From Pedobacter psychrophilus (lineage in GTDB: Bacteria > Bacteroidota > Bacteroidia > Sphingobacteriales > Sphingobacteriaceae), in the NCBI RefSeq assembly GCF_001652725.1, contig NZ_LWHJ01000022.1, positions 62,001-126,000 of the forward strand: DNA of 64,000 bases, given 5' to 3'. The notes below the pieces were generated by a model. That model was not told the origin of the DNA and did not search any database. It worked only from the letters and a program-made list of their open reading frames with translations. Position 1 is the first letter of the stretch. Every line of letters begins with the position of its first letter. The translations under genes and the position numbers were made by a program. Shown here piece by piece: positions 1 through 64,000 of the stretch.

Positions 1-944
1 TATGCTTTTTCTATAGCTTTTTGGATATTACCCAACATTTGAGGAACCAGTGCAAATGGATCATAAGGTTTATCACGCAACAACAATGTTTCTACTGGTA
101 AAAAACCTTTATAACCACCGTCTTTTATTATTTTGATAAGCTTATCGTAATCTGTTTTAACAGGATTTCCAATCTCGTAAGGGCTTTCTTTAATTTGCCA
201 GTTTATGGCATAAGGAATTACCTCTGCAATGTCTTTATAAGGGTCGGCAGTTTTGAAGTTACCAGTGTCAACAATTAAACCTGCCCATTTAGAGTTTACC
301 CCATTAATTACATATTTACATTGTTCGGCAGTTTGTAGCATATCGCCATGGTTTTGGATTCCAATTTTAACCTCATATTGTGCTCCGTAAGCAGCACATT
401 CTTTATAGCTTTCTATCATCCAATTTGCTACTTCTTTCCACTTATTTTCATAACCTTTTGGTATTTCTCCTGAGAATAAACGAACTATGGGAATTCCCAT
501 TTTATGAGCTGCAACAATCCAATCTTTAGCTAATGCTACTCCAGCGGCTCTTACTTTTGGATCTGGAGATGCAAAATCATTTCTAATTCCAGTTCCTGTT
601 AAAATAATTCCTAATTCAGCCGCCCTGTCTTTAAATTTTTTAAGATACTCATCAGAAGGAACTGCAGGATAGGTAGGAAAAAAATAAGCAGTAGGATCTA
701 ACCCTTTAATCTGGTTTGCTTTGCACCAATCTAATAAATTAAAGAGCGTATAAACCTGTTGTTTATCTCTAGCATCTTTAGCCATCATCAAATCATTAAA
801 AGAATAAGCATTTAATGAAGGAATTAAAGGGTAAGTTTTCGGTTTTTTTTGCGCTACCGCCGAGGTAGAAAGAAAAGCTACTGCAAATGCACCAATAGCA
901 AATCTTTTTAAAACGACTGCTATTTTATTTTTTGACTGAAACAT
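1..944 (-). CDS. Secreted sugar phosphate isomerase/epimerase-like TIM-barrel protein (cut by window edge)
   Basis: The minus-strand frame is open from an ATG at 944 to the window edge, giving about 314 codons. The last two bases read TA, so the gene may stop right at the edge (TAA/TAG) or continue. The N-terminus has a signal peptide (hydrophobic AIGAFAVAFLSTSAVAQ), so the protein is probably periplasmic. The body resembles the xylose isomerase-like TIM barrel (AP endonuclease family 2): it contains IPSLNAYSFND, LGIILTGTGIRNDF, KIGIQNHGDM, WAGLIVDTGNF and GFLPVETL, in which His, Asp and Glu would bind a divalent metal. Family members isomerize or epimerize sugars, or act on keto-sugars; the substrate here is unknown. 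It is the last visible gene of a GH3-GH3-ThuA-TolB operon, 23 nt after the TolB-like gene. The family call is fairly sure; the reaction is not. Confidence 0.8.
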   Translation of the reverse strand, partial: MFQSKNKIAVVLKRFAIGAFAVAFLSTSAVAQKKPKTYPLIPSLNAYSFNDLMMAKDARDKQQVYTLFNLLDWCKANQIKGLDPTAYFFPTYPAVPSDEYLKKFKDRAAELGIILTGTGIRNDFASPDPKVRAAGVALAKDWIVAAHKMGIPIVRLFSGEIPKGYENKWKEVANWMIESYKECAAYGAQYEVKIGIQNHGDMLQTAEQCKYVINGVNSKWAGLIVDTGNFKTADPYKDIAEVIPYAINWQIKESPYEIGNPVKTDYDKLIKIIKDGGYKGFLPVETLLLRDKPYDPFALVPQMLGNIQKAIEKA

Positions 945-967
945 ATTTTTTAATTTAGGATTATCTG

Positions 968-2467
968 TTAAAAATTTCCATTACTTACAAAGGCTATTTT
1001 TTTGCCATCTGGAGACCAACTTGGAACATTCATAGTTCCTTGCCCGCCGTATAAATATGAAATTACTTTAGGTTCACCGCCTGCTACAGGCATCAATCTT
1101 ATATAAACTCTTTCGTAAAATGGATGCTTATCCGCTGGTACATTTTTAGAGAAAGAGATAAAAACCAACCATTTTCCATCTGGAGATATGTGCGGAAACC
1201 AATTGTTGAATTCATCAAAAGTTAGCTGAGTTTGATTTTTACCATTTGCATCCATTTTCCAAACTTGCATTAATCCGGTTCTGGTAGAACAGAAATATAT
1301 GGTTTTTCCATCTGGCGAATATTCAGAACCATCATCCAATCCTTTAGCAGTAGTTAAACGAATTTCTTTTCCTCCATTTGCCGCTATTTTGTAAATGTCA
1401 AATTCACCATCACGCTCTCCGGTGTAAATTAAAGACAAATTATCTGGCGACCAGCCATGAAAATAAGAAGGACTTTTATCGGTGATTCTTTTAGGTACGC
1501 CACCGGTAATGGGTAAAGTATAAACAACTGATTTTCCTTTATCCTCCGTATGGCTACTAATTCCTATTTGTTTACCATCAAAAGAAAGCACATGATCGTT
1601 ATTGTTTTTAATGGCAAAATCGGTATTTATGACAGTAGCGGTTTTACTATTAATATCAAAGTTGTAAAGTTTACCTTCTTGGTTATAAATTAATGAGCGT
1701 CCATCTGGTGTCCAGTTTGGTGCTTGAAAAGAGCCTTTGTAATTAGCTACAACTTCTCTATGACCGGTATTCACATCCATTATTTCTAAAGCGCTGCCTA
1801 AATAATCTTTGTATTGCACCAATGTGGCTGGCGCAGGATTAAAAATTCTGGTATTGCTAAATTCAACTTCTTCAACAAACTTATTGGTATGCGGACAAAC
1901 AAAAAGACCAGCAATCACATTTTCCCCTAAATCAATATCATTTAGTATTTCTGTTTGATAAATTTCTCCAAAATGAGCTACAGACATGATGAAAGTATTT
2001 CCTTTTTTCTCTAATTGTAAAACATCTGGAGCTTTAGTGGTTAACTTAATCTCTTTCATAATTACACCTGTGGCAGTTCTATATTGAAAAGAAGTTAAGC
2101 CATCGCCATGTACCGTACAAACTACAGCTGCAGAATTTGGAGTGGTAGAAGTTCTAATCATTAGGCCTGCTTTTCGATGTTTTTCATGCCCTTCGCCAAT
2201 AAATTTAACTTGAGTTTGGATAATGAAATCACCATTCATTTTTTTGCTGAGGAAAGAGAAACTATCCTGAGCTGCCCAAACATTAGAGCCTGTTCCTGTA
2301 ATCTTATAAATTTGGGATGGCTCGTTATAACTTACATCACCTTTTATTTTTGGATTACCTATATCTAAAAATGATTCGAAAGAACCAATTTTGGAATTTG
2401 GAATTTGGGCTTTTGTTTCTGATAGAATAGATACAAAAAGAATGAATAACAAAAACTTTAATTTCAT
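968..2467 (-). CDS. Secreted TolB-like beta-propeller protein with N-terminal concanavalin-like (DUF1349-type) domain
   Basis: A 499-aa protein. The frame is open upstream to 2569, but the ATG at 2467 gives a clean signal peptide (MKLKFLLFILFVSILSETKAQ) and clears the upstream gene, so it is preferred. Residues about 25-210 form a beta-sandwich of the DUF1349/LamG-like type (WAAQDSFSFLSKKMNGDF, RKAGLMIRTS). Residues about 230-499 hold TolB/PD40 propeller blades, seen as repeats such as PNWTPDGRSLIYN, EYSPDGKTIYFCSTR, HISPDGKWLVFISF and PSWSPDGKKIAFVSN. The protein is probably periplasmic or surface-exposed and may bind sugar or protein; no catalytic residues are evident. Its first domain is related to the free-standing lipoprotein at 33886-34689. 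The gene lies in the minus-strand GH3 operon, 58 nt after ThuA. Confidence 0.8.
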   Translation of the reverse strand: MKLKFLLFILFVSILSETKAQIPNSKIGSFESFLDIGNPKIKGDVSYNEPSQIYKITGTGSNVWAAQDSFSFLSKKMNGDFIIQTQVKFIGEGHEKHRKAGLMIRTSTTPNSAAVVCTVHGDGLTSFQYRTATGVIMKEIKLTTKAPDVLQLEKKGNTFIMSVAHFGEIYQTEILNDIDLGENVIAGLFVCPHTNKFVEEVEFSNTRIFNPAPATLVQYKDYLGSALEIMDVNTGHREVVANYKGSFQAPNWTPDGRSLIYNQEGKLYNFDINSKTATVINTDFAIKNNNDHVLSFDGKQIGISSHTEDKGKSVVYTLPITGGVPKRITDKSPSYFHGWSPDNLSLIYTGERDGEFDIYKIAANGGKEIRLTTAKGLDDGSEYSPDGKTIYFCSTRTGLMQVWKMDANGKNQTQLTFDEFNNWFPHISPDGKWLVFISFSKNVPADKHPFYERVYIRLMPVAGGEPKVISYLYGGQGTMNVPSWSPDGKKIAFVSNGNF

Positions 2468-2525
2468 ATAGTTAAGATAAAATTCGGGTCGACTTATTGG
2501 ATCAATTATATTTATCTGATTAACA

Positions 2526-3299
2526 TTATTTTTTACCGGTTGCAGCCCAATAAATACCAGCATACACATGGTTTAAAAAAGCTGTATATGAGTAATCGGT
2601 TGGTTGATGACCTAAGGCGGTGTAAAAAGATCTTCCGCCGTCAAATTCGTGGTACCAGGCAATCGGATGAAAATTTCCCATGCCTACACCTTTTAAATTT
2701 CTATCTCCCCATTCTGCATTTGGCTTATAGCTTAATTCGTCAACTGCAAGTATATAATTAAGTCCCTTTGTGGTTTCTGCACCAAACTCATACCATTCAT
2801 CAGTCCATAATTGCCCATCAGTAAAACCTTCTAAACCAGTAAATTTATTATTGGTGAGTCTTAATTTTGCTGTTTGTATTGCCGGGTGAATATGGAACAT
2901 TCTACCCACCAATTGAGTGTACCATGGCCAGCCATATTCCGTATCAGATGCGCTGTGAATACCCACATATCCTTTCCCAGATTGGATGAATTTTTCAATA
3001 GCTTTTTGTTCATCATTATTAAAAATATCGCCTGTGGTATTTAAAAATATAATTACCTGAAAGTTTTGAAGGTATTTTTCGGTAATTGGTACTCCGTCTT
3101 GATTCCAGGTTAAATTGAAATAGTTTTTTTCTGCTAAAGCCTTAATTGCAGTAACACCATCATTTATAGATTCGTGATGCCAGCCGGCAGTTTTTGTTAT
3201 TAATAAAGCGTTAAATTGTTTTTTGGCTTGCGCCGATGATTGCATGCTGAATAAGCAAGTTGCTAATACAAACCAATAACCAAATTTTTTAAGTCTCAT
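2526..3299 (-). CDS. Secreted ThuA-domain protein
   Basis: A 257-aa protein with a signal peptide (MRLKKFGYWFVLATCLFSMQSSAQA) and a ThuA-like class I glutamine amidotransferase fold. Typical family stretches are NALLITKTAGWHHESI, VIIFLNTTGDIFNNDEQ, KGYVGIHSASDTEYGWPWY, MFHIHPAIQTAKL, DEWYEFGAE and GRSFYTALGHQPTDY. ThuA was first described in rhizobial trehalose use through 3-keto sugars. In Bacteroidota, secreted ThuA proteins often sit next to sugar isomerases and glycosidases, but their reaction is not firmly known. It lies 20 nt downstream of a GH3 gene and upstream of the TolB-like gene, so it is co-transcribed with both. Family assignment is confident; the role is inferred to be oxidized-sugar or glycoside processing in the periplasm. 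Confidence 0.87.
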   Translation of the reverse strand: MRLKKFGYWFVLATCLFSMQSSAQAKKQFNALLITKTAGWHHESINDGVTAIKALAEKNYFNLTWNQDGVPITEKYLQNFQVIIFLNTTGDIFNNDEQKAIEKFIQSGKGYVGIHSASDTEYGWPWYTQLVGRMFHIHPAIQTAKLRLTNNKFTGLEGFTDGQLWTDEWYEFGAETTKGLNYILAVDELSYKPNAEWGDRNLKGVGMGNFHPIAWYHEFDGGRSFYTALGHQPTDYSYTAFLNHVYAGIYWAATGKK

Positions 3300-3319
3300 T
3301 TTTATTTAATTTTTTAAGC

Positions 3320-5575
3320 TTATTGAGCGCTGTAAATCAGTGTTTTCTTTTGATTTCCGATGCTGATATTAAAATCTCCAGCCTCGGTTCTCCATTTTAA
3401 ATCTTTACCTACAAAAGCTAAATCTTTAGCTGATAATTTGAAAGTTACTACTTTTGATTGTCCCGGTTCTAAATAAATTTTAGTGAAATCTCTCAATCTT
3501 TTTACGGATGGAGTAATGGATGCAATTAAATCAGAACTGTACATTTCAACAGTTTCTTTTCCGGCTATTTTTCCTGAATTGGTGATGGTTACTTTAACGG
3601 TTATTGATCCATTTGCTTTAAGTTTATCAGCCGAAAAACTAATTGAGCTATAGTCAAAAGTGGTATAACTTAAACCAAATCCAAAAGGAAATTGAGGGTA
3701 AAACTCTTCTGAATAAATTTGAGGAGCAGCACTTTCAAAAACCTCATCTAAATATTTATGATCGTAAGTAATTAAAGAATTAGGATATTTTGGATAAGTA
3801 ATTGGCAGCTTCCCTGATGGATTGTAATCACCAAATAAAACATCTGCAATGGCATCTGCACCTTTTTCGCCAGGCCAGTAGGCTAATATAATCCCACTTA
3901 AAAGAGGTTCAATTTTTCTGATAATTCTTGGTCTGCCTTCTGTAAATACTGCGATAATTGGCTTGTTCAGTTTACTCAACTCAACAACCAATTTCAATTG
4001 GTTTTCTGGCAATTCCAAATCTTCAATATTTCCAGGAGTTTCTGCGTAAGCATCTTCTCCTAAACAAACAATAATTTCATCAGCATCTTTAGCGGCTTCA
4101 ACAGCCATAGCAATTTCATCCTTTCCGCCTTTAAAATCAGTTCCTAAAGCATAAGAAATGTTTTTCGCTTTTTGTTGGATAGCTTGTGTGATGGTTAACT
4201 GTCTTTTAGAGAAATAATTAGGATTGGTTCCTTGCCAAGAATAAGTCCAGGCGCCATTTAATGTAGTTAATGATTTTGCACCCGGGCCAGTTATAAATAT
4301 CTTTTTATCTTTTGATAGCGGAAGTACATTGTTTTTATTTTTTAACAGTGTAATTGTTTCTCTTGCTGCATCTAAAGCAGTGTTTTGATATTCTGGACGA
4401 GCAAAGTTTTTAATAGCTTCTTGTTCTACATAAGGGTTGTCAAACAATCCTAAATCTTCTTTTAACTGTAAAACTCTTCTTACAGATTCGTTAATTCTAG
4501 CAATTGGAATTCTTTTTTCTTGAACCAATTCTATTAAGTATTTGCTGAAATCCAAATCCATAGGTACAATACATAAATCAATGCCGGCATCAACAGAAGC
4601 AAATACGGCTTCTTTATATGAAGTTGAAATGCGATGTCTTTCAGTTAGTTTTTTAACGTCTTCCCAATCAGAAATTACGACTCCTTTAAAACCTAATTCT
4701 TTTCTTAAAACATCAGTCAATAAATATTTACTGGCATGTACAGGAATGCCGTTCACTTCGGCAGAATTTACCATTACAGTTCTTGTACCAGCTTTTACAG
4801 CCGCAGCAAACGATGGTAAAAAGAATTCTCTAAGCGTAATGTCTGGAATTAATGCTGATGAACGGTCTTTGCCAGATGTTGGGGAAGAATAGCCAATAAA
4901 ATGTTTCATACAAGCAGCAACAGAATTGATGCTTTTTAAATCAGTTCCTTCATAACCTGCTATTTCTGCCAAGCCCATTTTTGTAACCAAGTTAATGTCT
5001 TCGCCAAATGTTTCTGCTAAACGTGGCCAAAGTACTTGTCGGCCTGCATCTAAAACAGGAGAAAAATTATAACGGATTCCACTTGCTCTTACTTCTTTTG
5101 CGGTAATTTGAGCCGCTAATTTTACTAAATCCGTGTTTCTGCTGGCGGCTAAGCCCAAGTTATGAGGAAATATGGTTGATCCTAAAGTATAATCTGCGCC
5201 GTGAACGGCATCAATTGCATAAAGTAAAGGGATTTTTAGCCTTGATTCTTTCATGTTGATGGTCTGAATCTCATTTAACATGTTATGCCAGTTCTGTAAA
5301 GAATAAGCATGACCAATCACATTTTGAAAAGAGCCTACTTTGTGCGTAAGCATTACATCTCTCAATTTTTCTTTATCTATCACTAAAGAATCACCAACTT
5401 CGCTGGCAATTCTTCCAATGGTGAGATTTGTCATTTGGCCAACCTTTTCTTCCAAGGTCATTTTAGAAATTAAACTCTCTATTTTGTTAACAGTTTGTGC
5501 TTTAAGATTAAGCTGCTGTAATATCAGCGCTAATAATAAACTGATATATTTTATCTTTTTTAAAAATGAACTCAT
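3320..5575 (-). CDS. Glycoside hydrolase family 3 (beta-glucosidase/beta-xylosidase type)
   Basis: A 751-aa GH3 enzyme of BglX-like size with signal peptide MSSFLKKIKYISLLLALILQQ. The (beta/alpha)8 domain begins at LISKMTLEEKVGQMTN. The nucleophile is Asp303 in GVVISDWEDV, preceded by KHFIGYSSPTSGKDRS, which carries the substrate-binding KH. The alpha/beta sandwich (from about residue 400, DAARETITLLKNKNNVLPLS) and the C-terminal fibronectin III-like domain (from about 650) are both present. It removes beta-linked glucose or xylose from non-reducing ends, probably in the periplasm. It is the second gene of the minus-strand operon, 23 nt after another GH3. The two GH3s differ strongly in loops, so they probably split linkages or chain lengths between them. 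The exact sugar cannot be read from sequence. Confidence 0.92.
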   Translation of the reverse strand: MSSFLKKIKYISLLLALILQQLNLKAQTVNKIESLISKMTLEEKVGQMTNLTIGRIASEVGDSLVIDKEKLRDVMLTHKVGSFQNVIGHAYSLQNWHNMLNEIQTINMKESRLKIPLLYAIDAVHGADYTLGSTIFPHNLGLAASRNTDLVKLAAQITAKEVRASGIRYNFSPVLDAGRQVLWPRLAETFGEDINLVTKMGLAEIAGYEGTDLKSINSVAACMKHFIGYSSPTSGKDRSSALIPDITLREFFLPSFAAAVKAGTRTVMVNSAEVNGIPVHASKYLLTDVLRKELGFKGVVISDWEDVKKLTERHRISTSYKEAVFASVDAGIDLCIVPMDLDFSKYLIELVQEKRIPIARINESVRRVLQLKEDLGLFDNPYVEQEAIKNFARPEYQNTALDAARETITLLKNKNNVLPLSKDKKIFITGPGAKSLTTLNGAWTYSWQGTNPNYFSKRQLTITQAIQQKAKNISYALGTDFKGGKDEIAMAVEAAKDADEIIVCLGEDAYAETPGNIEDLELPENQLKLVVELSKLNKPIIAVFTEGRPRIIRKIEPLLSGIILAYWPGEKGADAIADVLFGDYNPSGKLPITYPKYPNSLITYDHKYLDEVFESAAPQIYSEEFYPQFPFGFGLSYTTFDYSSISFSADKLKANGSITVKVTITNSGKIAGKETVEMYSSDLIASITPSVKRLRDFTKIYLEPGQSKVVTFKLSAKDLAFVGKDLKWRTEAGDFNISIGNQKKTLIYSAQ

Positions 5576-5598
5576 AATTAATTAGGTGTTTTTTGATA

Positions 5599-7884
5599 TT
5601 AGTCTACTATTTCAAATTTTACTTTTTGATCATTAATCATAAGATAAAAATCTCCTGCCTCTAAATGGCGCATGCCATTTGCATCTGGGAAACTTAAATC
5701 TCTCATTGGGTCAATCTCAAACTTGAATGTTTTTGTTTCTCCCGCTTTTAAACTCTGCTTTTCAAAAAACTTCAACTCTTTAACTGGGCGAGTAATAGAA
5801 GCAACCGGATCAGCAATAAACCATAAAGCAGTTTCTTTACCGTCCATTTTACCGCTGTTTGTAATTTCTACAGAAGCTGTTATTTTTTCGTCTTTTTTAA
5901 TTGAAGCATTAGAAAGAATAACCTTGCCATAAGTAAAATTGGTATAATTTAAACCATGACCAAACCAATACATTGGCGCTGTTGGTATATCCTGATAGCC
6001 GCCTAATTTAGGTCTAGCAGATTCTCTCATGTTATAATAAGTAGGAATTTGACCTGTAGTAAGTGGGAAAGTGATGGCTAATTTTCCTGATGGATTTAAC
6101 CTGCCAGAAATTAAACCTGCAACCGGGCTACCTCCAGCAATTCCAGGTTGCCAAATTTCCAGCATTGCATCCGCAGATTTATCTAATCTTCCTAATTCTA
6201 TTGGCCTACCGTTAGATAAAATCAAGATAATTGGCTTACCAGTTTTCTTTAATTCGGCAACTAATTTTTCTTGGATGGCTGGTAAAGCAATGGTAGATCT
6301 GGTTGCGTTTTCACCGCTCCATCCCTTTTTTTCGCCCATGCAAATGATAACCACATCCGATTTTTGTGCAATTGCTAATGCTGCTGCAAAACCACTTTCA
6401 TCGTCGCCATCAAATGCACAACCTTTGGCATAATTAAGTGTTGCTTTGCCTTTAAATTCTTTGGTAAAACCAGCATATAAAGTTTCTACAGAAGACGCAA
6501 TGCCTTGTCCTTCCCAGGAACCCATTAAATTAATGCTGTCTTTAACCATTGGGCCAATCAAAGCAATTTGTTTGATAGATTTTGAAAGTGGTAAAGTTTG
6601 GTTGTTGTTTTTAAGCAAAACCATAGATTCTTCCGCTAATTTTGAGGCAGTCGCCATACTTGCTGGTTGATAATAACGATCTTTTTCTGGCAACTCTTCC
6701 ACGTAAGGCTTATCAAATAAACCGAGTCTGAATTTTAACCTTAAAATTCTTTTTACCGCTTCGTTAATTTGAGCTTCAGATATTTTGCCTTCTTTAACCA
6801 ACTGAGGAAGATTCTCAACATAAAGATTATCAACCATATCCATTTCTACACCAGCAGTAAAAGATTTTAAGGTTGCTTCCTTTTTATCTTTAGCAAAACC
6901 TTGCGGAATTAAATTTTCTATTGATCCCCAATCAGAAACTACAAAACCGTCATGCTTCCAACGATCTTTCAAAATTTCTGTCAATGTATAGTTGTTAGCA
7001 GAAGCAGGTACACCACTAATATCGTTAAAAGCGCTCATCACAGTTGCTACACCAGCTTTTATTCCCGCTTCATAAGGCGGCATAAAAGTTTCCCACATGG
7101 TTTGTGCTGATACATCCGCATAACGGTAATCTCTGCCACCTTCTGATAAACTGTAACCTATATAATGTTTCAAACAGGCAGCTATCGAATATGGGTCGGA
7201 TAGATTTTTACCTTGATAACCTTTAACCGAAGCTACACCAAAAACAGCATTTGCATAGGGGTCTTCTCCGTAACCTTCAGAAACTCGTCCCCATCTTGGG
7301 TCGCGGGCTACATCAACCATAGGCGAAAAAGTCCAATCAACGCCAGAAAGTCGAGACTCTTTAGCAGCTACCGCAGCAGCTTCTTCAACTAATTGAGGAT
7401 TCCAAGAACAAGCTTGTGCTAAAGGAATTGGATAAACCGTACGATAACCATGAATCACATCAAAACCCATCAAAATTGGAATCCCTAATCTAGATTCATT
7501 CATCGCTTTACGCATAATATCGTTCCTAAAAACCGGATTAATGCTTCTATAAATCAATGAACCAATTTCTGGACTGGTTGCATTCTTACTTAATTGAATG
7601 TTGTTGGCATTGGCATTTTTACCATAAGTCAATTGGTTAGTTTGTTGAATTTTTTCCTCCAAAGTCATTCTTGATATCAAATCATTGATTCTATCCTCAA
7701 TTTTTGCATTTGGATCTTTATAAAGCATGCTCTGTTTTTTATTTACAGATTGAGCATACAATCCAGGAGTATTTATCAATAAAATAAAAAATATAAATAA
7801 AGGACTCTTTAAAAGAATTTCAAAACTTTTAGCTTTTGGTTTAGTCTGAATTTCTTTATTACAGCCTAAAAATGGTTTTTTCAT
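5599..7884 (-). CDS. Glycoside hydrolase family 3, BglX-like
   Basis: A 761-aa GH3. The frame is open four codons further upstream through a TTG, but the ATG at 7884 (MKKPFLGCNKEIQTKPKAK) is the better start. A hydrophobic segment about 25-45 residues in (SPLFIFFILLINTPGLYAQ) acts as a signal peptide after an unusually long charged leader. The catalytic domain shows ISRMTLEEKIQQTNQLTYG, MGFDVIHGYRTVYPIPLA, DVARDPRWGRVSEGYGEDP and the nucleophile Asp318 in FVVSDWGSIE. A GH3 C-terminal domain and a fibronectin III-like domain follow. The motifs are those of periplasmic beta-glucosidase/xylosidase (BglX type). It is the first gene of the minus-strand operon, reading away from HTCS 1, and is preceded by an operator with the same layout as eight others in the window. 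Confidence 0.92.
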   Translation of the reverse strand: MKKPFLGCNKEIQTKPKAKSFEILLKSPLFIFFILLINTPGLYAQSVNKKQSMLYKDPNAKIEDRINDLISRMTLEEKIQQTNQLTYGKNANANNIQLSKNATSPEIGSLIYRSINPVFRNDIMRKAMNESRLGIPILMGFDVIHGYRTVYPIPLAQACSWNPQLVEEAAAVAAKESRLSGVDWTFSPMVDVARDPRWGRVSEGYGEDPYANAVFGVASVKGYQGKNLSDPYSIAACLKHYIGYSLSEGGRDYRYADVSAQTMWETFMPPYEAGIKAGVATVMSAFNDISGVPASANNYTLTEILKDRWKHDGFVVSDWGSIENLIPQGFAKDKKEATLKSFTAGVEMDMVDNLYVENLPQLVKEGKISEAQINEAVKRILRLKFRLGLFDKPYVEELPEKDRYYQPASMATASKLAEESMVLLKNNNQTLPLSKSIKQIALIGPMVKDSINLMGSWEGQGIASSVETLYAGFTKEFKGKATLNYAKGCAFDGDDESGFAAALAIAQKSDVVIICMGEKKGWSGENATRSTIALPAIQEKLVAELKKTGKPIILILSNGRPIELGRLDKSADAMLEIWQPGIAGGSPVAGLISGRLNPSGKLAITFPLTTGQIPTYYNMRESARPKLGGYQDIPTAPMYWFGHGLNYTNFTYGKVILSNASIKKDEKITASVEITNSGKMDGKETALWFIADPVASITRPVKELKFFEKQSLKAGETKTFKFEIDPMRDLSFPDANGMRHLEAGDFYLMINDQKVKFEIVD

Positions 7885-7985
7885 GAAAGTTATCAAGTTG
7901 ATTAAAATGATTTGATAATTTGTTTGGTTAATAAAATTTGCTTTTGGTATGGCGCATGCCTAACTCAAAAGAATAATTGGTAATA

Positions 7986-8050
7986 CAAACTTCAAAAAAA
8001 ATTAACATGTAATAGACGTCAAAAAAACTTAATTAGGGGTGCATATGTTC
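7986..8050 (-). promoter_or_regulatory. Tandem half-site operator and -7-like box (site A) for the minus-strand GH3 operon
   Basis: Read on the minus strand, a half-site ACATATGCACCCCTAATTAAG (CCT begins at 8037) is followed by a weaker one, GACGTCTATTAC (TCT begins at 8016). The box GAAGTTTG starts 23 bp further on, at 7993. The layout matches the eight plus-strand sites B to I. The box lies 109 nt before the GH3 ATG. The second half-site is degenerate, so this is the weakest of the nine sites by sequence. Confidence 0.55.
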
Positions 8051-8107
8051 AAATTCTATTTAATATAATTTTTTAGCCTTACATTACTGTTATAATTGAT
8101 ATGGATT

Positions 8108-8136
8108 AAAGTTTTTTAATAAGATCAAAAAACTTT
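8108..8136. repeat. Perfect 10-bp inverted repeat in the divergent region
   Basis: AAAGTTTTTT (8108-8117) and AAAAAACTTT (8127-8136) form a perfect inverted repeat around a 9-nt loop. It sits between two divergent transcription units, where a terminator would be odd. It may be a regulator site or an AT-rich hairpin; no function is assigned. Confidence 0.4.
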
Positions 8137-8404
8137 AAAAAGGTAAGTTCGTACCAGAGTTGCTTGTGTAAAATGAAAAATTTGTTTTAATTTGAGGCCT
8201 GACCAATTCATTTAAAACTTATTAAGTTTCTTCGATTTTATATAGTCACAATTTATTGTAAAATAATTTGCATTCTAAACTATTGTATTTCTTATTAAAA
8301 ATATAAAAGAAATAAAGGTTTATGATTAAAATTATTACCTGTAAAAGAGTATTAATTTTTGGTTAAATTTAAAATTGAAAGAATTTGAAAATGTATTTAA
8401 ACTT

Positions 8405-11400
8405 ATGAGAGATATTGTCTTTAAGTCAATTTTATTCATTTTATTACCTATTTTTCCTTTTGCACAAGATTTAAACTTTAAGCATATATCTTTTAAGGAA
8501 GGCTTAGCCCAAAGCCCTGTTTCAAGTATTTTGCAAGATCATGAAGGCTTTGTTTGGTTTGGTAATTTAAAAGGTTTAACCAGATATGATGGTTATGAAT
8601 TAAAAAAGTTTTCTTTTGATATCTCAGATAAAAATACAATCAGTAATAATAGGGTTAATGCTATTTTACAGGATAATAAACATCAAATTTGGGTAGGAAC
8701 ATCTAATGGATTAAATCTTTATAATAGAGAATTTGAAACCTTTACTAGGATAAATATATTAGAAATAAAAGGAGGAAGAAACTATATTTCCTCTCTTGTA
8801 GAGGATAAGCAGAAAAATATTTGGGTAGGCACATTTGGAGGGTTAAAAAAACTTAATATTCAAACGCTTAAGCTAGAGGATGTTCAGTCAAATACACAAG
8901 ATCCTAATTTTAAAGACTATAGTGTACATTCTTTGTTTGTTGATAAAGACAACAAAATATGGGTAGGTACAAATAACGGATTAAAGCTTTTTGATCCTAC
9001 AACCGGTAAAACCCTTGCTTTACCATCCTATTTTTATCAAAACAAGGATTTTGCTTTAAATAAAATATATGTAACTAAGCAAGACCTAAAAGGAAATTTA
9101 TGGTTCGGAACAGAATTATCAGGTGTTTTTAAGGCATCTGTAAAAGATAATGCAATCACTCATTATTCTTTTGATGAAAATAAAAACTCAATCGCTTCTA
9201 ATTGGGTAAAAGATATTTTAATTGATGAAAATGAAAAAATTTGGTTTGCAACGCGAAATGGAGTAAGTATCTTAAATACCAATAATCAAATATTTACCAA
9301 TTATAAACATGATCCTCTTGATCCAAATAGTTTAAATGATAATACCATTTGGAGTTTTTTGAAAGACAAAAATAAGTGTGTTTGGATTGGAACTTTTGCA
9401 GGAGGGATCAATTTTTATTATAAAGGAAACTCTAACTTCCAAAATATTGGCGAAAGTGTAGGGAAATCTATAGGGCTTAACCATGGCTTAGTAAATGCAA
9501 TAACAGAAGATCAAGATGGCTCATTATGGGTAGGTACTTTTGGTGGGGGCTTAAACTTTATTGATAGGGCCAAAAGCCTAAGTAAATACTATTCTATAAA
9601 TCCACAAAGTTCTACATCATCTACTACAGGTATTAGGTCCTTAGCTGATGATGGTAAAGGTAATTTATGGGTAGGAAGTTTAAATGGTTTAGGGCTTTTC
9701 AATAAAACTAATAAAACCTATACTCCATATAATTTTAAACTTAAAAGTGGCAGGTTAATAGAAAACTTAATTATCTGCGTACTACCGGATAGCGATGGTG
9801 TATGGGTAGGTACTGATGGAGGAGGATTGATGTATGTAATTTACAATGGCGAGAGATCTTTAATATTACTAAAGGATGCAAACAATAACGCCAATTTAAA
9901 TAGTCTAATCTTTAGACCAAACAATAACACCAAAGGAATATTTTACCCTTTAATCCCAAAAGAAGATCCTATCATTAAAAAAGGCTTAATTGATAATTTC
10001 ATTACTTCTTTATGTAAGGATGGGGATAACTTTCTTTGGATAGGTACACAAAATGGACTCAATTATTATGATATAAAAAATAAAAAAGTTTTATATACCT
10101 ATCAAAAAGTAAGAACAACAGAATTTCAGCTTTCTAATAGTAATGTTAATTCGATATTTAAAGATTCTAAAAACAGACTATGGATAGGTACTGAAGAAGG
10201 TGGACTTAATTATTTTGAAAAAAGCACAAAAAGGTTTTATAACATTGGAAAAAACGAAGGATTAAAAGATAATGTAATCCATAGTATTGTTGAGGATAAA
10301 GCTGGTAACTTATGGCTAAGTACAGATTTAGGGATAAATAAAATTCATTTTAAAAAATTTAGCGTTCCCTTTAACAAAAATGATTTAATAGTTACAGGAT
10401 ACACATCAAATGACGGATTAACCAGCAACCAGTTTTCTACAAAAGCAGGTTTAAGATTAAAATCTAATGAAATTGCATTTGGAGGAGTAAATGGGCTGTC
10501 TATTTTTTATCCTAATAAAATTATTAAAAATACAGCTCCCCCAAAAGTAGTAATCACTCAACTTTTAGTAAATAATAAGATACCTAAAATTGGAGAAAAA
10601 GGTTCTCCATTATTAATGTCTATTACAGAAACTAACAAGATAGAATTAGCCTATGATCAATCCTCATTTAGCATTAAATATGCTGCTTTAAACTTTATTA
10701 ACCCTGATAATAATGTATACGCCTATAAATTAGAAGGTTTGGCCAGAGCAGATGAATGGCAAAGCGTAGGGAAACAAAGAGTAGTTAACTTTGCAAATCT
10801 CCCTCCTGGTCGTTATCTATTTAAAGTTAAGGCCGCCAATAATGATAGAATTTGGGGTAATGATATTAAAAGTTTAAAAATTATTGTTCTTCCTCCATGG
10901 TGGGCTACGTGGTGGGCTTACCTTATCTATATTATCATTATTAGCTTTATAATTTCAATTGTTTTTCGGTTTCTTAGAAATAGATCTAGACTCAAAAGAG
11001 ATTTGTATTTAGAACATGTTCTTAATACAAGAAGGGAAGAGCTTTATCAAATGAAGCTTGATTTTTTCACCAATATCTCTCATGAAATTCGTACACCATT
11101 AACTTTAATCTTAGGTCCTATTGATAAAATTATCAGAAGTGGTAATGCAAGCGAATTTTCTAAGCCTTTAAACACCATAAGAAATAATGCAGATAGGCTT
11201 ATGAAGCTGGTAACTGAGTTATTAGAATTTAGAAAGGCAGAAGAAGGACATATGAAAATTTACTGTTTGCAAGAAGACATCATAGCATTCTGTAAAGAAA
11301 TTTATGAATCATTTACTTCAATTGCCCTTGATAAAGAAATCAATTACCAATTTATTGCACCAAAAGAACCTATCCTTATCTATTTTGATCAAAATCAATT

Positions 11401-12640
11401 AGAAAAAGTATTATTTAACTTATTGTCAAATGCCTTTAAATTTACTCCTGATGGAGGTAAAGTTGATTTAATTATTGAAAATAGTATAAAAGGCGAGGAT
11501 TGGATTGATATTAAAGTTTTAGATAACGGAAAGGGTATTCCATTAGATATGCAAGCCAATCTTTTTGAAAGTTTTTTCCAAGTTGATGACCGTGGAAGGC
11601 ATAATATTGGAAGCGGTATTGGTTTGGCACTTTCTAAAAGTATTGTAGAGTTACACAAAGGACTGATAAGTTTAGAAAGTGATGGTAAACTAAATGGTAC
11701 AACAAGTTTTACAGTTTCATTAAGAAAAGGAAGCACTCATTTTTCTGAAGAAGAATTGATAAGTGAAATTGATTCTAATTACTCATTTAAAACATTTACA
11801 TCAAATAAAGATATTCCTCTTGAAAATGATAATGTTTTAACAAACCTAAATATTTCAAAAAAGTATACAGTTTTAGTGGTAGAAGATAATGATGAGGTTA
11901 GAAAACTTGTTGCAGATATACTTATTGATAAATATAAAGTCATTCAGTTTTCAAATGCCAATGAGGCACTAGCTTCCATGGATCGAGAAATACCTGACTT
12001 GATTATAAGCGACATTATGATGGCAGGGATGGATGGCTTAGATTTTTGTAAAAATGTGAAATTGAATGAATCTACCAGCCATATTCCGTTTGTCTTGCTT
12101 ACTGCAAAAGCGTCTGTTAATCATCAAATTGATGGGTTAACTAAAGGTGCAGATGCATATCTTTCAAAACCTTTTAGTCCTTCTATCCTTGAGCTAAATA
12201 TTAAGAACTTATTACATGCCCAGGAAGTAATGAGACAGAAATTTGGGCATCAGTTTATTTTACAACCTTCTCCAATTAGTATCGTCTCGCCAGAAGAGAA
12301 GTTTTTGAACAAATTAATGAACATTATTGAAAGTAAGATAGAGGATTCTAATTTTGATGTGAATGAGTTAGTTAGCGAAATTGGGATGAGCAGGACGGTA
12401 TTATATAAAAAAGTTCAATCTTTAACAGGATATGCGGTAGCAGATTTAATAAAACAAATGAGATTAAAAAAAGCTGCCGAATTATTTAAACACAGTAGCT
12501 ATTCCGTCGCAGAAGTTGCCTATATGGTAGGGTTTAATGATCGCAAGCATTTCAGTAAAGAGTTTAAAAAGCAATTTGATATTTCCCCTTCAGAATATAT
12601 CTCAAATTTCCAAGCCAGGCAAAGCAGTCAAAATTTATAA
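8405..12640 (+). CDS. Hybrid two-component system sensor/response regulator (HTCS 1)
   Basis: A 1411-aa one-protein two-component system. The frame is open from a TTG at 8375, but the ATG at 8405 gives a proper signal peptide (MRDIVFKSILFILLPIFPFAQ). Residues about 25-700 are periplasmic Reg_prop propeller repeats, recognizable by recurring (I/L)WVGT.(N/G)GL motifs. A Y_Y_Y domain follows (about 740-820, ending PPWWATWWAY), then one transmembrane helix (about 835-857). Next come a HisKA domain with phospho-acceptor His893 in FFTNISHEIRTPLT, an HATPase domain (N-box NLLSNAFKFT, DNGKGI, GSGIGLALSK), a receiver domain with Asp1203 in IISDIMMAGMDG, and a C-terminal AraC-type helix-turn-helix. HTCS proteins sense oligosaccharides in the periplasm and activate nearby PUL genes. 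It lies between the minus-strand GH3 operon and the first SusC, whose promoters both carry the shared operator, so it is a prime candidate for their activator. Confidence 0.95.
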   Translation: MRDIVFKSILFILLPIFPFAQDLNFKHISFKEGLAQSPVSSILQDHEGFVWFGNLKGLTRYDGYELKKFSFDISDKNTISNNRVNAILQDNKHQIWVGTSNGLNLYNREFETFTRINILEIKGGRNYISSLVEDKQKNIWVGTFGGLKKLNIQTLKLEDVQSNTQDPNFKDYSVHSLFVDKDNKIWVGTNNGLKLFDPTTGKTLALPSYFYQNKDFALNKIYVTKQDLKGNLWFGTELSGVFKASVKDNAITHYSFDENKNSIASNWVKDILIDENEKIWFATRNGVSILNTNNQIFTNYKHDPLDPNSLNDNTIWSFLKDKNKCVWIGTFAGGINFYYKGNSNFQNIGESVGKSIGLNHGLVNAITEDQDGSLWVGTFGGGLNFIDRAKSLSKYYSINPQSSTSSTTGIRSLADDGKGNLWVGSLNGLGLFNKTNKTYTPYNFKLKSGRLIENLIICVLPDSDGVWVGTDGGGLMYVIYNGERSLILLKDANNNANLNSLIFRPNNNTKGIFYPLIPKEDPIIKKGLIDNFITSLCKDGDNFLWIGTQNGLNYYDIKNKKVLYTYQKVRTTEFQLSNSNVNSIFKDSKNRLWIGTEEGGLNYFEKSTKRFYNIGKNEGLKDNVIHSIVEDKAGNLWLSTDLGINKIHFKKFSVPFNKNDLIVTGYTSNDGLTSNQFSTKAGLRLKSNEIAFGGVNGLSIFYPNKIIKNTAPPKVVITQLLVNNKIPKIGEKGSPLLMSITETNKIELAYDQSSFSIKYAALNFINPDNNVYAYKLEGLARADEWQSVGKQRVVNFANLPPGRYLFKVKAANNDRIWGNDIKSLKIIVLPPWWATWWAYLIYIIIISFIISIVFRFLRNRSRLKRDLYLEHVLNTRREELYQMKLDFFTNISHEIRTPLTLILGPIDKIIRSGNASEFSKPLNTIRNNADRLMKLVTELLEFRKAEEGHMKIYCLQEDIIAFCKEIYESFTSIALDKEINYQFIAPKEPILIYFDQNQLEKVLFNLLSNAFKFTPDGGKVDLIIENSIKGEDWIDIKVLDNGKGIPLDMQANLFESFFQVDDRGRHNIGSGIGLALSKSIVELHKGLISLESDGKLNGTTSFTVSLRKGSTHFSEEELISEIDSNYSFKTFTSNKDIPLENDNVLTNLNISKKYTVLVVEDNDEVRKLVADILIDKYKVIQFSNANEALASMDREIPDLIISDIMMAGMDGLDFCKNVKLNESTSHIPFVLLTAKASVNHQIDGLTKGADAYLSKPFSPSILELNIKNLLHAQEVMRQKFGHQFILQPSPISIVSPEEKFLNKLMNIIESKIEDSNFDVNELVSEIGMSRTVLYKKVQSLTGYAVADLIKQMRLKKAAELFKHSSYSVAEVAYMVGFNDRKHFSKEFKKQFDISPSEYISNFQARQSSQNL

Positions 12641-12687
12641 ATTCTGTGGAATTTGGTTGTTGTATCCCTTCTTTACAACAATTCGAT

Positions 12688-12751
12688 ACGTTTTACCCCT
12701 CATATAAGTACGTTTTAACGCCTTCATTTGGGGTGTTTGTATTCATATTTG
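12688..12751 (+). promoter_or_regulatory. Tandem half-site operator and -7-like box (site B) for the first SusC operon
   Basis: Half-sites ACGTTTTACCCCTCAT (12688) and ACGTTTTAACGCCTTCATT (12710) are direct repeats, with CCT at 12698 and 12721. The box CATATTTG starts 23 bp later, at 12744, and the SusC ATG is 60 nt downstream of the box. The same layout occurs at eight other promoters in the window. Confidence 0.7.
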
Positions 12752-12803
12752 TATAGTTATCATCCATAGATAATAAACCAATTTTTAAACCAAACCGATT
12801 AAA

Positions 12804-15800
12804 ATGAGAAATCTTTACAAAAAGAAACTTTTTACATGTAATCTATTTGGTAATTATCTAAAAAATGCATTATTCGCATTTTTTTGTTTGTTGTGTTTAG
12901 ATTCATTTTCACAAGAAACTGTAATTACCGGAGTAGTAAAAGATCAAACAGGTATTTCCCTTCCAGGGGTTAGCGTATCTGTAAAAGGCACTACTAGTGG
13001 TGTGTCTACTAACGAATCAGGAATTTTTAGTATTAAAGTCCCTAACCCACAATCCACATTAGTGTTTAGATACTTAGGCTTTAAAACTAAAGAGCAAGCT
13101 GTTGGCACCAACAACAACCTCACTATTATTTTACAAGAAAGTATTAATGATTTAACAGAAGTTGTAGTTGTAGGATATGGCGAGCAGAAAAAATCTACCT
13201 TAACAGGAGCTATTGGTACAGTAAGCTCAAAAGAGATCTTAAAATCACCAACATCTAACGTCACCAACAGTTTAGTGGGTAGAGTAGCTGGCTTAACTGC
13301 AGTACAACAAGGTGGCCAACCCGGTAATAATGCAGCTGTAATTAATATCAGGGGAGCTGCTACTTATGGTAACACTGGTGCAATTGTTATAGTTGATGGG
13401 ATAGAAAGAGCAAGCTTCGGGGATATTGATCCAAATGAAATAGAAACGGTTTCTGTTTTAAAAGATGCTTCATCAACAGCAATATTTGGTATAAAGGGTG
13501 CAAACGGAGTTATTATCGTTACCACCAAACAAGGTAAAGAAGGTAAACCAAGAATTAGCTACAGCGGAAACACCAGTATGCAAACTTATACCGGTATACC
13601 TAAAGCTGTTAGTTCTTATGATAATGCTTTTTTAATGAATGAGGCTGATAGAAATGATTCTAGAGCAGAAACTTGGACAGCAGAAGAATTACAAAAATTT
13701 AAAGACGGATCAGACCCTTATGGTTATCCTGATGTAAATTGGTTTGAGTATGTAACACGTAAAGCCTATTTACAAACACAACACAACGTAAACGTAAGCG
13801 GAGGAACTAAACTAATAAAGTATTTTACTTCTGTAGGTTACCTTTTTGAAGACGGGATTTTTAAAAAGTTTGATTCTCCATACGGGTTTAGCACCACGCC
13901 TTCTTACACTAGGTATAACTTTAGGTCTAATATTGATTTAAACCTTACAAAAAACTTACAAGTGAGTGTGCGTTTAGGCGGTAGGTTAGGTCAAAGATAT
14001 CAACCAGCAGGTTTAGGCGGTAATGCGTTTGCTTATGATAACGTAGAAGGAATGATTTCTAGAATCCTACAAACTCCATCTTTCGCTTATCCAGTTTTTT
14101 TAGCCGATGGTAGAATAGCGCAAAATGCAGATGTTGGTACAAATATTTGGAATCCATTGGCGGTTATTACCCGGTTTGGAACCAGAGTAGATGATGCAAA
14201 TACTATTGAAAGTACCTTTAATATCAATTATAAATTAGATGGAATAACAAAGGGACTGTCTTTTAAAAGTGTATTTGGTTACGATTCTTATTTCACGAGT
14301 AATGCCAGAAGAAATGCCAATTGGGCTGCTTATAGGCAAGATAGAAGAACTGGCGAAATAACCTTAGATATAGCCAGAACTAGAGACGAACCATTGAGTG
14401 GTATCATATCAACAAGTAGTGGAAATATCAATAGCAACATCCAGTTAGGCTTTAATTATAACAGAAGTTTTGGAAGTCATAATGTATCAAGTGTATTATT
14501 AGCTACCAGACAAATAAATCAAGTAGAAGGTACTGGTTTATTTGCTGCGCCAAGAGCTTCAGAAGGTATTGTAAATCGAACCACTTATAACTACAAAGAA
14601 AAATATTTTGCCGAATTTAATATGGCTTACAATGGTTCAGAAGCTTTTGCACCTGGTTTTCAATATGGTTTTTTCCCAGCATTTTCTGGTGGTTGGAATC
14701 TATCAAAAGAGAATTTTTTGAAAGAGGTTACATGGATAGATAATCTTAAAATTAGAGGTTCTTATGGTTTGGTTGGTAATGATCAAGTAAATTCTCCAAA
14801 TCGTTTTTTATTTTTAACTGATTTTAGTGTTCAAAATGGAGGAATTGGATTTGGACTCCCAACTTCTGTTGTTACCTCACCAACAGTAATTGTTACAGGT
14901 AATGCAGAGGGAAATCCTTTAATTACTTGGGAAACTGGAACTAAAAGAAACATCGGTTTTGAAAGTTCGTTTTTCAAAAACTCTCTATCCTTAACTGTAG
15001 ACCTATTTGACGAAACCAGGAGAAGTATTTTAACCCCTAAAATATCTGGACAAGTTATTTATGGATTAAATTATCCAGCACTAAATATTGGGGAAGTTTA
15101 TAACAAAGGTTATGAAGTTGAATTAAGCTATAGAAATAATATAGGAAAACTTGATTATGGTTTAAACACACAAGTTTCTTTTGCAAGAAATAATATCATA
15201 ACAAGAGATGAGCCAATTAATACACCTGCTAATAGATTGCAAGCTGGTAATAGAGTAGGTCAGTTTTATGGATTTACTACTTTAGGATTTTATGAATCAT
15301 TAGCAGATATAAATTCTTATTTACCCACCACTTTAGGCCCAAGAATCCCAGGTGATATAAAATATAAAGATATTGACGGTGATGGAGTGATTACTGCTGA
15401 TGATACATCGCCAATTGGTTTCTCTAGGCTGCCAGAATATACTTACAGTTTTGCTCCTTCTCTATCTTATAAAGGGGTAAGCTTATCAGTTTTATTTCAA
15501 GGAGTTGCAAATGTGAGCTCTGATGTGATTTTAACCGAGCAAAATAATGGTTACCAATTATATGATCATCATTTAGAAAGATGGACGCCAGAAACAGCAG
15601 CTACAGCAACTTGGCCAGCATTACACGCCAGAGGTAATGGTAGTAGCAATTATCGTTTAAACGATTTTTTATTGCAAAACGCGGCTTATCTTAAAATTAG
15701 AAATACTGAATTATCCTGGAATTTACCTCAAAAATGGGTAAGCTCTTTAAAATTAAATTCATTAAGAGTTTTCTTAAACGGCCAAAATTTATATACCTGG

Positions 15801-15920
15801 ACTAAGTTTAAATTTTATTTAGATCCAGAAAACATCAACGCCAATAATGGTAATTTCTCCCGTCAATCGGTTTATCCAACATCAAGAGTGTATAACCTTG
15901 GTTTAAACGTAACCCTATAA
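12804..15920 (+). CDS. SusC/RagA-family TonB-dependent transporter (first pair)
   Basis: A 1038-aa outer-membrane oligosaccharide importer. After a long signal region (to about residue 36, LLCLDSFSQ) comes a carboxypeptidase-regulatory-like domain (about 40-115, VITGVVKDQTGISLPGVSVS). A TonB-box-like stretch follows (EVVVVGYGEQKKSTLTGAI), then the plug with the SusC signature DPNEIETVSVLKDASSTAIFG and GANGVIIVTTKQGK. A 22-strand type barrel ends in the terminal aromatic-poor YNLGLNVTL. With the SusD 10 nt downstream it would form the gated pedal-bin complex that moves oligosaccharides into the periplasm using TonB energy. It heads a SusC-SusD-SusC-SusD operon directly behind HTCS 1 and has operator B upstream. 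Confidence 0.96.
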   Translation: MRNLYKKKLFTCNLFGNYLKNALFAFFCLLCLDSFSQETVITGVVKDQTGISLPGVSVSVKGTTSGVSTNESGIFSIKVPNPQSTLVFRYLGFKTKEQAVGTNNNLTIILQESINDLTEVVVVGYGEQKKSTLTGAIGTVSSKEILKSPTSNVTNSLVGRVAGLTAVQQGGQPGNNAAVINIRGAATYGNTGAIVIVDGIERASFGDIDPNEIETVSVLKDASSTAIFGIKGANGVIIVTTKQGKEGKPRISYSGNTSMQTYTGIPKAVSSYDNAFLMNEADRNDSRAETWTAEELQKFKDGSDPYGYPDVNWFEYVTRKAYLQTQHNVNVSGGTKLIKYFTSVGYLFEDGIFKKFDSPYGFSTTPSYTRYNFRSNIDLNLTKNLQVSVRLGGRLGQRYQPAGLGGNAFAYDNVEGMISRILQTPSFAYPVFLADGRIAQNADVGTNIWNPLAVITRFGTRVDDANTIESTFNINYKLDGITKGLSFKSVFGYDSYFTSNARRNANWAAYRQDRRTGEITLDIARTRDEPLSGIISTSSGNINSNIQLGFNYNRSFGSHNVSSVLLATRQINQVEGTGLFAAPRASEGIVNRTTYNYKEKYFAEFNMAYNGSEAFAPGFQYGFFPAFSGGWNLSKENFLKEVTWIDNLKIRGSYGLVGNDQVNSPNRFLFLTDFSVQNGGIGFGLPTSVVTSPTVIVTGNAEGNPLITWETGTKRNIGFESSFFKNSLSLTVDLFDETRRSILTPKISGQVIYGLNYPALNIGEVYNKGYEVELSYRNNIGKLDYGLNTQVSFARNNIITRDEPINTPANRLQAGNRVGQFYGFTTLGFYESLADINSYLPTTLGPRIPGDIKYKDIDGDGVITADDTSPIGFSRLPEYTYSFAPSLSYKGVSLSVLFQGVANVSSDVILTEQNNGYQLYDHHLERWTPETAATATWPALHARGNGSSNYRLNDFLLQNAAYLKIRNTELSWNLPQKWVSSLKLNSLRVFLNGQNLYTWTKFKFYLDPENINANNGNFSRQSVYPTSRVYNLGLNVTL

Positions 15921-15930
15921 AACGAAAATC

Positions 15931-17643
15931 ATGAAAAAGATAAACCAACTTATATTCCTTTTTGCTGTAACCTTTATGGCAATTTCCTGCAAAAAGGCGT
16001 TCTTAGATAAAGCACCAAGTGTTAATTTATCAGAAGATCGTGTTTTTAGCGATCCTGTTTTGGCAGTTCAATATGCAAATAACGCTTACAACTTTTTAAT
16101 TCAAGATTACGCTCGTTTTAATACCCACCGAGCCATTACCGGTCAATTTTCTGATGAGGCAGTTTCAGGTAATACTGAAATAGCTGTGCGTACCATTACA
16201 CAAGGCACCTATCATGATCATACAGGTTTTAGTAATGATATTGTAGATGTATATACTAGGTCTTATGCAGGTATCAGAATTGCTAACGTCATGTTATCAA
16301 AAATTGATGGTGTTAACTGGCCAGCAGTAAATAGCCCAAGAAACAGGGTAGAGGGTGAAATGCACTTTATCAGAGCATTTTTATATTTCGAGTTGATTAA
16401 AAGATTTGGCGGCGTAGTTTTAATTGATGAAAGATTAGAAGCAAATGGAGTAAATGATTTTCCAAGAAATACTTACCAAGAGTGTGTAGACTTTATCTTA
16501 AAAGATTTAGATGCAGCTGATGGCCTTTTACCTTTAAATTACAGCACCACTTTAAATGTTGATAATGGTAGAGCTACTATTGGAAGTTCAAAAGCTTTAA
16601 GATCTCGATTATTGCTTTATGCAGCCAGTAAACTTAATAATGATGCTAATGATTTAAACAAATGGAAGTTAGCTGCCGACGCTGCAAAAGCTGTAATGGA
16701 TTTAAACGAATATTCTTTACAAGCTACTTATGCTGATATTTTGAACGTTCCAACTTCAACTGAGTATATCATGACGAAGATTAGAGGTCCAAGATCAAAT
16801 ACAGATAATATTTTTTATGATTTTGCATTACCTCCATCAGCTGGTGGTATTACAGGGCAATTAAATCCTACACAAAACCATGTGGATTTGTATGAGATGA
16901 GTACTACCGGTCGTCCAATTACAGACGCAGCATCGGGATATAATCCTGCAGCACCATATACAAATAGAGACCCTAGGTTGGCAGCAAACATTTTATATAA
17001 TGATGTTTTTTGGCAAGGTAGGAGATTAGAAATGTGGTCTCAGGTAAATCCAACAACCGGAGCTAGAACTTTTGGCAGAGATTACAATGGTACCATCAAC
17101 TATACTGCAACTAGGTATTATAGCCGTAAAATGTGGCCAGAAGTATATGGTGTAAATAAAACAGGTACGGCATTATTGAACTATATCTATTTCAGATATG
17201 CAGAAATTTTATTGAACTATGCAGAAGCCCAAAATGAATTCTCAGGTCCAGATGCTAGTATCTTAATTGCATTAAATCTTATTAGAGCCAGAGCGGGTAT
17301 GCCTGCCTTGCAAACTACTAATCCGGCCGGTGCAGGTTATGTTCCTGAAAATAGGGATGATTTTAGAAAAAGAATTAGAAATGAACGAGCTGTTGAATTA
17401 GCTTTTGAAGATTCCAGATGGTATGATATACAAAGATGGAAAGCGGGGCCTGAGATTGTTGCACAACCCATGTTTGGTATGGATGTGATTAAGAATACAA
17501 ATGGGTCATTTACCTATAATAAGGTGCTTTTGCCAATTGGTTTACAGAAAACATTTTTGGATTATATGCATAGGTATCCAATTCCACGCAGTGAGTTTTT
17601 TAAAAGCCAAGGTAAATTAATTCAGAACCCAGGATGGGAATAA
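15931..17643 (+). CDS. SusD/RagB-family surface glycan-binding lipoprotein (first pair)
   Basis: A 570-aa lipoprotein with a signal peptide and lipobox at Cys20 (FMAISCKKAFLDKAPS). It has the SusD N-terminal region (GRATIGSSKALRSRLLLYAASK, tetratricopeptide-like helices) and the C-terminal RagB/SusD region (YFRYAEILLNYAEAQNEF, RNERAVELAFEDSRWYDIQRWKAG). The final PIPRSEFFKSQGKLIQNPGW is typical for the family. It is anchored at the cell surface as the lid of the SusC pore and binds the target oligosaccharide. It starts 10 nt after SusC, so the two are translated from one message. The ligand cannot be read from sequence. Confidence 0.95.
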   Translation: MKKINQLIFLFAVTFMAISCKKAFLDKAPSVNLSEDRVFSDPVLAVQYANNAYNFLIQDYARFNTHRAITGQFSDEAVSGNTEIAVRTITQGTYHDHTGFSNDIVDVYTRSYAGIRIANVMLSKIDGVNWPAVNSPRNRVEGEMHFIRAFLYFELIKRFGGVVLIDERLEANGVNDFPRNTYQECVDFILKDLDAADGLLPLNYSTTLNVDNGRATIGSSKALRSRLLLYAASKLNNDANDLNKWKLAADAAKAVMDLNEYSLQATYADILNVPTSTEYIMTKIRGPRSNTDNIFYDFALPPSAGGITGQLNPTQNHVDLYEMSTTGRPITDAASGYNPAAPYTNRDPRLAANILYNDVFWQGRRLEMWSQVNPTTGARTFGRDYNGTINYTATRYYSRKMWPEVYGVNKTGTALLNYIYFRYAEILLNYAEAQNEFSGPDASILIALNLIRARAGMPALQTTNPAGAGYVPENRDDFRKRIRNERAVELAFEDSRWYDIQRWKAGPEIVAQPMFGMDVIKNTNGSFTYNKVLLPIGLQKTFLDYMHRYPIPRSEFFKSQGKLIQNPGWE

Positions 17644-17688
17644 GCTGTCCTTTAAACCAAAATGAATTAAACCATTAAACGAAACAAC

Positions 17689-20600
17689 ATGAAATTAATC
17701 ATAAAAATTTATACATTTTTAGTCCTTGTGCTAATTGCTACAAGCGGTTATGCCCAAGACCCAGAAAGTAAAATCACCATCTCTGGTACTGTAAAGAACA
17801 GTAAAGGAGTAGCTATAGAAGGTGTAAGCATTTTAATACAAGAAAGAGCAGGAGATAATGTTACCTCTAAAGACGGTAAGTTTTCTTTAAGTGTTACCGG
17901 TAATGATGTGATCTATTTTAAAAAAGAAGGTTATAATTTAGTTAAAAGACCAGCTTTAGAGTTAGATAATACAGTAATTACTTTGGTGGAAAGCTTAATT
18001 GATGCAGGAGATGATGATGATGTTTTTATCCCCTTCGGAGTTAGAAAGAAGCGTAACTTAACGGCTTCTATCAGTACTATTAAAGGCTCTGAATTACCTC
18101 AATTACCACTATCAACTTTAACAAATTCTTTATCAGGCAGATTATCTGGTTTATATATCAAACAAAGTGGTACACGCCCAGGTACAGATGATGCAACTTT
18201 CTTGATCAGAGGAAGATCATCATACAACAGTGGGCAAGCACCAATTGTATTGGTTGATGGGGTTGAGCGTGATTTTGTAAATATGGATTTGAATGAAATT
18301 GAAGGCATTAGTGTTTTAAAAGATGCAGCTTCTTTATCATGGTATGGGATGAGCGGAGCAAACGGCGTTGTTTATGTAACCACCAAAAGAGGTGATGCTG
18401 CAAAAACAAAAGTAACTTTTGATGCTCAAGGCGGTGTGCAAGCGCCAGTAAATATTACCAGTCCATTAAACGCATTTCAATTCGCAACTCAGTATAACCA
18501 AATATCTGCCAATAGTGGTTTACCAGCAGTGTATGATCAAACAGCTTTAAATGCTTATCAATCTCGTTCTGATTTGATAAACTTTCCAGATAATAACTTT
18601 GTAAATCGTTTTGTGAAGGATGTAGCACCTGTTCAAAGGTATGTAGCAACAGTAAGTGGCGGAAATTCATTTGCAAAATACTTTACTTTATTAAGCATGT
18701 TTAAGCAAGATGGTTTATACAGAGATGCCGAAACACCAGATTATAACACCAACTCAAACTATAGAAGATATAATTTGAGAACCAATTTAGATTTACACAT
18801 CAATAAAAGTTTAGATGTAAAATTAGATGTAGGCGGTAGGGTAGAGAATCTGCAATATAATACGGCTGGTAACGGAACTTTATTAAACACAATTTATAAT
18901 ACTCCAGCAAATGCTTTTACATTATTAAATCAAGACGGAACCTTTGGCGGATCTTCACTTTATAGAAACAACCCTTTAGGGATGTTAACTGCCAACGGAA
19001 ATAACAATGATTTATCAAGAACGCTTTTAGCAACTTTAGATGTTAGGCATAAATTAGATTTTATTTTAAAAGGTTTAACTGCAAATGCATTCTATACCTA
19101 TGATATTACAAGTGCTTATTCTTATGGTTTCCAACAAAGCTATGAGATATTTGCACCTGCAAGTGGCGGTACATTCCAAAGATTTGGCAACCAAACACCC
19201 TTACAGTACAAAGCAAGTGATTTTAATAGTAACGTTAGAAATAATGAGTTTTGGGCTGGTTTAGATTATGATAAAACTGCCGGGTTACATGGATTTAATT
19301 TTTCTACCAGGTTATTAAGAGGAGTAAGTGCAGCACCAGGAAGATTAGATTTTAGACGTACTGCAATTTCTAATCGTTTATCATATAATTTCAACAAACG
19401 CTACTTTGCCGATTTTGTAGGTACTTATGCAGGTTCAGAAAACTTTGCCATTGGTCAGCGTTTTGGATTTTTTCCAGCAGTATCAGCAGGTTGGATTGTA
19501 TCAGAAGAAAGCTTTTTAAACAAAGTTAAAGCAATCAATTACTTTAAATTACGAGGTTCATACGGTACAGTAGGTAGTGATGAGTTAAGTACCAGACGTT
19601 TTGCTTATAATAACTATTTTACAAGAGGTACAGCAGGTTATACTTTTGGTACTGGCTATACAGGTGTAACTGGTGCAGCAGAAGTAATTTTAGCCAATCC
19701 AAATTTAACATGGGAAAAAGCTACAAAATCAAGCATTGGTTTTGATGGTAAATTCTTTAACCAAAGTTTACAAGTTGATTTTGATGTGTTTAAAGAAAAC
19801 AGAAAGGATTTATTAACTGCTGATTTACTGCCTAATGTTATTGGTCAATCTTTATCATTAGTTAATAATGGTGAGGCACAATACACAGGTTTTGAAACCG
19901 CTTTATCTTACCAAAAAACCTTTAATAAAGTTACGGTGAGTATTAATGGAAATTTCACTAAAGCAAATAGCAAAATTCTGCAAATAAATGAGGAAGCTGG
20001 TATACCTTCTTATCAAACACAAAAAGGTTTCAACATTGGAAGTGTTGTACAAGGAGGGTCTTTTTTACGTAGATTTTTGGTTTCTGATGGCTTATTTCAA
20101 ACACAAGCCGAAATTGATGCTGCTCCGGCTCAAAGATTTTCAGCATTAACCCGTCCAGGAGATATTCGTTATGTAGATCAAAATAATGATAGAGTGATAG
20201 ATGATTTAGATTTTATCATGACAAATTATTCTGATGTACCTGATACTTATTATGGTTTTGGAACTAGTGCTAGATATTCAAATTTTGATATATCGGTACA
20301 GTTTCAAGGAGTTGCTGGTAGAACTATTCAGATTAATAATTTAATTAATTCAACTGACGCTTCTGCGGGATATATCAATCAATTTAGTCCAGAGAGTTGG
20401 ACTCCAGCAACAGCTTCAACCGCTAAATATCCATTAATTGCATTAAATAACAGAGGTAATAATACTCAAAATTCCGATTTCTGGTTACGCTCTGGAGATT
20501 TCTTGAAATTAAAGAATCTAGAACTAGGTTATACACTTTCTTCAAATGTGGTTAAAAGATTAAAGCTAAATTCTTTAAGATTTTATGCTAGTGGTTTTAA

Positions 20601-20721
20601 CTTGTTAACTTTTAGTAAGTTGGGTGATTTACCTATTGATCCAGAAATCCCAACTGCAGGTTTTAATTCGGATTACCCATATATCACTACATTTTCTGCA
20701 GGTGTAAATCTTAAATTTTAA
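17689..20721 (+). CDS. SusC-like TonB-dependent transporter with divergent TonB-box region (second copy)
   Basis: A 1010-aa paralogue of the upstream SusC with signal peptide MKLIIKIYTFLVLVLIATSGYAQ. It keeps a carboxypeptidase-regulatory-like domain (KITISGTVKNSKGVAIEGVS). The stretch that would hold the TonB box is unusual: an acidic DAGDDDDVFIPFGVRKKRN replaces the common EVVVVGYG motif. The plug signature is present but altered (LNEIEGISVLKDAASLSWYG, GANGVVYVTTKRGD). It lies 45 nt after the first SusD and 33 nt before its own SusD, in one operon with no promoter seen between. It probably imports a different oligosaccharide size or branch from the same glycan. Confidence 0.93.
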   Translation: MKLIIKIYTFLVLVLIATSGYAQDPESKITISGTVKNSKGVAIEGVSILIQERAGDNVTSKDGKFSLSVTGNDVIYFKKEGYNLVKRPALELDNTVITLVESLIDAGDDDDVFIPFGVRKKRNLTASISTIKGSELPQLPLSTLTNSLSGRLSGLYIKQSGTRPGTDDATFLIRGRSSYNSGQAPIVLVDGVERDFVNMDLNEIEGISVLKDAASLSWYGMSGANGVVYVTTKRGDAAKTKVTFDAQGGVQAPVNITSPLNAFQFATQYNQISANSGLPAVYDQTALNAYQSRSDLINFPDNNFVNRFVKDVAPVQRYVATVSGGNSFAKYFTLLSMFKQDGLYRDAETPDYNTNSNYRRYNLRTNLDLHINKSLDVKLDVGGRVENLQYNTAGNGTLLNTIYNTPANAFTLLNQDGTFGGSSLYRNNPLGMLTANGNNNDLSRTLLATLDVRHKLDFILKGLTANAFYTYDITSAYSYGFQQSYEIFAPASGGTFQRFGNQTPLQYKASDFNSNVRNNEFWAGLDYDKTAGLHGFNFSTRLLRGVSAAPGRLDFRRTAISNRLSYNFNKRYFADFVGTYAGSENFAIGQRFGFFPAVSAGWIVSEESFLNKVKAINYFKLRGSYGTVGSDELSTRRFAYNNYFTRGTAGYTFGTGYTGVTGAAEVILANPNLTWEKATKSSIGFDGKFFNQSLQVDFDVFKENRKDLLTADLLPNVIGQSLSLVNNGEAQYTGFETALSYQKTFNKVTVSINGNFTKANSKILQINEEAGIPSYQTQKGFNIGSVVQGGSFLRRFLVSDGLFQTQAEIDAAPAQRFSALTRPGDIRYVDQNNDRVIDDLDFIMTNYSDVPDTYYGFGTSARYSNFDISVQFQGVAGRTIQINNLINSTDASAGYINQFSPESWTPATASTAKYPLIALNNRGNNTQNSDFWLRSGDFLKLKNLELGYTLSSNVVKRLKLNSLRFYASGFNLLTFSKLGDLPIDPEIPTAGFNSDYPYITTFSAGVNLKF

Positions 20722-20754
20722 TTATATAAGTAAGAAATACTAAGTTATAAGATC

Positions 20755-22428
20755 ATGAAAATAAAAAATTATAATATAATCATCTTACTTATTGCTTTTC
20801 TTGCAATAGGTTGCGAAAAAGATAAATATTTAAAAGACGGTTCTACAAGTTTTACCACAGAAGGGGAAATTACTGAACAACAAGTTTGGGCAAATAATGA
20901 TTACGCCAGAGGAGTATTAAACAATGCTTATAATGACTTAATTGCCGAATTTGATATGGATGGCGGTGGCGCTTTAAGAGCTTCTGGATCTGACGAGGCT
21001 GTAAATTCTAATCTAAATTCTGCCGTTAATATATTTAATAATGGCACATGGAGTCCTACCAGAACTTTTGACAATAGATATGCAGATATGTACAATGGGA
21101 TTAGAAAAACTAATCTTTTGCTAAAGAATTTGCCAACCGCACAGATTGTACCATTAGATGGGCTAACTGCTGCTGCTGATAAAGAGCGACTACGTGGCGA
21201 GGCTTACTTTTTAAGAGCGTTATTTCATTTTGAATTATTTAAAAGATATGGTCCAATTCCATTAGCCACTAAAGTTTATGATAGGTTAGAAGATTTAAAT
21301 CTTCCAAAAAACACTTATCAAGAATGTATAAATCAAATAGCTTTAGATTGTGATTCGGCTATTGCTCGCTTACCAGAATGGACACAATCATGGAGTTCTG
21401 CACAACGTGGTAGAGCAACTCAAACAGCTGCTTTGGCTTTAAAATCGAGATTATATTTGTATGATGCAAGCCCATTATATAACCCAACAAACGATTTAGC
21501 CAGATGGCAAAGAGCTGCGGATGCTGCAAAAGCCTTAATCGATAGAAACAGACATCAAATTATCACCTCTTATACAAACGTTTTTAACTTTAATGCTGCT
21601 GCTTATAATAACGAGGTTATTTTTGCAACAAGTGCTAATAATATAAATTCTATCGAGATCAATAATGCACCAATTAGTTATGATGGTGCAAACGGAAGAA
21701 CAAATCCTACTCAAGAATTAGTGGATGCTTTTGGTATGGCAAACGGAAAACCTATTACAGATGCAACATCAGGTTATAGCGCAGCAAATCCTTATGCTGG
21801 CAGAGATCCAAGATTAGGTTTGGTTATTAATCATAATGGCCGTTTATTTAAAAACATTGCTGTCGAAACTTTTGTAGGTGGCAAAGATGGTATAGATAGA
21901 AACGTTAATGCCACTAAAACCGGATATTATATGCGTAAGTTTTTAAGTGAATCGGCAACTTGGAATCAACAAGCAAACAGTAATGTTCGCCGCCCTTGGG
22001 TACTATTTAGATATGCAGAAACATTGTTGAATTATGCTGAGGCTTTAAATGCTGCTCAAGGCCCGGTTGCAGATGTTTATACCTATCTAAATCAGGTAAG
22101 AAGAAGAAGTGGAGTTAATTTGCCTTTATTAGTAATAAATGCCCCATTATTAAATAAAGACCAAATGAAAGATCTTATCCAAAATGAAAGAAGGGTGGAG
22201 TTATGTTTTGAAGGGCACCGTTTTTTTGATGTTAGAAGATGGAAAAAAGGTGATGATTTTTTTAACAAGCCGGTAACAGGCATGAGAATCACCAACAATG
22301 GAGGCGCATTAACTTATACCAGATTTACAGTAGAAAACAGAGTTTTTACAGACAAAAACTATTTTTATCCATTCTCACAAAGTGATATTAACAGACAACC
22401 TGCTTTAGTTCAAAATCCGGGCTGGTAA
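20755..22428 (+). CDS. SusD-like surface lipoprotein (second copy)
   Basis: A 557-aa lipoprotein with Cys20 in LAIGCEKDKYLKD, paired with the divergent SusC just upstream. SusD hallmarks are RGEAYFLRALFHFELFKRYGPIPL, the TPR-like RATQTAALALKSRLYLYDAS, LFRYAETLLNYAEALNAAQG, QNERRVELCFEGHRFFDVRRWKKG and the closing RQPALVQNPGW. It would bind glycan at the cell surface and close the second SusC pore. A strong terminator follows 8 nt after the stop, so this is probably the main end of the SusCDCD message. Confidence 0.94.
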   Translation: MKIKNYNIIILLIAFLAIGCEKDKYLKDGSTSFTTEGEITEQQVWANNDYARGVLNNAYNDLIAEFDMDGGGALRASGSDEAVNSNLNSAVNIFNNGTWSPTRTFDNRYADMYNGIRKTNLLLKNLPTAQIVPLDGLTAAADKERLRGEAYFLRALFHFELFKRYGPIPLATKVYDRLEDLNLPKNTYQECINQIALDCDSAIARLPEWTQSWSSAQRGRATQTAALALKSRLYLYDASPLYNPTNDLARWQRAADAAKALIDRNRHQIITSYTNVFNFNAAAYNNEVIFATSANNINSIEINNAPISYDGANGRTNPTQELVDAFGMANGKPITDATSGYSAANPYAGRDPRLGLVINHNGRLFKNIAVETFVGGKDGIDRNVNATKTGYYMRKFLSESATWNQQANSNVRRPWVLFRYAETLLNYAEALNAAQGPVADVYTYLNQVRRRSGVNLPLLVINAPLLNKDQMKDLIQNERRVELCFEGHRFFDVRRWKKGDDFFNKPVTGMRITNNGGALTYTRFTVENRVFTDKNYFYPFSQSDINRQPALVQNPGW

Positions 22429-22436
22429 GTAACTAT

Positions 22437-22476
22437 AAAAGATAGTGATTGTTAATAATGCAATCACTATCTTTTT
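22437..22476 (+). terminator. Rho-independent terminator after the SusCDCD block
   Basis: The perfect 11-bp stem GATAGTGATTG (22441-22451) / CAATCACTATC (22461-22471) has a 9-nt loop, flanking A and T tracts and a following TTTTT. It ends only 35 nt before the GH2 start codon. Confidence 0.85.
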
Positions 22477-22510
22477 ATCTTAAATATAAATCCAACTACT
22501 TTTACAAAAC

Positions 22511-24343
22511 ATGATTAAAATTTCTTCATTCTTTACCATATTTTTATTTTTTTTCTTGTCATCTTTTGGGCAACAGCCAATTATTCAAAATATAGCCTCG
22601 CGTAATAACTTAAGTTTAAATGGCAAATGGAATTATATTATTGATCCTTATGAAAATGGATTTTACGATTACAGAAGAGAAGCATTTGATCAGTCTAAAA
22701 GTAAAGTCGGTGGTTATTACGATGATAAAAGGAGCGTAGATAAGTCAGAATTAATTGAATATAATTTTGATAAATCTCCTACTTTAAAAGTTCCTGCCGA
22801 TTGGAATTCACAAGAAGAAAGACTATCACTTTATGAAGGAACGGTTTGGTATAGAAAGCTTTTTATGGCCAAACCATTAACGGGCAAACGTTACGTAATA
22901 TATTTTGCAGCAGCAAATTATGAAAGCCATGTTTATCTAAACGGTAAAAAATTAGGTATGCACAAAGGCGGCTTTACTCCTTTTCAATTTGAAGTTACAG
23001 ATTTATTAAAAGCAGGTGAAAATTCTTTGGTAGTTAAAGTAGATAATACCCGTAAAAAAGATGAAGTGCCTACCATTAATACAGATTGGTGGAATTATGG
23101 AGGTATAACCCGAGATGTGTTTTTAGCAGAACTTCCGGATACTTATATTCATGATTATAAAGTTCAATTAGCAAAAGGTAATGCTAATTTTATTGATGGT
23201 TTTGTACAATTAAATGGCATAACAAAATCACAAAAAGTTACCATAAATATCCCTGAGATAGCTTTAAGTTTTTCAGTAAACACGGATGAAAAAGGATATG
23301 CTGATATAAAGCAAGCCGTAAAAAAATTAACCTATTGGTCGCCAGAAAACCCCAAACTTTACCAGGTTAAAATCTCTTCAGAAACTGATGAAGTAAATGA
23401 CAAAATTGGTTTTAGAACAATAGAAACCAAAGGAAAAGATATTTTACTCAACGGAAAATCAGTCTTTTTAAGAGGCATCTCCTTGCATGATGAAAACCCT
23501 TTGATACCTGGGCGTCCACGTTCTGAAGGGGATTTAAGAATGTTACTTACTTGGGCAAAAGAGCTAAACTGTAATTTTGTGAGGTTAGCGCATTATCCTC
23601 ATAATGAGGAAATGGTTCGTTTGGCTGATGAAATGGGTTTATTAGTATGGGCAGAAGTCCCTGTATATTGGACTATTGCCTGGGAAAATCCAGACACTTA
23701 CAACAATGCGCAAAATCAGTTATCAGATTTAATTACCAGAGATAAAAACAGGGCAAGTGTGATAATTTGGTCTGTAGGAAACGAAACTCCGTTAAGCGAT
23801 CCTAGAAATAAATTTATGGGAAATTTAGTAGATAGAGCTCGTTCTTTAGATAACACTCGTTTAGTTTCTGCAGCTTTAGAATTACATCGGGATGGAAATA
23901 AAGTTATTGTAGATGATGTTTTAGGCGAAAAACTAGATTTAGCCAGTTTTAATGAATATGCAGGATGGTATTGGGGAGGTACACCTAAAGAAATCACTAA
24001 ATATTATTTCGATATCAAATATCAAAAACCCGTAGTAATTACCGAGTTTGGTGGAGATGCGTTAGCAGGTTTTCATGCAGATGCAGACACCAAATTTTCA
24101 GAAGAATATCAACAAGCACTTTATGAAAGTCAGTTTAAAATACTTTCATCCATTGATGGTTTAAGAGGAATGACGCCTTGGATATTGGTTGATTTTAGGT
24201 CTCCTAGAAGACCTCACCCTATTTATCAAGAATTTTGGAATAGAAAAGGATTAATTTCTGATACTGGGAAAAAGAAAAAAGCTTTTTTTACGCTCAGCGA
24301 TTATTACAATAAGTTGTCAAAATCCTTTAATCAAAAAAAATAA
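22511..24343 (+). CDS. GH2 glycosidase, probable beta-glucuronidase (N-x-K motif)
   Basis: A 610-aa secreted enzyme with signal peptide MIKISSFFTIFLFFFLSSFGQ. The GH2 order is sugar-binding jelly roll (about 30-220, EGTVWYRKLF, YLNGKKLGMHKGGFTPF), immunoglobulin-like domain (about 220-310), then the TIM barrel (NGKSVFLRGISLHDENPL). The acid/base is Glu425 in WSVGNETPLSD and the nucleophile Glu512 in VITEFGGDA. Near the end, Asn577-Arg-Lys579 followed by Gly (FWNRKGLI) matches the N-x-K motif that binds the carboxylate in beta-glucuronidases and is absent from beta-galactosidases. It would release beta-linked glucuronic acid, fitting the uronate theme of the locus. No own operator is seen; expression may come by read-through of the terminator just upstream. 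The GH2 family is certain, the sugar likely. Confidence 0.88.
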   Translation: MIKISSFFTIFLFFFLSSFGQQPIIQNIASRNNLSLNGKWNYIIDPYENGFYDYRREAFDQSKSKVGGYYDDKRSVDKSELIEYNFDKSPTLKVPADWNSQEERLSLYEGTVWYRKLFMAKPLTGKRYVIYFAAANYESHVYLNGKKLGMHKGGFTPFQFEVTDLLKAGENSLVVKVDNTRKKDEVPTINTDWWNYGGITRDVFLAELPDTYIHDYKVQLAKGNANFIDGFVQLNGITKSQKVTINIPEIALSFSVNTDEKGYADIKQAVKKLTYWSPENPKLYQVKISSETDEVNDKIGFRTIETKGKDILLNGKSVFLRGISLHDENPLIPGRPRSEGDLRMLLTWAKELNCNFVRLAHYPHNEEMVRLADEMGLLVWAEVPVYWTIAWENPDTYNNAQNQLSDLITRDKNRASVIIWSVGNETPLSDPRNKFMGNLVDRARSLDNTRLVSAALELHRDGNKVIVDDVLGEKLDLASFNEYAGWYWGGTPKEITKYYFDIKYQKPVVITEFGGDALAGFHADADTKFSEEYQQALYESQFKILSSIDGLRGMTPWILVDFRSPRRPHPIYQEFWNRKGLISDTGKKKKAFFTLSDYYNKLSKSFNQKK

Positions 24344-24359
24344 CTCAATAGAATAATAT

Positions 24360-24393
24360 AAAAGTCTTGGTTAGTAAAAACCGAGACTTTTTT
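24360..24393 (+). terminator. Rho-independent terminator after the GH2 gene
   Basis: The stem AAAGTCTTGGTT (24361-24372) / AACCGAGACTTT (24379-24390) pairs along 12 bp with one G-T pair and is followed by a T run. It ends the GH2 transcript before operator C. Confidence 0.8.
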
Positions 24394-24444
24394 GCTTTAT
24401 AAATACTGCTTCATAACGCTATTATTCGATAATTACATAACAAT

Positions 24445-24508
24445 ACATTCAGACCCTTATTTGCGTACATCTGAATACCTCTAACAACTGGTTTACTATT
24501 CATATTTG
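24445..24508 (+). promoter_or_regulatory. Tandem half-site operator and -7-like box (site C)
   Basis: Half-sites ACATTCAGACCCTTATT (24445) and ACATCTGAATACCTCTAAC (24467) repeat with CCT at 24455 and 24478. CATATTTG begins 23 bp later, at 24501, and the start codon of the T9SS protein is 107 nt further on. It is almost the same in geometry as sites B and D. Confidence 0.7.
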
Positions 24509-24607
24509 TTTATTCGATAACCAATTTCGAAACCAATTCAATAGCATTTAAATTTCTAAAATTTAAATTTTTATTAACCAATTTTTCAAAACTTTAAATA
24601 ATTAAAC

Positions 24608-26269
24608 ATGAAAACAAAATTACTTTTATTCATTTCTGGATTACTGTTTACAAGCATTTCGGCATTTTCCCAATTTACCGCAGGTAATGTTGTGGTCTAT
24701 CGCTATGGAGATGGCGGCGCTTATACTAATGGTAATTTAGCACCTACCTTTTTAGATGAATATACACCTGCAGGGGTTTTAGTGAAAACTAGAGCTATAC
24801 CTACGGTAACTAGCGGGTTAAACAAAGGTTTAACAGGATTACTTAAACTTGGTACAGGCTTTTATCAGCAAGAAGGAATGTCTACACTTTCTCAGGATGG
24901 AAAATATATTACCATATTTGGTTATAATGCGGCTGTTGGCACAACAGTTCCTACTACAACAGATGGTTTAGTAGTTGGTGTCGTTGCCGCAGATCTTAGT
25001 TACAACAGTACAACTACTTTATCAAATGACGCAACTTTAGGACTTGGTGCACCACGTTCTGCTATTGTAGATGGCACAAACATTTGGGCAAATGGTTTTA
25101 GAAATGGAGTTCAGTATGCAACAATCGGGGGAACAACTTCTGCTCAAGTAAACACAACAGGGCAAAATTCTCCTAGAACCCTTTCTATATTTAATAATAA
25201 TTTAACAGTTCCAATTGGTAGTAGTGGTACTTTATCTTATCAAACACCTTTGCCAACCGGATCAGCAGCGGCATTTTCTACTAGGATATTATCAGGTACA
25301 CCAACTACAAATCAAGTGGTAACATTTTCTTTAGGCAACAGATTAGTAATTTACACAGCCGATGATGCAAACAATCAAATTAGAAGATTTAATACCAATA
25401 CCGCTGGCGATACTTGGATTGCTTTAGGTACTAATTTAACAACAACTCCACAATTAACTTTGGTAAAAAGCATTACCGGTGTAGCTAATGTAGTTGGCGC
25501 AAATACAGAAATTACCATATTTATTACAACTTGGGGAAATGATGGCTCAGGAACAGAATCATCAAAGCTTTTGACCTTTAAGGACACTTATTTAACTCCA
25601 TCAGCTGGCCCTTCAGCTCCAACAGCAACAACTGCATTAGCAACTTTAGCAACCGCAACTGCAGGTACAGTTTTTAGAAGTGTAACTATGGCGCCACAAG
25701 GGAGCACCGCAATAGGTACTGCTACTTTACCTGTTTCGTTAACTTCTTTCACTGGTAAAAAAGATAATGAATCTATTAAATTAGATTGGACTACTGCCTC
25801 AGAAAAGAACAATTCTCATTTCGATATCACTCGTTCTGTAGATGGTAAAAAATTCTCATCAATTGGAACTATGAAAGGTGGTGGAAATTCTGATGCTGCC
25901 TTAAATTATTCTTTTGCAGATACAAACCCATTAAGCGGTACTAATTATTATCAGTTAAACCAGTTTGATTTTGATGGTAATTCTGCCAAATCAAATATAG
26001 TAGCGGTAGAATCTGGTCTTAAAGCTGCTGATATGACTATTTATGCAAATCAAAGTTCTAATGAAGTAAAATTGAATATTTTTTCTGCAAACAAAACTTC
26101 TGGTACTATCAATATTTTTGATCTAGCCGGGAAAAGAGTTTTTAATAAAACTGTTGAGCTAGAAAAAGGATACAATAATATTTCTTTATCCGTAGTTCTT
26201 AAATCAGGATTATTTGTTGCGACATTACAAACTGCTTCAGAAACCATCAGCAAAAAATTTACAAACTAA
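24608..26269 (+). CDS. T9SS-secreted protein of unknown function, propeller-like (copy 1)
   Basis: A 553-aa protein with a signal peptide (to SAFSQ). Residues about 22-365 are a glycine/threonine-rich beta region starting FTAGNVVVYRYGDGGA, with LDEYTPAGVLV, EGMSTLSQDGKYITIFGYN, SAIVDGTNIWANG and FITTWGNDGSGTESSKLL. The pattern suggests a beta-propeller but no named domain was recognized. Residues about 375-470 form a fibronectin-like module (LPVSLTSFTGKKDNESIKLDW, NYYQLNQFDFDGN). The last 75 residues are a type A T9SS sorting domain (GTINIFDLAGKRVFNK, LKSGLFVATLQTASETISKKFTN). It is colinear with the 586-aa protein at 47437-49197. Both are secreted and under PUL control, so a role in glycan binding or degradation is inferred only from context. 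Confidence 0.8.
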   Translation: MKTKLLLFISGLLFTSISAFSQFTAGNVVVYRYGDGGAYTNGNLAPTFLDEYTPAGVLVKTRAIPTVTSGLNKGLTGLLKLGTGFYQQEGMSTLSQDGKYITIFGYNAAVGTTVPTTTDGLVVGVVAADLSYNSTTTLSNDATLGLGAPRSAIVDGTNIWANGFRNGVQYATIGGTTSAQVNTTGQNSPRTLSIFNNNLTVPIGSSGTLSYQTPLPTGSAAAFSTRILSGTPTTNQVVTFSLGNRLVIYTADDANNQIRRFNTNTAGDTWIALGTNLTTTPQLTLVKSITGVANVVGANTEITIFITTWGNDGSGTESSKLLTFKDTYLTPSAGPSAPTATTALATLATATAGTVFRSVTMAPQGSTAIGTATLPVSLTSFTGKKDNESIKLDWTTASEKNNSHFDITRSVDGKKFSSIGTMKGGGNSDAALNYSFADTNPLSGTNYYQLNQFDFDGNSAKSNIVAVESGLKAADMTIYANQSSNEVKLNIFSANKTSGTINIFDLAGKRVFNKTVELEKGYNNISLSVVLKSGLFVATLQTASETISKKFTN

Positions 26270-26284
26270 TAAAATTATTATAGG

Positions 26285-26321
26285 AAGGCTATATCTTATA
26301 ATCAAGATATAGCCTTTTTTT
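26285..26321 (+). terminator. Rho-independent terminator directly before a GH3 gene
   Basis: The perfect 13-bp stem AAGGCTATATCTT (26285-26297) / AAGATATAGCCTT (26304-26316) ends in a T7 run. The GH3 start codon lies only 14 nt past the T run, leaving no room for a separate promoter, so GH3 expression must use read-through or a promoter inside the upstream gene. Confidence 0.87.
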
Positions 26322-26335
26322 ATTTACTTATATCC

Positions 26336-28774
26336 ATGAGAGACAAATCTTTAAAAACATTAATCGTAATAACTTTATTAAGCTTTACTCTAAAAGGATT
26401 AGGGCAAAATAAAACCTCATCCATCTATCATGATAAATGGATTGATTTTAATAAAAACGGTAAAAAAGATATTTTTGAAGATCCTGTACAAAATATTGAT
26501 GCCCGTGTAAATGATTTGCTTTCTCAAATGAATTTGGATGAAAAAACCTGCCAAATGGCCACGCTTTACGGCTATAAAAGGGTTTTAAAAGATCAATTAC
26601 CAACACCAGAGTGGAAAAACGAAATCTGGAAAGACGGGATTGCCAATATAGACGAACATTTAAACAGTTTACCATTTAATCCTGGAGCAAAATCAGAATA
26701 TTCTTTTCCTTTCAGCAAACATGCCGACGCTATTAACCAAGTACAAAAATGGTTTGTAGAGCAAACTAGATTAGGGATTCCTGTAGATTTTACCAATGAA
26801 GGGATTCATGGTTTAAATCATGACAGGGCCACTCCTTTGCCTTCTCCCATAAATATTGGAAGCACCTGGAACAAGACGATGGTAAGAACTGCAGGAAATA
26901 TTGTGGGTAGAGAAGCAAAAGCATTAGGTTATACCAATGTTTATGCGCCAATATTAGATGTTTCTAGAGACCCAAGATGGGGAAGAGTTGTTGAAACTTA
27001 TGGCGAAGACCCATTTTTAATTGCAGAATTAGGGAAGCAAATGACCTTAGGAATTCAAGAAAATGGAGTAGCATCTACTTTAAAACATTTTGCCGTTTAC
27101 AGTTCTCCAAAAGGTGGTAGAGATGGAAATGCAAGAACAGATCCGCATGTTGCACCAAGAGAATTACATGAACTTTTTTTATATCCTTTCAGAAGAGTAA
27201 TCCAAGAGGCTCATCCTTTAGGAGTAATGAGTAGTTACAACGATTGGAACGGAATGCCAGTTACAGGCAGCAGCTATTTTTTAACAGAATTATTGAGAAA
27301 ACAATACGGTTTTACAGGCTATGTAGTATCTGATAGTGAGGCTGTAGAGTTTTTATTCACCAAACATCATGTTGCTAAAGATGCAGAAGACGGAGTAAGG
27401 CTGGCCGTAGAAGCCGGGCTTAATGTACGCACCAATTTTACGTTACCTGAAACTTACATTCTTCCTCTTAGAAACCTTGTTTCAACAGGCAAAGTTTCTA
27501 TGGAGACTATAAATTCTAGAGTTGCTGATGTTTTAAGGGTTAAATTTAAGTTGGGTTTATTTGATCAGCCTTATGTAGATGATGTGAAAGCATCAGATAA
27601 AAAAGTGCATACCCAAGCTGATGATGATTTTGCATTGCAACTTAATAAGGAGTCTATGGTGCTTTTAAAAAACCAACCTTATAATAATGGAAATGAACCT
27701 ATTCTTCCGCTAGATAAAAATAAGATAAAAAGTATTTTGGTAACAGGACCATTGGCTACTCAAACTAATTATCAATTAAGCAGGTATGGTCCTTCAAATA
27801 ATCCAGTAACATCAGTTTTAGACGGAATTAAAAATGAGGTTGGTGGTAAAGTGAAAATTAGTTACGCTAAAGGTTGTGATATTATTGATGCAACCTGGCC
27901 AGAAAGCGAGATCATCCCAACTCCATTGACCATTCAAGAACAAAAAGATATTGACGAGGCAGTTGCACAAGCTAAATTAGTAGATGTTGTTATTGCTGTT
28001 GTTGGAGAAGATGAAAAAAGAGTAGGCGAAAGTATGTCAAGATCTGGATTAGACTTACCAGGTAGGCAACGTCAGCTATTGCAAGCACTTTATGCTACCG
28101 GAAAACCAATTGTTATGGTAATGGTAAACGGGCAACCCTTAACCATTAATTGGGAGAATAAATACCTCACAGCAATTTTAGAAGCATGGTTTCCTGGTGC
28201 TCAAGGAGGTAAAGCAATTGCTCAAACTTTATTTGGCGAGAATAATCCAGGAGGAAAACTTCCTATTACCTTCCCTAAAAGCATAGGTCAAATTGAATTG
28301 AACTTTCCGTTTAAAAAGGGTTCTCAGGCAGATCAACCTAGCTCTGGACCTAATGGGTATGGCAAAACTAGAGTTAATGGACCTTTATATCCTTTTGGAT
28401 ATGGATTAAGTTATACCAGTTTCGAATTTAAAAATCTTAAAATTAATCCATCTCAAAGTTTCAATCAGGGAGAAATTTCGATAGTTGTTGATGTTACTAA
28501 TACGGGAAAAGTAACAGGAGATGAAGTAGTACAACTATATATCAGCGATTTGCAAAGTAGCGTAACAACTTATGAATCTGTATTAAGAGGTTTTGAAAAA
28601 GTTAGCCTCACTCCAAATGAAACAAAAACGATTGAATTTAAAATAAAACCTGAAGATTTAGCTATTTATGATAAGGACATGAATTTTGTAGTAGAACCTG
28701 GAATGTTTAAGGTAAAGATTGGTAATTCTTCTGAAGATATTAAATTGACTGGAGATTTAGAGATTAAACTATAA
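26336..28774 (+). CDS. Glycoside hydrolase family 3, long form
   Basis: An 812-aa secreted GH3 with signal peptide MRDKSLKTLIVITLLSFTLKGLGQ. It differs from the other three by an N-terminal insert typical of one Bacteroidota GH3 clade (YHDKWIDFNKNGKKDIFEDP, LPTPEWKNEIWKDGIANID). Core motifs are DVSRDPRWGRVVETYGEDP, KHFAVYSSPKGGRDG and the nucleophile Asp333 in YVVSDSEAVEFL, with SDSE in place of SDW. The C-terminal sandwich (KESMVLLKN, VVGEDEKRVGESMSRSG) and the fibronectin III-like domain (GYGLSYTSFEF) are complete. Members of this clade are usually called beta-glucosidase or beta-xylosidase. It follows the T9SS protein behind a strong terminator and precedes the GH10 operon. Confidence 0.91.
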   Translation: MRDKSLKTLIVITLLSFTLKGLGQNKTSSIYHDKWIDFNKNGKKDIFEDPVQNIDARVNDLLSQMNLDEKTCQMATLYGYKRVLKDQLPTPEWKNEIWKDGIANIDEHLNSLPFNPGAKSEYSFPFSKHADAINQVQKWFVEQTRLGIPVDFTNEGIHGLNHDRATPLPSPINIGSTWNKTMVRTAGNIVGREAKALGYTNVYAPILDVSRDPRWGRVVETYGEDPFLIAELGKQMTLGIQENGVASTLKHFAVYSSPKGGRDGNARTDPHVAPRELHELFLYPFRRVIQEAHPLGVMSSYNDWNGMPVTGSSYFLTELLRKQYGFTGYVVSDSEAVEFLFTKHHVAKDAEDGVRLAVEAGLNVRTNFTLPETYILPLRNLVSTGKVSMETINSRVADVLRVKFKLGLFDQPYVDDVKASDKKVHTQADDDFALQLNKESMVLLKNQPYNNGNEPILPLDKNKIKSILVTGPLATQTNYQLSRYGPSNNPVTSVLDGIKNEVGGKVKISYAKGCDIIDATWPESEIIPTPLTIQEQKDIDEAVAQAKLVDVVIAVVGEDEKRVGESMSRSGLDLPGRQRQLLQALYATGKPIVMVMVNGQPLTINWENKYLTAILEAWFPGAQGGKAIAQTLFGENNPGGKLPITFPKSIGQIELNFPFKKGSQADQPSSGPNGYGKTRVNGPLYPFGYGLSYTSFEFKNLKINPSQSFNQGEISIVVDVTNTGKVTGDEVVQLYISDLQSSVTTYESVLRGFEKVSLTPNETKTIEFKIKPEDLAIYDKDMNFVVEPGMFKVKIGNSSEDIKLTGDLEIKL

Positions 28775-28845
28775 AAATTTTAAAATAGCTTATTTACAGT
28801 TAGATACAGGTTTTTAATTATTGATATAGCATATCAGTTTAAGAA

Positions 28846-28910
28846 ACATTTTTATACCCTTAATTAAGGACAAACAGACGCCTTAAAAAATATTAAAGCT
28901 ATCATATTTG
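28846..28910 (+). promoter_or_regulatory. Tandem half-site operator and -7-like box (site D) for the xylanase operon
   Basis: Half-sites ACATTTTTATACCCTTAATT (28846) and ACAAACAGACGCCTTAAAA (28870) have CCT at 28858 and 28881. CATATTTG starts 22 bp later, at 28903, and the GH10 ATG is 86 nt beyond the box. Confidence 0.7.
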
Positions 28911-28988
28911 TATCATCAATTTTCTGAAATTGATAAACCAATTAAACAACCGCAGAGTAAATTATTTTGCTCTAACAACTAAATTAAA

Positions 28989-30083
28989 ATGAAAAAGAAT
29001 ATTTTATTAGTATTAGCCTTATTTGTCATTATGGTTTCTTGTAAAAAGAAATTTGACGATTTACCCATCGTTGTAACTCCTCCTGTTTTGCCTCCAGTTA
29101 TCACAACTCAAAAAATAAAAGATTTAACAACAACATTTAAATTTGGTGCAGCTGTAAAAACCGCAAATTTGAAATCAGAGTCGGCTTATGATAATACTTT
29201 TAAGGGAGAATATAACCAGCTTTCTGCCGAGTTTGAAATGAAAATGAATTTTATTTGGAATTCAGAAACGTCATATAATTTTACCAATGTAGATTATTTG
29301 GTAAACTATGCTCAACAAAATAACATGACTGTACATGGCCATACTTTATTATGGTATCAATCTTTTCCAGATTGGTTTAAGAATGCTAATTATGATTCTG
29401 TGGCATTTGAAAGCAAAGTAAAAGTATATATAGAAACTGTTGTTGGAAGGTATAAAGGCAAAATTAAAAGCTGGGACGTTGCAAATGAAATTTTTAATGA
29501 TGATGGTACCATGCGTATAGAATCTCAGATACAAGGAAAATTTAAAGATCCAATTGGATTTGTAGGTAGGTGTTTTAAATATGCCGCTATAGCAGATCCA
29601 GATGCTAAACTATTTTATAATGATTATAACGTTGTTTTAGCTGCCGGAAAAAGAACAGCAATGAAAAATATGGCTATCAGGTTTAAAAATGCTGGTATTC
29701 CAATTCATGGTTTGGGCGAGCAATTTCACTATCGTATTAGCACTAGCCAAACTCAAATTAATAGTGGCTTTGCAGATTTAGTAAGTTCTGGATTATTGAT
29801 CCATCTTTCAGAAATAGATTGTAAAGTAAATACAACAAATTCTCCTACTTATGTTGTTAACTCAACAGATTTACAAAAACAATCTGATTTCTTTAAAAAC
29901 ATTGTGAAGTTATATAATGCTATTCCAGGCAATCAAAAATTTGCCATGACAACTTGGGGAATCACTGATAAGAATACTTGGTTACGCGATAGTGGTAATG
30001 GAAACAAAGAATACCCTTTATTATTTGACGAGAACTATGGTAAAAAGCCTGCCTATGTTGGCTTTCTTGATGGTTTAAAGTAA
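28989..30083 (+). CDS. GH10 endo-beta-1,4-xylanase lipoprotein (copy 1)
   Basis: A 364-aa lipoprotein. The lipobox Cys18 (VIMVSCKKKFDD) is followed by a proline-rich linker (VVTPPVLPPVITT), which would hold the catalytic domain away from the membrane. The GH10 TIM barrel shows NQLSAEFEMKMNFIWN, MTVHGHTLLWYQSFPDWF, the acid/base Glu167 in SWDVANEIFNDDG, GLGEQFHYRIS and the nucleophile Glu275 in IHLSEIDCKVN. The enzyme cuts beta-1,4-xylan or mixed xylose/glucose chains internally, probably at the cell surface. It is the first gene of the operator D operon, ahead of an unassigned clan GH-A enzyme and a second GH10. The domain is compact, and no carbohydrate-binding module is inserted in it. Confidence 0.93.
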   Translation: MKKNILLVLALFVIMVSCKKKFDDLPIVVTPPVLPPVITTQKIKDLTTTFKFGAAVKTANLKSESAYDNTFKGEYNQLSAEFEMKMNFIWNSETSYNFTNVDYLVNYAQQNNMTVHGHTLLWYQSFPDWFKNANYDSVAFESKVKVYIETVVGRYKGKIKSWDVANEIFNDDGTMRIESQIQGKFKDPIGFVGRCFKYAAIADPDAKLFYNDYNVVLAAGKRTAMKNMAIRFKNAGIPIHGLGEQFHYRISTSQTQINSGFADLVSSGLLIHLSEIDCKVNTTNSPTYVVNSTDLQKQSDFFKNIVKLYNAIPGNQKFAMTTWGITDKNTWLRDSGNGNKEYPLLFDENYGKKPAYVGFLDGLK

Positions 30084-30108
30084 ATCAAATCCTATATAAT
30101 TATTTAAA

Positions 30109-31524
30109 ATGATGAATCTAAAAATATCATTAGTTGGATTGTTATGCTTTGTTTTTTGTTCACAATCATGGGCACAAAGCAATCCTAACTATTATAATGT
30201 AGAAATTAAAAGAGCCAAAGAAAGCCCCAAATGGGAAACTTTTACAGCAAAAACCATTGATAAGCTTCCCTTTTACAAATCAAAAAAAGAACCTGCTCTT
30301 AATTCTTATGGTAGCTGGAAGGTTAACCAACAGAATCCTACAGGTTTTTTTAGAAGTTTAAAAATTAAAGATAGATGGTGGATTATTGATCCTGAGGGTT
30401 TCCCATTTATTAACAAAGGAGTAGCTGTGTTCCGTCCATATTCTTCAGAAAATCAAGAAAAAGCGATGAAAGAAAAATATGGGACAGTTGATAAATGGTA
30501 CAAAAAAGAAAGTGATTTTTTGAAAAGTCAAGGATTTAATGGTGCTGGTGCTTGGTCTGATGTTGATTTGATTAGAAAAAGTAAAAAACCTATAGTTTAC
30601 ACGGTAATTGTAAATGCGATGGCAAGCTATAAAGCCGAACATATTAAACGTTTTGGAGGAAAGTATAAAACAGCAGGTTGGCAAGGATACCGTTTTGATT
30701 TGGTAATGGTATTTGATCCGGAATTTGATGCGTATTGTGATGCAGCTTTTAAACCTGTAGCCAAATATAAAGACGATAAATATTTATTAGGCTATTATTC
30801 TGATAATGAATTACCATGGAAAACTGATGCTTTAGATATCTCAATAAAAAATTTAGAAAAAGATGAGCCAGGTTACATAGCTGCTAAAAAATGGTTGGAC
30901 AAACGAAAAAATAAGGATGCTGATTTAAGCGATATTACAGAAGAAGATCGCATCGCATTTTCTGGTTTTTACTTTGAAACCTATATGAAGAAAGTAACTG
31001 CGGCACTAAAAAAATATGATCCTAACCACATGTATTTGGGCTGTAGATTTAATCAACAAGAAAGACAAGAGCTTACAAATCCAGAAATATTTAAGGTGGC
31101 TGGAAAATATATGGATATAATTTCCATTAATCATTATCGTAAATGGGAACCTGATGCTACCCAAATGAACGATTGGGAAAAATGGAGTGGCAAACCTTTT
31201 CTCATTACAGAATGGTATACAAAAGGTGAGGATTCTGGTTTAAAAAATAATACTGGTGCCGGTTGGCTGGTAAAAACACAACAAGATAGAGGATACTTTT
31301 ATCAAAATTTTGTATTAGACCTGCTAAAAAGTAAGAATTGTGTTGGTTGGCATTGGTTTACTTATCAGGATAATGATCCAAATAATTTAAAAGTGGATCC
31401 TTCTAATAGAGATTCTAATAAGGGGATTGTAGATTCTGACCTTAACAGATATGAACCGCTTCTAAAACAGATGAAAATAATAAATGATCAGGTTTTTAAT
31501 CTAACGGCATTCTTTGATAATTGA
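30109..31524 (+). CDS. Clan GH-A glycoside hydrolase, family unassigned (agarase/GH50-like features)
   Basis: A 471-aa secreted protein with signal peptide ending SQSWAQ. It looks like a TIM-barrel retaining glycosidase. RDRWWIIDPEGFPFINKG-like wording (here KIKDRWWIIDPEGFPFINKG) and DKYLLGYYSDNELPW, with a likely acid/base Glu, recall the agarase/GH50 group. A likely nucleophile Glu lies in PFLITEWYTKGEDSGL. Other conserved-looking stretches are MYLGCRFN, IISINHYRKWEPD and GWHWFTYQDNDP. Agarose is an unlikely substrate here because the gene lies between two GH10 xylanases, 25 nt after the first and 43 nt before the second. It may be an exo- or endo-enzyme acting on the same beta-linked backbone. 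The clan is fairly sure; family and substrate are open. Confidence 0.7.
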   Translation: MMNLKISLVGLLCFVFCSQSWAQSNPNYYNVEIKRAKESPKWETFTAKTIDKLPFYKSKKEPALNSYGSWKVNQQNPTGFFRSLKIKDRWWIIDPEGFPFINKGVAVFRPYSSENQEKAMKEKYGTVDKWYKKESDFLKSQGFNGAGAWSDVDLIRKSKKPIVYTVIVNAMASYKAEHIKRFGGKYKTAGWQGYRFDLVMVFDPEFDAYCDAAFKPVAKYKDDKYLLGYYSDNELPWKTDALDISIKNLEKDEPGYIAAKKWLDKRKNKDADLSDITEEDRIAFSGFYFETYMKKVTAALKKYDPNHMYLGCRFNQQERQELTNPEIFKVAGKYMDIISINHYRKWEPDATQMNDWEKWSGKPFLITEWYTKGEDSGLKNNTGAGWLVKTQQDRGYFYQNFVLDLLKSKNCVGWHWFTYQDNDPNNLKVDPSNRDSNKGIVDSDLNRYEPLLKQMKIINDQVFNLTAFFDN

Positions 31525-31567
31525 ATTATTAATCCATATAACTAACCAAATTTATTAACAAAAATCT

Positions 31568-32758
31568 ATGAAAATGAAAAAATTAACTTTAATCGTAGTG
31601 TTGGGATTTTGTGCAGTAAGTTGTAAAAAATTAGAAACAAAATCAGAATTTGTTGATTCTTCTGACAAAAATATACAGATTCAAAACGTAACTTATTCGC
31701 CAAATAATCCATTATTAAAAGCCGCAAATGATGATGTGATGATTGGTGCTGCAATTAATGAAAATAGATTCAACAATTCTCTCTACACCAATTTGGCAGG
31801 CAACCAATACAACAGTATTACCGCAGAAAACGAGATGAAATTTGCGAACACGGAGTTAACGAGAGGTAATTTTACTTATGGCGGAGATCAAGTTGTTTTA
31901 TTTGCTCAAAACCATGGGATACATCGTGTACATGGTCATAATTTGATTTGGTACACTAGTAATCCAAGTTGGTTAGCCAATGCAACTACATCTGGAATGA
32001 CAACCGACCAAACTTACCGTTCAATAATGAAAAATCACATAAGAAATTTAATTTTTCATTATGCAACCTTTAAAAATCCTGATGGCTCTTTTAGAATACA
32101 ATCATGGGATGTAGTGAATGAGGCAATGGATGACAATGGAAATTTGAGAAGTTGTATCTGGACTCAAAAAATTTCTGGTGAGGCATACACTTATATTAAG
32201 CTAGCTTTTCAATATGCAAGACAAGCCGCTATTGATGCTGGACAACCTGATTTAAAATTATTTTATAATGATTTTGGACATGAATATTCTAAAACTAAAA
32301 GTAATGCAATTGCTAACCTTGTAAATCGTTTACAAAATGAACCACTTATTGGTGGTAAAAAAATTATAGATGGTGTTGGTTTGCAAATGCATACCAGTTA
32401 CACTAGACAGGTTTTTGAGAATGGTAATGGATTGGCAAACGTTGAGTACGGAATACAAACCATGAAAAATACTGGTTTAAAAGTACATATTTCAGAATTA
32501 GACATTAGAGGGGATAATACAAATATTAACAATAGCACTGCCATAGGCGGACAAAATTATAGATACTTTAATATTCCTCAACTCTATAGAAAAATTGTTC
32601 CTGTAAATCAAAGATGGGGCATCACTTTATGGAATATTGGAGATGGTGACTCAAGCCAGGGGCCAAATAATACGGCAACTCTTTACGATACTAATTACAA
32701 TAAAAAGAGTATGTACCAACAGTTTTACGAAGGGCTTAACGAGGGTTTACAAATATAA
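31568..32758 (+). CDS. GH10 endo-beta-1,4-xylanase lipoprotein (copy 2)
   Basis: A 396-aa lipoprotein with Cys19 (GFCAVSCKKLETK). The GH10 barrel includes NSITAENEMKFANTE, HRVHGHNLIWYTSNPSWL, the acid/base Glu185 in SWDVVNEAMDDNG, DGVGLQMHTSYT and the nucleophile Glu310 in VHISELDIRGD. It ends with WGITLWNIGDGDS and a YNKKSMYQQFYEGL tail typical of GH10. The two GH10s of this operon differ in loops and length, so they probably differ in preferred chain length or branch tolerance. The gene is followed by a terminator and then rpiA. Confidence 0.93.
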   Translation: MKMKKLTLIVVLGFCAVSCKKLETKSEFVDSSDKNIQIQNVTYSPNNPLLKAANDDVMIGAAINENRFNNSLYTNLAGNQYNSITAENEMKFANTELTRGNFTYGGDQVVLFAQNHGIHRVHGHNLIWYTSNPSWLANATTSGMTTDQTYRSIMKNHIRNLIFHYATFKNPDGSFRIQSWDVVNEAMDDNGNLRSCIWTQKISGEAYTYIKLAFQYARQAAIDAGQPDLKLFYNDFGHEYSKTKSNAIANLVNRLQNEPLIGGKKIIDGVGLQMHTSYTRQVFENGNGLANVEYGIQTMKNTGLKVHISELDIRGDNTNINNSTAIGGQNYRYFNIPQLYRKIVPVNQRWGITLWNIGDGDSSQGPNNTATLYDTNYNKKSMYQQFYEGLNEGLQI

Positions 32759-32788
32759 TTTTCTGCAATTGATTGTATAATAATCAAT

Positions 32789-32829
32789 CATGTGGGTAGA
32801 ATTTTCATAGCTATCCACATGGTTTTATT
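32789..32829 (+). terminator. Hairpin terminator between the second GH10 and rpiA
   Basis: The stem CATGTGGGTAG (32789-32799) / CTATCCACATG (32811-32821) has one G-T pair and an 11-nt loop and is followed by GTTTTATTT. It is imperfect in the T tract, so termination may be partial. Confidence 0.65.
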
Positions 32830-32906
32830 TGTAATTTGATGTAAGTCTTATTAAAAAGTTTATTTAAAAGTATAGATTTAAATTTTTTATTATTTAATTG
32901 ATTTAA

Positions 32907-33611
32907 ATGGAAGATTATAAGTTTGAAGCCGCTAAAGCTTCGGTAGATTTTATTAAGCATGGGCAAAAAATAGGCGTTGGCGCTGGTTCTTCCATATTTC
33001 ATATGATAGATATCATATTAAAAGACACAACTCTAGCACAATCTTTATCTTTTGTTTCATCTTCCTTTAAAACCCGCCAGTATTTACGCGAAAAAGGTTT
33101 AACCGAGCAATTATCTTCTAACATTGAGGGATTAGACCTATATTTTGATGGCTGCGATCAATTTGATACTGAACTTAATGCTTTTAAAAGTGGAGGAGGA
33201 ATTCATACCAGCGAAAAAATTATTGCTGCTAGCGCAAAGGAATTTATATTGGTTGGAGATGAAAGTAAGTTTGTTGAAAAACTTAATAATAAACATCCTT
33301 TAGTGATAGAGATTTTACCAGAATCATTATCATTGGTTCTCAAAAAACTTCAATTACATTACCCACAATCTGTTGTAGCTATTAGAATGGCTTCTCAAAA
33401 AGATGGTGCCGTTATTACAGAAAATGGAAACCTTCTGGCCGACATTAAATTTTCTGTCATTCCTGATTTAAATGAACTAAATATTAAGATTAAAATGATA
33501 ACGGGAATTGTTGAGCATTCTTTATTTTATAGAATGGCAAATAAAGCAGTTATAGCAGGTGAACAGGGAATCAGAATTATTAATCCTATTTATGATAATG
33601 CTATTAAATAG
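32907..33611 (+). CDS. rpiA: Ribose-5-phosphate isomerase A
   Basis: A 234-aa cytoplasmic enzyme without a signal peptide, the only clearly cytoplasmic metabolic enzyme in the window. It interconverts ribose-5-phosphate and ribulose-5-phosphate in the pentose phosphate pathway. The active-site residues fall on the same numbers as in E. coli RpiA: Asp81 and Asp84 in YFDGCDQFD, Lys94 in FKSGGG and Glu103 in HTSEKI. VGAGSSIFHMI corresponds to the phosphate-binding GxGSxxT loop, and the C-terminal EHSLFYRMANKAV matches the GxVExGLF region in position. It sits at the end of the xylanase operon, behind a terminator. Its place suggests that pentose released from the glycan feeds this pathway, though xylose isomerase and xylulokinase are not in the window. 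Confidence 0.93.
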   Translation: MEDYKFEAAKASVDFIKHGQKIGVGAGSSIFHMIDIILKDTTLAQSLSFVSSSFKTRQYLREKGLTEQLSSNIEGLDLYFDGCDQFDTELNAFKSGGGIHTSEKIIAASAKEFILVGDESKFVEKLNNKHPLVIEILPESLSLVLKKLQLHYPQSVVAIRMASQKDGAVITENGNLLADIKFSVIPDLNELNIKIKMITGIVEHSLFYRMANKAVIAGEQGIRIINPIYDNAIK

Positions 33612-33653
33612 ATTATAATAATGTTTAAGAAATCAATAAAAGCTACATTTTGA

Positions 33654-33717
33654 ACATTTGTATACCTAATCAGAAACATACCATCCCCTATTTAAAATTT
33701 TTAACAGCGTAAATTTG
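33654..33717 (+). promoter_or_regulatory. Tandem half-site operator and -7 box (site E)
   Basis: Half-sites ACATTTGTATACCTAATC (33654) and ACATACCATCCCCTATTT (33676) have CCT at 33665 and 33687. TAAATTTG, an exact match to the Bacteroidota -7 consensus TAnnTTTG, starts 23 bp later at 33710. This exact match anchors the reading of the other boxes. The leader to the start codon is long, about 170 nt. Confidence 0.73.
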
Positions 33718-33885
33718 GTTTAAACCAATATTTATAAACAATCAATTTATTAGAATTAGGAATACAATTTATCAAAAAGCTTAGATATGCTATGCACATC
33801 TTGTTTTACAGAATTGACGAATTATCCAAATTTTAAATAAAAATTTTAATTTATTATAAACACAATACATAAACTTAGGTAATAC

Positions 33886-34689
33886 ATGAGAAATTCGAAA
33901 CAGTTAAAAAACCGATATTATAATTTTTATAGCAATAGAAATACATCATTATTCATCTTGATTTTAATGTTTACAAGTTGTATCATCTCTTGTAAAGTTA
34001 AAAAGACGACAGCAGTAGTTGTACCAGAATGGTCACTTCCAGGTTCTTCCACACATAAACAAGTCCCACCACCAATAGATTTTCATCGAGTTACAAAAAC
34101 ATCAAATAAAAACATTGGCATTTTTGATGGGCAAAGTGATATAGGGGCTGCTCTTGTACCCGGATCGTCAAGTTTTGATCCTATTTCAAAAGAGTATACC
34201 ATCAATTCTGCAGGTTATAACATTTGGTATACAAGAGATGAATTTCGTTTTCTGTGGAAAAAAATGTCTGGTGATATATCTTTAGCTGCCGATGTTAAAT
34301 TTCCTGTTGCAGAAGGTTATTCAGATAGAAAGGCAGTAGTAATTATCAGACAAAGCCTTGATGACGATGCTGAAGAAGTAATGGTTGGTCGTCACGGAGC
34401 AGGCTTGATGCACATGGCTTGGAGGCCAGAAAAAAACACCATGATTCAACAAATGAAAGTTCCAGAAAAAGGTGCTATGCGAATTGGAATAGAAAAAAAA
34501 GGAGATAATTATGCAATGTTCATTAGTTTAAACGGAGAACCAATGCATCAGCTAGGAAATCCAGTTAAAATAAGTATAACAGAACCTTTTTATGTTGGCA
34601 TTGGCTTTACATCACACATTCCTGATAAATCAGATACTGCAATACTTTCTAACGTAGTATTAGAAAACGTTGCTGGGAAAGTGAGATAA
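33886..34689 (+). CDS. Lipoprotein with a DUF1349/concanavalin-like domain
   Basis: A 267-aa lipoprotein with a long charged N-region and lipobox Cys36 (TSCIISCKVKK). After a proline-containing linker, residues about 80-265 form a beta-sandwich related to the first domain of the TolB-like protein at 968-2467. Compare NIWYTRDEFRFLWKKMSGD with NVWAAQDSFSFLSKKMNGD, and RKAVVIIRQS with RKAGLMIRTS. No catalytic residues were recognized. It may be a glycan-binding or scaffold protein of the periplasm or surface. It is the first gene of the operator E operon, 52 nt before GH105, so it is co-expressed with uronate enzymes. Confidence 0.75.
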   Translation: MRNSKQLKNRYYNFYSNRNTSLFILILMFTSCIISCKVKKTTAVVVPEWSLPGSSTHKQVPPPIDFHRVTKTSNKNIGIFDGQSDIGAALVPGSSSFDPISKEYTINSAGYNIWYTRDEFRFLWKKMSGDISLAADVKFPVAEGYSDRKAVVIIRQSLDDDAEEVMVGRHGAGLMHMAWRPEKNTMIQQMKVPEKGAMRIGIEKKGDNYAMFISLNGEPMHQLGNPVKISITEPFYVGIGFTSHIPDKSDTAILSNVVLENVAGKVR

Positions 34690-34741
34690 AATTTTTATTT
34701 AAAAAATAGCTGATCCTGTTATATACAACCTAAAACTTATC

Positions 34742-35845
34742 ATGAAAAACAAAATTTTAATTTGTGCTTTATTAGCCACTATAATTTTTACACAAGCTTG
34801 TAACACAACTAAAAAAGTAACCGCAAATCAAGCTAATTCTGATACAGAAAAAGCTATGATTAAAGCTTTACAGTGGCAAGAAGCGCATCCAATTGTAGAA
34901 AAATCGCCTATGGATTGGACAAATGGAGCATATTATACAGGGGTGGTTAAAGCGCATGAAGCAACCAAAAATCCTGAATTTTTGAATGCTTTAAGAGGAA
35001 TGGCAAAGAGTAATAATTGGCAAACTTATATCCGTATAAATAGTGCTGATGATGTAGCCATCAGCTATGCATACCTTTATTTAAAGACAATTGGAGATAA
35101 GGATGTCAATCTTAAACCAACCGAAGATTTTATAAAAAAACATTTAGCATATCAAGAAACCCAAAAACGTGATAAACCTTTATGGTGGTGGTGTGATGCG
35201 CTTTTTATGGCTCCACCTGTTTTTACCGTACTTTCAAAAGTAAATAATGATCCTGCTTTGCTTGATGAAATGTATAAACATTATATAGAAACTTATGATT
35301 TATTGTACGATAAAGAAGAACATCTTTTTGCAAGAGATAATCGGTTTTTATGGACCGGTGCAAGTACAGATAAAAAAGAACAAAATGGAAAGAAAATATT
35401 TTGGTCTAGGGGAAACGGATGGGTTTTAGGCGGTCTTGCCTTAATATTACAGGATATGCCAAAAAATTATGTTCATCGTCCTTTTTTTGAACAACTATTT
35501 AAAGAAATGGCAACCAAAGTTAAAACCTTACAACAACCTGATGGTATGTGGACTACTAGCTTACTCTCACCAGAATCTTACGATCACACAGAAACTAGTG
35601 GAAGTGGATTTTTTACTTACGGTATTGCCTGGGGAATTAACAACGGATTGTTAAAAGCTTCTGAATTTAAGCCTGTGGTAGCTAAAGCTTGGCCCGCACT
35701 GCTGAAAATTCAAAAAGAAGATGGAATGGTTGGCTTTGTTCAAAATATAGGATTTGATCCACGCCCTGCAACAGCAGAAAGCTGGCAAAATTACGGTACT
35801 GGCGCATTTTTGCTTGCAGGTAGCGAAGTTCTGAAAATGAAATAA
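34742..35845 (+). CDS. GH105 unsaturated uronyl (rhamnogalacturonyl-type) hydrolase, lipoprotein
   Basis: A 367-aa (alpha/alpha)6-barrel enzyme of the YteR/YesR family, with lipobox Cys20 (FTQACNTTKK). Motifs include MDWTNGAYYTGVVKAHEAT, WWWCDALFMAPPVF with the likely catalytic Asp152, FWSRGNGWVLGGLALIL, QQPDGMWTTSLL and ETSGSGFFTYGIAWGINNG. GH105 enzymes hydrate the double bond of the 4,5-unsaturated uronic acid that lyases leave at a non-reducing end, releasing it from the oligosaccharide. Known members act on rhamnogalacturonan, ulvan or other glucuronate-containing fragments. No rhamnosidase or pectin backbone enzyme is nearby, so the pectin meaning of the name is not supported here. Confidence 0.9.
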   Translation: MKNKILICALLATIIFTQACNTTKKVTANQANSDTEKAMIKALQWQEAHPIVEKSPMDWTNGAYYTGVVKAHEATKNPEFLNALRGMAKSNNWQTYIRINSADDVAISYAYLYLKTIGDKDVNLKPTEDFIKKHLAYQETQKRDKPLWWWCDALFMAPPVFTVLSKVNNDPALLDEMYKHYIETYDLLYDKEEHLFARDNRFLWTGASTDKKEQNGKKIFWSRGNGWVLGGLALILQDMPKNYVHRPFFEQLFKEMATKVKTLQQPDGMWTTSLLSPESYDHTETSGSGFFTYGIAWGINNGLLKASEFKPVVAKAWPALLKIQKEDGMVGFVQNIGFDPRPATAESWQNYGTGAFLLAGSEVLKMK

Positions 35846-35932
35846 GCTCAATTTTAGTTTGAGTGATAAATGGAGCTGCCAAATATCAAATAGGTTAAGC
35901 TTATTTTAACATTAAATCGTTAAAAAAATATA

Positions 35933-37570
35933 ATGACCAAAAAACCTTTTTTGCTAGCTGCTTTAATGTTCGCTATTCTTCCTGCTTTTTCCCAAAATTG
36001 GAGAAGTAGTTTATATCCACAAAATTGGAAACCTGGGATGCAAGATAGTGCCGGAAGATTCCTTCACGATTTTTCTTATGCCGGGTACCATCGTGGAGAG
36101 AAGGCAATTCCGCATACAAAAAAGAATATTACAGATGTTACTAAGTCGCCTTATTTTGTTGATAATACAGGCAAAGAAGAAGTAACGATAGCAATTCAAA
36201 AGGCATTAACTGATGTAGGCCAAAATGGGGGCGGGGTAGTTTATTTACCAGCTGGAAAATATAAAGTAGATGTTTCTGCTGCTAAAGCTAATTCTTTAAA
36301 AATCAATTACAGCAATGTGGTTTTAAGAGGTGCTGGGATAGGCAAAACATTTATATTTAATGATAATGCTAACGTTAGAAACGTTTCTATTATACAGGCT
36401 AAACCACTTTCTGGCGGAAATTGGCTAAAGCCAGAAAGTGAAGTTGTTAGCATAACAAAAGATTTGTTGCTACCCACTCAAACTATTCCGGTTTCATCTA
36501 CAAAAGATTTTAAAGTTGGAGATTGGATAATTTTAAGATCTGATGTTACCAAAGAATTTATTAAGGAACATGATATGGATAATCTGTGGGCAACCTCTTT
36601 AGTAGGAACTATGTTTTACAGATATATTACTGCAATCAATAAAAAAGACAACACCATACAGGTTGATGCACCTACCAGATATTTTCTTAAACTGCGAGAC
36701 AATGCAAGGATTTACAAAGTGAAGCCTGCATTAAGCGAGGTTGGGATAGAAAATTTTTCGATTGCTAATCAGCAATCTGTTTTGCCTGGTTTGGGTAATT
36801 TAGAGTTTGATACTAAAGGTACAGCTGCTTATGAAGTTCATGGTGCTAACATGATTATGATTAATAGCGCCATTAATTGTTGGATTAAAAATGTAAGTAC
36901 CTATAAGCCTGAAGAAAATAAAGACGATTTTCATTTGGTTTCTAGTGGAATATTATTGCAGAGTTCCAGATTTGTAACGGTTGATTCTTGCTCTTTTCAG
37001 AAAACCCAATATTATGGCGAAGGCGGTAATGGATACATGTACACTTTAGGATCAAATGATTGTTTGATTAAAGATTGTTTTGCAGCATACGCCCGTCATA
37101 ATTACGATTTTAAAACAATGAAAAGCAACGGGAATGTTATTTTACGTTGCAGGGGAGAAAATTCAAGTCTTGCCAGCGATTTTCACATGCATCTAAGTAT
37201 GTCTAACCTTTTTGATAACACTACTTTAAATAAAGATTTTTTAGAGGCTAAATTCAGACCTTGGGGTACATTGCCAGATATGCATGGTTATCCAACTACA
37301 CAAAGTGTTTATTGGAATACCGTTGGTGAAGCGTATCCAAAAAAATCTCCTTATGTTATCGATTCAGAACAGTTTGGTTGGGGATATGTTATCGGAACAA
37401 GTGGCCCAGCTAGTGATGTTAAAACTTCGCCAACTGCCGGGAAAATAAAAGAGTATGAGTATGATTCTTCTCCAGAAGATTTTAAGGAAGGAATAGGTAC
37501 TGGGGATCATTTAATGCCAAAATCTCTTTATTTGGATCAATTAGAAAGACGGTTAAAAGCCCATAAATAA
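35933..37570 (+). CDS. Secreted right-handed beta-helix protein, pectate-lyase-like (Pectate_lyase_3 type)
   Basis: A 545-aa secreted protein with signal peptide ending LPAFSQ. The N-terminal helix cap has the Pectate_lyase_3 pattern (VDNTGKEEVTIAIQKAL, GGGVVYLPAGKYKV, NVVLRGAGIGKT). Short parallel beta-helix turns follow (NSAINCWIKNVST, SRFVTVDSCSFQKTQYYG, SNDCLIKDCFAAYARHNYDF, GNVILRCRGEN). The family includes lyases and GH55-like or GH28-like hydrolases; I cannot name catalytic residues. It lies between GH105 and a clan GH-A enzyme whose start is 2 nt after its stop, so translational coupling is likely. A role as a uronate lyase supplying GH105 substrate is inferred. Confidence 0.75.
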   Translation: MTKKPFLLAALMFAILPAFSQNWRSSLYPQNWKPGMQDSAGRFLHDFSYAGYHRGEKAIPHTKKNITDVTKSPYFVDNTGKEEVTIAIQKALTDVGQNGGGVVYLPAGKYKVDVSAAKANSLKINYSNVVLRGAGIGKTFIFNDNANVRNVSIIQAKPLSGGNWLKPESEVVSITKDLLLPTQTIPVSSTKDFKVGDWIILRSDVTKEFIKEHDMDNLWATSLVGTMFYRYITAINKKDNTIQVDAPTRYFLKLRDNARIYKVKPALSEVGIENFSIANQQSVLPGLGNLEFDTKGTAAYEVHGANMIMINSAINCWIKNVSTYKPEENKDDFHLVSSGILLQSSRFVTVDSCSFQKTQYYGEGGNGYMYTLGSNDCLIKDCFAAYARHNYDFKTMKSNGNVILRCRGENSSLASDFHMHLSMSNLFDNTTLNKDFLEAKFRPWGTLPDMHGYPTTQSVYWNTVGEAYPKKSPYVIDSEQFGWGYVIGTSGPASDVKTSPTAGKIKEYEYDSSPEDFKEGIGTGDHLMPKSLYLDQLERRLKAHK

Positions 37571-37572
37571 AA

Positions 37573-38886
37573 ATGAAAATCATTTTAATCTCTATTCTGA
37601 TCATCTTTTACAGCGATTTTACTATTGCTCAACAAAACGTTAAATCTAAAAATGAAAGTTTAGCTACTACAATAAGTCCTTACTTATTTGGTCAAAATGC
37701 GTGGGAAAAAAACGAAATATTTAAAGTCATTGATGATATAAAAGCAGTCCATTATCAAACCATAAGGATAGGCGGAAATGGATATGAAAACGGTGGCTTT
37801 ATGAATAAAGAGGTCATTAAACTAATTGATTACGCTCGTTCTGTTGGTGCAGAACCAATTGTTCAAATGCCACGTCAGTTAAAAAATGATGATAAAGCTT
37901 TTAAGGCGATTTCTTATTTAAATGGCGAATTACATAAAAACATCAAATTTTGGAGTATTGGTAACGAACCAGATCATCATAATCAATTGTCTTCGCCAGA
38001 AGAAGTATATGATTACTTCATAAAAATTGCTGCCCAGATTAAAAGATACGACCCCAAGGCAACAATAATGGGATTCGATTTAGCATCATACAAACTAAAA
38101 TATCTAACAAGGCTTTTAGGAGGTGATTTGGATGTGACTAAAAAAGTTCCCAATCAAGATTACTATTATTTGGATATAGTAAGCTTTCATAACTACAAAT
38201 TTAAAGACATTACAGGTTTTGAAAAAAATGTAAAAGATTTAAATCAATTATTAAATCCTATAAATTCAAAAAGAGAAGAGAGTGAAAAAATAGGATGGGC
38301 AATTACCGAATTTAATTCACATTGGATTGTAGACAAAAGTTTAGGGGAAGATTTTTTACCGTACAGTTTTTATAACGGACAAATTTTTGCCGAGATGTAC
38401 GATTTGGGAATGCGAGAGGGAGCTTTTACCATTTGCCCTTGGAGTATTTTAGAGGGAGGAGCGGATAGGGAAGGAACAGATTTAGGGATGTTTGACTTAA
38501 TTGGAGGAAAATATTTTCCGCGGTCCAATTATTATCATACTCAAATGCTGACTCAAAATTTCCGTAGTATCTACCTAAGTCATCAAAATAAGAGTGAAAT
38601 TACGGTAATACCAATGGGCGATAAATTAGGTGTTTCTGTGATGATTATTAATAAAAATAAATCTAATGGCTTTAAGTATAAGTTACAACTTAACCTGGAT
38701 AAGGACAAAAATAATCAAGATGTAATTGCAATTGATGCAAATTTAAAAACAGTTTTAAAAATTGATATACAACCTGCATCTACACAGATGTTTATATTCA
38801 ATAATAAAGGTAAACTTATTAAAAAATACACCTATTCATCTAAGGATGAAGAGATGAAAAACCCACCTAAAATAGAAACGTTTTAA
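37573..38886 (+). CDS. Clan GH-A glycoside hydrolase, family unassigned (short form)
   Basis: A 437-aa secreted protein with signal peptide MKIILISILIIFYSDFTIAQ. The TIM barrel has ISPYLFGQNAW at its first strand, QTIRIGGNGYENGG, acid/base Glu132 in FWSIGNEPDHHN, DIVSFHNYKF and nucleophile Glu246 in WAITEFNSHWIV. A C-terminal beta domain (VSVMIINKNKSNGFKYKLQL) follows, as in GH39, GH44, GH51 and GH79. I could not place it in one of these families. The catalytic part is clearly related to residues 210-640 of the 817-aa protein at 39087. No sorting tail is present, so it is probably periplasmic, while its relative is exported. Confidence 0.75.
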   Translation: MKIILISILIIFYSDFTIAQQNVKSKNESLATTISPYLFGQNAWEKNEIFKVIDDIKAVHYQTIRIGGNGYENGGFMNKEVIKLIDYARSVGAEPIVQMPRQLKNDDKAFKAISYLNGELHKNIKFWSIGNEPDHHNQLSSPEEVYDYFIKIAAQIKRYDPKATIMGFDLASYKLKYLTRLLGGDLDVTKKVPNQDYYYLDIVSFHNYKFKDITGFEKNVKDLNQLLNPINSKREESEKIGWAITEFNSHWIVDKSLGEDFLPYSFYNGQIFAEMYDLGMREGAFTICPWSILEGGADREGTDLGMFDLIGGKYFPRSNYYHTQMLTQNFRSIYLSHQNKSEITVIPMGDKLGVSVMIINKNKSNGFKYKLQLNLDKDKNNQDVIAIDANLKTVLKIDIQPASTQMFIFNNKGKLIKKYTYSSKDEEMKNPPKIETF

Positions 38887-38910
38887 AAATTCATCAACTT
38901 TCTAAATAAT

Positions 38911-38974
38911 ACATTTGTAGCCCGAAATAAGCATAAATGTATACCTCTTATGATTTTTAATTGCTAGATATTTG
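38911..38974 (+). promoter_or_regulatory. Tandem half-site operator and -7-like box (site F)
   Basis: Half-sites ACATTTGTAGCCCGAAAT (38911) and ATAAATGTATACCTCTTATG (38933) repeat every 22 bp; the second has CCT at 38944. GATATTTG starts 23 bp later, at 38967. The leader to the ATG is about 112 nt. Confidence 0.65.
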
Positions 38975-39086
38975 AATTATCCAATTAAAATTGGAAGCCA
39001 ATTATTCAACCTTGTAAAAATCAAATTGTAAGAAATTCATAAAAGATTTCTTCTCAAAAAAACCATAAAAAATCAAAATCGATCGT

Positions 39087-41540
39087 ATGAAAAAAACGTT
39101 ACTCTTTGTATCATTTTGTGCAATTTATTTTTCCGCTAATGCACAGTTAAACTATAATTTTAATGCAGCAAATGGAAGCCCAACTTCGGGAATTCCAAGT
39201 GGTTTTTCCGCTAGTGATGTCACGGCTAATAATACTGACAAAACCTCAGATTTTTTTACCACAGTTTCTCCATCAAGCGGATATAACGGGGCAAGCTGTA
39301 CTGGAAATATCACAACAGCCGCTAAGGCAGGCAATGCTGCAACAAATATTGCTAACTTATCTTATTTTGAATTTGCCATTACGCCATCATCAACAGAAAG
39401 AGTAAAAATTTCTAGTATCAGTTTTGGCTCAAGATCTATAGGCACTAGTGGCGGACCAACATCGTATGTAATTCGTACAAGTATTGATAATTATGTGGCC
39501 AATGTGTCATCAGTAAACATCAACTCAAGCTCTATATGGACACTTTATAGTAACCAATTTTCTCTGCCGCTAATTGGGGCTATCAACACCGCTGTAACCG
39601 TTAGAATTTATGCAAATAACGGAACTGGAGCTGTTGGAACTACAAATAACTGGCGGATAGATGACTTAAACATTAATTTTTTAAATCGTCCAACAATCTC
39701 AAATTATTTAATGGGGCAAAATGCGTGGCTACCAAAAGGTACTTTTGGTAGTGCAGTTTATAACGGACAACTTAATGTGCTTTGGCCAACTATAAAAGCG
39801 AGTGGCGTAAAAATGATTAGGATTGGAGGGGCCTGGGCAGAAGGAGCAATGTTGCCAGGAGATAAAGTGGTTGATTTGATAGATTCTATTCGAAAAATAG
39901 GCGCAGAACCAATGGTTCAAGTAGCTACTAATAGAGGAAATATTTCTGCCACACAAGCTGCAAACCTGGTGCAATATGTTAATATCACAAATAACAGAAA
40001 TGTGAAGTATTGGATAATTGGAAATGAACCAGATATTGGATCAACAACTGCTCCTGTTGCTACCGTTGCTACCTATATTAAATCTTTTTCTTCAGCAATG
40101 AAAGTAAAAGATCCAAGTATTTTAATTGTAGGGCCAGAATGTGCTTATTATAACAGTAATTATTATCCATCATTAATCGGTGGTGCTAATGACATTACTG
40201 GGAAAGATGCTAATGGTAGGTATTATGTAGATGTCATATCTTTTCATACCTATCCTTTTAACGGGACGCAAACAAGGTCTCAGGTTGTTTCTGGTGGACA
40301 AAGCTTATCCAATAATGTAGATAATTTATTAAATTTAATGAATAATGCTAATGTTTTAAATAACAGAATAGGCGCTGATCAGCTGAAATGGGCAATTACA
40401 GAATTTAATGTGAATTTTAGTAATCCTACTACCAATAATATTTCTGGCGTTGGAGTTCATTCATTTTTGAATGGGCAATTTTGGGCTGATGCATTTAATG
40501 TTGGAATGTCTAAAGGAGCATTAACTATTACGCCCTGGTCGGTGCATGAAAGCGGTGGTGGTAGAGGAACAGGAGATTTAGGTTATATGGATGGATCTGG
40601 TGTTACATTAAAACCTCGTTCATCTTATTATCATGAAAAAATGATTTCTGATAACATTAAAGGCAATTATATCCAATCTGTCAATAATCAAACTTTGGTA
40701 ACAACAATTGGCGCTATTAGAAATGATACGGTATCGGTAATGTTGGTAAACAAAAGTGATGTAACCAATTACGGTTACGCTTTACAATTATCAGAACAAC
40801 CAGTTACTGATCCTGCCGTTATGAAAATTAATTTGTTTGCAGATATCAACGTACTTTATAAGGATAATATTGATGCACAAACAACTGTAGTATTGGTGTT
40901 TAATAAAACCGGTGCTTTAATTAAAAAAATAGTTTATGGTATTACACAGGCAACAAGTCAGATAGCACCTTTAGAAACAAATTATATATTACCCTTAACA
41001 TGGATAAATTTTTCTGCACAAAAACAAAGTAACGGAAGCGTTTTATTAAACTGGCTTGTTGGTGATTTAGTAAACACACAGTTGTTTGAAATTGAAAGAT
41101 TAGTTGGAAATGATTTTTTATCTATAGGCGTTAAAAACTCAACAGACGGAAAAGGTAATCAGCTTTACAATTTTGTAGATAAAATCCCATTTAATGGGAC
41201 TAATTATTATCGAATAAAACAGTTGGATAAAAATGGGGACTTTACTTATTCTAAAATAATCTCCATTAATGTTTTAAATTACACTCAGCAATGGGAGGTT
41301 TATCCTAACCCTGCAAGTAGTGAAAATCCTTTATTCCAATTAAGATTAAATGAAGATGCAAAGACACTAATCATATCATTATATGATTCATCAGCTAAGA
41401 AAATTATCGAAAAAAGCCTAATTAATTTAAATAAAGGGAGTGATGTAATCATAAACCCAGAAATTTTAAAATCAGGTTTCTATTTTATAGAGGTTACTCA
41501 AAATGGAATAAAGAAAACCGAAAAGTTAATTGTAAGATAA
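39087..41540 (+). CDS. T9SS-secreted multidomain clan GH-A glycoside hydrolase
   Basis: An 817-aa protein with signal peptide MKKTLLFVSFCAIYFSANA. Residues about 20-205 are a beta-sandwich (NFNAANGSPTSGIPSGFSA, WRIDDLNINF) that may bind carbohydrate. Residues about 210-640 are the TIM barrel plus a beta domain, with YLMGQNAWLP, MIRIGGAWAEG, acid/base Glu314 in YWIIGNEPDIGS and nucleophile Glu439 in WAITEFNVNF. Residues about 650-735 are a fibronectin-like module (LPLTWINFSAQKQSNGSV, NYYRIKQLDKNGDF). The final 75 residues are a type A T9SS sorting domain (WEVYPNPASSENP, SGFYFIEVTQNGIKKTEK). It probably attacks the polymer outside the cell as an endo-enzyme. It is first in the operator F operon, with a GH3 26 nt downstream. 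Confidence 0.82.
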   Translation: MKKTLLFVSFCAIYFSANAQLNYNFNAANGSPTSGIPSGFSASDVTANNTDKTSDFFTTVSPSSGYNGASCTGNITTAAKAGNAATNIANLSYFEFAITPSSTERVKISSISFGSRSIGTSGGPTSYVIRTSIDNYVANVSSVNINSSSIWTLYSNQFSLPLIGAINTAVTVRIYANNGTGAVGTTNNWRIDDLNINFLNRPTISNYLMGQNAWLPKGTFGSAVYNGQLNVLWPTIKASGVKMIRIGGAWAEGAMLPGDKVVDLIDSIRKIGAEPMVQVATNRGNISATQAANLVQYVNITNNRNVKYWIIGNEPDIGSTTAPVATVATYIKSFSSAMKVKDPSILIVGPECAYYNSNYYPSLIGGANDITGKDANGRYYVDVISFHTYPFNGTQTRSQVVSGGQSLSNNVDNLLNLMNNANVLNNRIGADQLKWAITEFNVNFSNPTTNNISGVGVHSFLNGQFWADAFNVGMSKGALTITPWSVHESGGGRGTGDLGYMDGSGVTLKPRSSYYHEKMISDNIKGNYIQSVNNQTLVTTIGAIRNDTVSVMLVNKSDVTNYGYALQLSEQPVTDPAVMKINLFADINVLYKDNIDAQTTVVLVFNKTGALIKKIVYGITQATSQIAPLETNYILPLTWINFSAQKQSNGSVLLNWLVGDLVNTQLFEIERLVGNDFLSIGVKNSTDGKGNQLYNFVDKIPFNGTNYYRIKQLDKNGDFTYSKIISINVLNYTQQWEVYPNPASSENPLFQLRLNEDAKTLIISLYDSSAKKIIEKSLINLNKGSDVIINPEILKSGFYFIEVTQNGIKKTEKLIVR

Positions 41541-41566
41541 AACCAATAAAAATTTATAAATAATAT

Positions 41567-43810
41567 ATGCAAATCATTAAGCTGGCAAAAGATTTTAAGA
41601 TACTTACATTTTCGCTTTTGTTGATAACCATATCAGCCAAAGCCCAAAAAACCACTATCGAATTTAAAGTAGATTCCGTATTAAACCTGATGACCTTGCA
41701 GGAAAAGGTTGGTCAACTTAACCAGTTAAATGCTGGTGATGTTACCGGACCGAGCGATGAAAAAAACAGAAACATACTTGAAGAAATACGTAGTGGTAAA
41801 TTGGGGTCATTACTTAATGTTAGGGGTGCTAAAATCACCAATGAATTACAACAAGAAGCCATGAAATCGCGGTTAAAAATTCCGTTAATCTTTGGTCAGG
41901 ATGTAATACATGGTTATAGGGTAATTTTTCCGATTCCTTTAGCTGAAGCTGCCTCTTGGGATTTGGATGAGATTAAATTATCAGCAAGAGTTTCTGCCAG
42001 AGAAGCATCCTCATCAGGCATAAACTGGACATTTGCTCCTATGGTAGATATTGCCAGAGACCCACGTTGGGGCAGAGTAATGGAAGGTGCCGGCGAGGAC
42101 CCTTATTTAGGTTCTGCCATTGCAAGAGCCAGGGTTCAAGGTTTTCAAGGAACTGGTTTAGGAGATTTAAATGCAGTAATGGCTTGCGCCAAACATTTTG
42201 CAGCTTATGGGGCCGCAATTGCGGGAAGGGATTATAACGCAGTTGATATGAGTAAGAGGCAACTTTGGGAAGTTTATTTGCCGCCATTTAAAGCCGCTTT
42301 AGATGCCGGTGCTGCAACATTTATGAATTCATTTAATAGTTTAAACGGCACTCCTGCAACTGGAAATAGTTATCTGCAAAGAGATATTTTAAAAGGAGCA
42401 TGGGGGTTCAAGGGGTTTGTAGTTAGCGATTGGGATTCAATTAAAGAAATGGTTGCACATGGTTATGCCAAAGATTTAAAAGAAGCCGCACAAATGGCCA
42501 TTGCCGCCGGAAACGACATGGATATGGAAAGCAAGGCTTACGATAATAATTTAGCCAATTTGGTAAAAGAAGGAAAGGTAAATATAGACCAGGTTAATGA
42601 AGCCGTTAAACGCATACTAACCAAAAAGTTTGAACTAGGATTGTTTGATAACCCCTATCGCTTTAGCGATGAAAAAAGAGAAAAATTAGAACTCAACTCT
42701 TCAGCAAATAAAGCATCATCAAGAGAGGTAGCCAAAAAAAGTATAGTATTGTTAAAAAATGAAACAGGAATTCTTCCGCTTTCAAAATCTACAAAAACCA
42801 TTGCTTTAATTGGTCCTTTAGTTAAAGCAAATCAAGATATGAGAGGTTTTTGGGCCCTTTCATGGGGAAAGGATGATATTCCTGTTTCTTTATATGAAGG
42901 CGTAAAAAATAAATTGGGAAATTCTACTAATATATTGTACTCAAAAGGTTGCAATACTAACGATAGCATTAAAAGAGATTTTACTGAGGCGATAGCAACC
43001 GCAATGAAAGCAGATGTAGTTGTTATGGCAATTGGAGAAACCTTCGATATGTCTGGAGAAGCAAAAAGCAAAGCTGATATTCATATTCCAGGGATGCAGG
43101 AAGAATTGGTTAAGGCAATTGTAAAAACCGGAAAGCCGTTGGTAGTTTTGGTAATGGGTGGCAGACCTCTTGTATTTAATTATACTGCTACTAATGTAAA
43201 ATCAATTTTATTTACATGGTTTTTAGGTAGCCAAGCCGGAGATGCAATGGCAGATGTACTTTTTGGAGATTATAATCCTGCTGGAAAGCTGCCTATAACT
43301 TTCCCCAAAAGTTTAGGTCAAATTCCAATTTATTATGCGCAAACAAATACCGGAAGGCCATTTGAAGAAGGTAAAAGCCCAAATTATAGATCTGTTTATT
43401 TAGATATTAGCAACTCGCCACAATATGCATTTGGTCATGGTTTAAGTTACACCACTTTTAAATACAGCAATCTTAAGTTAGATAAAGCCGAGATTGCATT
43501 AAATGATACGATAAAAGTAAGTGTTGAAATAACAAATTCAGGTAAATATTCAGGAGAAGAAGTGGTACAACTTTATATAAAAGACAAGGTTGCACAACCT
43601 GTAAGGCCAATATTAGAATTAAAGGATTTTCAAAAAATAAAGTTAAAGCCCGGTGAAACTAAAAAGCTCATTTTTTATATCGAAAAAGAAAAGCTGTCTT
43701 TTTATAATGATGATTTAAAATGGATAACACAGCCAGGCGATTTTGAAGTAATGATTGGTAGTTCTTCCGATGATATTAGGTTGAAAAGTGATTTTGTGTT
43801 GAAAGAATAA
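41567..43810 (+). CDS. Glycoside hydrolase family 3, BglX-like
   Basis: A 747-aa secreted GH3 with signal peptide ending TISAKAQ. Motifs are NLMTLEEKVGQ-like (here NLMTLQEKVGQLNQLNAG), FGQDVIHGYRVIFPIPLAEA, DIARDPRWGRVMEGAGEDP, KHFAAYGAAIAGRDY and the nucleophile Asp288 in FVVSDWDSIKEM. The C-terminal sandwich (KKSIVLLKNETGILPLS) and the fibronectin III-like domain (FGHGLSYTTFKY) are intact. Its catalytic motifs are closest in wording to the GH3 at 5599-7884. It would finish off oligosaccharides made by the T9SS clan GH-A enzyme encoded just upstream. A terminator follows 33 nt after the stop. Confidence 0.92.
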   Translation: MQIIKLAKDFKILTFSLLLITISAKAQKTTIEFKVDSVLNLMTLQEKVGQLNQLNAGDVTGPSDEKNRNILEEIRSGKLGSLLNVRGAKITNELQQEAMKSRLKIPLIFGQDVIHGYRVIFPIPLAEAASWDLDEIKLSARVSAREASSSGINWTFAPMVDIARDPRWGRVMEGAGEDPYLGSAIARARVQGFQGTGLGDLNAVMACAKHFAAYGAAIAGRDYNAVDMSKRQLWEVYLPPFKAALDAGAATFMNSFNSLNGTPATGNSYLQRDILKGAWGFKGFVVSDWDSIKEMVAHGYAKDLKEAAQMAIAAGNDMDMESKAYDNNLANLVKEGKVNIDQVNEAVKRILTKKFELGLFDNPYRFSDEKREKLELNSSANKASSREVAKKSIVLLKNETGILPLSKSTKTIALIGPLVKANQDMRGFWALSWGKDDIPVSLYEGVKNKLGNSTNILYSKGCNTNDSIKRDFTEAIATAMKADVVVMAIGETFDMSGEAKSKADIHIPGMQEELVKAIVKTGKPLVVLVMGGRPLVFNYTATNVKSILFTWFLGSQAGDAMADVLFGDYNPAGKLPITFPKSLGQIPIYYAQTNTGRPFEEGKSPNYRSVYLDISNSPQYAFGHGLSYTTFKYSNLKLDKAEIALNDTIKVSVEITNSGKYSGEEVVQLYIKDKVAQPVRPILELKDFQKIKLKPGETKKLIFYIEKEKLSFYNDDLKWITQPGDFEVMIGSSSDDIRLKSDFVLKE

Positions 43811-43842
43811 TAGCTTTTAAATTTATTTCTAAATATAATCTC

Positions 43843-43874
43843 AAAGCCTGACTATTTAAGAGCCAGGTTTTTTT
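43843..43874 (+). terminator. Rho-independent terminator after the GH3 gene
   Basis: The stem AAGCCTGACT (from 43844) / AGCCAGGTTT (43861-43870) pairs with one mismatch and one G-T pair around a 7-nt loop and runs into T7 (43868-43874). Confidence 0.75.
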
Positions 43875-43931
43875 ATGCTCAAAAAATCAAATCAATAAGC
43901 CATTAATGTTTTTTAAAGCGGCTTTTTTACT

Positions 43932-43994
43932 CATTTGCCCCTTAATCACGGTACAAATGTAATCTATAATTTAAGGCTTATGTACCTAGTTTAG
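43932..43994 (+). promoter_or_regulatory. Tandem half-site operator and -7-like box (site G) for the GH88-PL8 operon
   Basis: Half-sites CATTTGCCCCTTAATCAC (43932) and ACAAATGTAATCTATAATT (43953) have CCT at 43940 and TCT at 43963. The box TAGTTTAG, one base off TAnnTTTG, starts 24 bp later at 43987. Sites H and I share this TAnnTTAG form. Confidence 0.6.
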
Positions 43995-44063
43995 CATTAC
44001 AATTTAAGGTGCTAGAATCTTTAATCTAGTACTAGTTTATAACCAAGATATCCTTTATTTAAA

Positions 44064-45248
44064 ATGCGAAAATCCTTAAGCTTCATCTTATTGATGTTGG
44101 CCTGTTTATCCACTTATGCGCAAAAGACTAATGTTAACCGTGAATTTCGTTTTGCCGAAAATCAAATAGACTTTATGTTAACAGAAATCAATAATCTACC
44201 AGCGGGCGGCAAAGAAGTTTCCCCGAGAACAGTAGAGGGTGATAAATTAAAGATGTCTGTGGCTGGAGATTGGACCAGTGGATTTTTTCCAGGTGTATTA
44301 TGGTTTTTATATGAATATTCTGGAGATAACAAGTGGAAAATAGAAGCTCAAAAATATACGACCAATCTGAAAAGTCAACAATATAATAAAGGCACTCATG
44401 ATTTAGGCTTTATGATTTATGATAGTTTTGGAAGCGGTTATAAGTTAACTAAAGACACTAGCTACAAAACTGTACTTATAAATGCCGCAAAATCTCTTTC
44501 AACTCGGTTTCATTCCATACCTGGTGTTATCCAATCTTGGGAGCATCTTCCAGAATTATGGAAATATCCCGTGATTATTGATAATATGATGAATTTGGAA
44601 TTACTTTTTGAAGCTACAAAACTAAGTGGAGATTCATCTTTCTATAAAATTGCAGTTCAACATGCAAATAATACTTTAAAAAATCATTTCAGAAAAGATT
44701 TTAGCAGTTATCACGTAGTAGATTATAATCCCGAAGATGGTTCTGTTATTAAAAAAACAACCCATCAGGGCTATGCAAATGAATCATCTTGGGCAAGGGG
44801 ACAAGCCTGGGGTTTGTATGGTTTTACCATGTGTTTTAGAGAAACAGGTGATAGTACTTATTTAAATCAGGCTAAAAACATTGCCACTTACATTCTTAAT
44901 TCTCCTAAAATACCAGAAGACATGGTGCCTTATTGGGATTATGACGACCCTGCAATACCTAATGCACCACGTGATGTTTCTGCTGCGGCAATAACAGCTT
45001 CAGCATTGTTTGAATTGGCTAACGAAACCAAAGAGCCATATTACGAAGCTAAAGCCCAACAAATTTTAAAGAGCTTGATTAAAAATTATAAATCTCCAGA
45101 AAACGGAGAAAAAGGTTTTATAACAGATCATAGTACAGGACACAAACCTTACAAAAGTGAGGTAGATGTGCCTATTATTTATGCTGATTATTATTATTTG
45201 GAGGCTCTTTTGAGAAGCCAAAAAAATTACTTTGAAACTGGTTCTTAG
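44064..45248 (+). CDS. GH88 unsaturated glucuronyl hydrolase
   Basis: A 394-aa secreted (alpha/alpha)6-barrel enzyme with signal peptide ending LSTYAQ. It has GDWTSGFFPGVLWFLYEYSG, THDLGFMIYDSFG with catalytic Asp113, and IIDNMMNLELLFEAT with catalytic Asp173. The 60-residue gap between the two Asp matches the known pair in Bacillus UGL (Asp88 and Asp149). HQGYANESSWARGQAWGLYGF and DVSAAAITASALFEL complete the pattern. The enzyme hydrates the unsaturated glucuronic acid left by lyases such as PL8 and releases it. The PL8 gene starts 10 nt after its stop, so the pair works in sequence: lyase first, this hydrolase next. It is probably periplasmic. Confidence 0.94.
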   Translation: MRKSLSFILLMLACLSTYAQKTNVNREFRFAENQIDFMLTEINNLPAGGKEVSPRTVEGDKLKMSVAGDWTSGFFPGVLWFLYEYSGDNKWKIEAQKYTTNLKSQQYNKGTHDLGFMIYDSFGSGYKLTKDTSYKTVLINAAKSLSTRFHSIPGVIQSWEHLPELWKYPVIIDNMMNLELLFEATKLSGDSSFYKIAVQHANNTLKNHFRKDFSSYHVVDYNPEDGSVIKKTTHQGYANESSWARGQAWGLYGFTMCFRETGDSTYLNQAKNIATYILNSPKIPEDMVPYWDYDDPAIPNAPRDVSAAAITASALFELANETKEPYYEAKAQQILKSLIKNYKSPENGEKGFITDHSTGHKPYKSEVDVPIIYADYYYLEALLRSQKNYFETGS

Positions 45249-45258
45249 GCTTAAATAA

Positions 45259-47424
45259 ATGAAAATATTGAAATTATCACTTTTTACTTTTTTACTTTTT
45301 TTTGCAGTACAATGTTCTGCCCAATCTTTCCTGGGTACCTTAGAAAAAAACATTGAACATTATTATCAAAAAGGCGATAGTGGCTATAACGCCTTAGACA
45401 GCATCATTAATAATCTTGAACAAGATCCTGATGCAGTAGATATGGTTACCAAAGAGGTATACCAGAAAAAAACATTAGAGGTTAAAGAGGTAAATCAATT
45501 ATTATCAAGTTTTAATTTAACTACAGGAAAATGGAATGACATCAACTATGAAGATAAAAACGAATCTGGTTGGGATCCTAAAATACATACCGAAAGAATT
45601 TTATTATTAACCTCATTATACACAAATCCTCAATCTCAATACTATCATAAAGCGGAGTTTAAAAACCTATTGCATAGTGCACTAAAATATTGGTTTGATG
45701 CTAATTTAATTTGTAAAAATTGGTGGTATAATGAAATTGGAATTCCTAAAACTTTAGGGCCGGTTTTTATTATGTTAAGGGATGAACTTTCTGCCGATGA
45801 AATTAAAGGAGCAGTTACCGTTTTAAACCATTCTAAAATAAAAATGACTGGCCAAAATAAAGTTTGGCTTGCAGGGAATGTACTCTTTAAAGCAATATTA
45901 ATAAAGGATGAAAGCTTAGCCAAACTATCTAGGGACACTATATTCTCGGAACTTAAAATATCTGGGGCAGAAGGTATCCAAATAGATAATAGTTTTCATC
46001 AACATGGTCCTCAACAGCAATTTGGAAATTACGGATTATCATTTGTGAACACCTTAAGTTTTTGGTCTAGAGTTTTTTCTGGAACTTCTTTACAGATTGA
46101 TAATGAGCGTATTGCCGTTTTAAGAAATTTAATGTTGCAAGGGTACAGTTGGATAACCTGGAAAGGATATTTAGATATCAATTCATTTGGAAGGCAGTTT
46201 TTTAAGGGTGTAGATAAAATTAAAGCATTGGCGATAGCCTATTCAATACTTGATATGACGTTTGTAGATGCCGCAAATGCAGATCAATATAAAGCTTTCA
46301 TATCCAGAAATTACACTTCAAATTTTTCACCTCAACTTAACGGGACAAAACATTTTTGGCGTTCGGATATGACTGTTCATAGGTCACCAAATTGGTTTGC
46401 AACTCTAAAAATGTCATCCAATAGGGTTCAAGCTACAGAAATGGTAAACCGCGAGAACTTAAAAGGTTACCATTTAGGAGATGGGAATTATTTTATAAAT
46501 GTTAAAGGGGATGAATATGAAGGTATCTTCCCTTACCTAAACTGGAAAAAACTTCCTGGGGTTACTAATTTTCAAACATCAGAACCGATAAAGGTTTTAG
46601 GATATTCTGGATTTAGAAATAAAGGCGATTTTACTGGAGGAGTGGTAAGCGGTAAAAATGGGATATCAGCTTTAAAGTTAAACCGTGACTCATTAAGTGG
46701 AAATAAAGCTTATTTCTGGTTGAATGATAAATTGATATGCTTAGGATCTGAAATTTCTAGTGTTCTAAAACAGCCCATATTTACTACTATCAACCAAACT
46801 AATTTAGAAGGCCCAATATATTTTAATGATGGAAATACTAAAGAACTAAAAGATACCACTTATCAATCTAATGCTATAAAATGGGTTTACCATAATAATA
46901 TAGGCTATTATAATCTGCAACCATCGGCTATTGCTATTTCATCAAAAAATCAAACAGGTAGTTGGGGAGATATTGCCTTTGTTTATGATAAGGAAAAACC
47001 CATTACTAAACCAGTTTTCACCTTAGATATCAATCATAATTTATTTTCAAAATCGGGTAGTTATGCTTATGCAATAGTGCCAGATGTAACGCTTAATCAG
47101 TTTAAAAATTTGAAACCAGATTTTACAGTTGTACAAAACAATAAAAATGTACAGGCAGTAGCATCTACAAATAGAACTACTTTAATGTTGGCGGTTTACG
47201 AGCCAAGTGCTATACAAGTTAAAACGTTTCCAGCTTTAAAATTTACCTCACCAGGTTTATACATTTTTGAAAAAAGTAAAAATGGATGGTTAGTTTCCAT
47301 TTCAGACCCTACACAAAAACTTAGAACGGCAATTTGGGAGATAGCAGGGAAAAAGCAATCTACAATACTCCCTAACTCATTAAACAAAGGAGAATCAGTT
47401 CAAATAAACATACCAATTAATTAA
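45259..47424 (+). CDS. PL8-family polysaccharide lyase
   Basis: A 721-aa secreted lyase with signal peptide ending VQCSAQ. The N-terminal (alpha/alpha) toroid has WDPKIHTERILLL and NWWYNEIGIPKTLG. The PL8 catalytic set is in place: Asn200 in MTGQNKVW, His249 in SFHQHGPQQQFG and Tyr258 in FGNYG. The spacings of 49 and 9 residues nearly match the Asn-His-Tyr of streptococcal hyaluronate lyase, and a following Arg in NSFGRQF is the likely fourth residue. C-terminal beta-sandwich domains follow. PL8 enzymes cut hyaluronate, chondroitin or xanthan by beta-elimination next to glucuronic acid. Here the neighbours are GH88 and xylan/glucan-type glycosidases rather than sulfatases, so a plant, microbial or algal glucuronate glycan is more likely than an animal glycosaminoglycan. 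Confidence 0.9.
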   Translation: MKILKLSLFTFLLFFAVQCSAQSFLGTLEKNIEHYYQKGDSGYNALDSIINNLEQDPDAVDMVTKEVYQKKTLEVKEVNQLLSSFNLTTGKWNDINYEDKNESGWDPKIHTERILLLTSLYTNPQSQYYHKAEFKNLLHSALKYWFDANLICKNWWYNEIGIPKTLGPVFIMLRDELSADEIKGAVTVLNHSKIKMTGQNKVWLAGNVLFKAILIKDESLAKLSRDTIFSELKISGAEGIQIDNSFHQHGPQQQFGNYGLSFVNTLSFWSRVFSGTSLQIDNERIAVLRNLMLQGYSWITWKGYLDINSFGRQFFKGVDKIKALAIAYSILDMTFVDAANADQYKAFISRNYTSNFSPQLNGTKHFWRSDMTVHRSPNWFATLKMSSNRVQATEMVNRENLKGYHLGDGNYFINVKGDEYEGIFPYLNWKKLPGVTNFQTSEPIKVLGYSGFRNKGDFTGGVVSGKNGISALKLNRDSLSGNKAYFWLNDKLICLGSEISSVLKQPIFTTINQTNLEGPIYFNDGNTKELKDTTYQSNAIKWVYHNNIGYYNLQPSAIAISSKNQTGSWGDIAFVYDKEKPITKPVFTLDINHNLFSKSGSYAYAIVPDVTLNQFKNLKPDFTVVQNNKNVQAVASTNRTTLMLAVYEPSAIQVKTFPALKFTSPGLYIFEKSKNGWLVSISDPTQKLRTAIWEIAGKKQSTILPNSLNKGESVQINIPIN

Positions 47425-47436
47425 ACTTTAATCATC

Positions 47437-49197
47437 ATGAAAAGAAAATTACTCACAACATTAATTTTTGCTTTAGGAGCATTTTATGCATCTGCACAAT
47501 TTACTCCTGGTAATTTGGCAGTGTATCGTTACGGAAATGGAACAGCAGCTTTAGCTAACGATGTTACTGTACCAGTTTTTATAGACGAATATACACCTGC
47601 TGGTGTTTTAGTTAAAAGCAGAGCAATTCCAACTACAGATATTGTAACTGGTAGCTTTACCAATCTTAAACTCACAGGACTAGGAAGAGATGTGAATGGT
47701 AAATATGTGAATGAAGGAATTTCTACCTTATCCCAAGACGGTAAATATTTAACCATTTTTGGATATAACCAAGCTGTTGGAGGCGCAGTTCCTACTTCAG
47801 CAAACGGATTGGTAGTAGGTGTAATTGCTGCAGACGAAAGTTACAATAGCACCACCACACTTTCTAATGATCCCACAACAGGATTAGGATTTCCAAGATC
47901 TGCCGTTACTGACGGAACTGGTATTTGGGCGAATGGTTCTCAAAATGGAATTCAATATACAACATTGGGTGGTACTAGCAGCACTCGTATAAATACAGTT
48001 GGTCAGCAAAATGCCTCAAATAGTTTAATTATAGCTAAAACCTATTCCTCTGGAGTTCTTGGTGCAAATAGACTATATGTAGCAAACGGTTTCGGAGGCA
48101 CATCCTTTCCTTTTGCCACACCTTTACCTACAACTTCTACATCATTTGATGTTACTGGACCATTTACATCATCTATAACAGCTAATCAGGTTGCTTTTGT
48201 TTCAGTTGGAACAAGAACACTAATTTATGTTGTGGACGGAGCAAGTAATTCAATAAGAAGATATTGGCTAAACAGTGCTGGTGCTGCATTAATTTTTTAT
48301 GGACCATCAGGATCTGCGGGATTTACAGATGGCAATTTTACTAATATTAAAAGTATAACGGCAACGTATAACTCTACATTATCAACCGGTACTAAAGCAG
48401 TAGTTGATGTTTATGTTACAACATGGGGAAATGACGGCACAGGGACTGAAACTTCTAAATTACTAACGTTTCAAGATGCATATACACCTGGCTCTACTAT
48501 AACAACTTACGGTACTGGAGCAACCGCAACGGCTAACCAAGCATTACTTGCAAGTACAGCATTAGTAATAAAAGAAGCCCCAGCAAATACATTATTCAAA
48601 AGTGTAACTTTTGTTCCAACTGGTAGTACTGCCATTGGTACAGGAACTTTACCTGTAAACCTAACCGGTTTTAACGGAAAAAAATCCGGAGATAATGTTA
48701 TCTTAAACTGGGCTACTTTAAGCGAGCAAAATAACTCGTACTTTGATGTTTTACGTTCTGGTAATGGAAAAGATTTTTCTAGCATCGGTAAAGTTACCGG
48801 TAATGGAAATTCTAATGGTAAAATCAATTATTCTTTTACCGATAAAACCCCAGAGTTTGGTACCAATTATTATCACTTAAATCAGGTAGATTTTGATGGT
48901 AAAACAACTCCATCAGAAACTGTAGCTGTAAATTTTGGTTTTGCAGAAAACCTAACATTGTCAGTAAGTTCATCAACAGATAACAGTGGTTTAACAGCGG
49001 TTATAAACACCCCAGCAATTGTTAATGGTAAAATTAACGTAATTTCTATATCCGGACAGCAAGTTGCAACAGTTGATGTAAGTTTAGAAAAAGGTAAAAA
49101 TTATATCGATATTCCTTCAAAACTTCAACCCGGTGTTTATGTAATTACTTTATCTAGTGATAAAGGAAAAATATCGCAAAAAATTAGTTTAAGATAA
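47437..49197 (+). CDS. T9SS-secreted protein of unknown function, propeller-like (copy 2)
   Basis: A 586-aa paralogue of the protein at 24608-26269. The order is a signal peptide (to ASAQ), a beta-rich region (FTPGNLAVYRYGNGTAALAN, FIDEYTPAGVLVKSR, EGISTLSQDGKYLTIFGYN, SAVTDGTGIWANGSQNG, VYVTTWGNDGTGTETSKLL), a fibronectin-like module (LPVNLTGFNGKKSGDNVILNW) and a type A T9SS sorting domain (KINVISISGQQVATVDV, LQPGVYVITLSSDKGK). The two copies run side by side over their whole length, this one being longer by small insertions. It is the last gene of the GH88-PL8 operon, starting 12 nt after PL8. Function is unknown; co-expression with the lyase argues for a role in glycan contact outside the cell. 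Confidence 0.8.
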   Translation: MKRKLLTTLIFALGAFYASAQFTPGNLAVYRYGNGTAALANDVTVPVFIDEYTPAGVLVKSRAIPTTDIVTGSFTNLKLTGLGRDVNGKYVNEGISTLSQDGKYLTIFGYNQAVGGAVPTSANGLVVGVIAADESYNSTTTLSNDPTTGLGFPRSAVTDGTGIWANGSQNGIQYTTLGGTSSTRINTVGQQNASNSLIIAKTYSSGVLGANRLYVANGFGGTSFPFATPLPTTSTSFDVTGPFTSSITANQVAFVSVGTRTLIYVVDGASNSIRRYWLNSAGAALIFYGPSGSAGFTDGNFTNIKSITATYNSTLSTGTKAVVDVYVTTWGNDGTGTETSKLLTFQDAYTPGSTITTYGTGATATANQALLASTALVIKEAPANTLFKSVTFVPTGSTAIGTGTLPVNLTGFNGKKSGDNVILNWATLSEQNNSYFDVLRSGNGKDFSSIGKVTGNGNSNGKINYSFTDKTPEFGTNYYHLNQVDFDGKTTPSETVAVNFGFAENLTLSVSSSTDNSGLTAVINTPAIVNGKINVISISGQQVATVDVSLEKGKNYIDIPSKLQPGVYVITLSSDKGKISQKISLR

Positions 49198-49206
49198 TTT
49201 CTTTTT

Positions 49207-49245
49207 AATAAGGCTTAAATAAATGTTTAAGCCTTATTAATTTTC
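49207..49245 (+). terminator. Rho-independent terminator before HTCS 2
   Basis: The perfect 13-bp stem AATAAGGCTTAAA (49207-49219) / TTTAAGCCTTATT (49226-49238) has a 6-nt loop and is followed by AATTTTCTT. It ends the GH88-PL8 transcript about 45 nt before the HTCS 2 start. Confidence 0.83.
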
Positions 49246-49287
49246 TTATTTTGGTGCACCTAATTATAAGTGACCAAATTTTCTCAA

Positions 49288-52200
49288 ATGATAAGATCCA
49301 TAAAGTCTTTTATTCTTCTATTATTTCTGATTCAAAATTCTTTTGCACAAAATTTAGAATTTAAACATATTTCTATTGATAATGGATTATCCCAAAATAC
49401 TGTTAATTCCATTGCACAAGATAAAAAAGGAATTATTTGGGTAGGTACTTTAGGAGGTTTAAATAAATTTAACGGTTACGATTTTACGGTCTACAGTCAT
49501 AACGAAAGAGACAGTACTTCTATAAGTCATAATAGAATTAATGTTGTTTTTATCGATAAAGAGGGAAAACTTTGGATAGGTACAGATGACGGATTAAATC
49601 TTTATAATCCAAAAAACGAAACTTTTAGCCTTATAAAAAATGCGATTGATGAAAGATATTTTGTTTATTGTATAGCACAGGATAAAACAGGGAGACTTTG
49701 GGTAGGTACACAGCAAGGACTAAAATATTTAGATAAAAAAACCAATAAACTAATAGATGTAGAGTTAAATATCTCTAATATCAATAAAAGAGTTCAAAGC
49801 ATTTACGAAGATGATAAAGGACTTTTATGGGTAGGCCTTGCAAAAGGTTTTAAAATTTATAATTACCTAAAACATCAAACATCAGATGGGCCAAAGCTGC
49901 TTCAAGAAAGCTTGAGTAATTCTTGGATTCAGTCTATCAAACAATCAGAAAATAAAGATTTTTGGTTTGCCACAGAAAACGATGGTGCATTTGTTTATAA
50001 AACACAAACAAATCAAATCTTTAATTATAATAAAGCTAAAGGTATACTTAGTAATACAGTAAGGGACATTCTATTTAAAGATAGTGAACACATATGGATG
50101 GCTACAAAAATGGGGCTCAGTATATTAAACCTCACATCTGGCGAGATCATAAATTATGGCTATGCTCCCAACTTAAGTTCAGAAAACTCCTTAAGCCACC
50201 CCTCTGTAAAATGCTTATTTAAAGATAAATCCCAAAATATTTGGTTGGGTACTTATGCAGGAGGTATCAATTTAATCTATAATTTCTCAAAGATATTTTC
50301 TTACAAAGGGATTAGGCAGGGCGATGTAAATCCACTATCAAATAAAGAAGTAAATGCCATTTTAGGTGATGAGGGTAACAAATTCTGGATAGCTACGGAT
50401 GGCGGAGGCCTTAATTATTGGAATAAAGCTACTGGTAAGGTTGATGTTTATAAATACAACACAGATAATGTTCTGTATAATTTTATTAAAGATGTAGCCT
50501 TTGATAATGCTAATAAAAATCAGCTTTGGTTAGGTAGTTCTGCTGGGATTTTAATATTAGATATTCCAAGCAAAAAATTTACAGAATTTAAGGATATACA
50601 AAAAGGTATTAACGTAGAATTTAACCACGATTATAGCTTTCTAAATTCTCCTTATGGTTTATGGGTAGGTACAAATTATAATGGACTTCATCTCATTAAA
50701 AATAATAAAATAATAAAATCCTACACCATTGCGAATGGTAAATTAATTTCCAATAACATTTCTTGCCTATTAATAGAAAAACAATATTTATGGACAGGAT
50801 ACCTTCTTTCTGGGCTAAGTAAAATAAATCTTCAGACAGGAAAAATTAATTCTTACGCTTTTGAAAAGAACAATAAATACAGTTTAAGTAATAATTCCAT
50901 ATCGTGTTTATTTACAGATTCTAAAAACAGATTATGGGTAGGTACAAACGGTGGTGGATTAAATTATTTAGATGAAAAAAACAATAAGTTTTATGTAATT
51001 AATTCACAAAACGGATTAGGTAATAATAATATTCATGCAATAGAAGAAGATAGTAAAGGTGCGCTATGGGTAAGCAGTAATAAGGGAATATTTAAGATTG
51101 TGATTAAATTTGATAAATTTCCTTTAGCGGTTAGGGATATTGATGTTACTAATTATACGGTTTTAGATGGACTTCAAAGTAATCAATTTATTAGAGGTTC
51201 ATCATTTAAAAACAAAGATGGTGAAATGTTTTTTGGAGGGATAAATGGATTAAACAGTTTTTTACCAAATAAAATTGGTTATAATAAAGAAATTCCAAAC
51301 ATCATTTTTACCGATTTTACAATTCTAAACAAGGATAAAGATGCTGACAGCTTGATTCAAAAACCTATAGATTACGCTAAAGAAATAACACTAAATTATG
51401 ATGAAAGTTACTTTACTATAAAATTTGCAGCATTAAATTATATTTTCCCTGAAAGAAATAATTACGCTTATAAATTAGAAGGGTTAAATAAGGATACCTG
51501 GCATTATGTAAAAAATCAAAAAGAGGTAACTTATACAGGTTTGGAACCGGGGACTTACACATTTCTTGTAAAAGCCTCTAACAACAGTGGGATTTGGAAT
51601 GATAATCCTCGACAACTTAAAATTATTGTACTTCCTCCGTGGTGGAAAACAACTTGGGCATATTTTCTATATTTTTTAGTGGTTTTATGTTTGCTTTATT
51701 TATTTAATTACTATACAAAATATACAGAAAGACTTAAAAATACCATTAAATATGAGACAGACTTGTATCATAAAGAACAAGAACTTTCACAAAAGAAATT
51801 AAGTTTTTTCATCAATATATCTCATGAGATTAAAACTCCAATAACCATGATCATGGCACCCCTGCAAAAACTTTTAGCCATGCATGAGGGAAATACTAAA
51901 ACTGCTAATTATTTAGCATTGATGAATAAAAGCGGGCAAAGACTACTTAATTTGATAGACCAGCTTCTTGATTTAAGAAAACTAGACAACAATGGAGTTG
52001 ACCTGAAAGCTGCAAAAGGTAATTTAGTAAGGTTTACAAAAGAAATTGTTATCGTATTTAATAATCTGGCCAAAGTAAAAAACTTAGAACTCACCTTTTC
52101 CTCAGAACAAGAAAAATTAGAATTATGGTTTGATAGAGATACGTTAGAAAAAATTCTTTATAATATAATTTCAAACGCTATTAAATACACACCAGATTAT

Positions 52201-53388
52201 GGCAAAATTGATGTTTCGATAGAAGAGAACACAGAAAGCCAACAGGCTATTATAACGGTATCTGATAATGGTGTAGGTATTGCGAAAGATAGGTTGCCGG
52301 ATATTTTTCAGCCATTTAAGCCATTGGATGTTACCCACAGTAATATTAAAGGTACGGGAGTGGGGCTTGCTTTTGCAAAAGAATTAATCGATTTGCACCA
52401 TGGGTCAATAACTGTAGATAGTCATGAAGCTACTCATGAAAATAGAGGTTACACTAAATTTATTATAAAAATACCTTTGGGTAAAGAATATTTAGCAGAT
52501 AAAGAGCTGGACAAAGAATATCTCATTTCCGAGGATATCAATAATTATAAATCATATAGTTTAAAACAACAAAATAATTTTAGGGAAAGAAAGGATCAGA
52601 TTCAGCAGGCAAATGATAATGAAAAATTTACGATGTTATTGGTAGAGGATAATCCCGATGTTATCAATTTCTTAGCTGAAAGTTTTGAGGAGAATTTTAC
52701 TGTACTTAAAAGTTTTGATGGTTCAGCAGGTCTTCAAGAAGCATTAAACAGTATGCCCGATATCATCATTAGTGATGTGATGATGCCCTTAATGGATGGG
52801 ATAGAATTATGTAGCAAATTAAAATCAAATATCATCACCAGCCATATTCCTGTAATATTGCTTACCGCAAGAAGCCCGCTAATTTTTAAGCTCCAAGGTT
52901 TAGAGAATGGTGCAGATGATTACGTTACAAAACCATTTAATTTCGATTTACTAGATGTAAAGGTTTGGAACCTTATAGAAAATCGTCAGAAAATGAAATT
53001 GAGATATCAGAAAGAGATCACCTTACAACCAACAAACACTAGTATATCCACATTTGATGATAAATTTTTAGAAAATGTGATGAAATATATTGAAGATAAT
53101 ATTGCCGAAGAATCTTTAAGTGTAGAAGATTTGAGCCAACACATTGGGATGAGTAGAGGAAATCTATATCGTAAACTAAAAATGCTTACTAGTAAAAGTC
53201 CTGTAGAGTTCATTAGGCACATCAGGTTAAAGAGAGCTGCCCAACTTTTAAAACAGCATAAAATGTATATCAATGAAGTATCTTATATGGTAGGTTTTCA
53301 AAATGTAACTTATTTCAGAAAATGCTTTAAAGAAGAGTTTGGATATACACCTACAGGTTTTGCAAAAAACGACGACGAGGAAGAATAA
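49288..53388 (+). CDS. Hybrid two-component system sensor/response regulator (HTCS 2)
   Basis: A 1366-aa protein; the frame opens at a GTG (49270), but the ATG at 49288 gives the better signal peptide (MIRSIKSFILLLFLIQNSFAQ). The order is the same as in HTCS 1: Reg_prop periplasmic propeller repeats (WVGTLGGLNKFNGYDF and many similar), a Y_Y_Y domain ending LPPWWKTTWAYF, and one transmembrane helix (about 789-808). Then come HisKA with His846 in FFINISHEIKTPIT, HATPase (NIISNAIKYT, DNGVGI, GTGVGLAFAK), a receiver with Asp1163 in IISDVMMPLMDG and an AraC-type DNA-binding end. It is a paralogue of HTCS 1. No copy of the shared operator lies in its own promoter region. It is followed after 12 nt by a PL14/PL20-like lyase gene, so sensor and enzyme are probably co-transcribed. 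Confidence 0.95.
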   Translation: MIRSIKSFILLLFLIQNSFAQNLEFKHISIDNGLSQNTVNSIAQDKKGIIWVGTLGGLNKFNGYDFTVYSHNERDSTSISHNRINVVFIDKEGKLWIGTDDGLNLYNPKNETFSLIKNAIDERYFVYCIAQDKTGRLWVGTQQGLKYLDKKTNKLIDVELNISNINKRVQSIYEDDKGLLWVGLAKGFKIYNYLKHQTSDGPKLLQESLSNSWIQSIKQSENKDFWFATENDGAFVYKTQTNQIFNYNKAKGILSNTVRDILFKDSEHIWMATKMGLSILNLTSGEIINYGYAPNLSSENSLSHPSVKCLFKDKSQNIWLGTYAGGINLIYNFSKIFSYKGIRQGDVNPLSNKEVNAILGDEGNKFWIATDGGGLNYWNKATGKVDVYKYNTDNVLYNFIKDVAFDNANKNQLWLGSSAGILILDIPSKKFTEFKDIQKGINVEFNHDYSFLNSPYGLWVGTNYNGLHLIKNNKIIKSYTIANGKLISNNISCLLIEKQYLWTGYLLSGLSKINLQTGKINSYAFEKNNKYSLSNNSISCLFTDSKNRLWVGTNGGGLNYLDEKNNKFYVINSQNGLGNNNIHAIEEDSKGALWVSSNKGIFKIVIKFDKFPLAVRDIDVTNYTVLDGLQSNQFIRGSSFKNKDGEMFFGGINGLNSFLPNKIGYNKEIPNIIFTDFTILNKDKDADSLIQKPIDYAKEITLNYDESYFTIKFAALNYIFPERNNYAYKLEGLNKDTWHYVKNQKEVTYTGLEPGTYTFLVKASNNSGIWNDNPRQLKIIVLPPWWKTTWAYFLYFLVVLCLLYLFNYYTKYTERLKNTIKYETDLYHKEQELSQKKLSFFINISHEIKTPITMIMAPLQKLLAMHEGNTKTANYLALMNKSGQRLLNLIDQLLDLRKLDNNGVDLKAAKGNLVRFTKEIVIVFNNLAKVKNLELTFSSEQEKLELWFDRDTLEKILYNIISNAIKYTPDYGKIDVSIEENTESQQAIITVSDNGVGIAKDRLPDIFQPFKPLDVTHSNIKGTGVGLAFAKELIDLHHGSITVDSHEATHENRGYTKFIIKIPLGKEYLADKELDKEYLISEDINNYKSYSLKQQNNFRERKDQIQQANDNEKFTMLLVEDNPDVINFLAESFEENFTVLKSFDGSAGLQEALNSMPDIIISDVMMPLMDGIELCSKLKSNIITSHIPVILLTARSPLIFKLQGLENGADDYVTKPFNFDLLDVKVWNLIENRQKMKLRYQKEITLQPTNTSISTFDDKFLENVMKYIEDNIAEESLSVEDLSQHIGMSRGNLYRKLKMLTSKSPVEFIRHIRLKRAAQLLKQHKMYINEVSYMVGFQNVTYFRKCFKEEFGYTPTGFAKNDDEEE

Positions 53389-53400
53389 CAATAAAATCTA

Positions 53401-54240
53401 ATGAAATCTATTAATCAAACCATATTAAGATGGAGTTTATATTCTGTCTCTTTATTTCTTTGTGTAAGCAATAAATCATTATTTGCTCAATCAGTAAGTC
53501 AAAAAGCAAATTCTCTGAAATCAAATATTGATTTAAATTGGGATAAATCTAAGCCGGGACCATATTCTTATTCAAATGCAGTAAAAGATTTCGGATCAAT
53601 AATAGACTGGGCTCCAAGTCGTACAGATATAATAGATGGTACGTTTAGAGTTACTCTTTTACCAAACTTACTATCAGGTTATGGTGGCTTAGTGGCTAAA
53701 ACTTTAATTGAAGAAGGCACTGTTTACGAACTTACTTATGATGTTAAATTTGATAAAGATTTTGATTTTGGAAAAGGCGGGAAAGTTGGTTTTGGTTTAA
53801 GAGTGGGAGATGGAAATACCGGATGCGATAAAGCGAACGATGGCAACGGTGGGAGTGCTAGATTAATGTGGTATACCAGCGATGGAACCACTAAGTTTAA
53901 ACCATACATGTATTATTTTGATATGCCAGAGAATTGTGGGGATAATATGGTTTCAAATGCTTTTTATCCAAAAGAAGGAAGCATAGAAAAAGGTAAATGG
54001 TACAATATAAAAATATATGTTAAGAGCAATAATGCCAATCAAAAAGATGGCATGATAAAAGTTTCTATCGATGGAAATATAGTTCTTGATCAACCCATCA
54101 GATGGACAGCTAATAATGCTAAAAGATTTATCAATAAACTCTCTAATGATACTTTTAGAGGAGGCAGTGGAAATGATTGGAAGACTGATAATACTGGTTA
54201 CATTTATTTAGATCATCTAACGCTTAAGAAAATAGAATAG
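53401..54240 (+). CDS. Secreted jelly-roll protein, PL14/PL20-like (alginate/glucuronan lyase type)
   Basis: A 279-aa protein with a signal peptide (to KSLFAQ). The beta-jelly-roll shows strands YELTYDVKFDKDFDFGKGGK, VGFGLRVGDGN, GNGGSARLMWYTSDG, FKPYMYYFDMPENCGDN, EKGKWYNIKIYVKSN and a final TFRGG...YIYLDHLTLKK. GGK...G, SARLMW and Y.YY patterns are those of the PL14/PL20-type lyase fold, whose members degrade alginate or glucuronan. I recognize the fold better than the exact family, and catalytic residues cannot be proven. It directly follows HTCS 2, apparently in one transcript. A frameshifted paralogue lies 252 bp downstream. If it is a lyase it would supply unsaturated glucuronate ends to GH88 and GH105. 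Confidence 0.68.
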   Translation: MKSINQTILRWSLYSVSLFLCVSNKSLFAQSVSQKANSLKSNIDLNWDKSKPGPYSYSNAVKDFGSIIDWAPSRTDIIDGTFRVTLLPNLLSGYGGLVAKTLIEEGTVYELTYDVKFDKDFDFGKGGKVGFGLRVGDGNTGCDKANDGNGGSARLMWYTSDGTTKFKPYMYYFDMPENCGDNMVSNAFYPKEGSIEKGKWYNIKIYVKSNNANQKDGMIKVSIDGNIVLDQPIRWTANNAKRFINKLSNDTFRGGSGNDWKTDNTGYIYLDHLTLKKIE

Positions 54241-54355
54241 AATTATTTCCCAATTGTAAACATTTCATCAGTATTGCTTTTTGTATTAAAGACACAAAAA
54301 AAAGTCTTTACAACATCATTTATTAGCCTTTTAACACCATATAAAGAGGTTTTGA

Positions 54356-54419
54356 ACAAATGTATGCTATTATAGTAACAAATGTTATCTATTTAAAATC
54401 TCAAACCACCCTACTTTAG
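54356..54419 (+). promoter_or_regulatory. Tandem half-site operator and -7-like box (site H)
   Basis: Half-sites ACAAATGTATGCTATTATAG (54356) and ACAAATGTTATCTATTTAAA (54378) are exact 22-bp direct repeats over ACAAATGT. The box TACTTTAG starts 24 bp after the second core, at 54412. A third, weaker repeat (ACCACCCTACTTT) overlaps the box. Confidence 0.65.
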
Positions 54420-54492
54420 CATAACCTTTTATAAGTGATGTTTCTGTTTCGTCTATCGAATAAAGAGCATTGTTCAAAAACCATAATTAAAA

Positions 54493-55376
54493 ATGAGTCA
54501 ATATTTCAATAAAACAAAACTTTCGCTTTGCCTTATGTTGGGTTTAAGTTTAACCGTTGTGATTTCTTGTAAAAAAGATGATGCTCCTGTTTACCCAGTC
54601 ACAAATATTCCAGATGTCAAACCTCCAACAGGTGAAACAGGAATGATAACATTTGATAGTTATCCTAATGGAATTTACTCTTCTGCAATGGCTCGTAATG
54701 ATTTTTATGGAACTAATGTTTCTTCCTGGAAAGATAGTAGAGCAGAAATAGTTGATAAAGCTCTGCGTGTTAAATTAATGCCAGGCGATGTTAACCAAGG
54801 CTTTTACCCTCAATTTGACATTGTGGATGGTACAAGTTATGAAGTAACCTTTGATTTGAAATTTGCAAAGGGCTTTGATTGGTCTTTAGGCGGTAAATTA
54901 GGTGTAGGCTTTGGTATTGGAGATGTAATAGCAGGAGGAAATGCAACCAATGGAAATGGAGGAAGTGCCAGAATAATGTGGAACAAAACATCAACAGGGA
55001 AAGTGATTTTTAAACCATACCTATATTATGAAGGAATGCCAGACCAATTTGGTACTAATGTAGTAAGCTCTGCTTTTTCCCACAAACAGGAAGTTTAACT
55101 GACGACACCTGGTATACCATAAAAATACGTGTAAAAAGTAATACAGATTTTAAGGCTAACGGTTCCATCTTAGTTAAGGTGAATGGGTTAGAAATCTTAA
55201 ATAGTAACACCATTAATTGGGGTGATAACACCGGTGGAAAAAACAAAGGTTTAATCAAAACACTAATGTTCCAAACTTTTAGAGGTGGGCAAGGCGTAGA
55301 ATGGGAATCTAATGTTGATAGTTATATCATATACGATAACATTAAAGTAACAAAAGATCCTACTGCAGCATTTTAG
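54493..55376 (+). pseudogene. Frameshifted PL14/PL20-like jelly-roll lipoprotein
   Basis: Two frames together make one 294-aa lipoprotein, a paralogue of 53401-54240. The first frame (54493-55098) has lipobox Cys26 with an export-like CKKDD start, then GGKLGVGFGIGDVIAGGN, GNGGSARIMWNKTS and FKPYLYYEGMP, and runs into HKQEV and a stop. The second frame continues with PTGSLTDDTWYTIKIRVKSN to the end at 55376 (TFRGGQGVEWESN, YIIYDNIKVTK). The shift lies near 55074-55081 in TTTTTCCC and is repaired by adding one base. No further stops occur, so this is either a sequencing error in a homopolymer or a very young mutation. If intact it would be a surface lyase or glycan-binding lipoprotein under operator H. 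Confidence 0.75.
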
Positions 55377-55424
55377 GCGGTGGAATACGCAACAATTTTT
55401 TATAAAAAAATTAAAGATTATTGT

Positions 55425-55487
55425 ACAAATGAGATTTAATTTATGTACAAATGTAGCCTATTGCAGGCTCAACATTATCTAATTTAG
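55425..55487 (+). promoter_or_regulatory. Tandem half-site operator and -7-like box (site I) for the second SusC block
   Basis: TACAAATG occurs twice exactly 22 bp apart (55424 and 55446), and the second half-site continues as TACAAATGTAGCCTATTG with CCT at 55457. The box TAATTTAG starts 23 bp later, at 55480. The leader to the SusC ATG is about 162 nt. Confidence 0.65.
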
Positions 55488-55649
55488 CCTTAATAATAAC
55501 AAGCTTTATTATAAACCAAAACCAATTAAAATTAAACTAGAAAGGAGTCTTTGATGTCGTGAAATTTACTTACTTATTAACCAAATAAAAACCTTTTACA
55601 CCTCTTGTAAAAGAACAACCAATTTTTTTAAACTTTAACTATAAAAAAT

Positions 55650-58600
55650 ATGAAGTTTTTTGCTCCTTTAAGAAGCATGCAGAAAATTTGCTCGCCATGT
55701 TTAACATTGCTGGCAACTTTAATCTTTATGACCCTGTTTGTAGAAAATACAAAAGCAGGTGTCAATTCAAATTTTAATTTATTAAAACTTAGCGCTACAA
55801 ATGCAAATTTTCCTGTTAAAGGGAAAGTTTTGGATGAGCTTGGGCAACCAATACCAGGTGTAAGTGTACAATTAGCAGGAACAACTTTTGGTACAGTAAC
55901 AGATTTGAATGGTAATTTTACTCTAAACGTCCCAGATGCTGGTGGTAATCTTAATTTTAGTTTTATAGGTTACAATAACTATACAATAGCTGTGGACAGT
56001 AAAAGTGGAGTTTTAACCATAAAACTTTCGCCTAGCACCAGCGCTTTAAACGAAGTTGTTGTTACAGCATTTGCAACCCAGAAAAAAGTAAATGTTACAG
56101 GAGCTATTTCTACTATTGATGCTAAAGACATCTTGGCATCACCGGTAGGTAATATTACTAATGCGTTAATTGGTAATGCACCTGGCGTTAGCGGCTTGCA
56201 AAAAAGTGGAGAACCAGGACGTAATGGTACAAAAATCTATATTAGAGGTTTATCTACTTATTCAGGAAGTTCTGATCCATTAATTGTTATTGATGGTATT
56301 GAACAACCAGCAGAAAGACCATATGAGCAATTAAATGGAATAGATGCAAACGAGATAGAAAGTGTAAGTATTTTAAAGGACGCAGCATCTACAGCAGTTT
56401 ACGGAATTAGGGCAGCAAATGGAGTTATTATTGTTACCACCAAACGCGGTACAATTGGCAAACCTGTTATAAGTTTTTCTACAAATTTTGGAGCAACAAA
56501 CGCTACAGATTTAACTGAATCTGCATCTTCTTACGATTATGCAATTTCAAGAAACAGAGCTATCAATGCTAATAACAAAAATCTTAACGACCCTAATAAT
56601 AACGGAATATTATTTACTGCCGATGAATTATGGAAATTTCAAAATAACAGAGATTATACACCAGCGGAAGTAGCATCATTTTCTTTCTTAACGGCTGATC
56701 AAAAAGCAAGTTTAAATAACTCGCCTGCTTTATATTATGGAAGCCATGATTATTATAAAGATCAGTTTGATAATACAGGAACTCAACAACAATACAATTT
56801 AAATATTAGAGGAGGTAATGAGAAAGTTAAATACTATACTTCTCTTGGTTATTTTAATCAAGGCAGTATTTTAGAAAACTACCAGTTACAAGGGTCACAT
56901 ACAGGCTCAAATTTCAATAGGTCTAACTTTAGATCTAACTTTGATATCAAACCGCTAAATAATACCACAATATCTATAAATGTTGCAGGTCAGTTTGGCG
57001 CAATTGAAGGACCTGCTTTTGGCGTCAATCCATTTGACGATAATACAAGGTATAAGCAAATGATGCAATACTTGCAAGAAGGAAATGTCTTTTTAGTTCC
57101 TGGTATTATAGACGGAAAATTAGTCACAGGGGTACAAAACCAGCTGGAGGAGTTACACCTTCTAATCCTTTAGATATAAAGCAAACCGCCTTAGCCACTT
57201 CAGAATCTATTCTTTTAAATGGTGATAAAGGAACATATAATACAACCTTATTAATTGCCAGTGTTAAAATAGACCATAAGTTAGATTATCTTACAAAAGG
57301 ATTATCAATAAGAGGTACTGCTAATTATGATGATTCATTTGGTAAATTTATCACCATAGGTTCTACTATTCCCAATTATAAGGTAAGGCGTAATCCAGCA
57401 AATCTTAATGAGCTGCAATTCTTTGGAGGTACTATTCCTCCGGTAAATTTTAATGGTACTTCTTATTCTAAAACTTATAATAAGCTTTATTTTGATGCAG
57501 GTATTAATTATGAAAGGAAAATAGGAGGCAGTGCTATTACTGCGCTTGTTTTAGGCAAGGCCAATAGGTATACGCTTCCAGAAGGGCAGTACAACACGCC
57601 ATCAGGTATTATGGGTTTGGTTGGTCGTTTAACTTATAACTATAAAGAAAGATATCAGGCCGAACTTAACTTAGGCTACAACGGAACAGAAAATTTTGCT
57701 GAAGGCAGACGCTTTGGGTTTTTTCCTGCCTATTCGGTAGGTTGGGTTCCTTCTAGTGAAGCATTTTTTCCTAAAAATAAATACATCACTTTCTTAAAAT
57801 TTAGAGGATCTTATGGAGAGCTAGGTAACGATCAATTTAATTCAGTGAGAAGATATCTTTTCTTACCTAACACTTATAACCTTAACCAAGGGACCTATTA
57901 TCTAGGAACGTCTAACGGTATAGATCTTTTACCAAGATATAACATAACTACAGAAGGCGTATTAGGAAATCCGCTAGTAACATGGGAACGTTCTAAGAAG
58001 ACAGATATAGGCATGGAAGCAAGATTTTTTTCTGATAAGCTTTCTATGGTACTTGATTTTTTTAAGGAAGACAGAGATAATATTCTAGGTAATTTAGGTA
58101 TAATTCCCGCAACTTTCGGAGTACCAAGTGGTAACATCCCTCCGGTAAATATAGGTGTAACTCAAAACAAAGGATATGAATTGAGTTTAGGTTGGAGAGA
58201 TCAAATTGGAGAAGTTAATTACGGAATTAATGGAGCAATTAGTTATACAAAAAATAAGGTAGTTTTTAGGTCAGAAGCACCATTTGCTAACGAGTGGCAA
58301 AATGCTACAGGAGCAGCAATAGGTCAGTATTTTGGTTTAACTAGCGATGGATTTTTTAATACACCCGAAGAGTTAGCAAATAGACCTTATAATACATATG
58401 CAAGTAATAGAAATACCTTAGGTGATATCCGTTATAAAGATTTAAATGGAGATAATGTTATTGATGATCAGGATGTTAGCCGTATTGGTTATTCTAATTT
58501 ACCACAATATGCATTTAACTCTCGTGTTAATTTTGGATATAAAGGCTTTGATTTGAGTGTTTTATTTAACGGCACTGCAAGAGGATCTTTTTATGTTCCG

Positions 58601-59032
58601 CAAAATATGGTAGGTACATTCTTTAAAGCAAATGGAAATGTTTATCAGTGGCAGGTTGATGGAGAATGGACACCAGAACGAGTTGCAAATGGGGAGAAAA
58701 TTACTTACCCTAGAATGGAGCTTAATACAACAACGGCTAATTCAAACTTTGTAAAAAGTGACTTTTGGCTTAAGTCTTCTGATTTTGTAAAACTCAAAAA
58801 CATCGAGATTGGTTATTCCCTACGTGATTTAAAATTCATGAAAGCTCTTAATATAAGTTCTTTAAGGGTTTATGCAAATGGTAATAACTTATTTACTTTT
58901 CAAAACGACTTAGAAGTTTTTGGTCTTGATCCCGAAACTTCAGACTATACAAATTCGGGTAGAAATAATAATCAAGGTTATTTCTTCCCTCTAACAAGGG
59001 TTTATAATTTCGGATTAAACGTTCAATTTTAA
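55650..59032 (+). pseudogene. SusC/RagA-family TonB-dependent transporter with a single frameshift (third SusC)
   Basis: Two frames make one SusC of about 1127 aa. The first part (55650-57173) has a signal region (LLATLIFMTLFVENTKA), a carboxypeptidase-regulatory-like domain (VKGKVLDELGQPIPGVSVQL), a TonB-box-like stretch (LNEVVVTAFATQKKVNVTGA) and the plug signature DANEIESVSILKDAASTAVYG. It then misreads to LEELHLLIL and a stop. The true frame resumes as PAGGVTPSNPLDIKQ and runs through the barrel to VYNFGLNVQF at 59032. The shift lies near 57136-57141 (AAAACC) and is mended by adding one base. The rest is intact, including the SusD pair 12 nt downstream, so a sequencing error is quite possible. 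If real, the second pair of this block may have taken over the function. Confidence 0.88.
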
Positions 59033-59044
59033 ATAATTATTAAT

Positions 59045-60856
59045 ATGAAAAAGACAATATATCTTTTAGCTTTCAGCTTATCATTATTACTGTTTTATGC
59101 TTGTCAAAAAGATTTTTTGCAAGTACCAGACACTACAGGAAATATAGATTTAACTAAAGTTTTTTCAACTCGGTTAAATGCAGAAGCTGCACTTTTTAAT
59201 GGATACCGTAGAACCTTAGGCTACGGAAGTTCAGATGAAAATAAATATGCAACCTACAATCTTGTGTATGGCACTTTAGGCGTTGTTTCAGGGGAAAGAG
59301 GCAAAGGTAGACTTTGGCATCCATCATCTGATATCGCAGATGGAGGTGTTACCGCTAACAGATCAGTTTTAAATTACGGTAGTATCTTTAATAACGTAAG
59401 GACTTTATGGACGGTTTACGAAAATATTGATAAAGTGCCCGATATGGATGCAGACCTTAAATCTCGTGTTAAAGGCGAATGTAAAGGCCTTATTGCTTAT
59501 CAATATTTATATGGTTTAAAAGGTTTTGGAGGTATTCCTATTGTAGAAAAAACTTTCGATCCTTCAGATGATTTAACTGCTCCTAGAGCAAGTGTTGATG
59601 AAACAGTAAAATTTATAGTAAAACTTTGTGATGAAGCTTTAGCTACTTTGCCATCAAACTGGGATCCCAGTCAAAAAGGTCGCTTAACAAAAAGTGCGGT
59701 ATTGTCAATTAAGGCGCAAACGTTAATGTTTGCGGCTCGTCCATTGTTTAATTCAACATCACCATATTTAAGCTTAGGTGCAAATAATAAATTAATAAGC
59801 TATGGCAGCCCTAGTGCGCAACGTTGGCAAGATGCTATCACTGCTACACAAGCAGCGCTAACAGAAGCTACATCTGCAGGATACGCAATAATTAATACTG
59901 GAGGCACCACAGGTGTTCCAAATACAAAAGCTTTTGATGATTACGCTACAGCAACCTCTGTTCCTGGGAATAACGAAGTTATTTTAGCTTCTCAAATTGA
60001 AGAAACGGAAGCAGCAAGATATAGAAACGAGTCAGGTTATTGGACAAATAATCCTTTTAATAACTTTGCTCACGGGCTTTTGGGCAACTTTTTGCCTAAT
60101 TATCAAAAAGCAGATGGTACAGAGCAAAATTGGCCAAAAGTAGGAGATCCTACAAGACCAGCGTCTGATTACTTTACTAGATTTGCTCAAATGGAACCTC
60201 GTTTCAGAGCAGATTTTGCCGGTCCTGGCGTACAAGCTTTAAATAATCCTAATGATGCGAAATGGGGCCCTACAAGTTGGGGACAGAATATGGGAAATTA
60301 TGGAACTGCAGCTATTGCAGGTATAACCACTAATCGTCCTATTTACAGTTATGGATATGGATGTGCTGTCCAAACTAAATTTTATTATAAGGCAGGCAAT
60401 AGGATATGGTTGCATTTGCCTTTATTTAGAGTTCCAGAACTATACCTTAACCTTGCAGAAGCATATAATGAGACTGACCAACCCGCTTTAGCATTAGTTA
60501 ATTTAAACATAGTACATAATAGAGCAGGTCTGCCTAGTATAATTGAAACTGATAAAATAAAATTAAAAGCATTGATACAACGTGAATGGGCTGTTGAATT
60601 TTATGATGAGAACAAACGTTATTTTGATGTAAGACATTGGATGCTTCCAAATATTGGGAATGGTATTGTAGGTGGAGATATTTCTGAATTCCAGTTTCAA
60701 ACTTCTTTAGCGGGAAATAAAAATCTTCAAGGCTCTTTATTAAACTATTATATGGCAAAAGTATATACTGCTTTTTGGAATGATAGAATGCGTTTAGAGC
60801 CATTCCCTCAAGGAGAAATTAATAAAAATGCTGTTATTCAAAATCCAGGATATTAA
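59045..60856 (+). CDS. SusD/RagB-family surface lipoprotein (third copy)
   Basis: A 603-aa lipoprotein with Cys20 (LLLFYACQKDFLQVPD), partner of the frameshifted SusC 12 nt upstream. SusD marks are ECKGLIAYQYLYGLKGFGGIPIV, GRLTKSAVLSIKAQTLMFAARPLF, LFRVPELYLNLAEAYNETDQPA, QREWAVEFYDENKRYFDVRHWML and the end PFPQGEINKNAVIQNPGY. It is the longest SusD of the window and belongs to a different subgroup from the first two: its N-terminal FSTRLNAEAALFNGYRRTLG region is unlike theirs. It would bind glycan at the surface. The gene itself is intact. Confidence 0.93.
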   Translation: MKKTIYLLAFSLSLLLFYACQKDFLQVPDTTGNIDLTKVFSTRLNAEAALFNGYRRTLGYGSSDENKYATYNLVYGTLGVVSGERGKGRLWHPSSDIADGGVTANRSVLNYGSIFNNVRTLWTVYENIDKVPDMDADLKSRVKGECKGLIAYQYLYGLKGFGGIPIVEKTFDPSDDLTAPRASVDETVKFIVKLCDEALATLPSNWDPSQKGRLTKSAVLSIKAQTLMFAARPLFNSTSPYLSLGANNKLISYGSPSAQRWQDAITATQAALTEATSAGYAIINTGGTTGVPNTKAFDDYATATSVPGNNEVILASQIEETEAARYRNESGYWTNNPFNNFAHGLLGNFLPNYQKADGTEQNWPKVGDPTRPASDYFTRFAQMEPRFRADFAGPGVQALNNPNDAKWGPTSWGQNMGNYGTAAIAGITTNRPIYSYGYGCAVQTKFYYKAGNRIWLHLPLFRVPELYLNLAEAYNETDQPALALVNLNIVHNRAGLPSIIETDKIKLKALIQREWAVEFYDENKRYFDVRHWMLPNIGNGIVGGDISEFQFQTSLAGNKNLQGSLLNYYMAKVYTAFWNDRMRLEPFPQGEINKNAVIQNPGY

Positions 60857-60887
60857 GCCTGATCATTCACTTATAAAGATTAAATAA

Positions 60888-63782
60888 ATGCATAAATTAT
60901 ATAATATTAAAGCAATCATTATCTGTAGTGCTTTGGCTATAACTAGTATACAGCTAAAAGCGCAGGAGAAGGACAGTGTTTATATTGGAAAACAGATAAA
61001 TCCGGATACTTTACATATAAATAAAATACCTGGTCGCTTTTTTAATACCGATAAAAACAAATCAACAGCAGCAATATCAACTGTAGGAGGAGATGTATTA
61101 AATCATACGCCTTCACCTACCATAACTAATTCATTATTTGGATTATTACCCGGTTTAAATGTGAAGCTAAATTCTGGGGAACCAGGATTTGAAAAAGCAG
61201 ATTTGAACGTTAGAGGGATTGGTTCTTACGGATTTACAAATGGAAATGGGTATAATGTAGCTACCATATTTGTTGATGGTTTTGAAGTGAGTCAAGATTA
61301 TTTCAATTACATATCTGCTTCAGAAATTGAAAGTGTTTCTGTACTTAAAGATGCTGCAGCATTAGCTACTTTCGGAATGAAAGGTGCAAATGGAGTAATT
61401 TGGATAACTACCAAACGTGGTAAAATAGGTAAATCTACCATCACATTTCAAGCAAGATCAGGTTTACAAAGCCCAATTGGCATTAACAAACCTTTAAATT
61501 CTTTTGATTTTGCTAATTTATACAATCAGGCTAAAAGCAATGATAATGGAAGGGTTTGGACCCCAACTTATTCTGCGGCACAGCTCCAATCTTATCAAGA
61601 CGGTACTGGAACAAATGTGGATTGGTTTGGTGAAACTTTAACCAGTAATGCTCCATATTCTGATGCTAATTTAATTTTTTCTGGTGGTGATAATACTGCG
61701 AAGTATAATGTTGTTTTTGATTATGCAAATAGTCAAGGATTGTTAAATGTCGCGAATACAGATACTACCTCTAATGAGAAATTTGGACGTTATAATTTAA
61801 GAGCTAATTTAGATTTTAACCTTGGGAGTATCTTTGAAGCAAGTGTTGATTTAAATGGAAGGTTAGAAGATAGAAAGTCGCCAAATTATTCTACATCAAC
61901 ATTATTTTCAGACTTATATAATTATCCTTCAAATATCTATTCACCTTATGATAATGTAAATAACACTAACTTTTCTGGTACTGCTTTGTTCCCTAACAAT
62001 CCAATAGCCTCCATTAAAGGTTTGGGTTGGAAATCAAGTCGTACACGTTTTTTGCAAGGTAACTTTGCATTAAAAGAAAAATTAGATTTTTTAACAAAAG
62101 GACTTTATTTAAAAGAGACCTTGTCTTTTAACAGTTATGATTTAGGTACTTATAATAAAACAAGGAGTTATGCCAGATATTTTGGTGGTTCAACCACAAC
62201 AACCGCTCAAAACACTCCTATTCAAGCATCAGTTTTAGGAGCTTCTGGTCAGTTTGATCTGCGTCAATTCACAACAACTCTTGGCTATGATGCTGATTTT
62301 GGAAAAAGCAGTTTAAATTCTGCACTTAATTATCATCAATATATGTATGCTGGAGATGGTTTGTTTGGTTATAGAGTAAATTATCAAAATATAAGTGGTA
62401 GAGTAAATTATGGATTTAACGATCGTTATGTTGCAGAATTTGGCTTCTCTTATTTTGGTTCTGATGCTTATGCGGAAGGAAATAGATTCCATTTTTATCC
62501 AACAATTTCTGGTGCCTGGATCATCTCAAATGAAGATTTTTTAAAGGATAATGTCATTGTAAACAATTTTAAGTTGAGAGCATCGGCTGGTAAATCTGCA
62601 ACAGACTTATCAGGTGGGCCAGGTAGTTATGCTTCTGGCGGTAGATATTTGTATCAACAATTCTATGGCAGTAGCGGTACATTTTATACAGGTAATGGTA
62701 CTGCAGCAGGTAATGGCAACTTAACGCCTTTATTCTTGGCTAATCCTAACATAGGTCCCGAGGAAAGTTTAAAGTATAATGTAGGTACAGATATAACCTT
62801 GTTTAAATCTTTATCAATTACTTTGGATGCCTATGTTGATAAACGTAGCGGTATATTAACTCAAGATAACTCTTTCCCTTCTAGTTTTGGTAACTATACC
62901 TACTTTGATAATATAGGTAAAATGACAAATAAAGGTTTAGAGGTGTCAACTACCTATAGCGGAAAAGCTAGCCGGGTAGGCTATCAAATTTTCGGTATGG
63001 TATCATTAAATAAAAATAAGATAGATTTTCAATCTGAAATACCACCCGCTTTTGCTTACAATGCAAGAACCGGAAGACCTTTTGGTACGCAAATAGGATT
63101 GGTTTCTGATGGATTTTATCAATTAGAAGATTTTAATTCTGATGGTACATTAAAAGCAGGATTACCAACACCACTTTTTGGCGCCATACAACCAGGTGAC
63201 TTAAAATACAAAGATTTAGATGGTAATGGAAAGATAGATGGGCTTGATGTAACAGATATTGGAAAATCTTATTTACCAACTACTAATTATTCTTTTGGTG
63301 GCACCGTAGATTTTAAAGGCTTTGATCTGTCTGTATTATTTCAAGGAGTGACTGGTAACTCAATTAATTTAATTGGGAGTAGTTTTTTACAAGCACAAAA
63401 TATAGCTTTTGTTGATAACGGAAACGCTTTTGCAATAGCGCAAGGAGCATGGGCATATTATCCAGCACAAGGTATTGATACCAGAGCTACTGCTACCTAT
63501 CCTCGTTTAACTACCAATGCAAATGCTAATAATTATGGTACATCTAGTTCTTTTTGGATAAAAGATGGAGACTTTCTTCGCATTAGAAATATGGAGTTAG
63601 GATATAATTTTAATAAGCTAGTTAACTCTAAACTTAGACTTCAAAAACTAAGACTTTTTGTCAACGCAATTAACCCAGTAACATGGAGCAAAATTATGGA
63701 TGATTATAATCTTGATCCTGAATTTAATAGCGGTTATCCAACTGTTAAATCCTACACTGCAGGTTTAATTGCAACTTTTTAA
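60888..63782 (+). CDS. SusC-like TonB-dependent transporter lacking the N-terminal regulatory-like domain (fourth copy)
   Basis: A 964-aa SusC-like porin with signal peptide ending SIQLKAQ. The mature protein goes almost directly to the plug (STAAISTVGGDVLNHTPSP, SEIESVSVLKDAAALATFG, GANGVIWITTKRGK). It lacks the roughly 80-residue carboxypeptidase-regulatory-like domain of the first three SusC proteins and shows no clear TonB box. The barrel is complete to SYTAGLIATF. It lies 31 nt after the third SusD and 12 nt before the fourth. Like the second SusC of the first block, it is the divergent second member of a tandem pair, suggesting the second pair has a distinct role in both blocks. Confidence 0.92.
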   Translation: MHKLYNIKAIIICSALAITSIQLKAQEKDSVYIGKQINPDTLHINKIPGRFFNTDKNKSTAAISTVGGDVLNHTPSPTITNSLFGLLPGLNVKLNSGEPGFEKADLNVRGIGSYGFTNGNGYNVATIFVDGFEVSQDYFNYISASEIESVSVLKDAAALATFGMKGANGVIWITTKRGKIGKSTITFQARSGLQSPIGINKPLNSFDFANLYNQAKSNDNGRVWTPTYSAAQLQSYQDGTGTNVDWFGETLTSNAPYSDANLIFSGGDNTAKYNVVFDYANSQGLLNVANTDTTSNEKFGRYNLRANLDFNLGSIFEASVDLNGRLEDRKSPNYSTSTLFSDLYNYPSNIYSPYDNVNNTNFSGTALFPNNPIASIKGLGWKSSRTRFLQGNFALKEKLDFLTKGLYLKETLSFNSYDLGTYNKTRSYARYFGGSTTTTAQNTPIQASVLGASGQFDLRQFTTTLGYDADFGKSSLNSALNYHQYMYAGDGLFGYRVNYQNISGRVNYGFNDRYVAEFGFSYFGSDAYAEGNRFHFYPTISGAWIISNEDFLKDNVIVNNFKLRASAGKSATDLSGGPGSYASGGRYLYQQFYGSSGTFYTGNGTAAGNGNLTPLFLANPNIGPEESLKYNVGTDITLFKSLSITLDAYVDKRSGILTQDNSFPSSFGNYTYFDNIGKMTNKGLEVSTTYSGKASRVGYQIFGMVSLNKNKIDFQSEIPPAFAYNARTGRPFGTQIGLVSDGFYQLEDFNSDGTLKAGLPTPLFGAIQPGDLKYKDLDGNGKIDGLDVTDIGKSYLPTTNYSFGGTVDFKGFDLSVLFQGVTGNSINLIGSSFLQAQNIAFVDNGNAFAIAQGAWAYYPAQGIDTRATATYPRLTTNANANNYGTSSSFWIKDGDFLRIRNMELGYNFNKLVNSKLRLQKLRLFVNAINPVTWSKIMDDYNLDPEFNSGYPTVKSYTAGLIATF

Positions 63783-63794
63783 TCACGAAATACA

Positions 63795-64000
63795 ATGAAG
63801 AATATGAAAAATAATTTAATTGTGACTATAGCGGCTAGCATTTCTTTATTATTCGTGTCATGCGATAAAGATTTTCTAGATACCAAATTAAATACGCTAC
63901 CAACTCCTGAAACAATTGCAACAGATAGAAACACCCTTTTCACATCGGCATGGTCATTTTATACTCCATTAAGAGAAGGTTTTACAGCAATTGATAACAA
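63795..64000 (+). CDS. SusD-like surface lipoprotein (fourth copy), cut by window end
   Basis: The frame runs open to the window end, about 68 codons. It begins MKNMKNNLIVTIAASISLLF with a lipobox VSCDKDFLDT. If the second ATG (63804) is used, the lipid Cys falls at residue 20, exactly as in the other three SusD proteins here; the first ATG (63795) keeps the 12-nt spacing from SusC seen in the pair upstream. The visible TPETIATDRNTLFTSAWSFY fits the start of a RagB/SusD protein. Partner of the SusC just upstream. Confidence 0.85.
   Translation, partial: MKNMKNNLIVTIAASISLLFVSCDKDFLDTKLNTLPTPETIATDRNTLFTSAWSFYTPLREGFTAIDN

Follow-up and report, generated by a model that had tools for sequence, protein, structure and literature searches.

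Predicted operators of two HTCS regulators point to adjacent regulons in a polysaccharide-utilisation region of Pedobacter psychrophilus

Nine tandem operator-like sites (A–I) in a polysaccharide-utilisation (PUL) region of Pedobacter psychrophilus most probably belong to two adjacent PUL regulons, one in which HTCS1 binds and activates at sites A–F and another in which HTCS2 binds and activates at sites G–I. Among the regulators of PULs, hybrid two-component systems (HTCSs) form a major class, yet few of their operators are known, and this makes the linking of regulators to genes difficult; here, the borders of regulons inside a large PUL cluster were drawn from sequence.

The window, i.e. 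the whole 64,000-nucleotide stretch that was analysed, is one part of a 4.0-Mb genome assembled in 33 contigs, whose nearest relative among the genomes fetched is Pedobacter segetis (G009). The region is large and encodes GH3, GH2 (beta-glucuronidase-like), GH10, GH88, PL8 and PL14 enzymes as well as several SusC/SusD pairs. HTCS1 and HTCS2 each combine a periplasmic Reg_prop sensor, a HisKA/HATPase kinase, a receiver and an AraC HTH in a single protein, as is characteristic of HTCSs, and no regulator besides these two full-length proteins was found within the window. The HTCS1 gene set (GH10, GH3, beta-glucuronidase-like GH2 and GH88) suggests a glucuronic-acid-bearing xylan-type glycan as the substrate, while the HTCS2 set (PL8, PL14 and GH88) suggests a polyuronide; such a difference in substrates would explain why two sensors lie side by side. 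The HTCS2 gene is possibly part of the site-G transcription unit. With this position (49197-49288), HTCS2 may be positively autoregulated, unlike HTCS1, which has no site. The SusC gene behind site I (55650-59032) is split by one frameshift near 57150 and is either a pseudogene or the product of a sequencing error; its ortholog in Pedobacter segetis (L257:1667-5056) is intact and encodes 1130 aa. An HTCS2 paralog in the same genome (52 % identity; G000:C22:700923-705006, L103) is apparently frameshifted immediately upstream of its DNA-binding domain.

Predicted operator sites, the genes behind them and the two HTCS genes (window coordinates)
Feature	Coordinates	Strand	Half-sites	Box	Sequence	Genes or domains	Gene coordinates	Remark
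Site A	7986-8050	-	8050-8035, 8029-8014 (period 21)	7993-7986	GAAGTTTG	GH3/GH3/ThuA/PD40 genes	7885-968	site upstream; HTCS1 class, degenerate
Site B	12686-12751	+	12686-12701, 12708-12723	12744-12751	CATATTTG	SusC/SusD x2 + beta-glucuronidase-like GH2	12804-24343	promoter
Site C	24443-24508	+	24443-24458, 24465-24480	24501-24508	CATATTTG	secreted protein + GH3	24608-28774	promoter
Site D	28846-28910	+	28846-28861, 28868-28883	28903-28910	CATATTTG	GH10 genes	28989-32758	promoter
Site E	33652-33717	+	33652-33667, 33674-33689	33710-33717	TAAATTTG	GH88 and others	33886 onward	promoter
Site F	38909-38974	+	38909-38924, 38931-38946	38967-38974	GATATTTG	T9SS-tailed protein, GH3	39087-43810	promoter
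Site G	43929-43994	+	43929-43944, 43951-43966	43987-43994	TAGTTTAG	GH88, PL8, secreted protein, HTCS2, PL14	44064-54240	promoter; HTCS2 class
Site H	54354-54419	+	54354-54369, 54376-54391	54412-54419	TACTTTAG	PL14	54493-55098	promoter
Site I	55423-55487	+	55423-55438, 55445-55460	55480-55487	TAATTTAG	SusC/SusD genes	55650-63782	promoter
HTCS1	8375-12640	+				Reg_prop sensor, Y_Y_Y, HisKA, HATPase, receiver, AraC HTH		proposed activator at A-F
HTCS2	49270-53388	+				domain layout as HTCS1; AraC recognition surface differs		proposed activator at G-I

All nine tandem sites listed by the first-pass annotation were present when they were read out and measured. The period of the 16-bp direct repeats is 22 bp at eight of the nine sites and 21 bp at site A, so that A–I all carry the half-sites about 21 bp apart expected of an HTCS operator, in each case upstream of PUL genes and with an HTCS gene nearby. 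Counted from the end of the second half-site, the final G of the box follows at 28 nt (27 nt at D and I), so that a gap of 23–24 bp remains. The earlier reading of the boxes as TAnnTTTG or TAnnTTAG was correct as regards TTTG (A–F) and TTAG (G–I), but just four boxes (E, G, H and I) contain the TA, which the other five lack; boxes without TA would fit activator-dependent promoters. The coverage of nearly every transcription unit likewise held in part: PUL genes follow each of the nine sites, but no operator site was found at HTCS1, at rpiA or in short internal gaps. When the −7 box is counted as −12 to −5, as in Flavobacterium (PMC9723704), the second half-site would end at approximately −33, over the sigma −33 element, in agreement with the earlier proposal that an activator site takes the place of this element.

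A tied dyad EM, whose training set comprised 30 upstream regions of four relatives and no window sequence, returned the half-site gtACAtaTnnaccCct with a spacing of 22 at a probability of 0.95. When both strands of the window were scanned with this relatives-only model, the top six matches were exactly A–F (15.9–28.9 bits), followed by I in 7th, G in 9th and H in 19th place. A–F, which are of the ACATTTnGACCCCT type and have TTTG boxes, and G–I, which are of the ACAAATGTAnnCTAT type and have TTAG boxes, are, as judged from sequence, separate operator classes (classes 1 and 2, respectively). In cross-scoring with models trained outside the window, B–F scored 19.9–28.8 under class 1 and −3.4 to 8.7 under class 2, while G–I scored 8.2–12.3 and 26.4–30.7, respectively, the class-2 model being built from five Pedobacter segetis sites that are not fully independent, as some were first found via window-derived motifs. 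Three of these five lie at orthologs of the genes behind G, H and I. Site A is a near-tie (14.8 under class 1 and 13.4 under class 2) and was placed in class 1 because its orthologs in Pedobacter segetis and G015 are clearly of this class.

The genome-wide tests were pattern searches. The class-1 pattern together with the box matched five times in the source genome, and four of these matches fall on sites B, C, E and F; the spacing of A and D deviates from the pattern. The window-derived class-2 pattern had exactly three matches in the 4.0-Mb genome, namely G, H and I, and a single match in 17 other genomes, which is the site-H ortholog in Pedobacter segetis. With a matrix built solely from Pedobacter segetis sites, the best-ranked places in the window were H, I and G.

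The first-pass annotation had tentatively assigned all nine operators to one PUL-wide regulon, which would require a single HTCS to recognise all of them. The common layout and loose ACA core, the presence of G and I among the lower-ranked class-1 matches and the scoring of site A under both classes are consistent with such a regulon, but we regard it as quite improbable given that the classes are told apart by models trained on DNA from outside the window, that half-sites and −7 boxes differ between A–F and G–I, that the locus encodes two different HTCS DNA-binding domains, the putative cognates of the two classes, and that relatives with HTCS1 only have class 1 only. Two operator classes were thus found in place of a shared one, and the likeness across the nine sites is a family-level resemblance of HTCS operators.

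The assignment of the two classes to two regulators draws on their conservation. When orthologous promoters were aligned, sites B, C, D, F and G proved to be conserved in place; orthologs of A, D and E are also present in relatives, the H ortholog lies at G009:C15:324, and the I ortholog is found on C15 of the same genome upstream of an intact SusC gene; the sites are therefore kept in orthologous PULs with orthologous HTCSs. HTCS1 orthologs occur in five genomes (G000, which is the source genome, G009, G003, G001 and G015), with identities of 77 % in G009, 61 % in G003 and 64 % in G001, and class-1 sites are present in these genomes. A close HTCS2 ortholog is found only in G000 and G009 (82 %), and class-2 sites in these two only. 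G003 and G001 thus serve as natural controls, having HTCS1 and class 1 without a close HTCS2 ortholog and without class 2. Beyond the fetched loci, class-1 pattern matches were observed upstream of a GH3 gene (G003) and a GH5 gene (G015). No class-2-like operator was found near the HTCS2 relative of G005 or near the HTCS2 paralog of the source genome. The operator class thus appears to track its HTCS across genomes, HTCS1 with A–F and HTCS2 with G–I, a correlation that backs the HTCS link drawn earlier.

That a regulator encoded elsewhere, such as an orphan AraC protein, binds the sites while the HTCS genes are merely nearby is very improbable: direct repeats are also bound by proteins of the AraC family, but the window search turned up only HTCS1 and HTCS2, the operator class varies with the HTCSs that a genome carries, and other HTCS groups own operators in the same layout (see below).

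Two further observations concern the relatives. G001 retains the operators although its HTCS1 ortholog (G001:C1:1980934-1985105) is interrupted by in-frame stop codons or a frameshift. Pedobacter segetis encodes an extra HTCS1-like HTCS (G009 C10:59969-64193, L092) beside its site-F ortholog, to which the window has no counterpart. Sites E and F resemble a subset of the Pedobacter segetis sites that is perhaps under this extra regulator there, and they may once have been under it as well.

Chance is excluded for A–F. The log-likelihood of the dyad EM was 174.6 for the real set and 55–68 in 20 dinucleotide shuffles. The TTTG box, which lies outside the model, was found at offset 27/28 in 13 of the 15 sites of the relatives (p=5e-21); it also occurs at the expected offset in all six window sites A–F, a count that weighs less, as the reader had picked these sites by their box. 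In a background of approximately 1.4 Mb from other HTCS loci, one match scored above site A under class 1. The gapped motif search proposed earlier, against shuffled and genome-wide sequence, has thus borne out a fixed spacing beyond chance, with far lower values in the shuffles and class-2 pattern matches at G, H and I only. A chance pattern, or plain sigma-promoter conservation, picked by eye from AT-rich upstream DNA in which TTTG is common, is barely credible given that the shuffles, the background scan and the whole-genome patterns are all contrary to it.

The mechanism that we propose for the two HTCS regulons would begin with the sensing of an oligosaccharide by the HTCS, the dimer of which would set one AraC-type DNA-binding domain on each half-site of approximately 16 bp. 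The period of 21–22 bp corresponds to two helical turns and would place both domains on the same face of the DNA; as the first-pass annotation had pointed out, direct repeats laid out in this way suit output domains of the AraC type. The first HTH would read the 5′ box (ACA) of each half-site, and the second HTH would read the 3′ box, which is CCCT for HTCS1 and CTAT for HTCS2. The proximal half-site would replace the sigma −33 element, and RNA polymerase would thereby be recruited to a weak −7 box. The sites, their spacing, the two classes, their conservation and their co-occurrence with each HTCS are the evidence that sequence provides; binding, dimer geometry, the assignment of each HTH to its box, activation, start sites and ligands we infer.

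The same layout was sought in a wider set of HTCS genes, 71 of them from the genus and 74 from the phylum, which were grouped by DNA-binding domain. An EM run in which the SusC upstream regions of every HTCS locus were pooled caught a leader motif, AACCAATT, rather than operators, and therefore per-group runs were needed. In each group, spacing and box distance were varied on a grid, with dyads anchored to a TT[TA]G on their downstream side; cells with a spacing below 18 were dropped, as overlapping half-sites are artefacts. The summed grid of the genus groups except HTCS1 had its best cell at spacing 22 and distance 27 (z 4.4); with the HTCS2 group also left out, it lay at spacing 21 and distance 30 (z 3.8). 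The phylum groups showed a ridge at spacing 21–23 (best 21, 30) with a less sharp box distance. The best of the 150 cells was among the four expected in 6 of the 29 groups (p ~1e-4), including ph32 and ph2, which were rejected as operator examples due to unconvincing motifs; this test of a common layout is suggestive. Clear operators with unrelated half-sites were obtained for groups 16 (TTGAnnnnnnnnnnCCC), 23b (TTTAAGATnnTCCCC) and 20a (TGAAAGATTnnnATG) and, in the phylum, for ph9 from Sphingobacterium (AACAATTTnTCnCCCC) and ph5 (AATGTCCCnAATCTGAC), while groups 20b, 23c, 17, 10, 9, 5, 7 and 3 yielded none that was clear in their own EM runs.

The leader motif, TAAACCAATT, is sense-strand-biased and lies between the promoter and the start codon of PUL genes (e.g. 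12770-12800 and 24510-24530). AACCAA occurs within 100 nt of the start in 21 of 38 SusC genes, compared with 78 of 405 other genes with a gap and 40 of 395 without one, and its strand counts are 115 sense versus 38 antisense. A link of this motif to the RNA-binding protein RbpB was sought in PMC11697453 and was not found there.

A possible specificity code emerged from the group operators. Five groups (22, 16, 23a, 23b and ph9) carry Lys where the second HTH aligns with MarA Gln92, and in all of them the half-site has a C-run at its 3′ end. None of the five groups in which that position is occupied by a different residue (19, Thr; 20a, Asp/Asn; ph5, ph6 and 2, Ser) has one. Across these ten groups the association has a Fisher p=0.004, a value to be read in light of the small number of groups, of motifs that in some cases come from few or near-identical promoters, and of a MarA alignment that is our own reading. 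Groups 22, 16, 23a, 23b, 19 and 20a served to form the rule; the other four were examined afterwards. We hypothesise that Lys in the second HTH corresponds to a C-run in the half-site; if this holds, HTCS specificity would be partly predictable and testable. The broader proposition, that a rigid HTCS promoter layout (21–22 bp, proximal end at approximately −33) extends across Bacteroidota and that the second-HTH residue matching MarA Gln92 determines which bases are read by it, is tentative, and we lean slightly against it. If it were true, one could predict from the sequence and position of an uncharacterised HTCS which operator it uses. A fixed operator-to-promoter layout would allow a constrained operator search that is workable with a handful of promoters.

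Tandem HTCS operators appear to be already known as a kind. Ravcheev et al. (2013) predicted 16 HTCS motifs in Bacteroides, which are direct repeats with a mean of 21 bp and whose similarity follows the HTH tree (PMC3878776). The main text of that paper does not mention a fixed distance to the −7 box, and no report of one was found in the main texts of the open-access literature, so that this feature is apparently unreported. The primary sigma promoter of Bacteroidota consists of a −7 element, TAnnTTTG, and a −33 element, TTTG (PMC7366714, PMC9723704); the sites described here share a TTTG-type −7 box downstream of each operator, but the second half-site would occupy the place of the −33 element. 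In Bacteroides, binding of HTCSs to target promoters has been demonstrated by EMSA for BT4124 and BT4663 (PMC11253607) and at target PULs by ChIP-seq for BT0366 and BT1754 (PMC3404733), so that binding of the AraC output domain to DNA of its own PUL is experimental there, whereas here it is predicted from sequence. The operators predicted for Bacteroides thetaiotaomicron resemble those described here in the direct repeat, the PUL operons and the adjacent HTCS, but, as far as the main text of PMC3878776 goes, the present case differs in the genus, in the half-sites and in the arrangement of two putative regulons in one contiguous locus.
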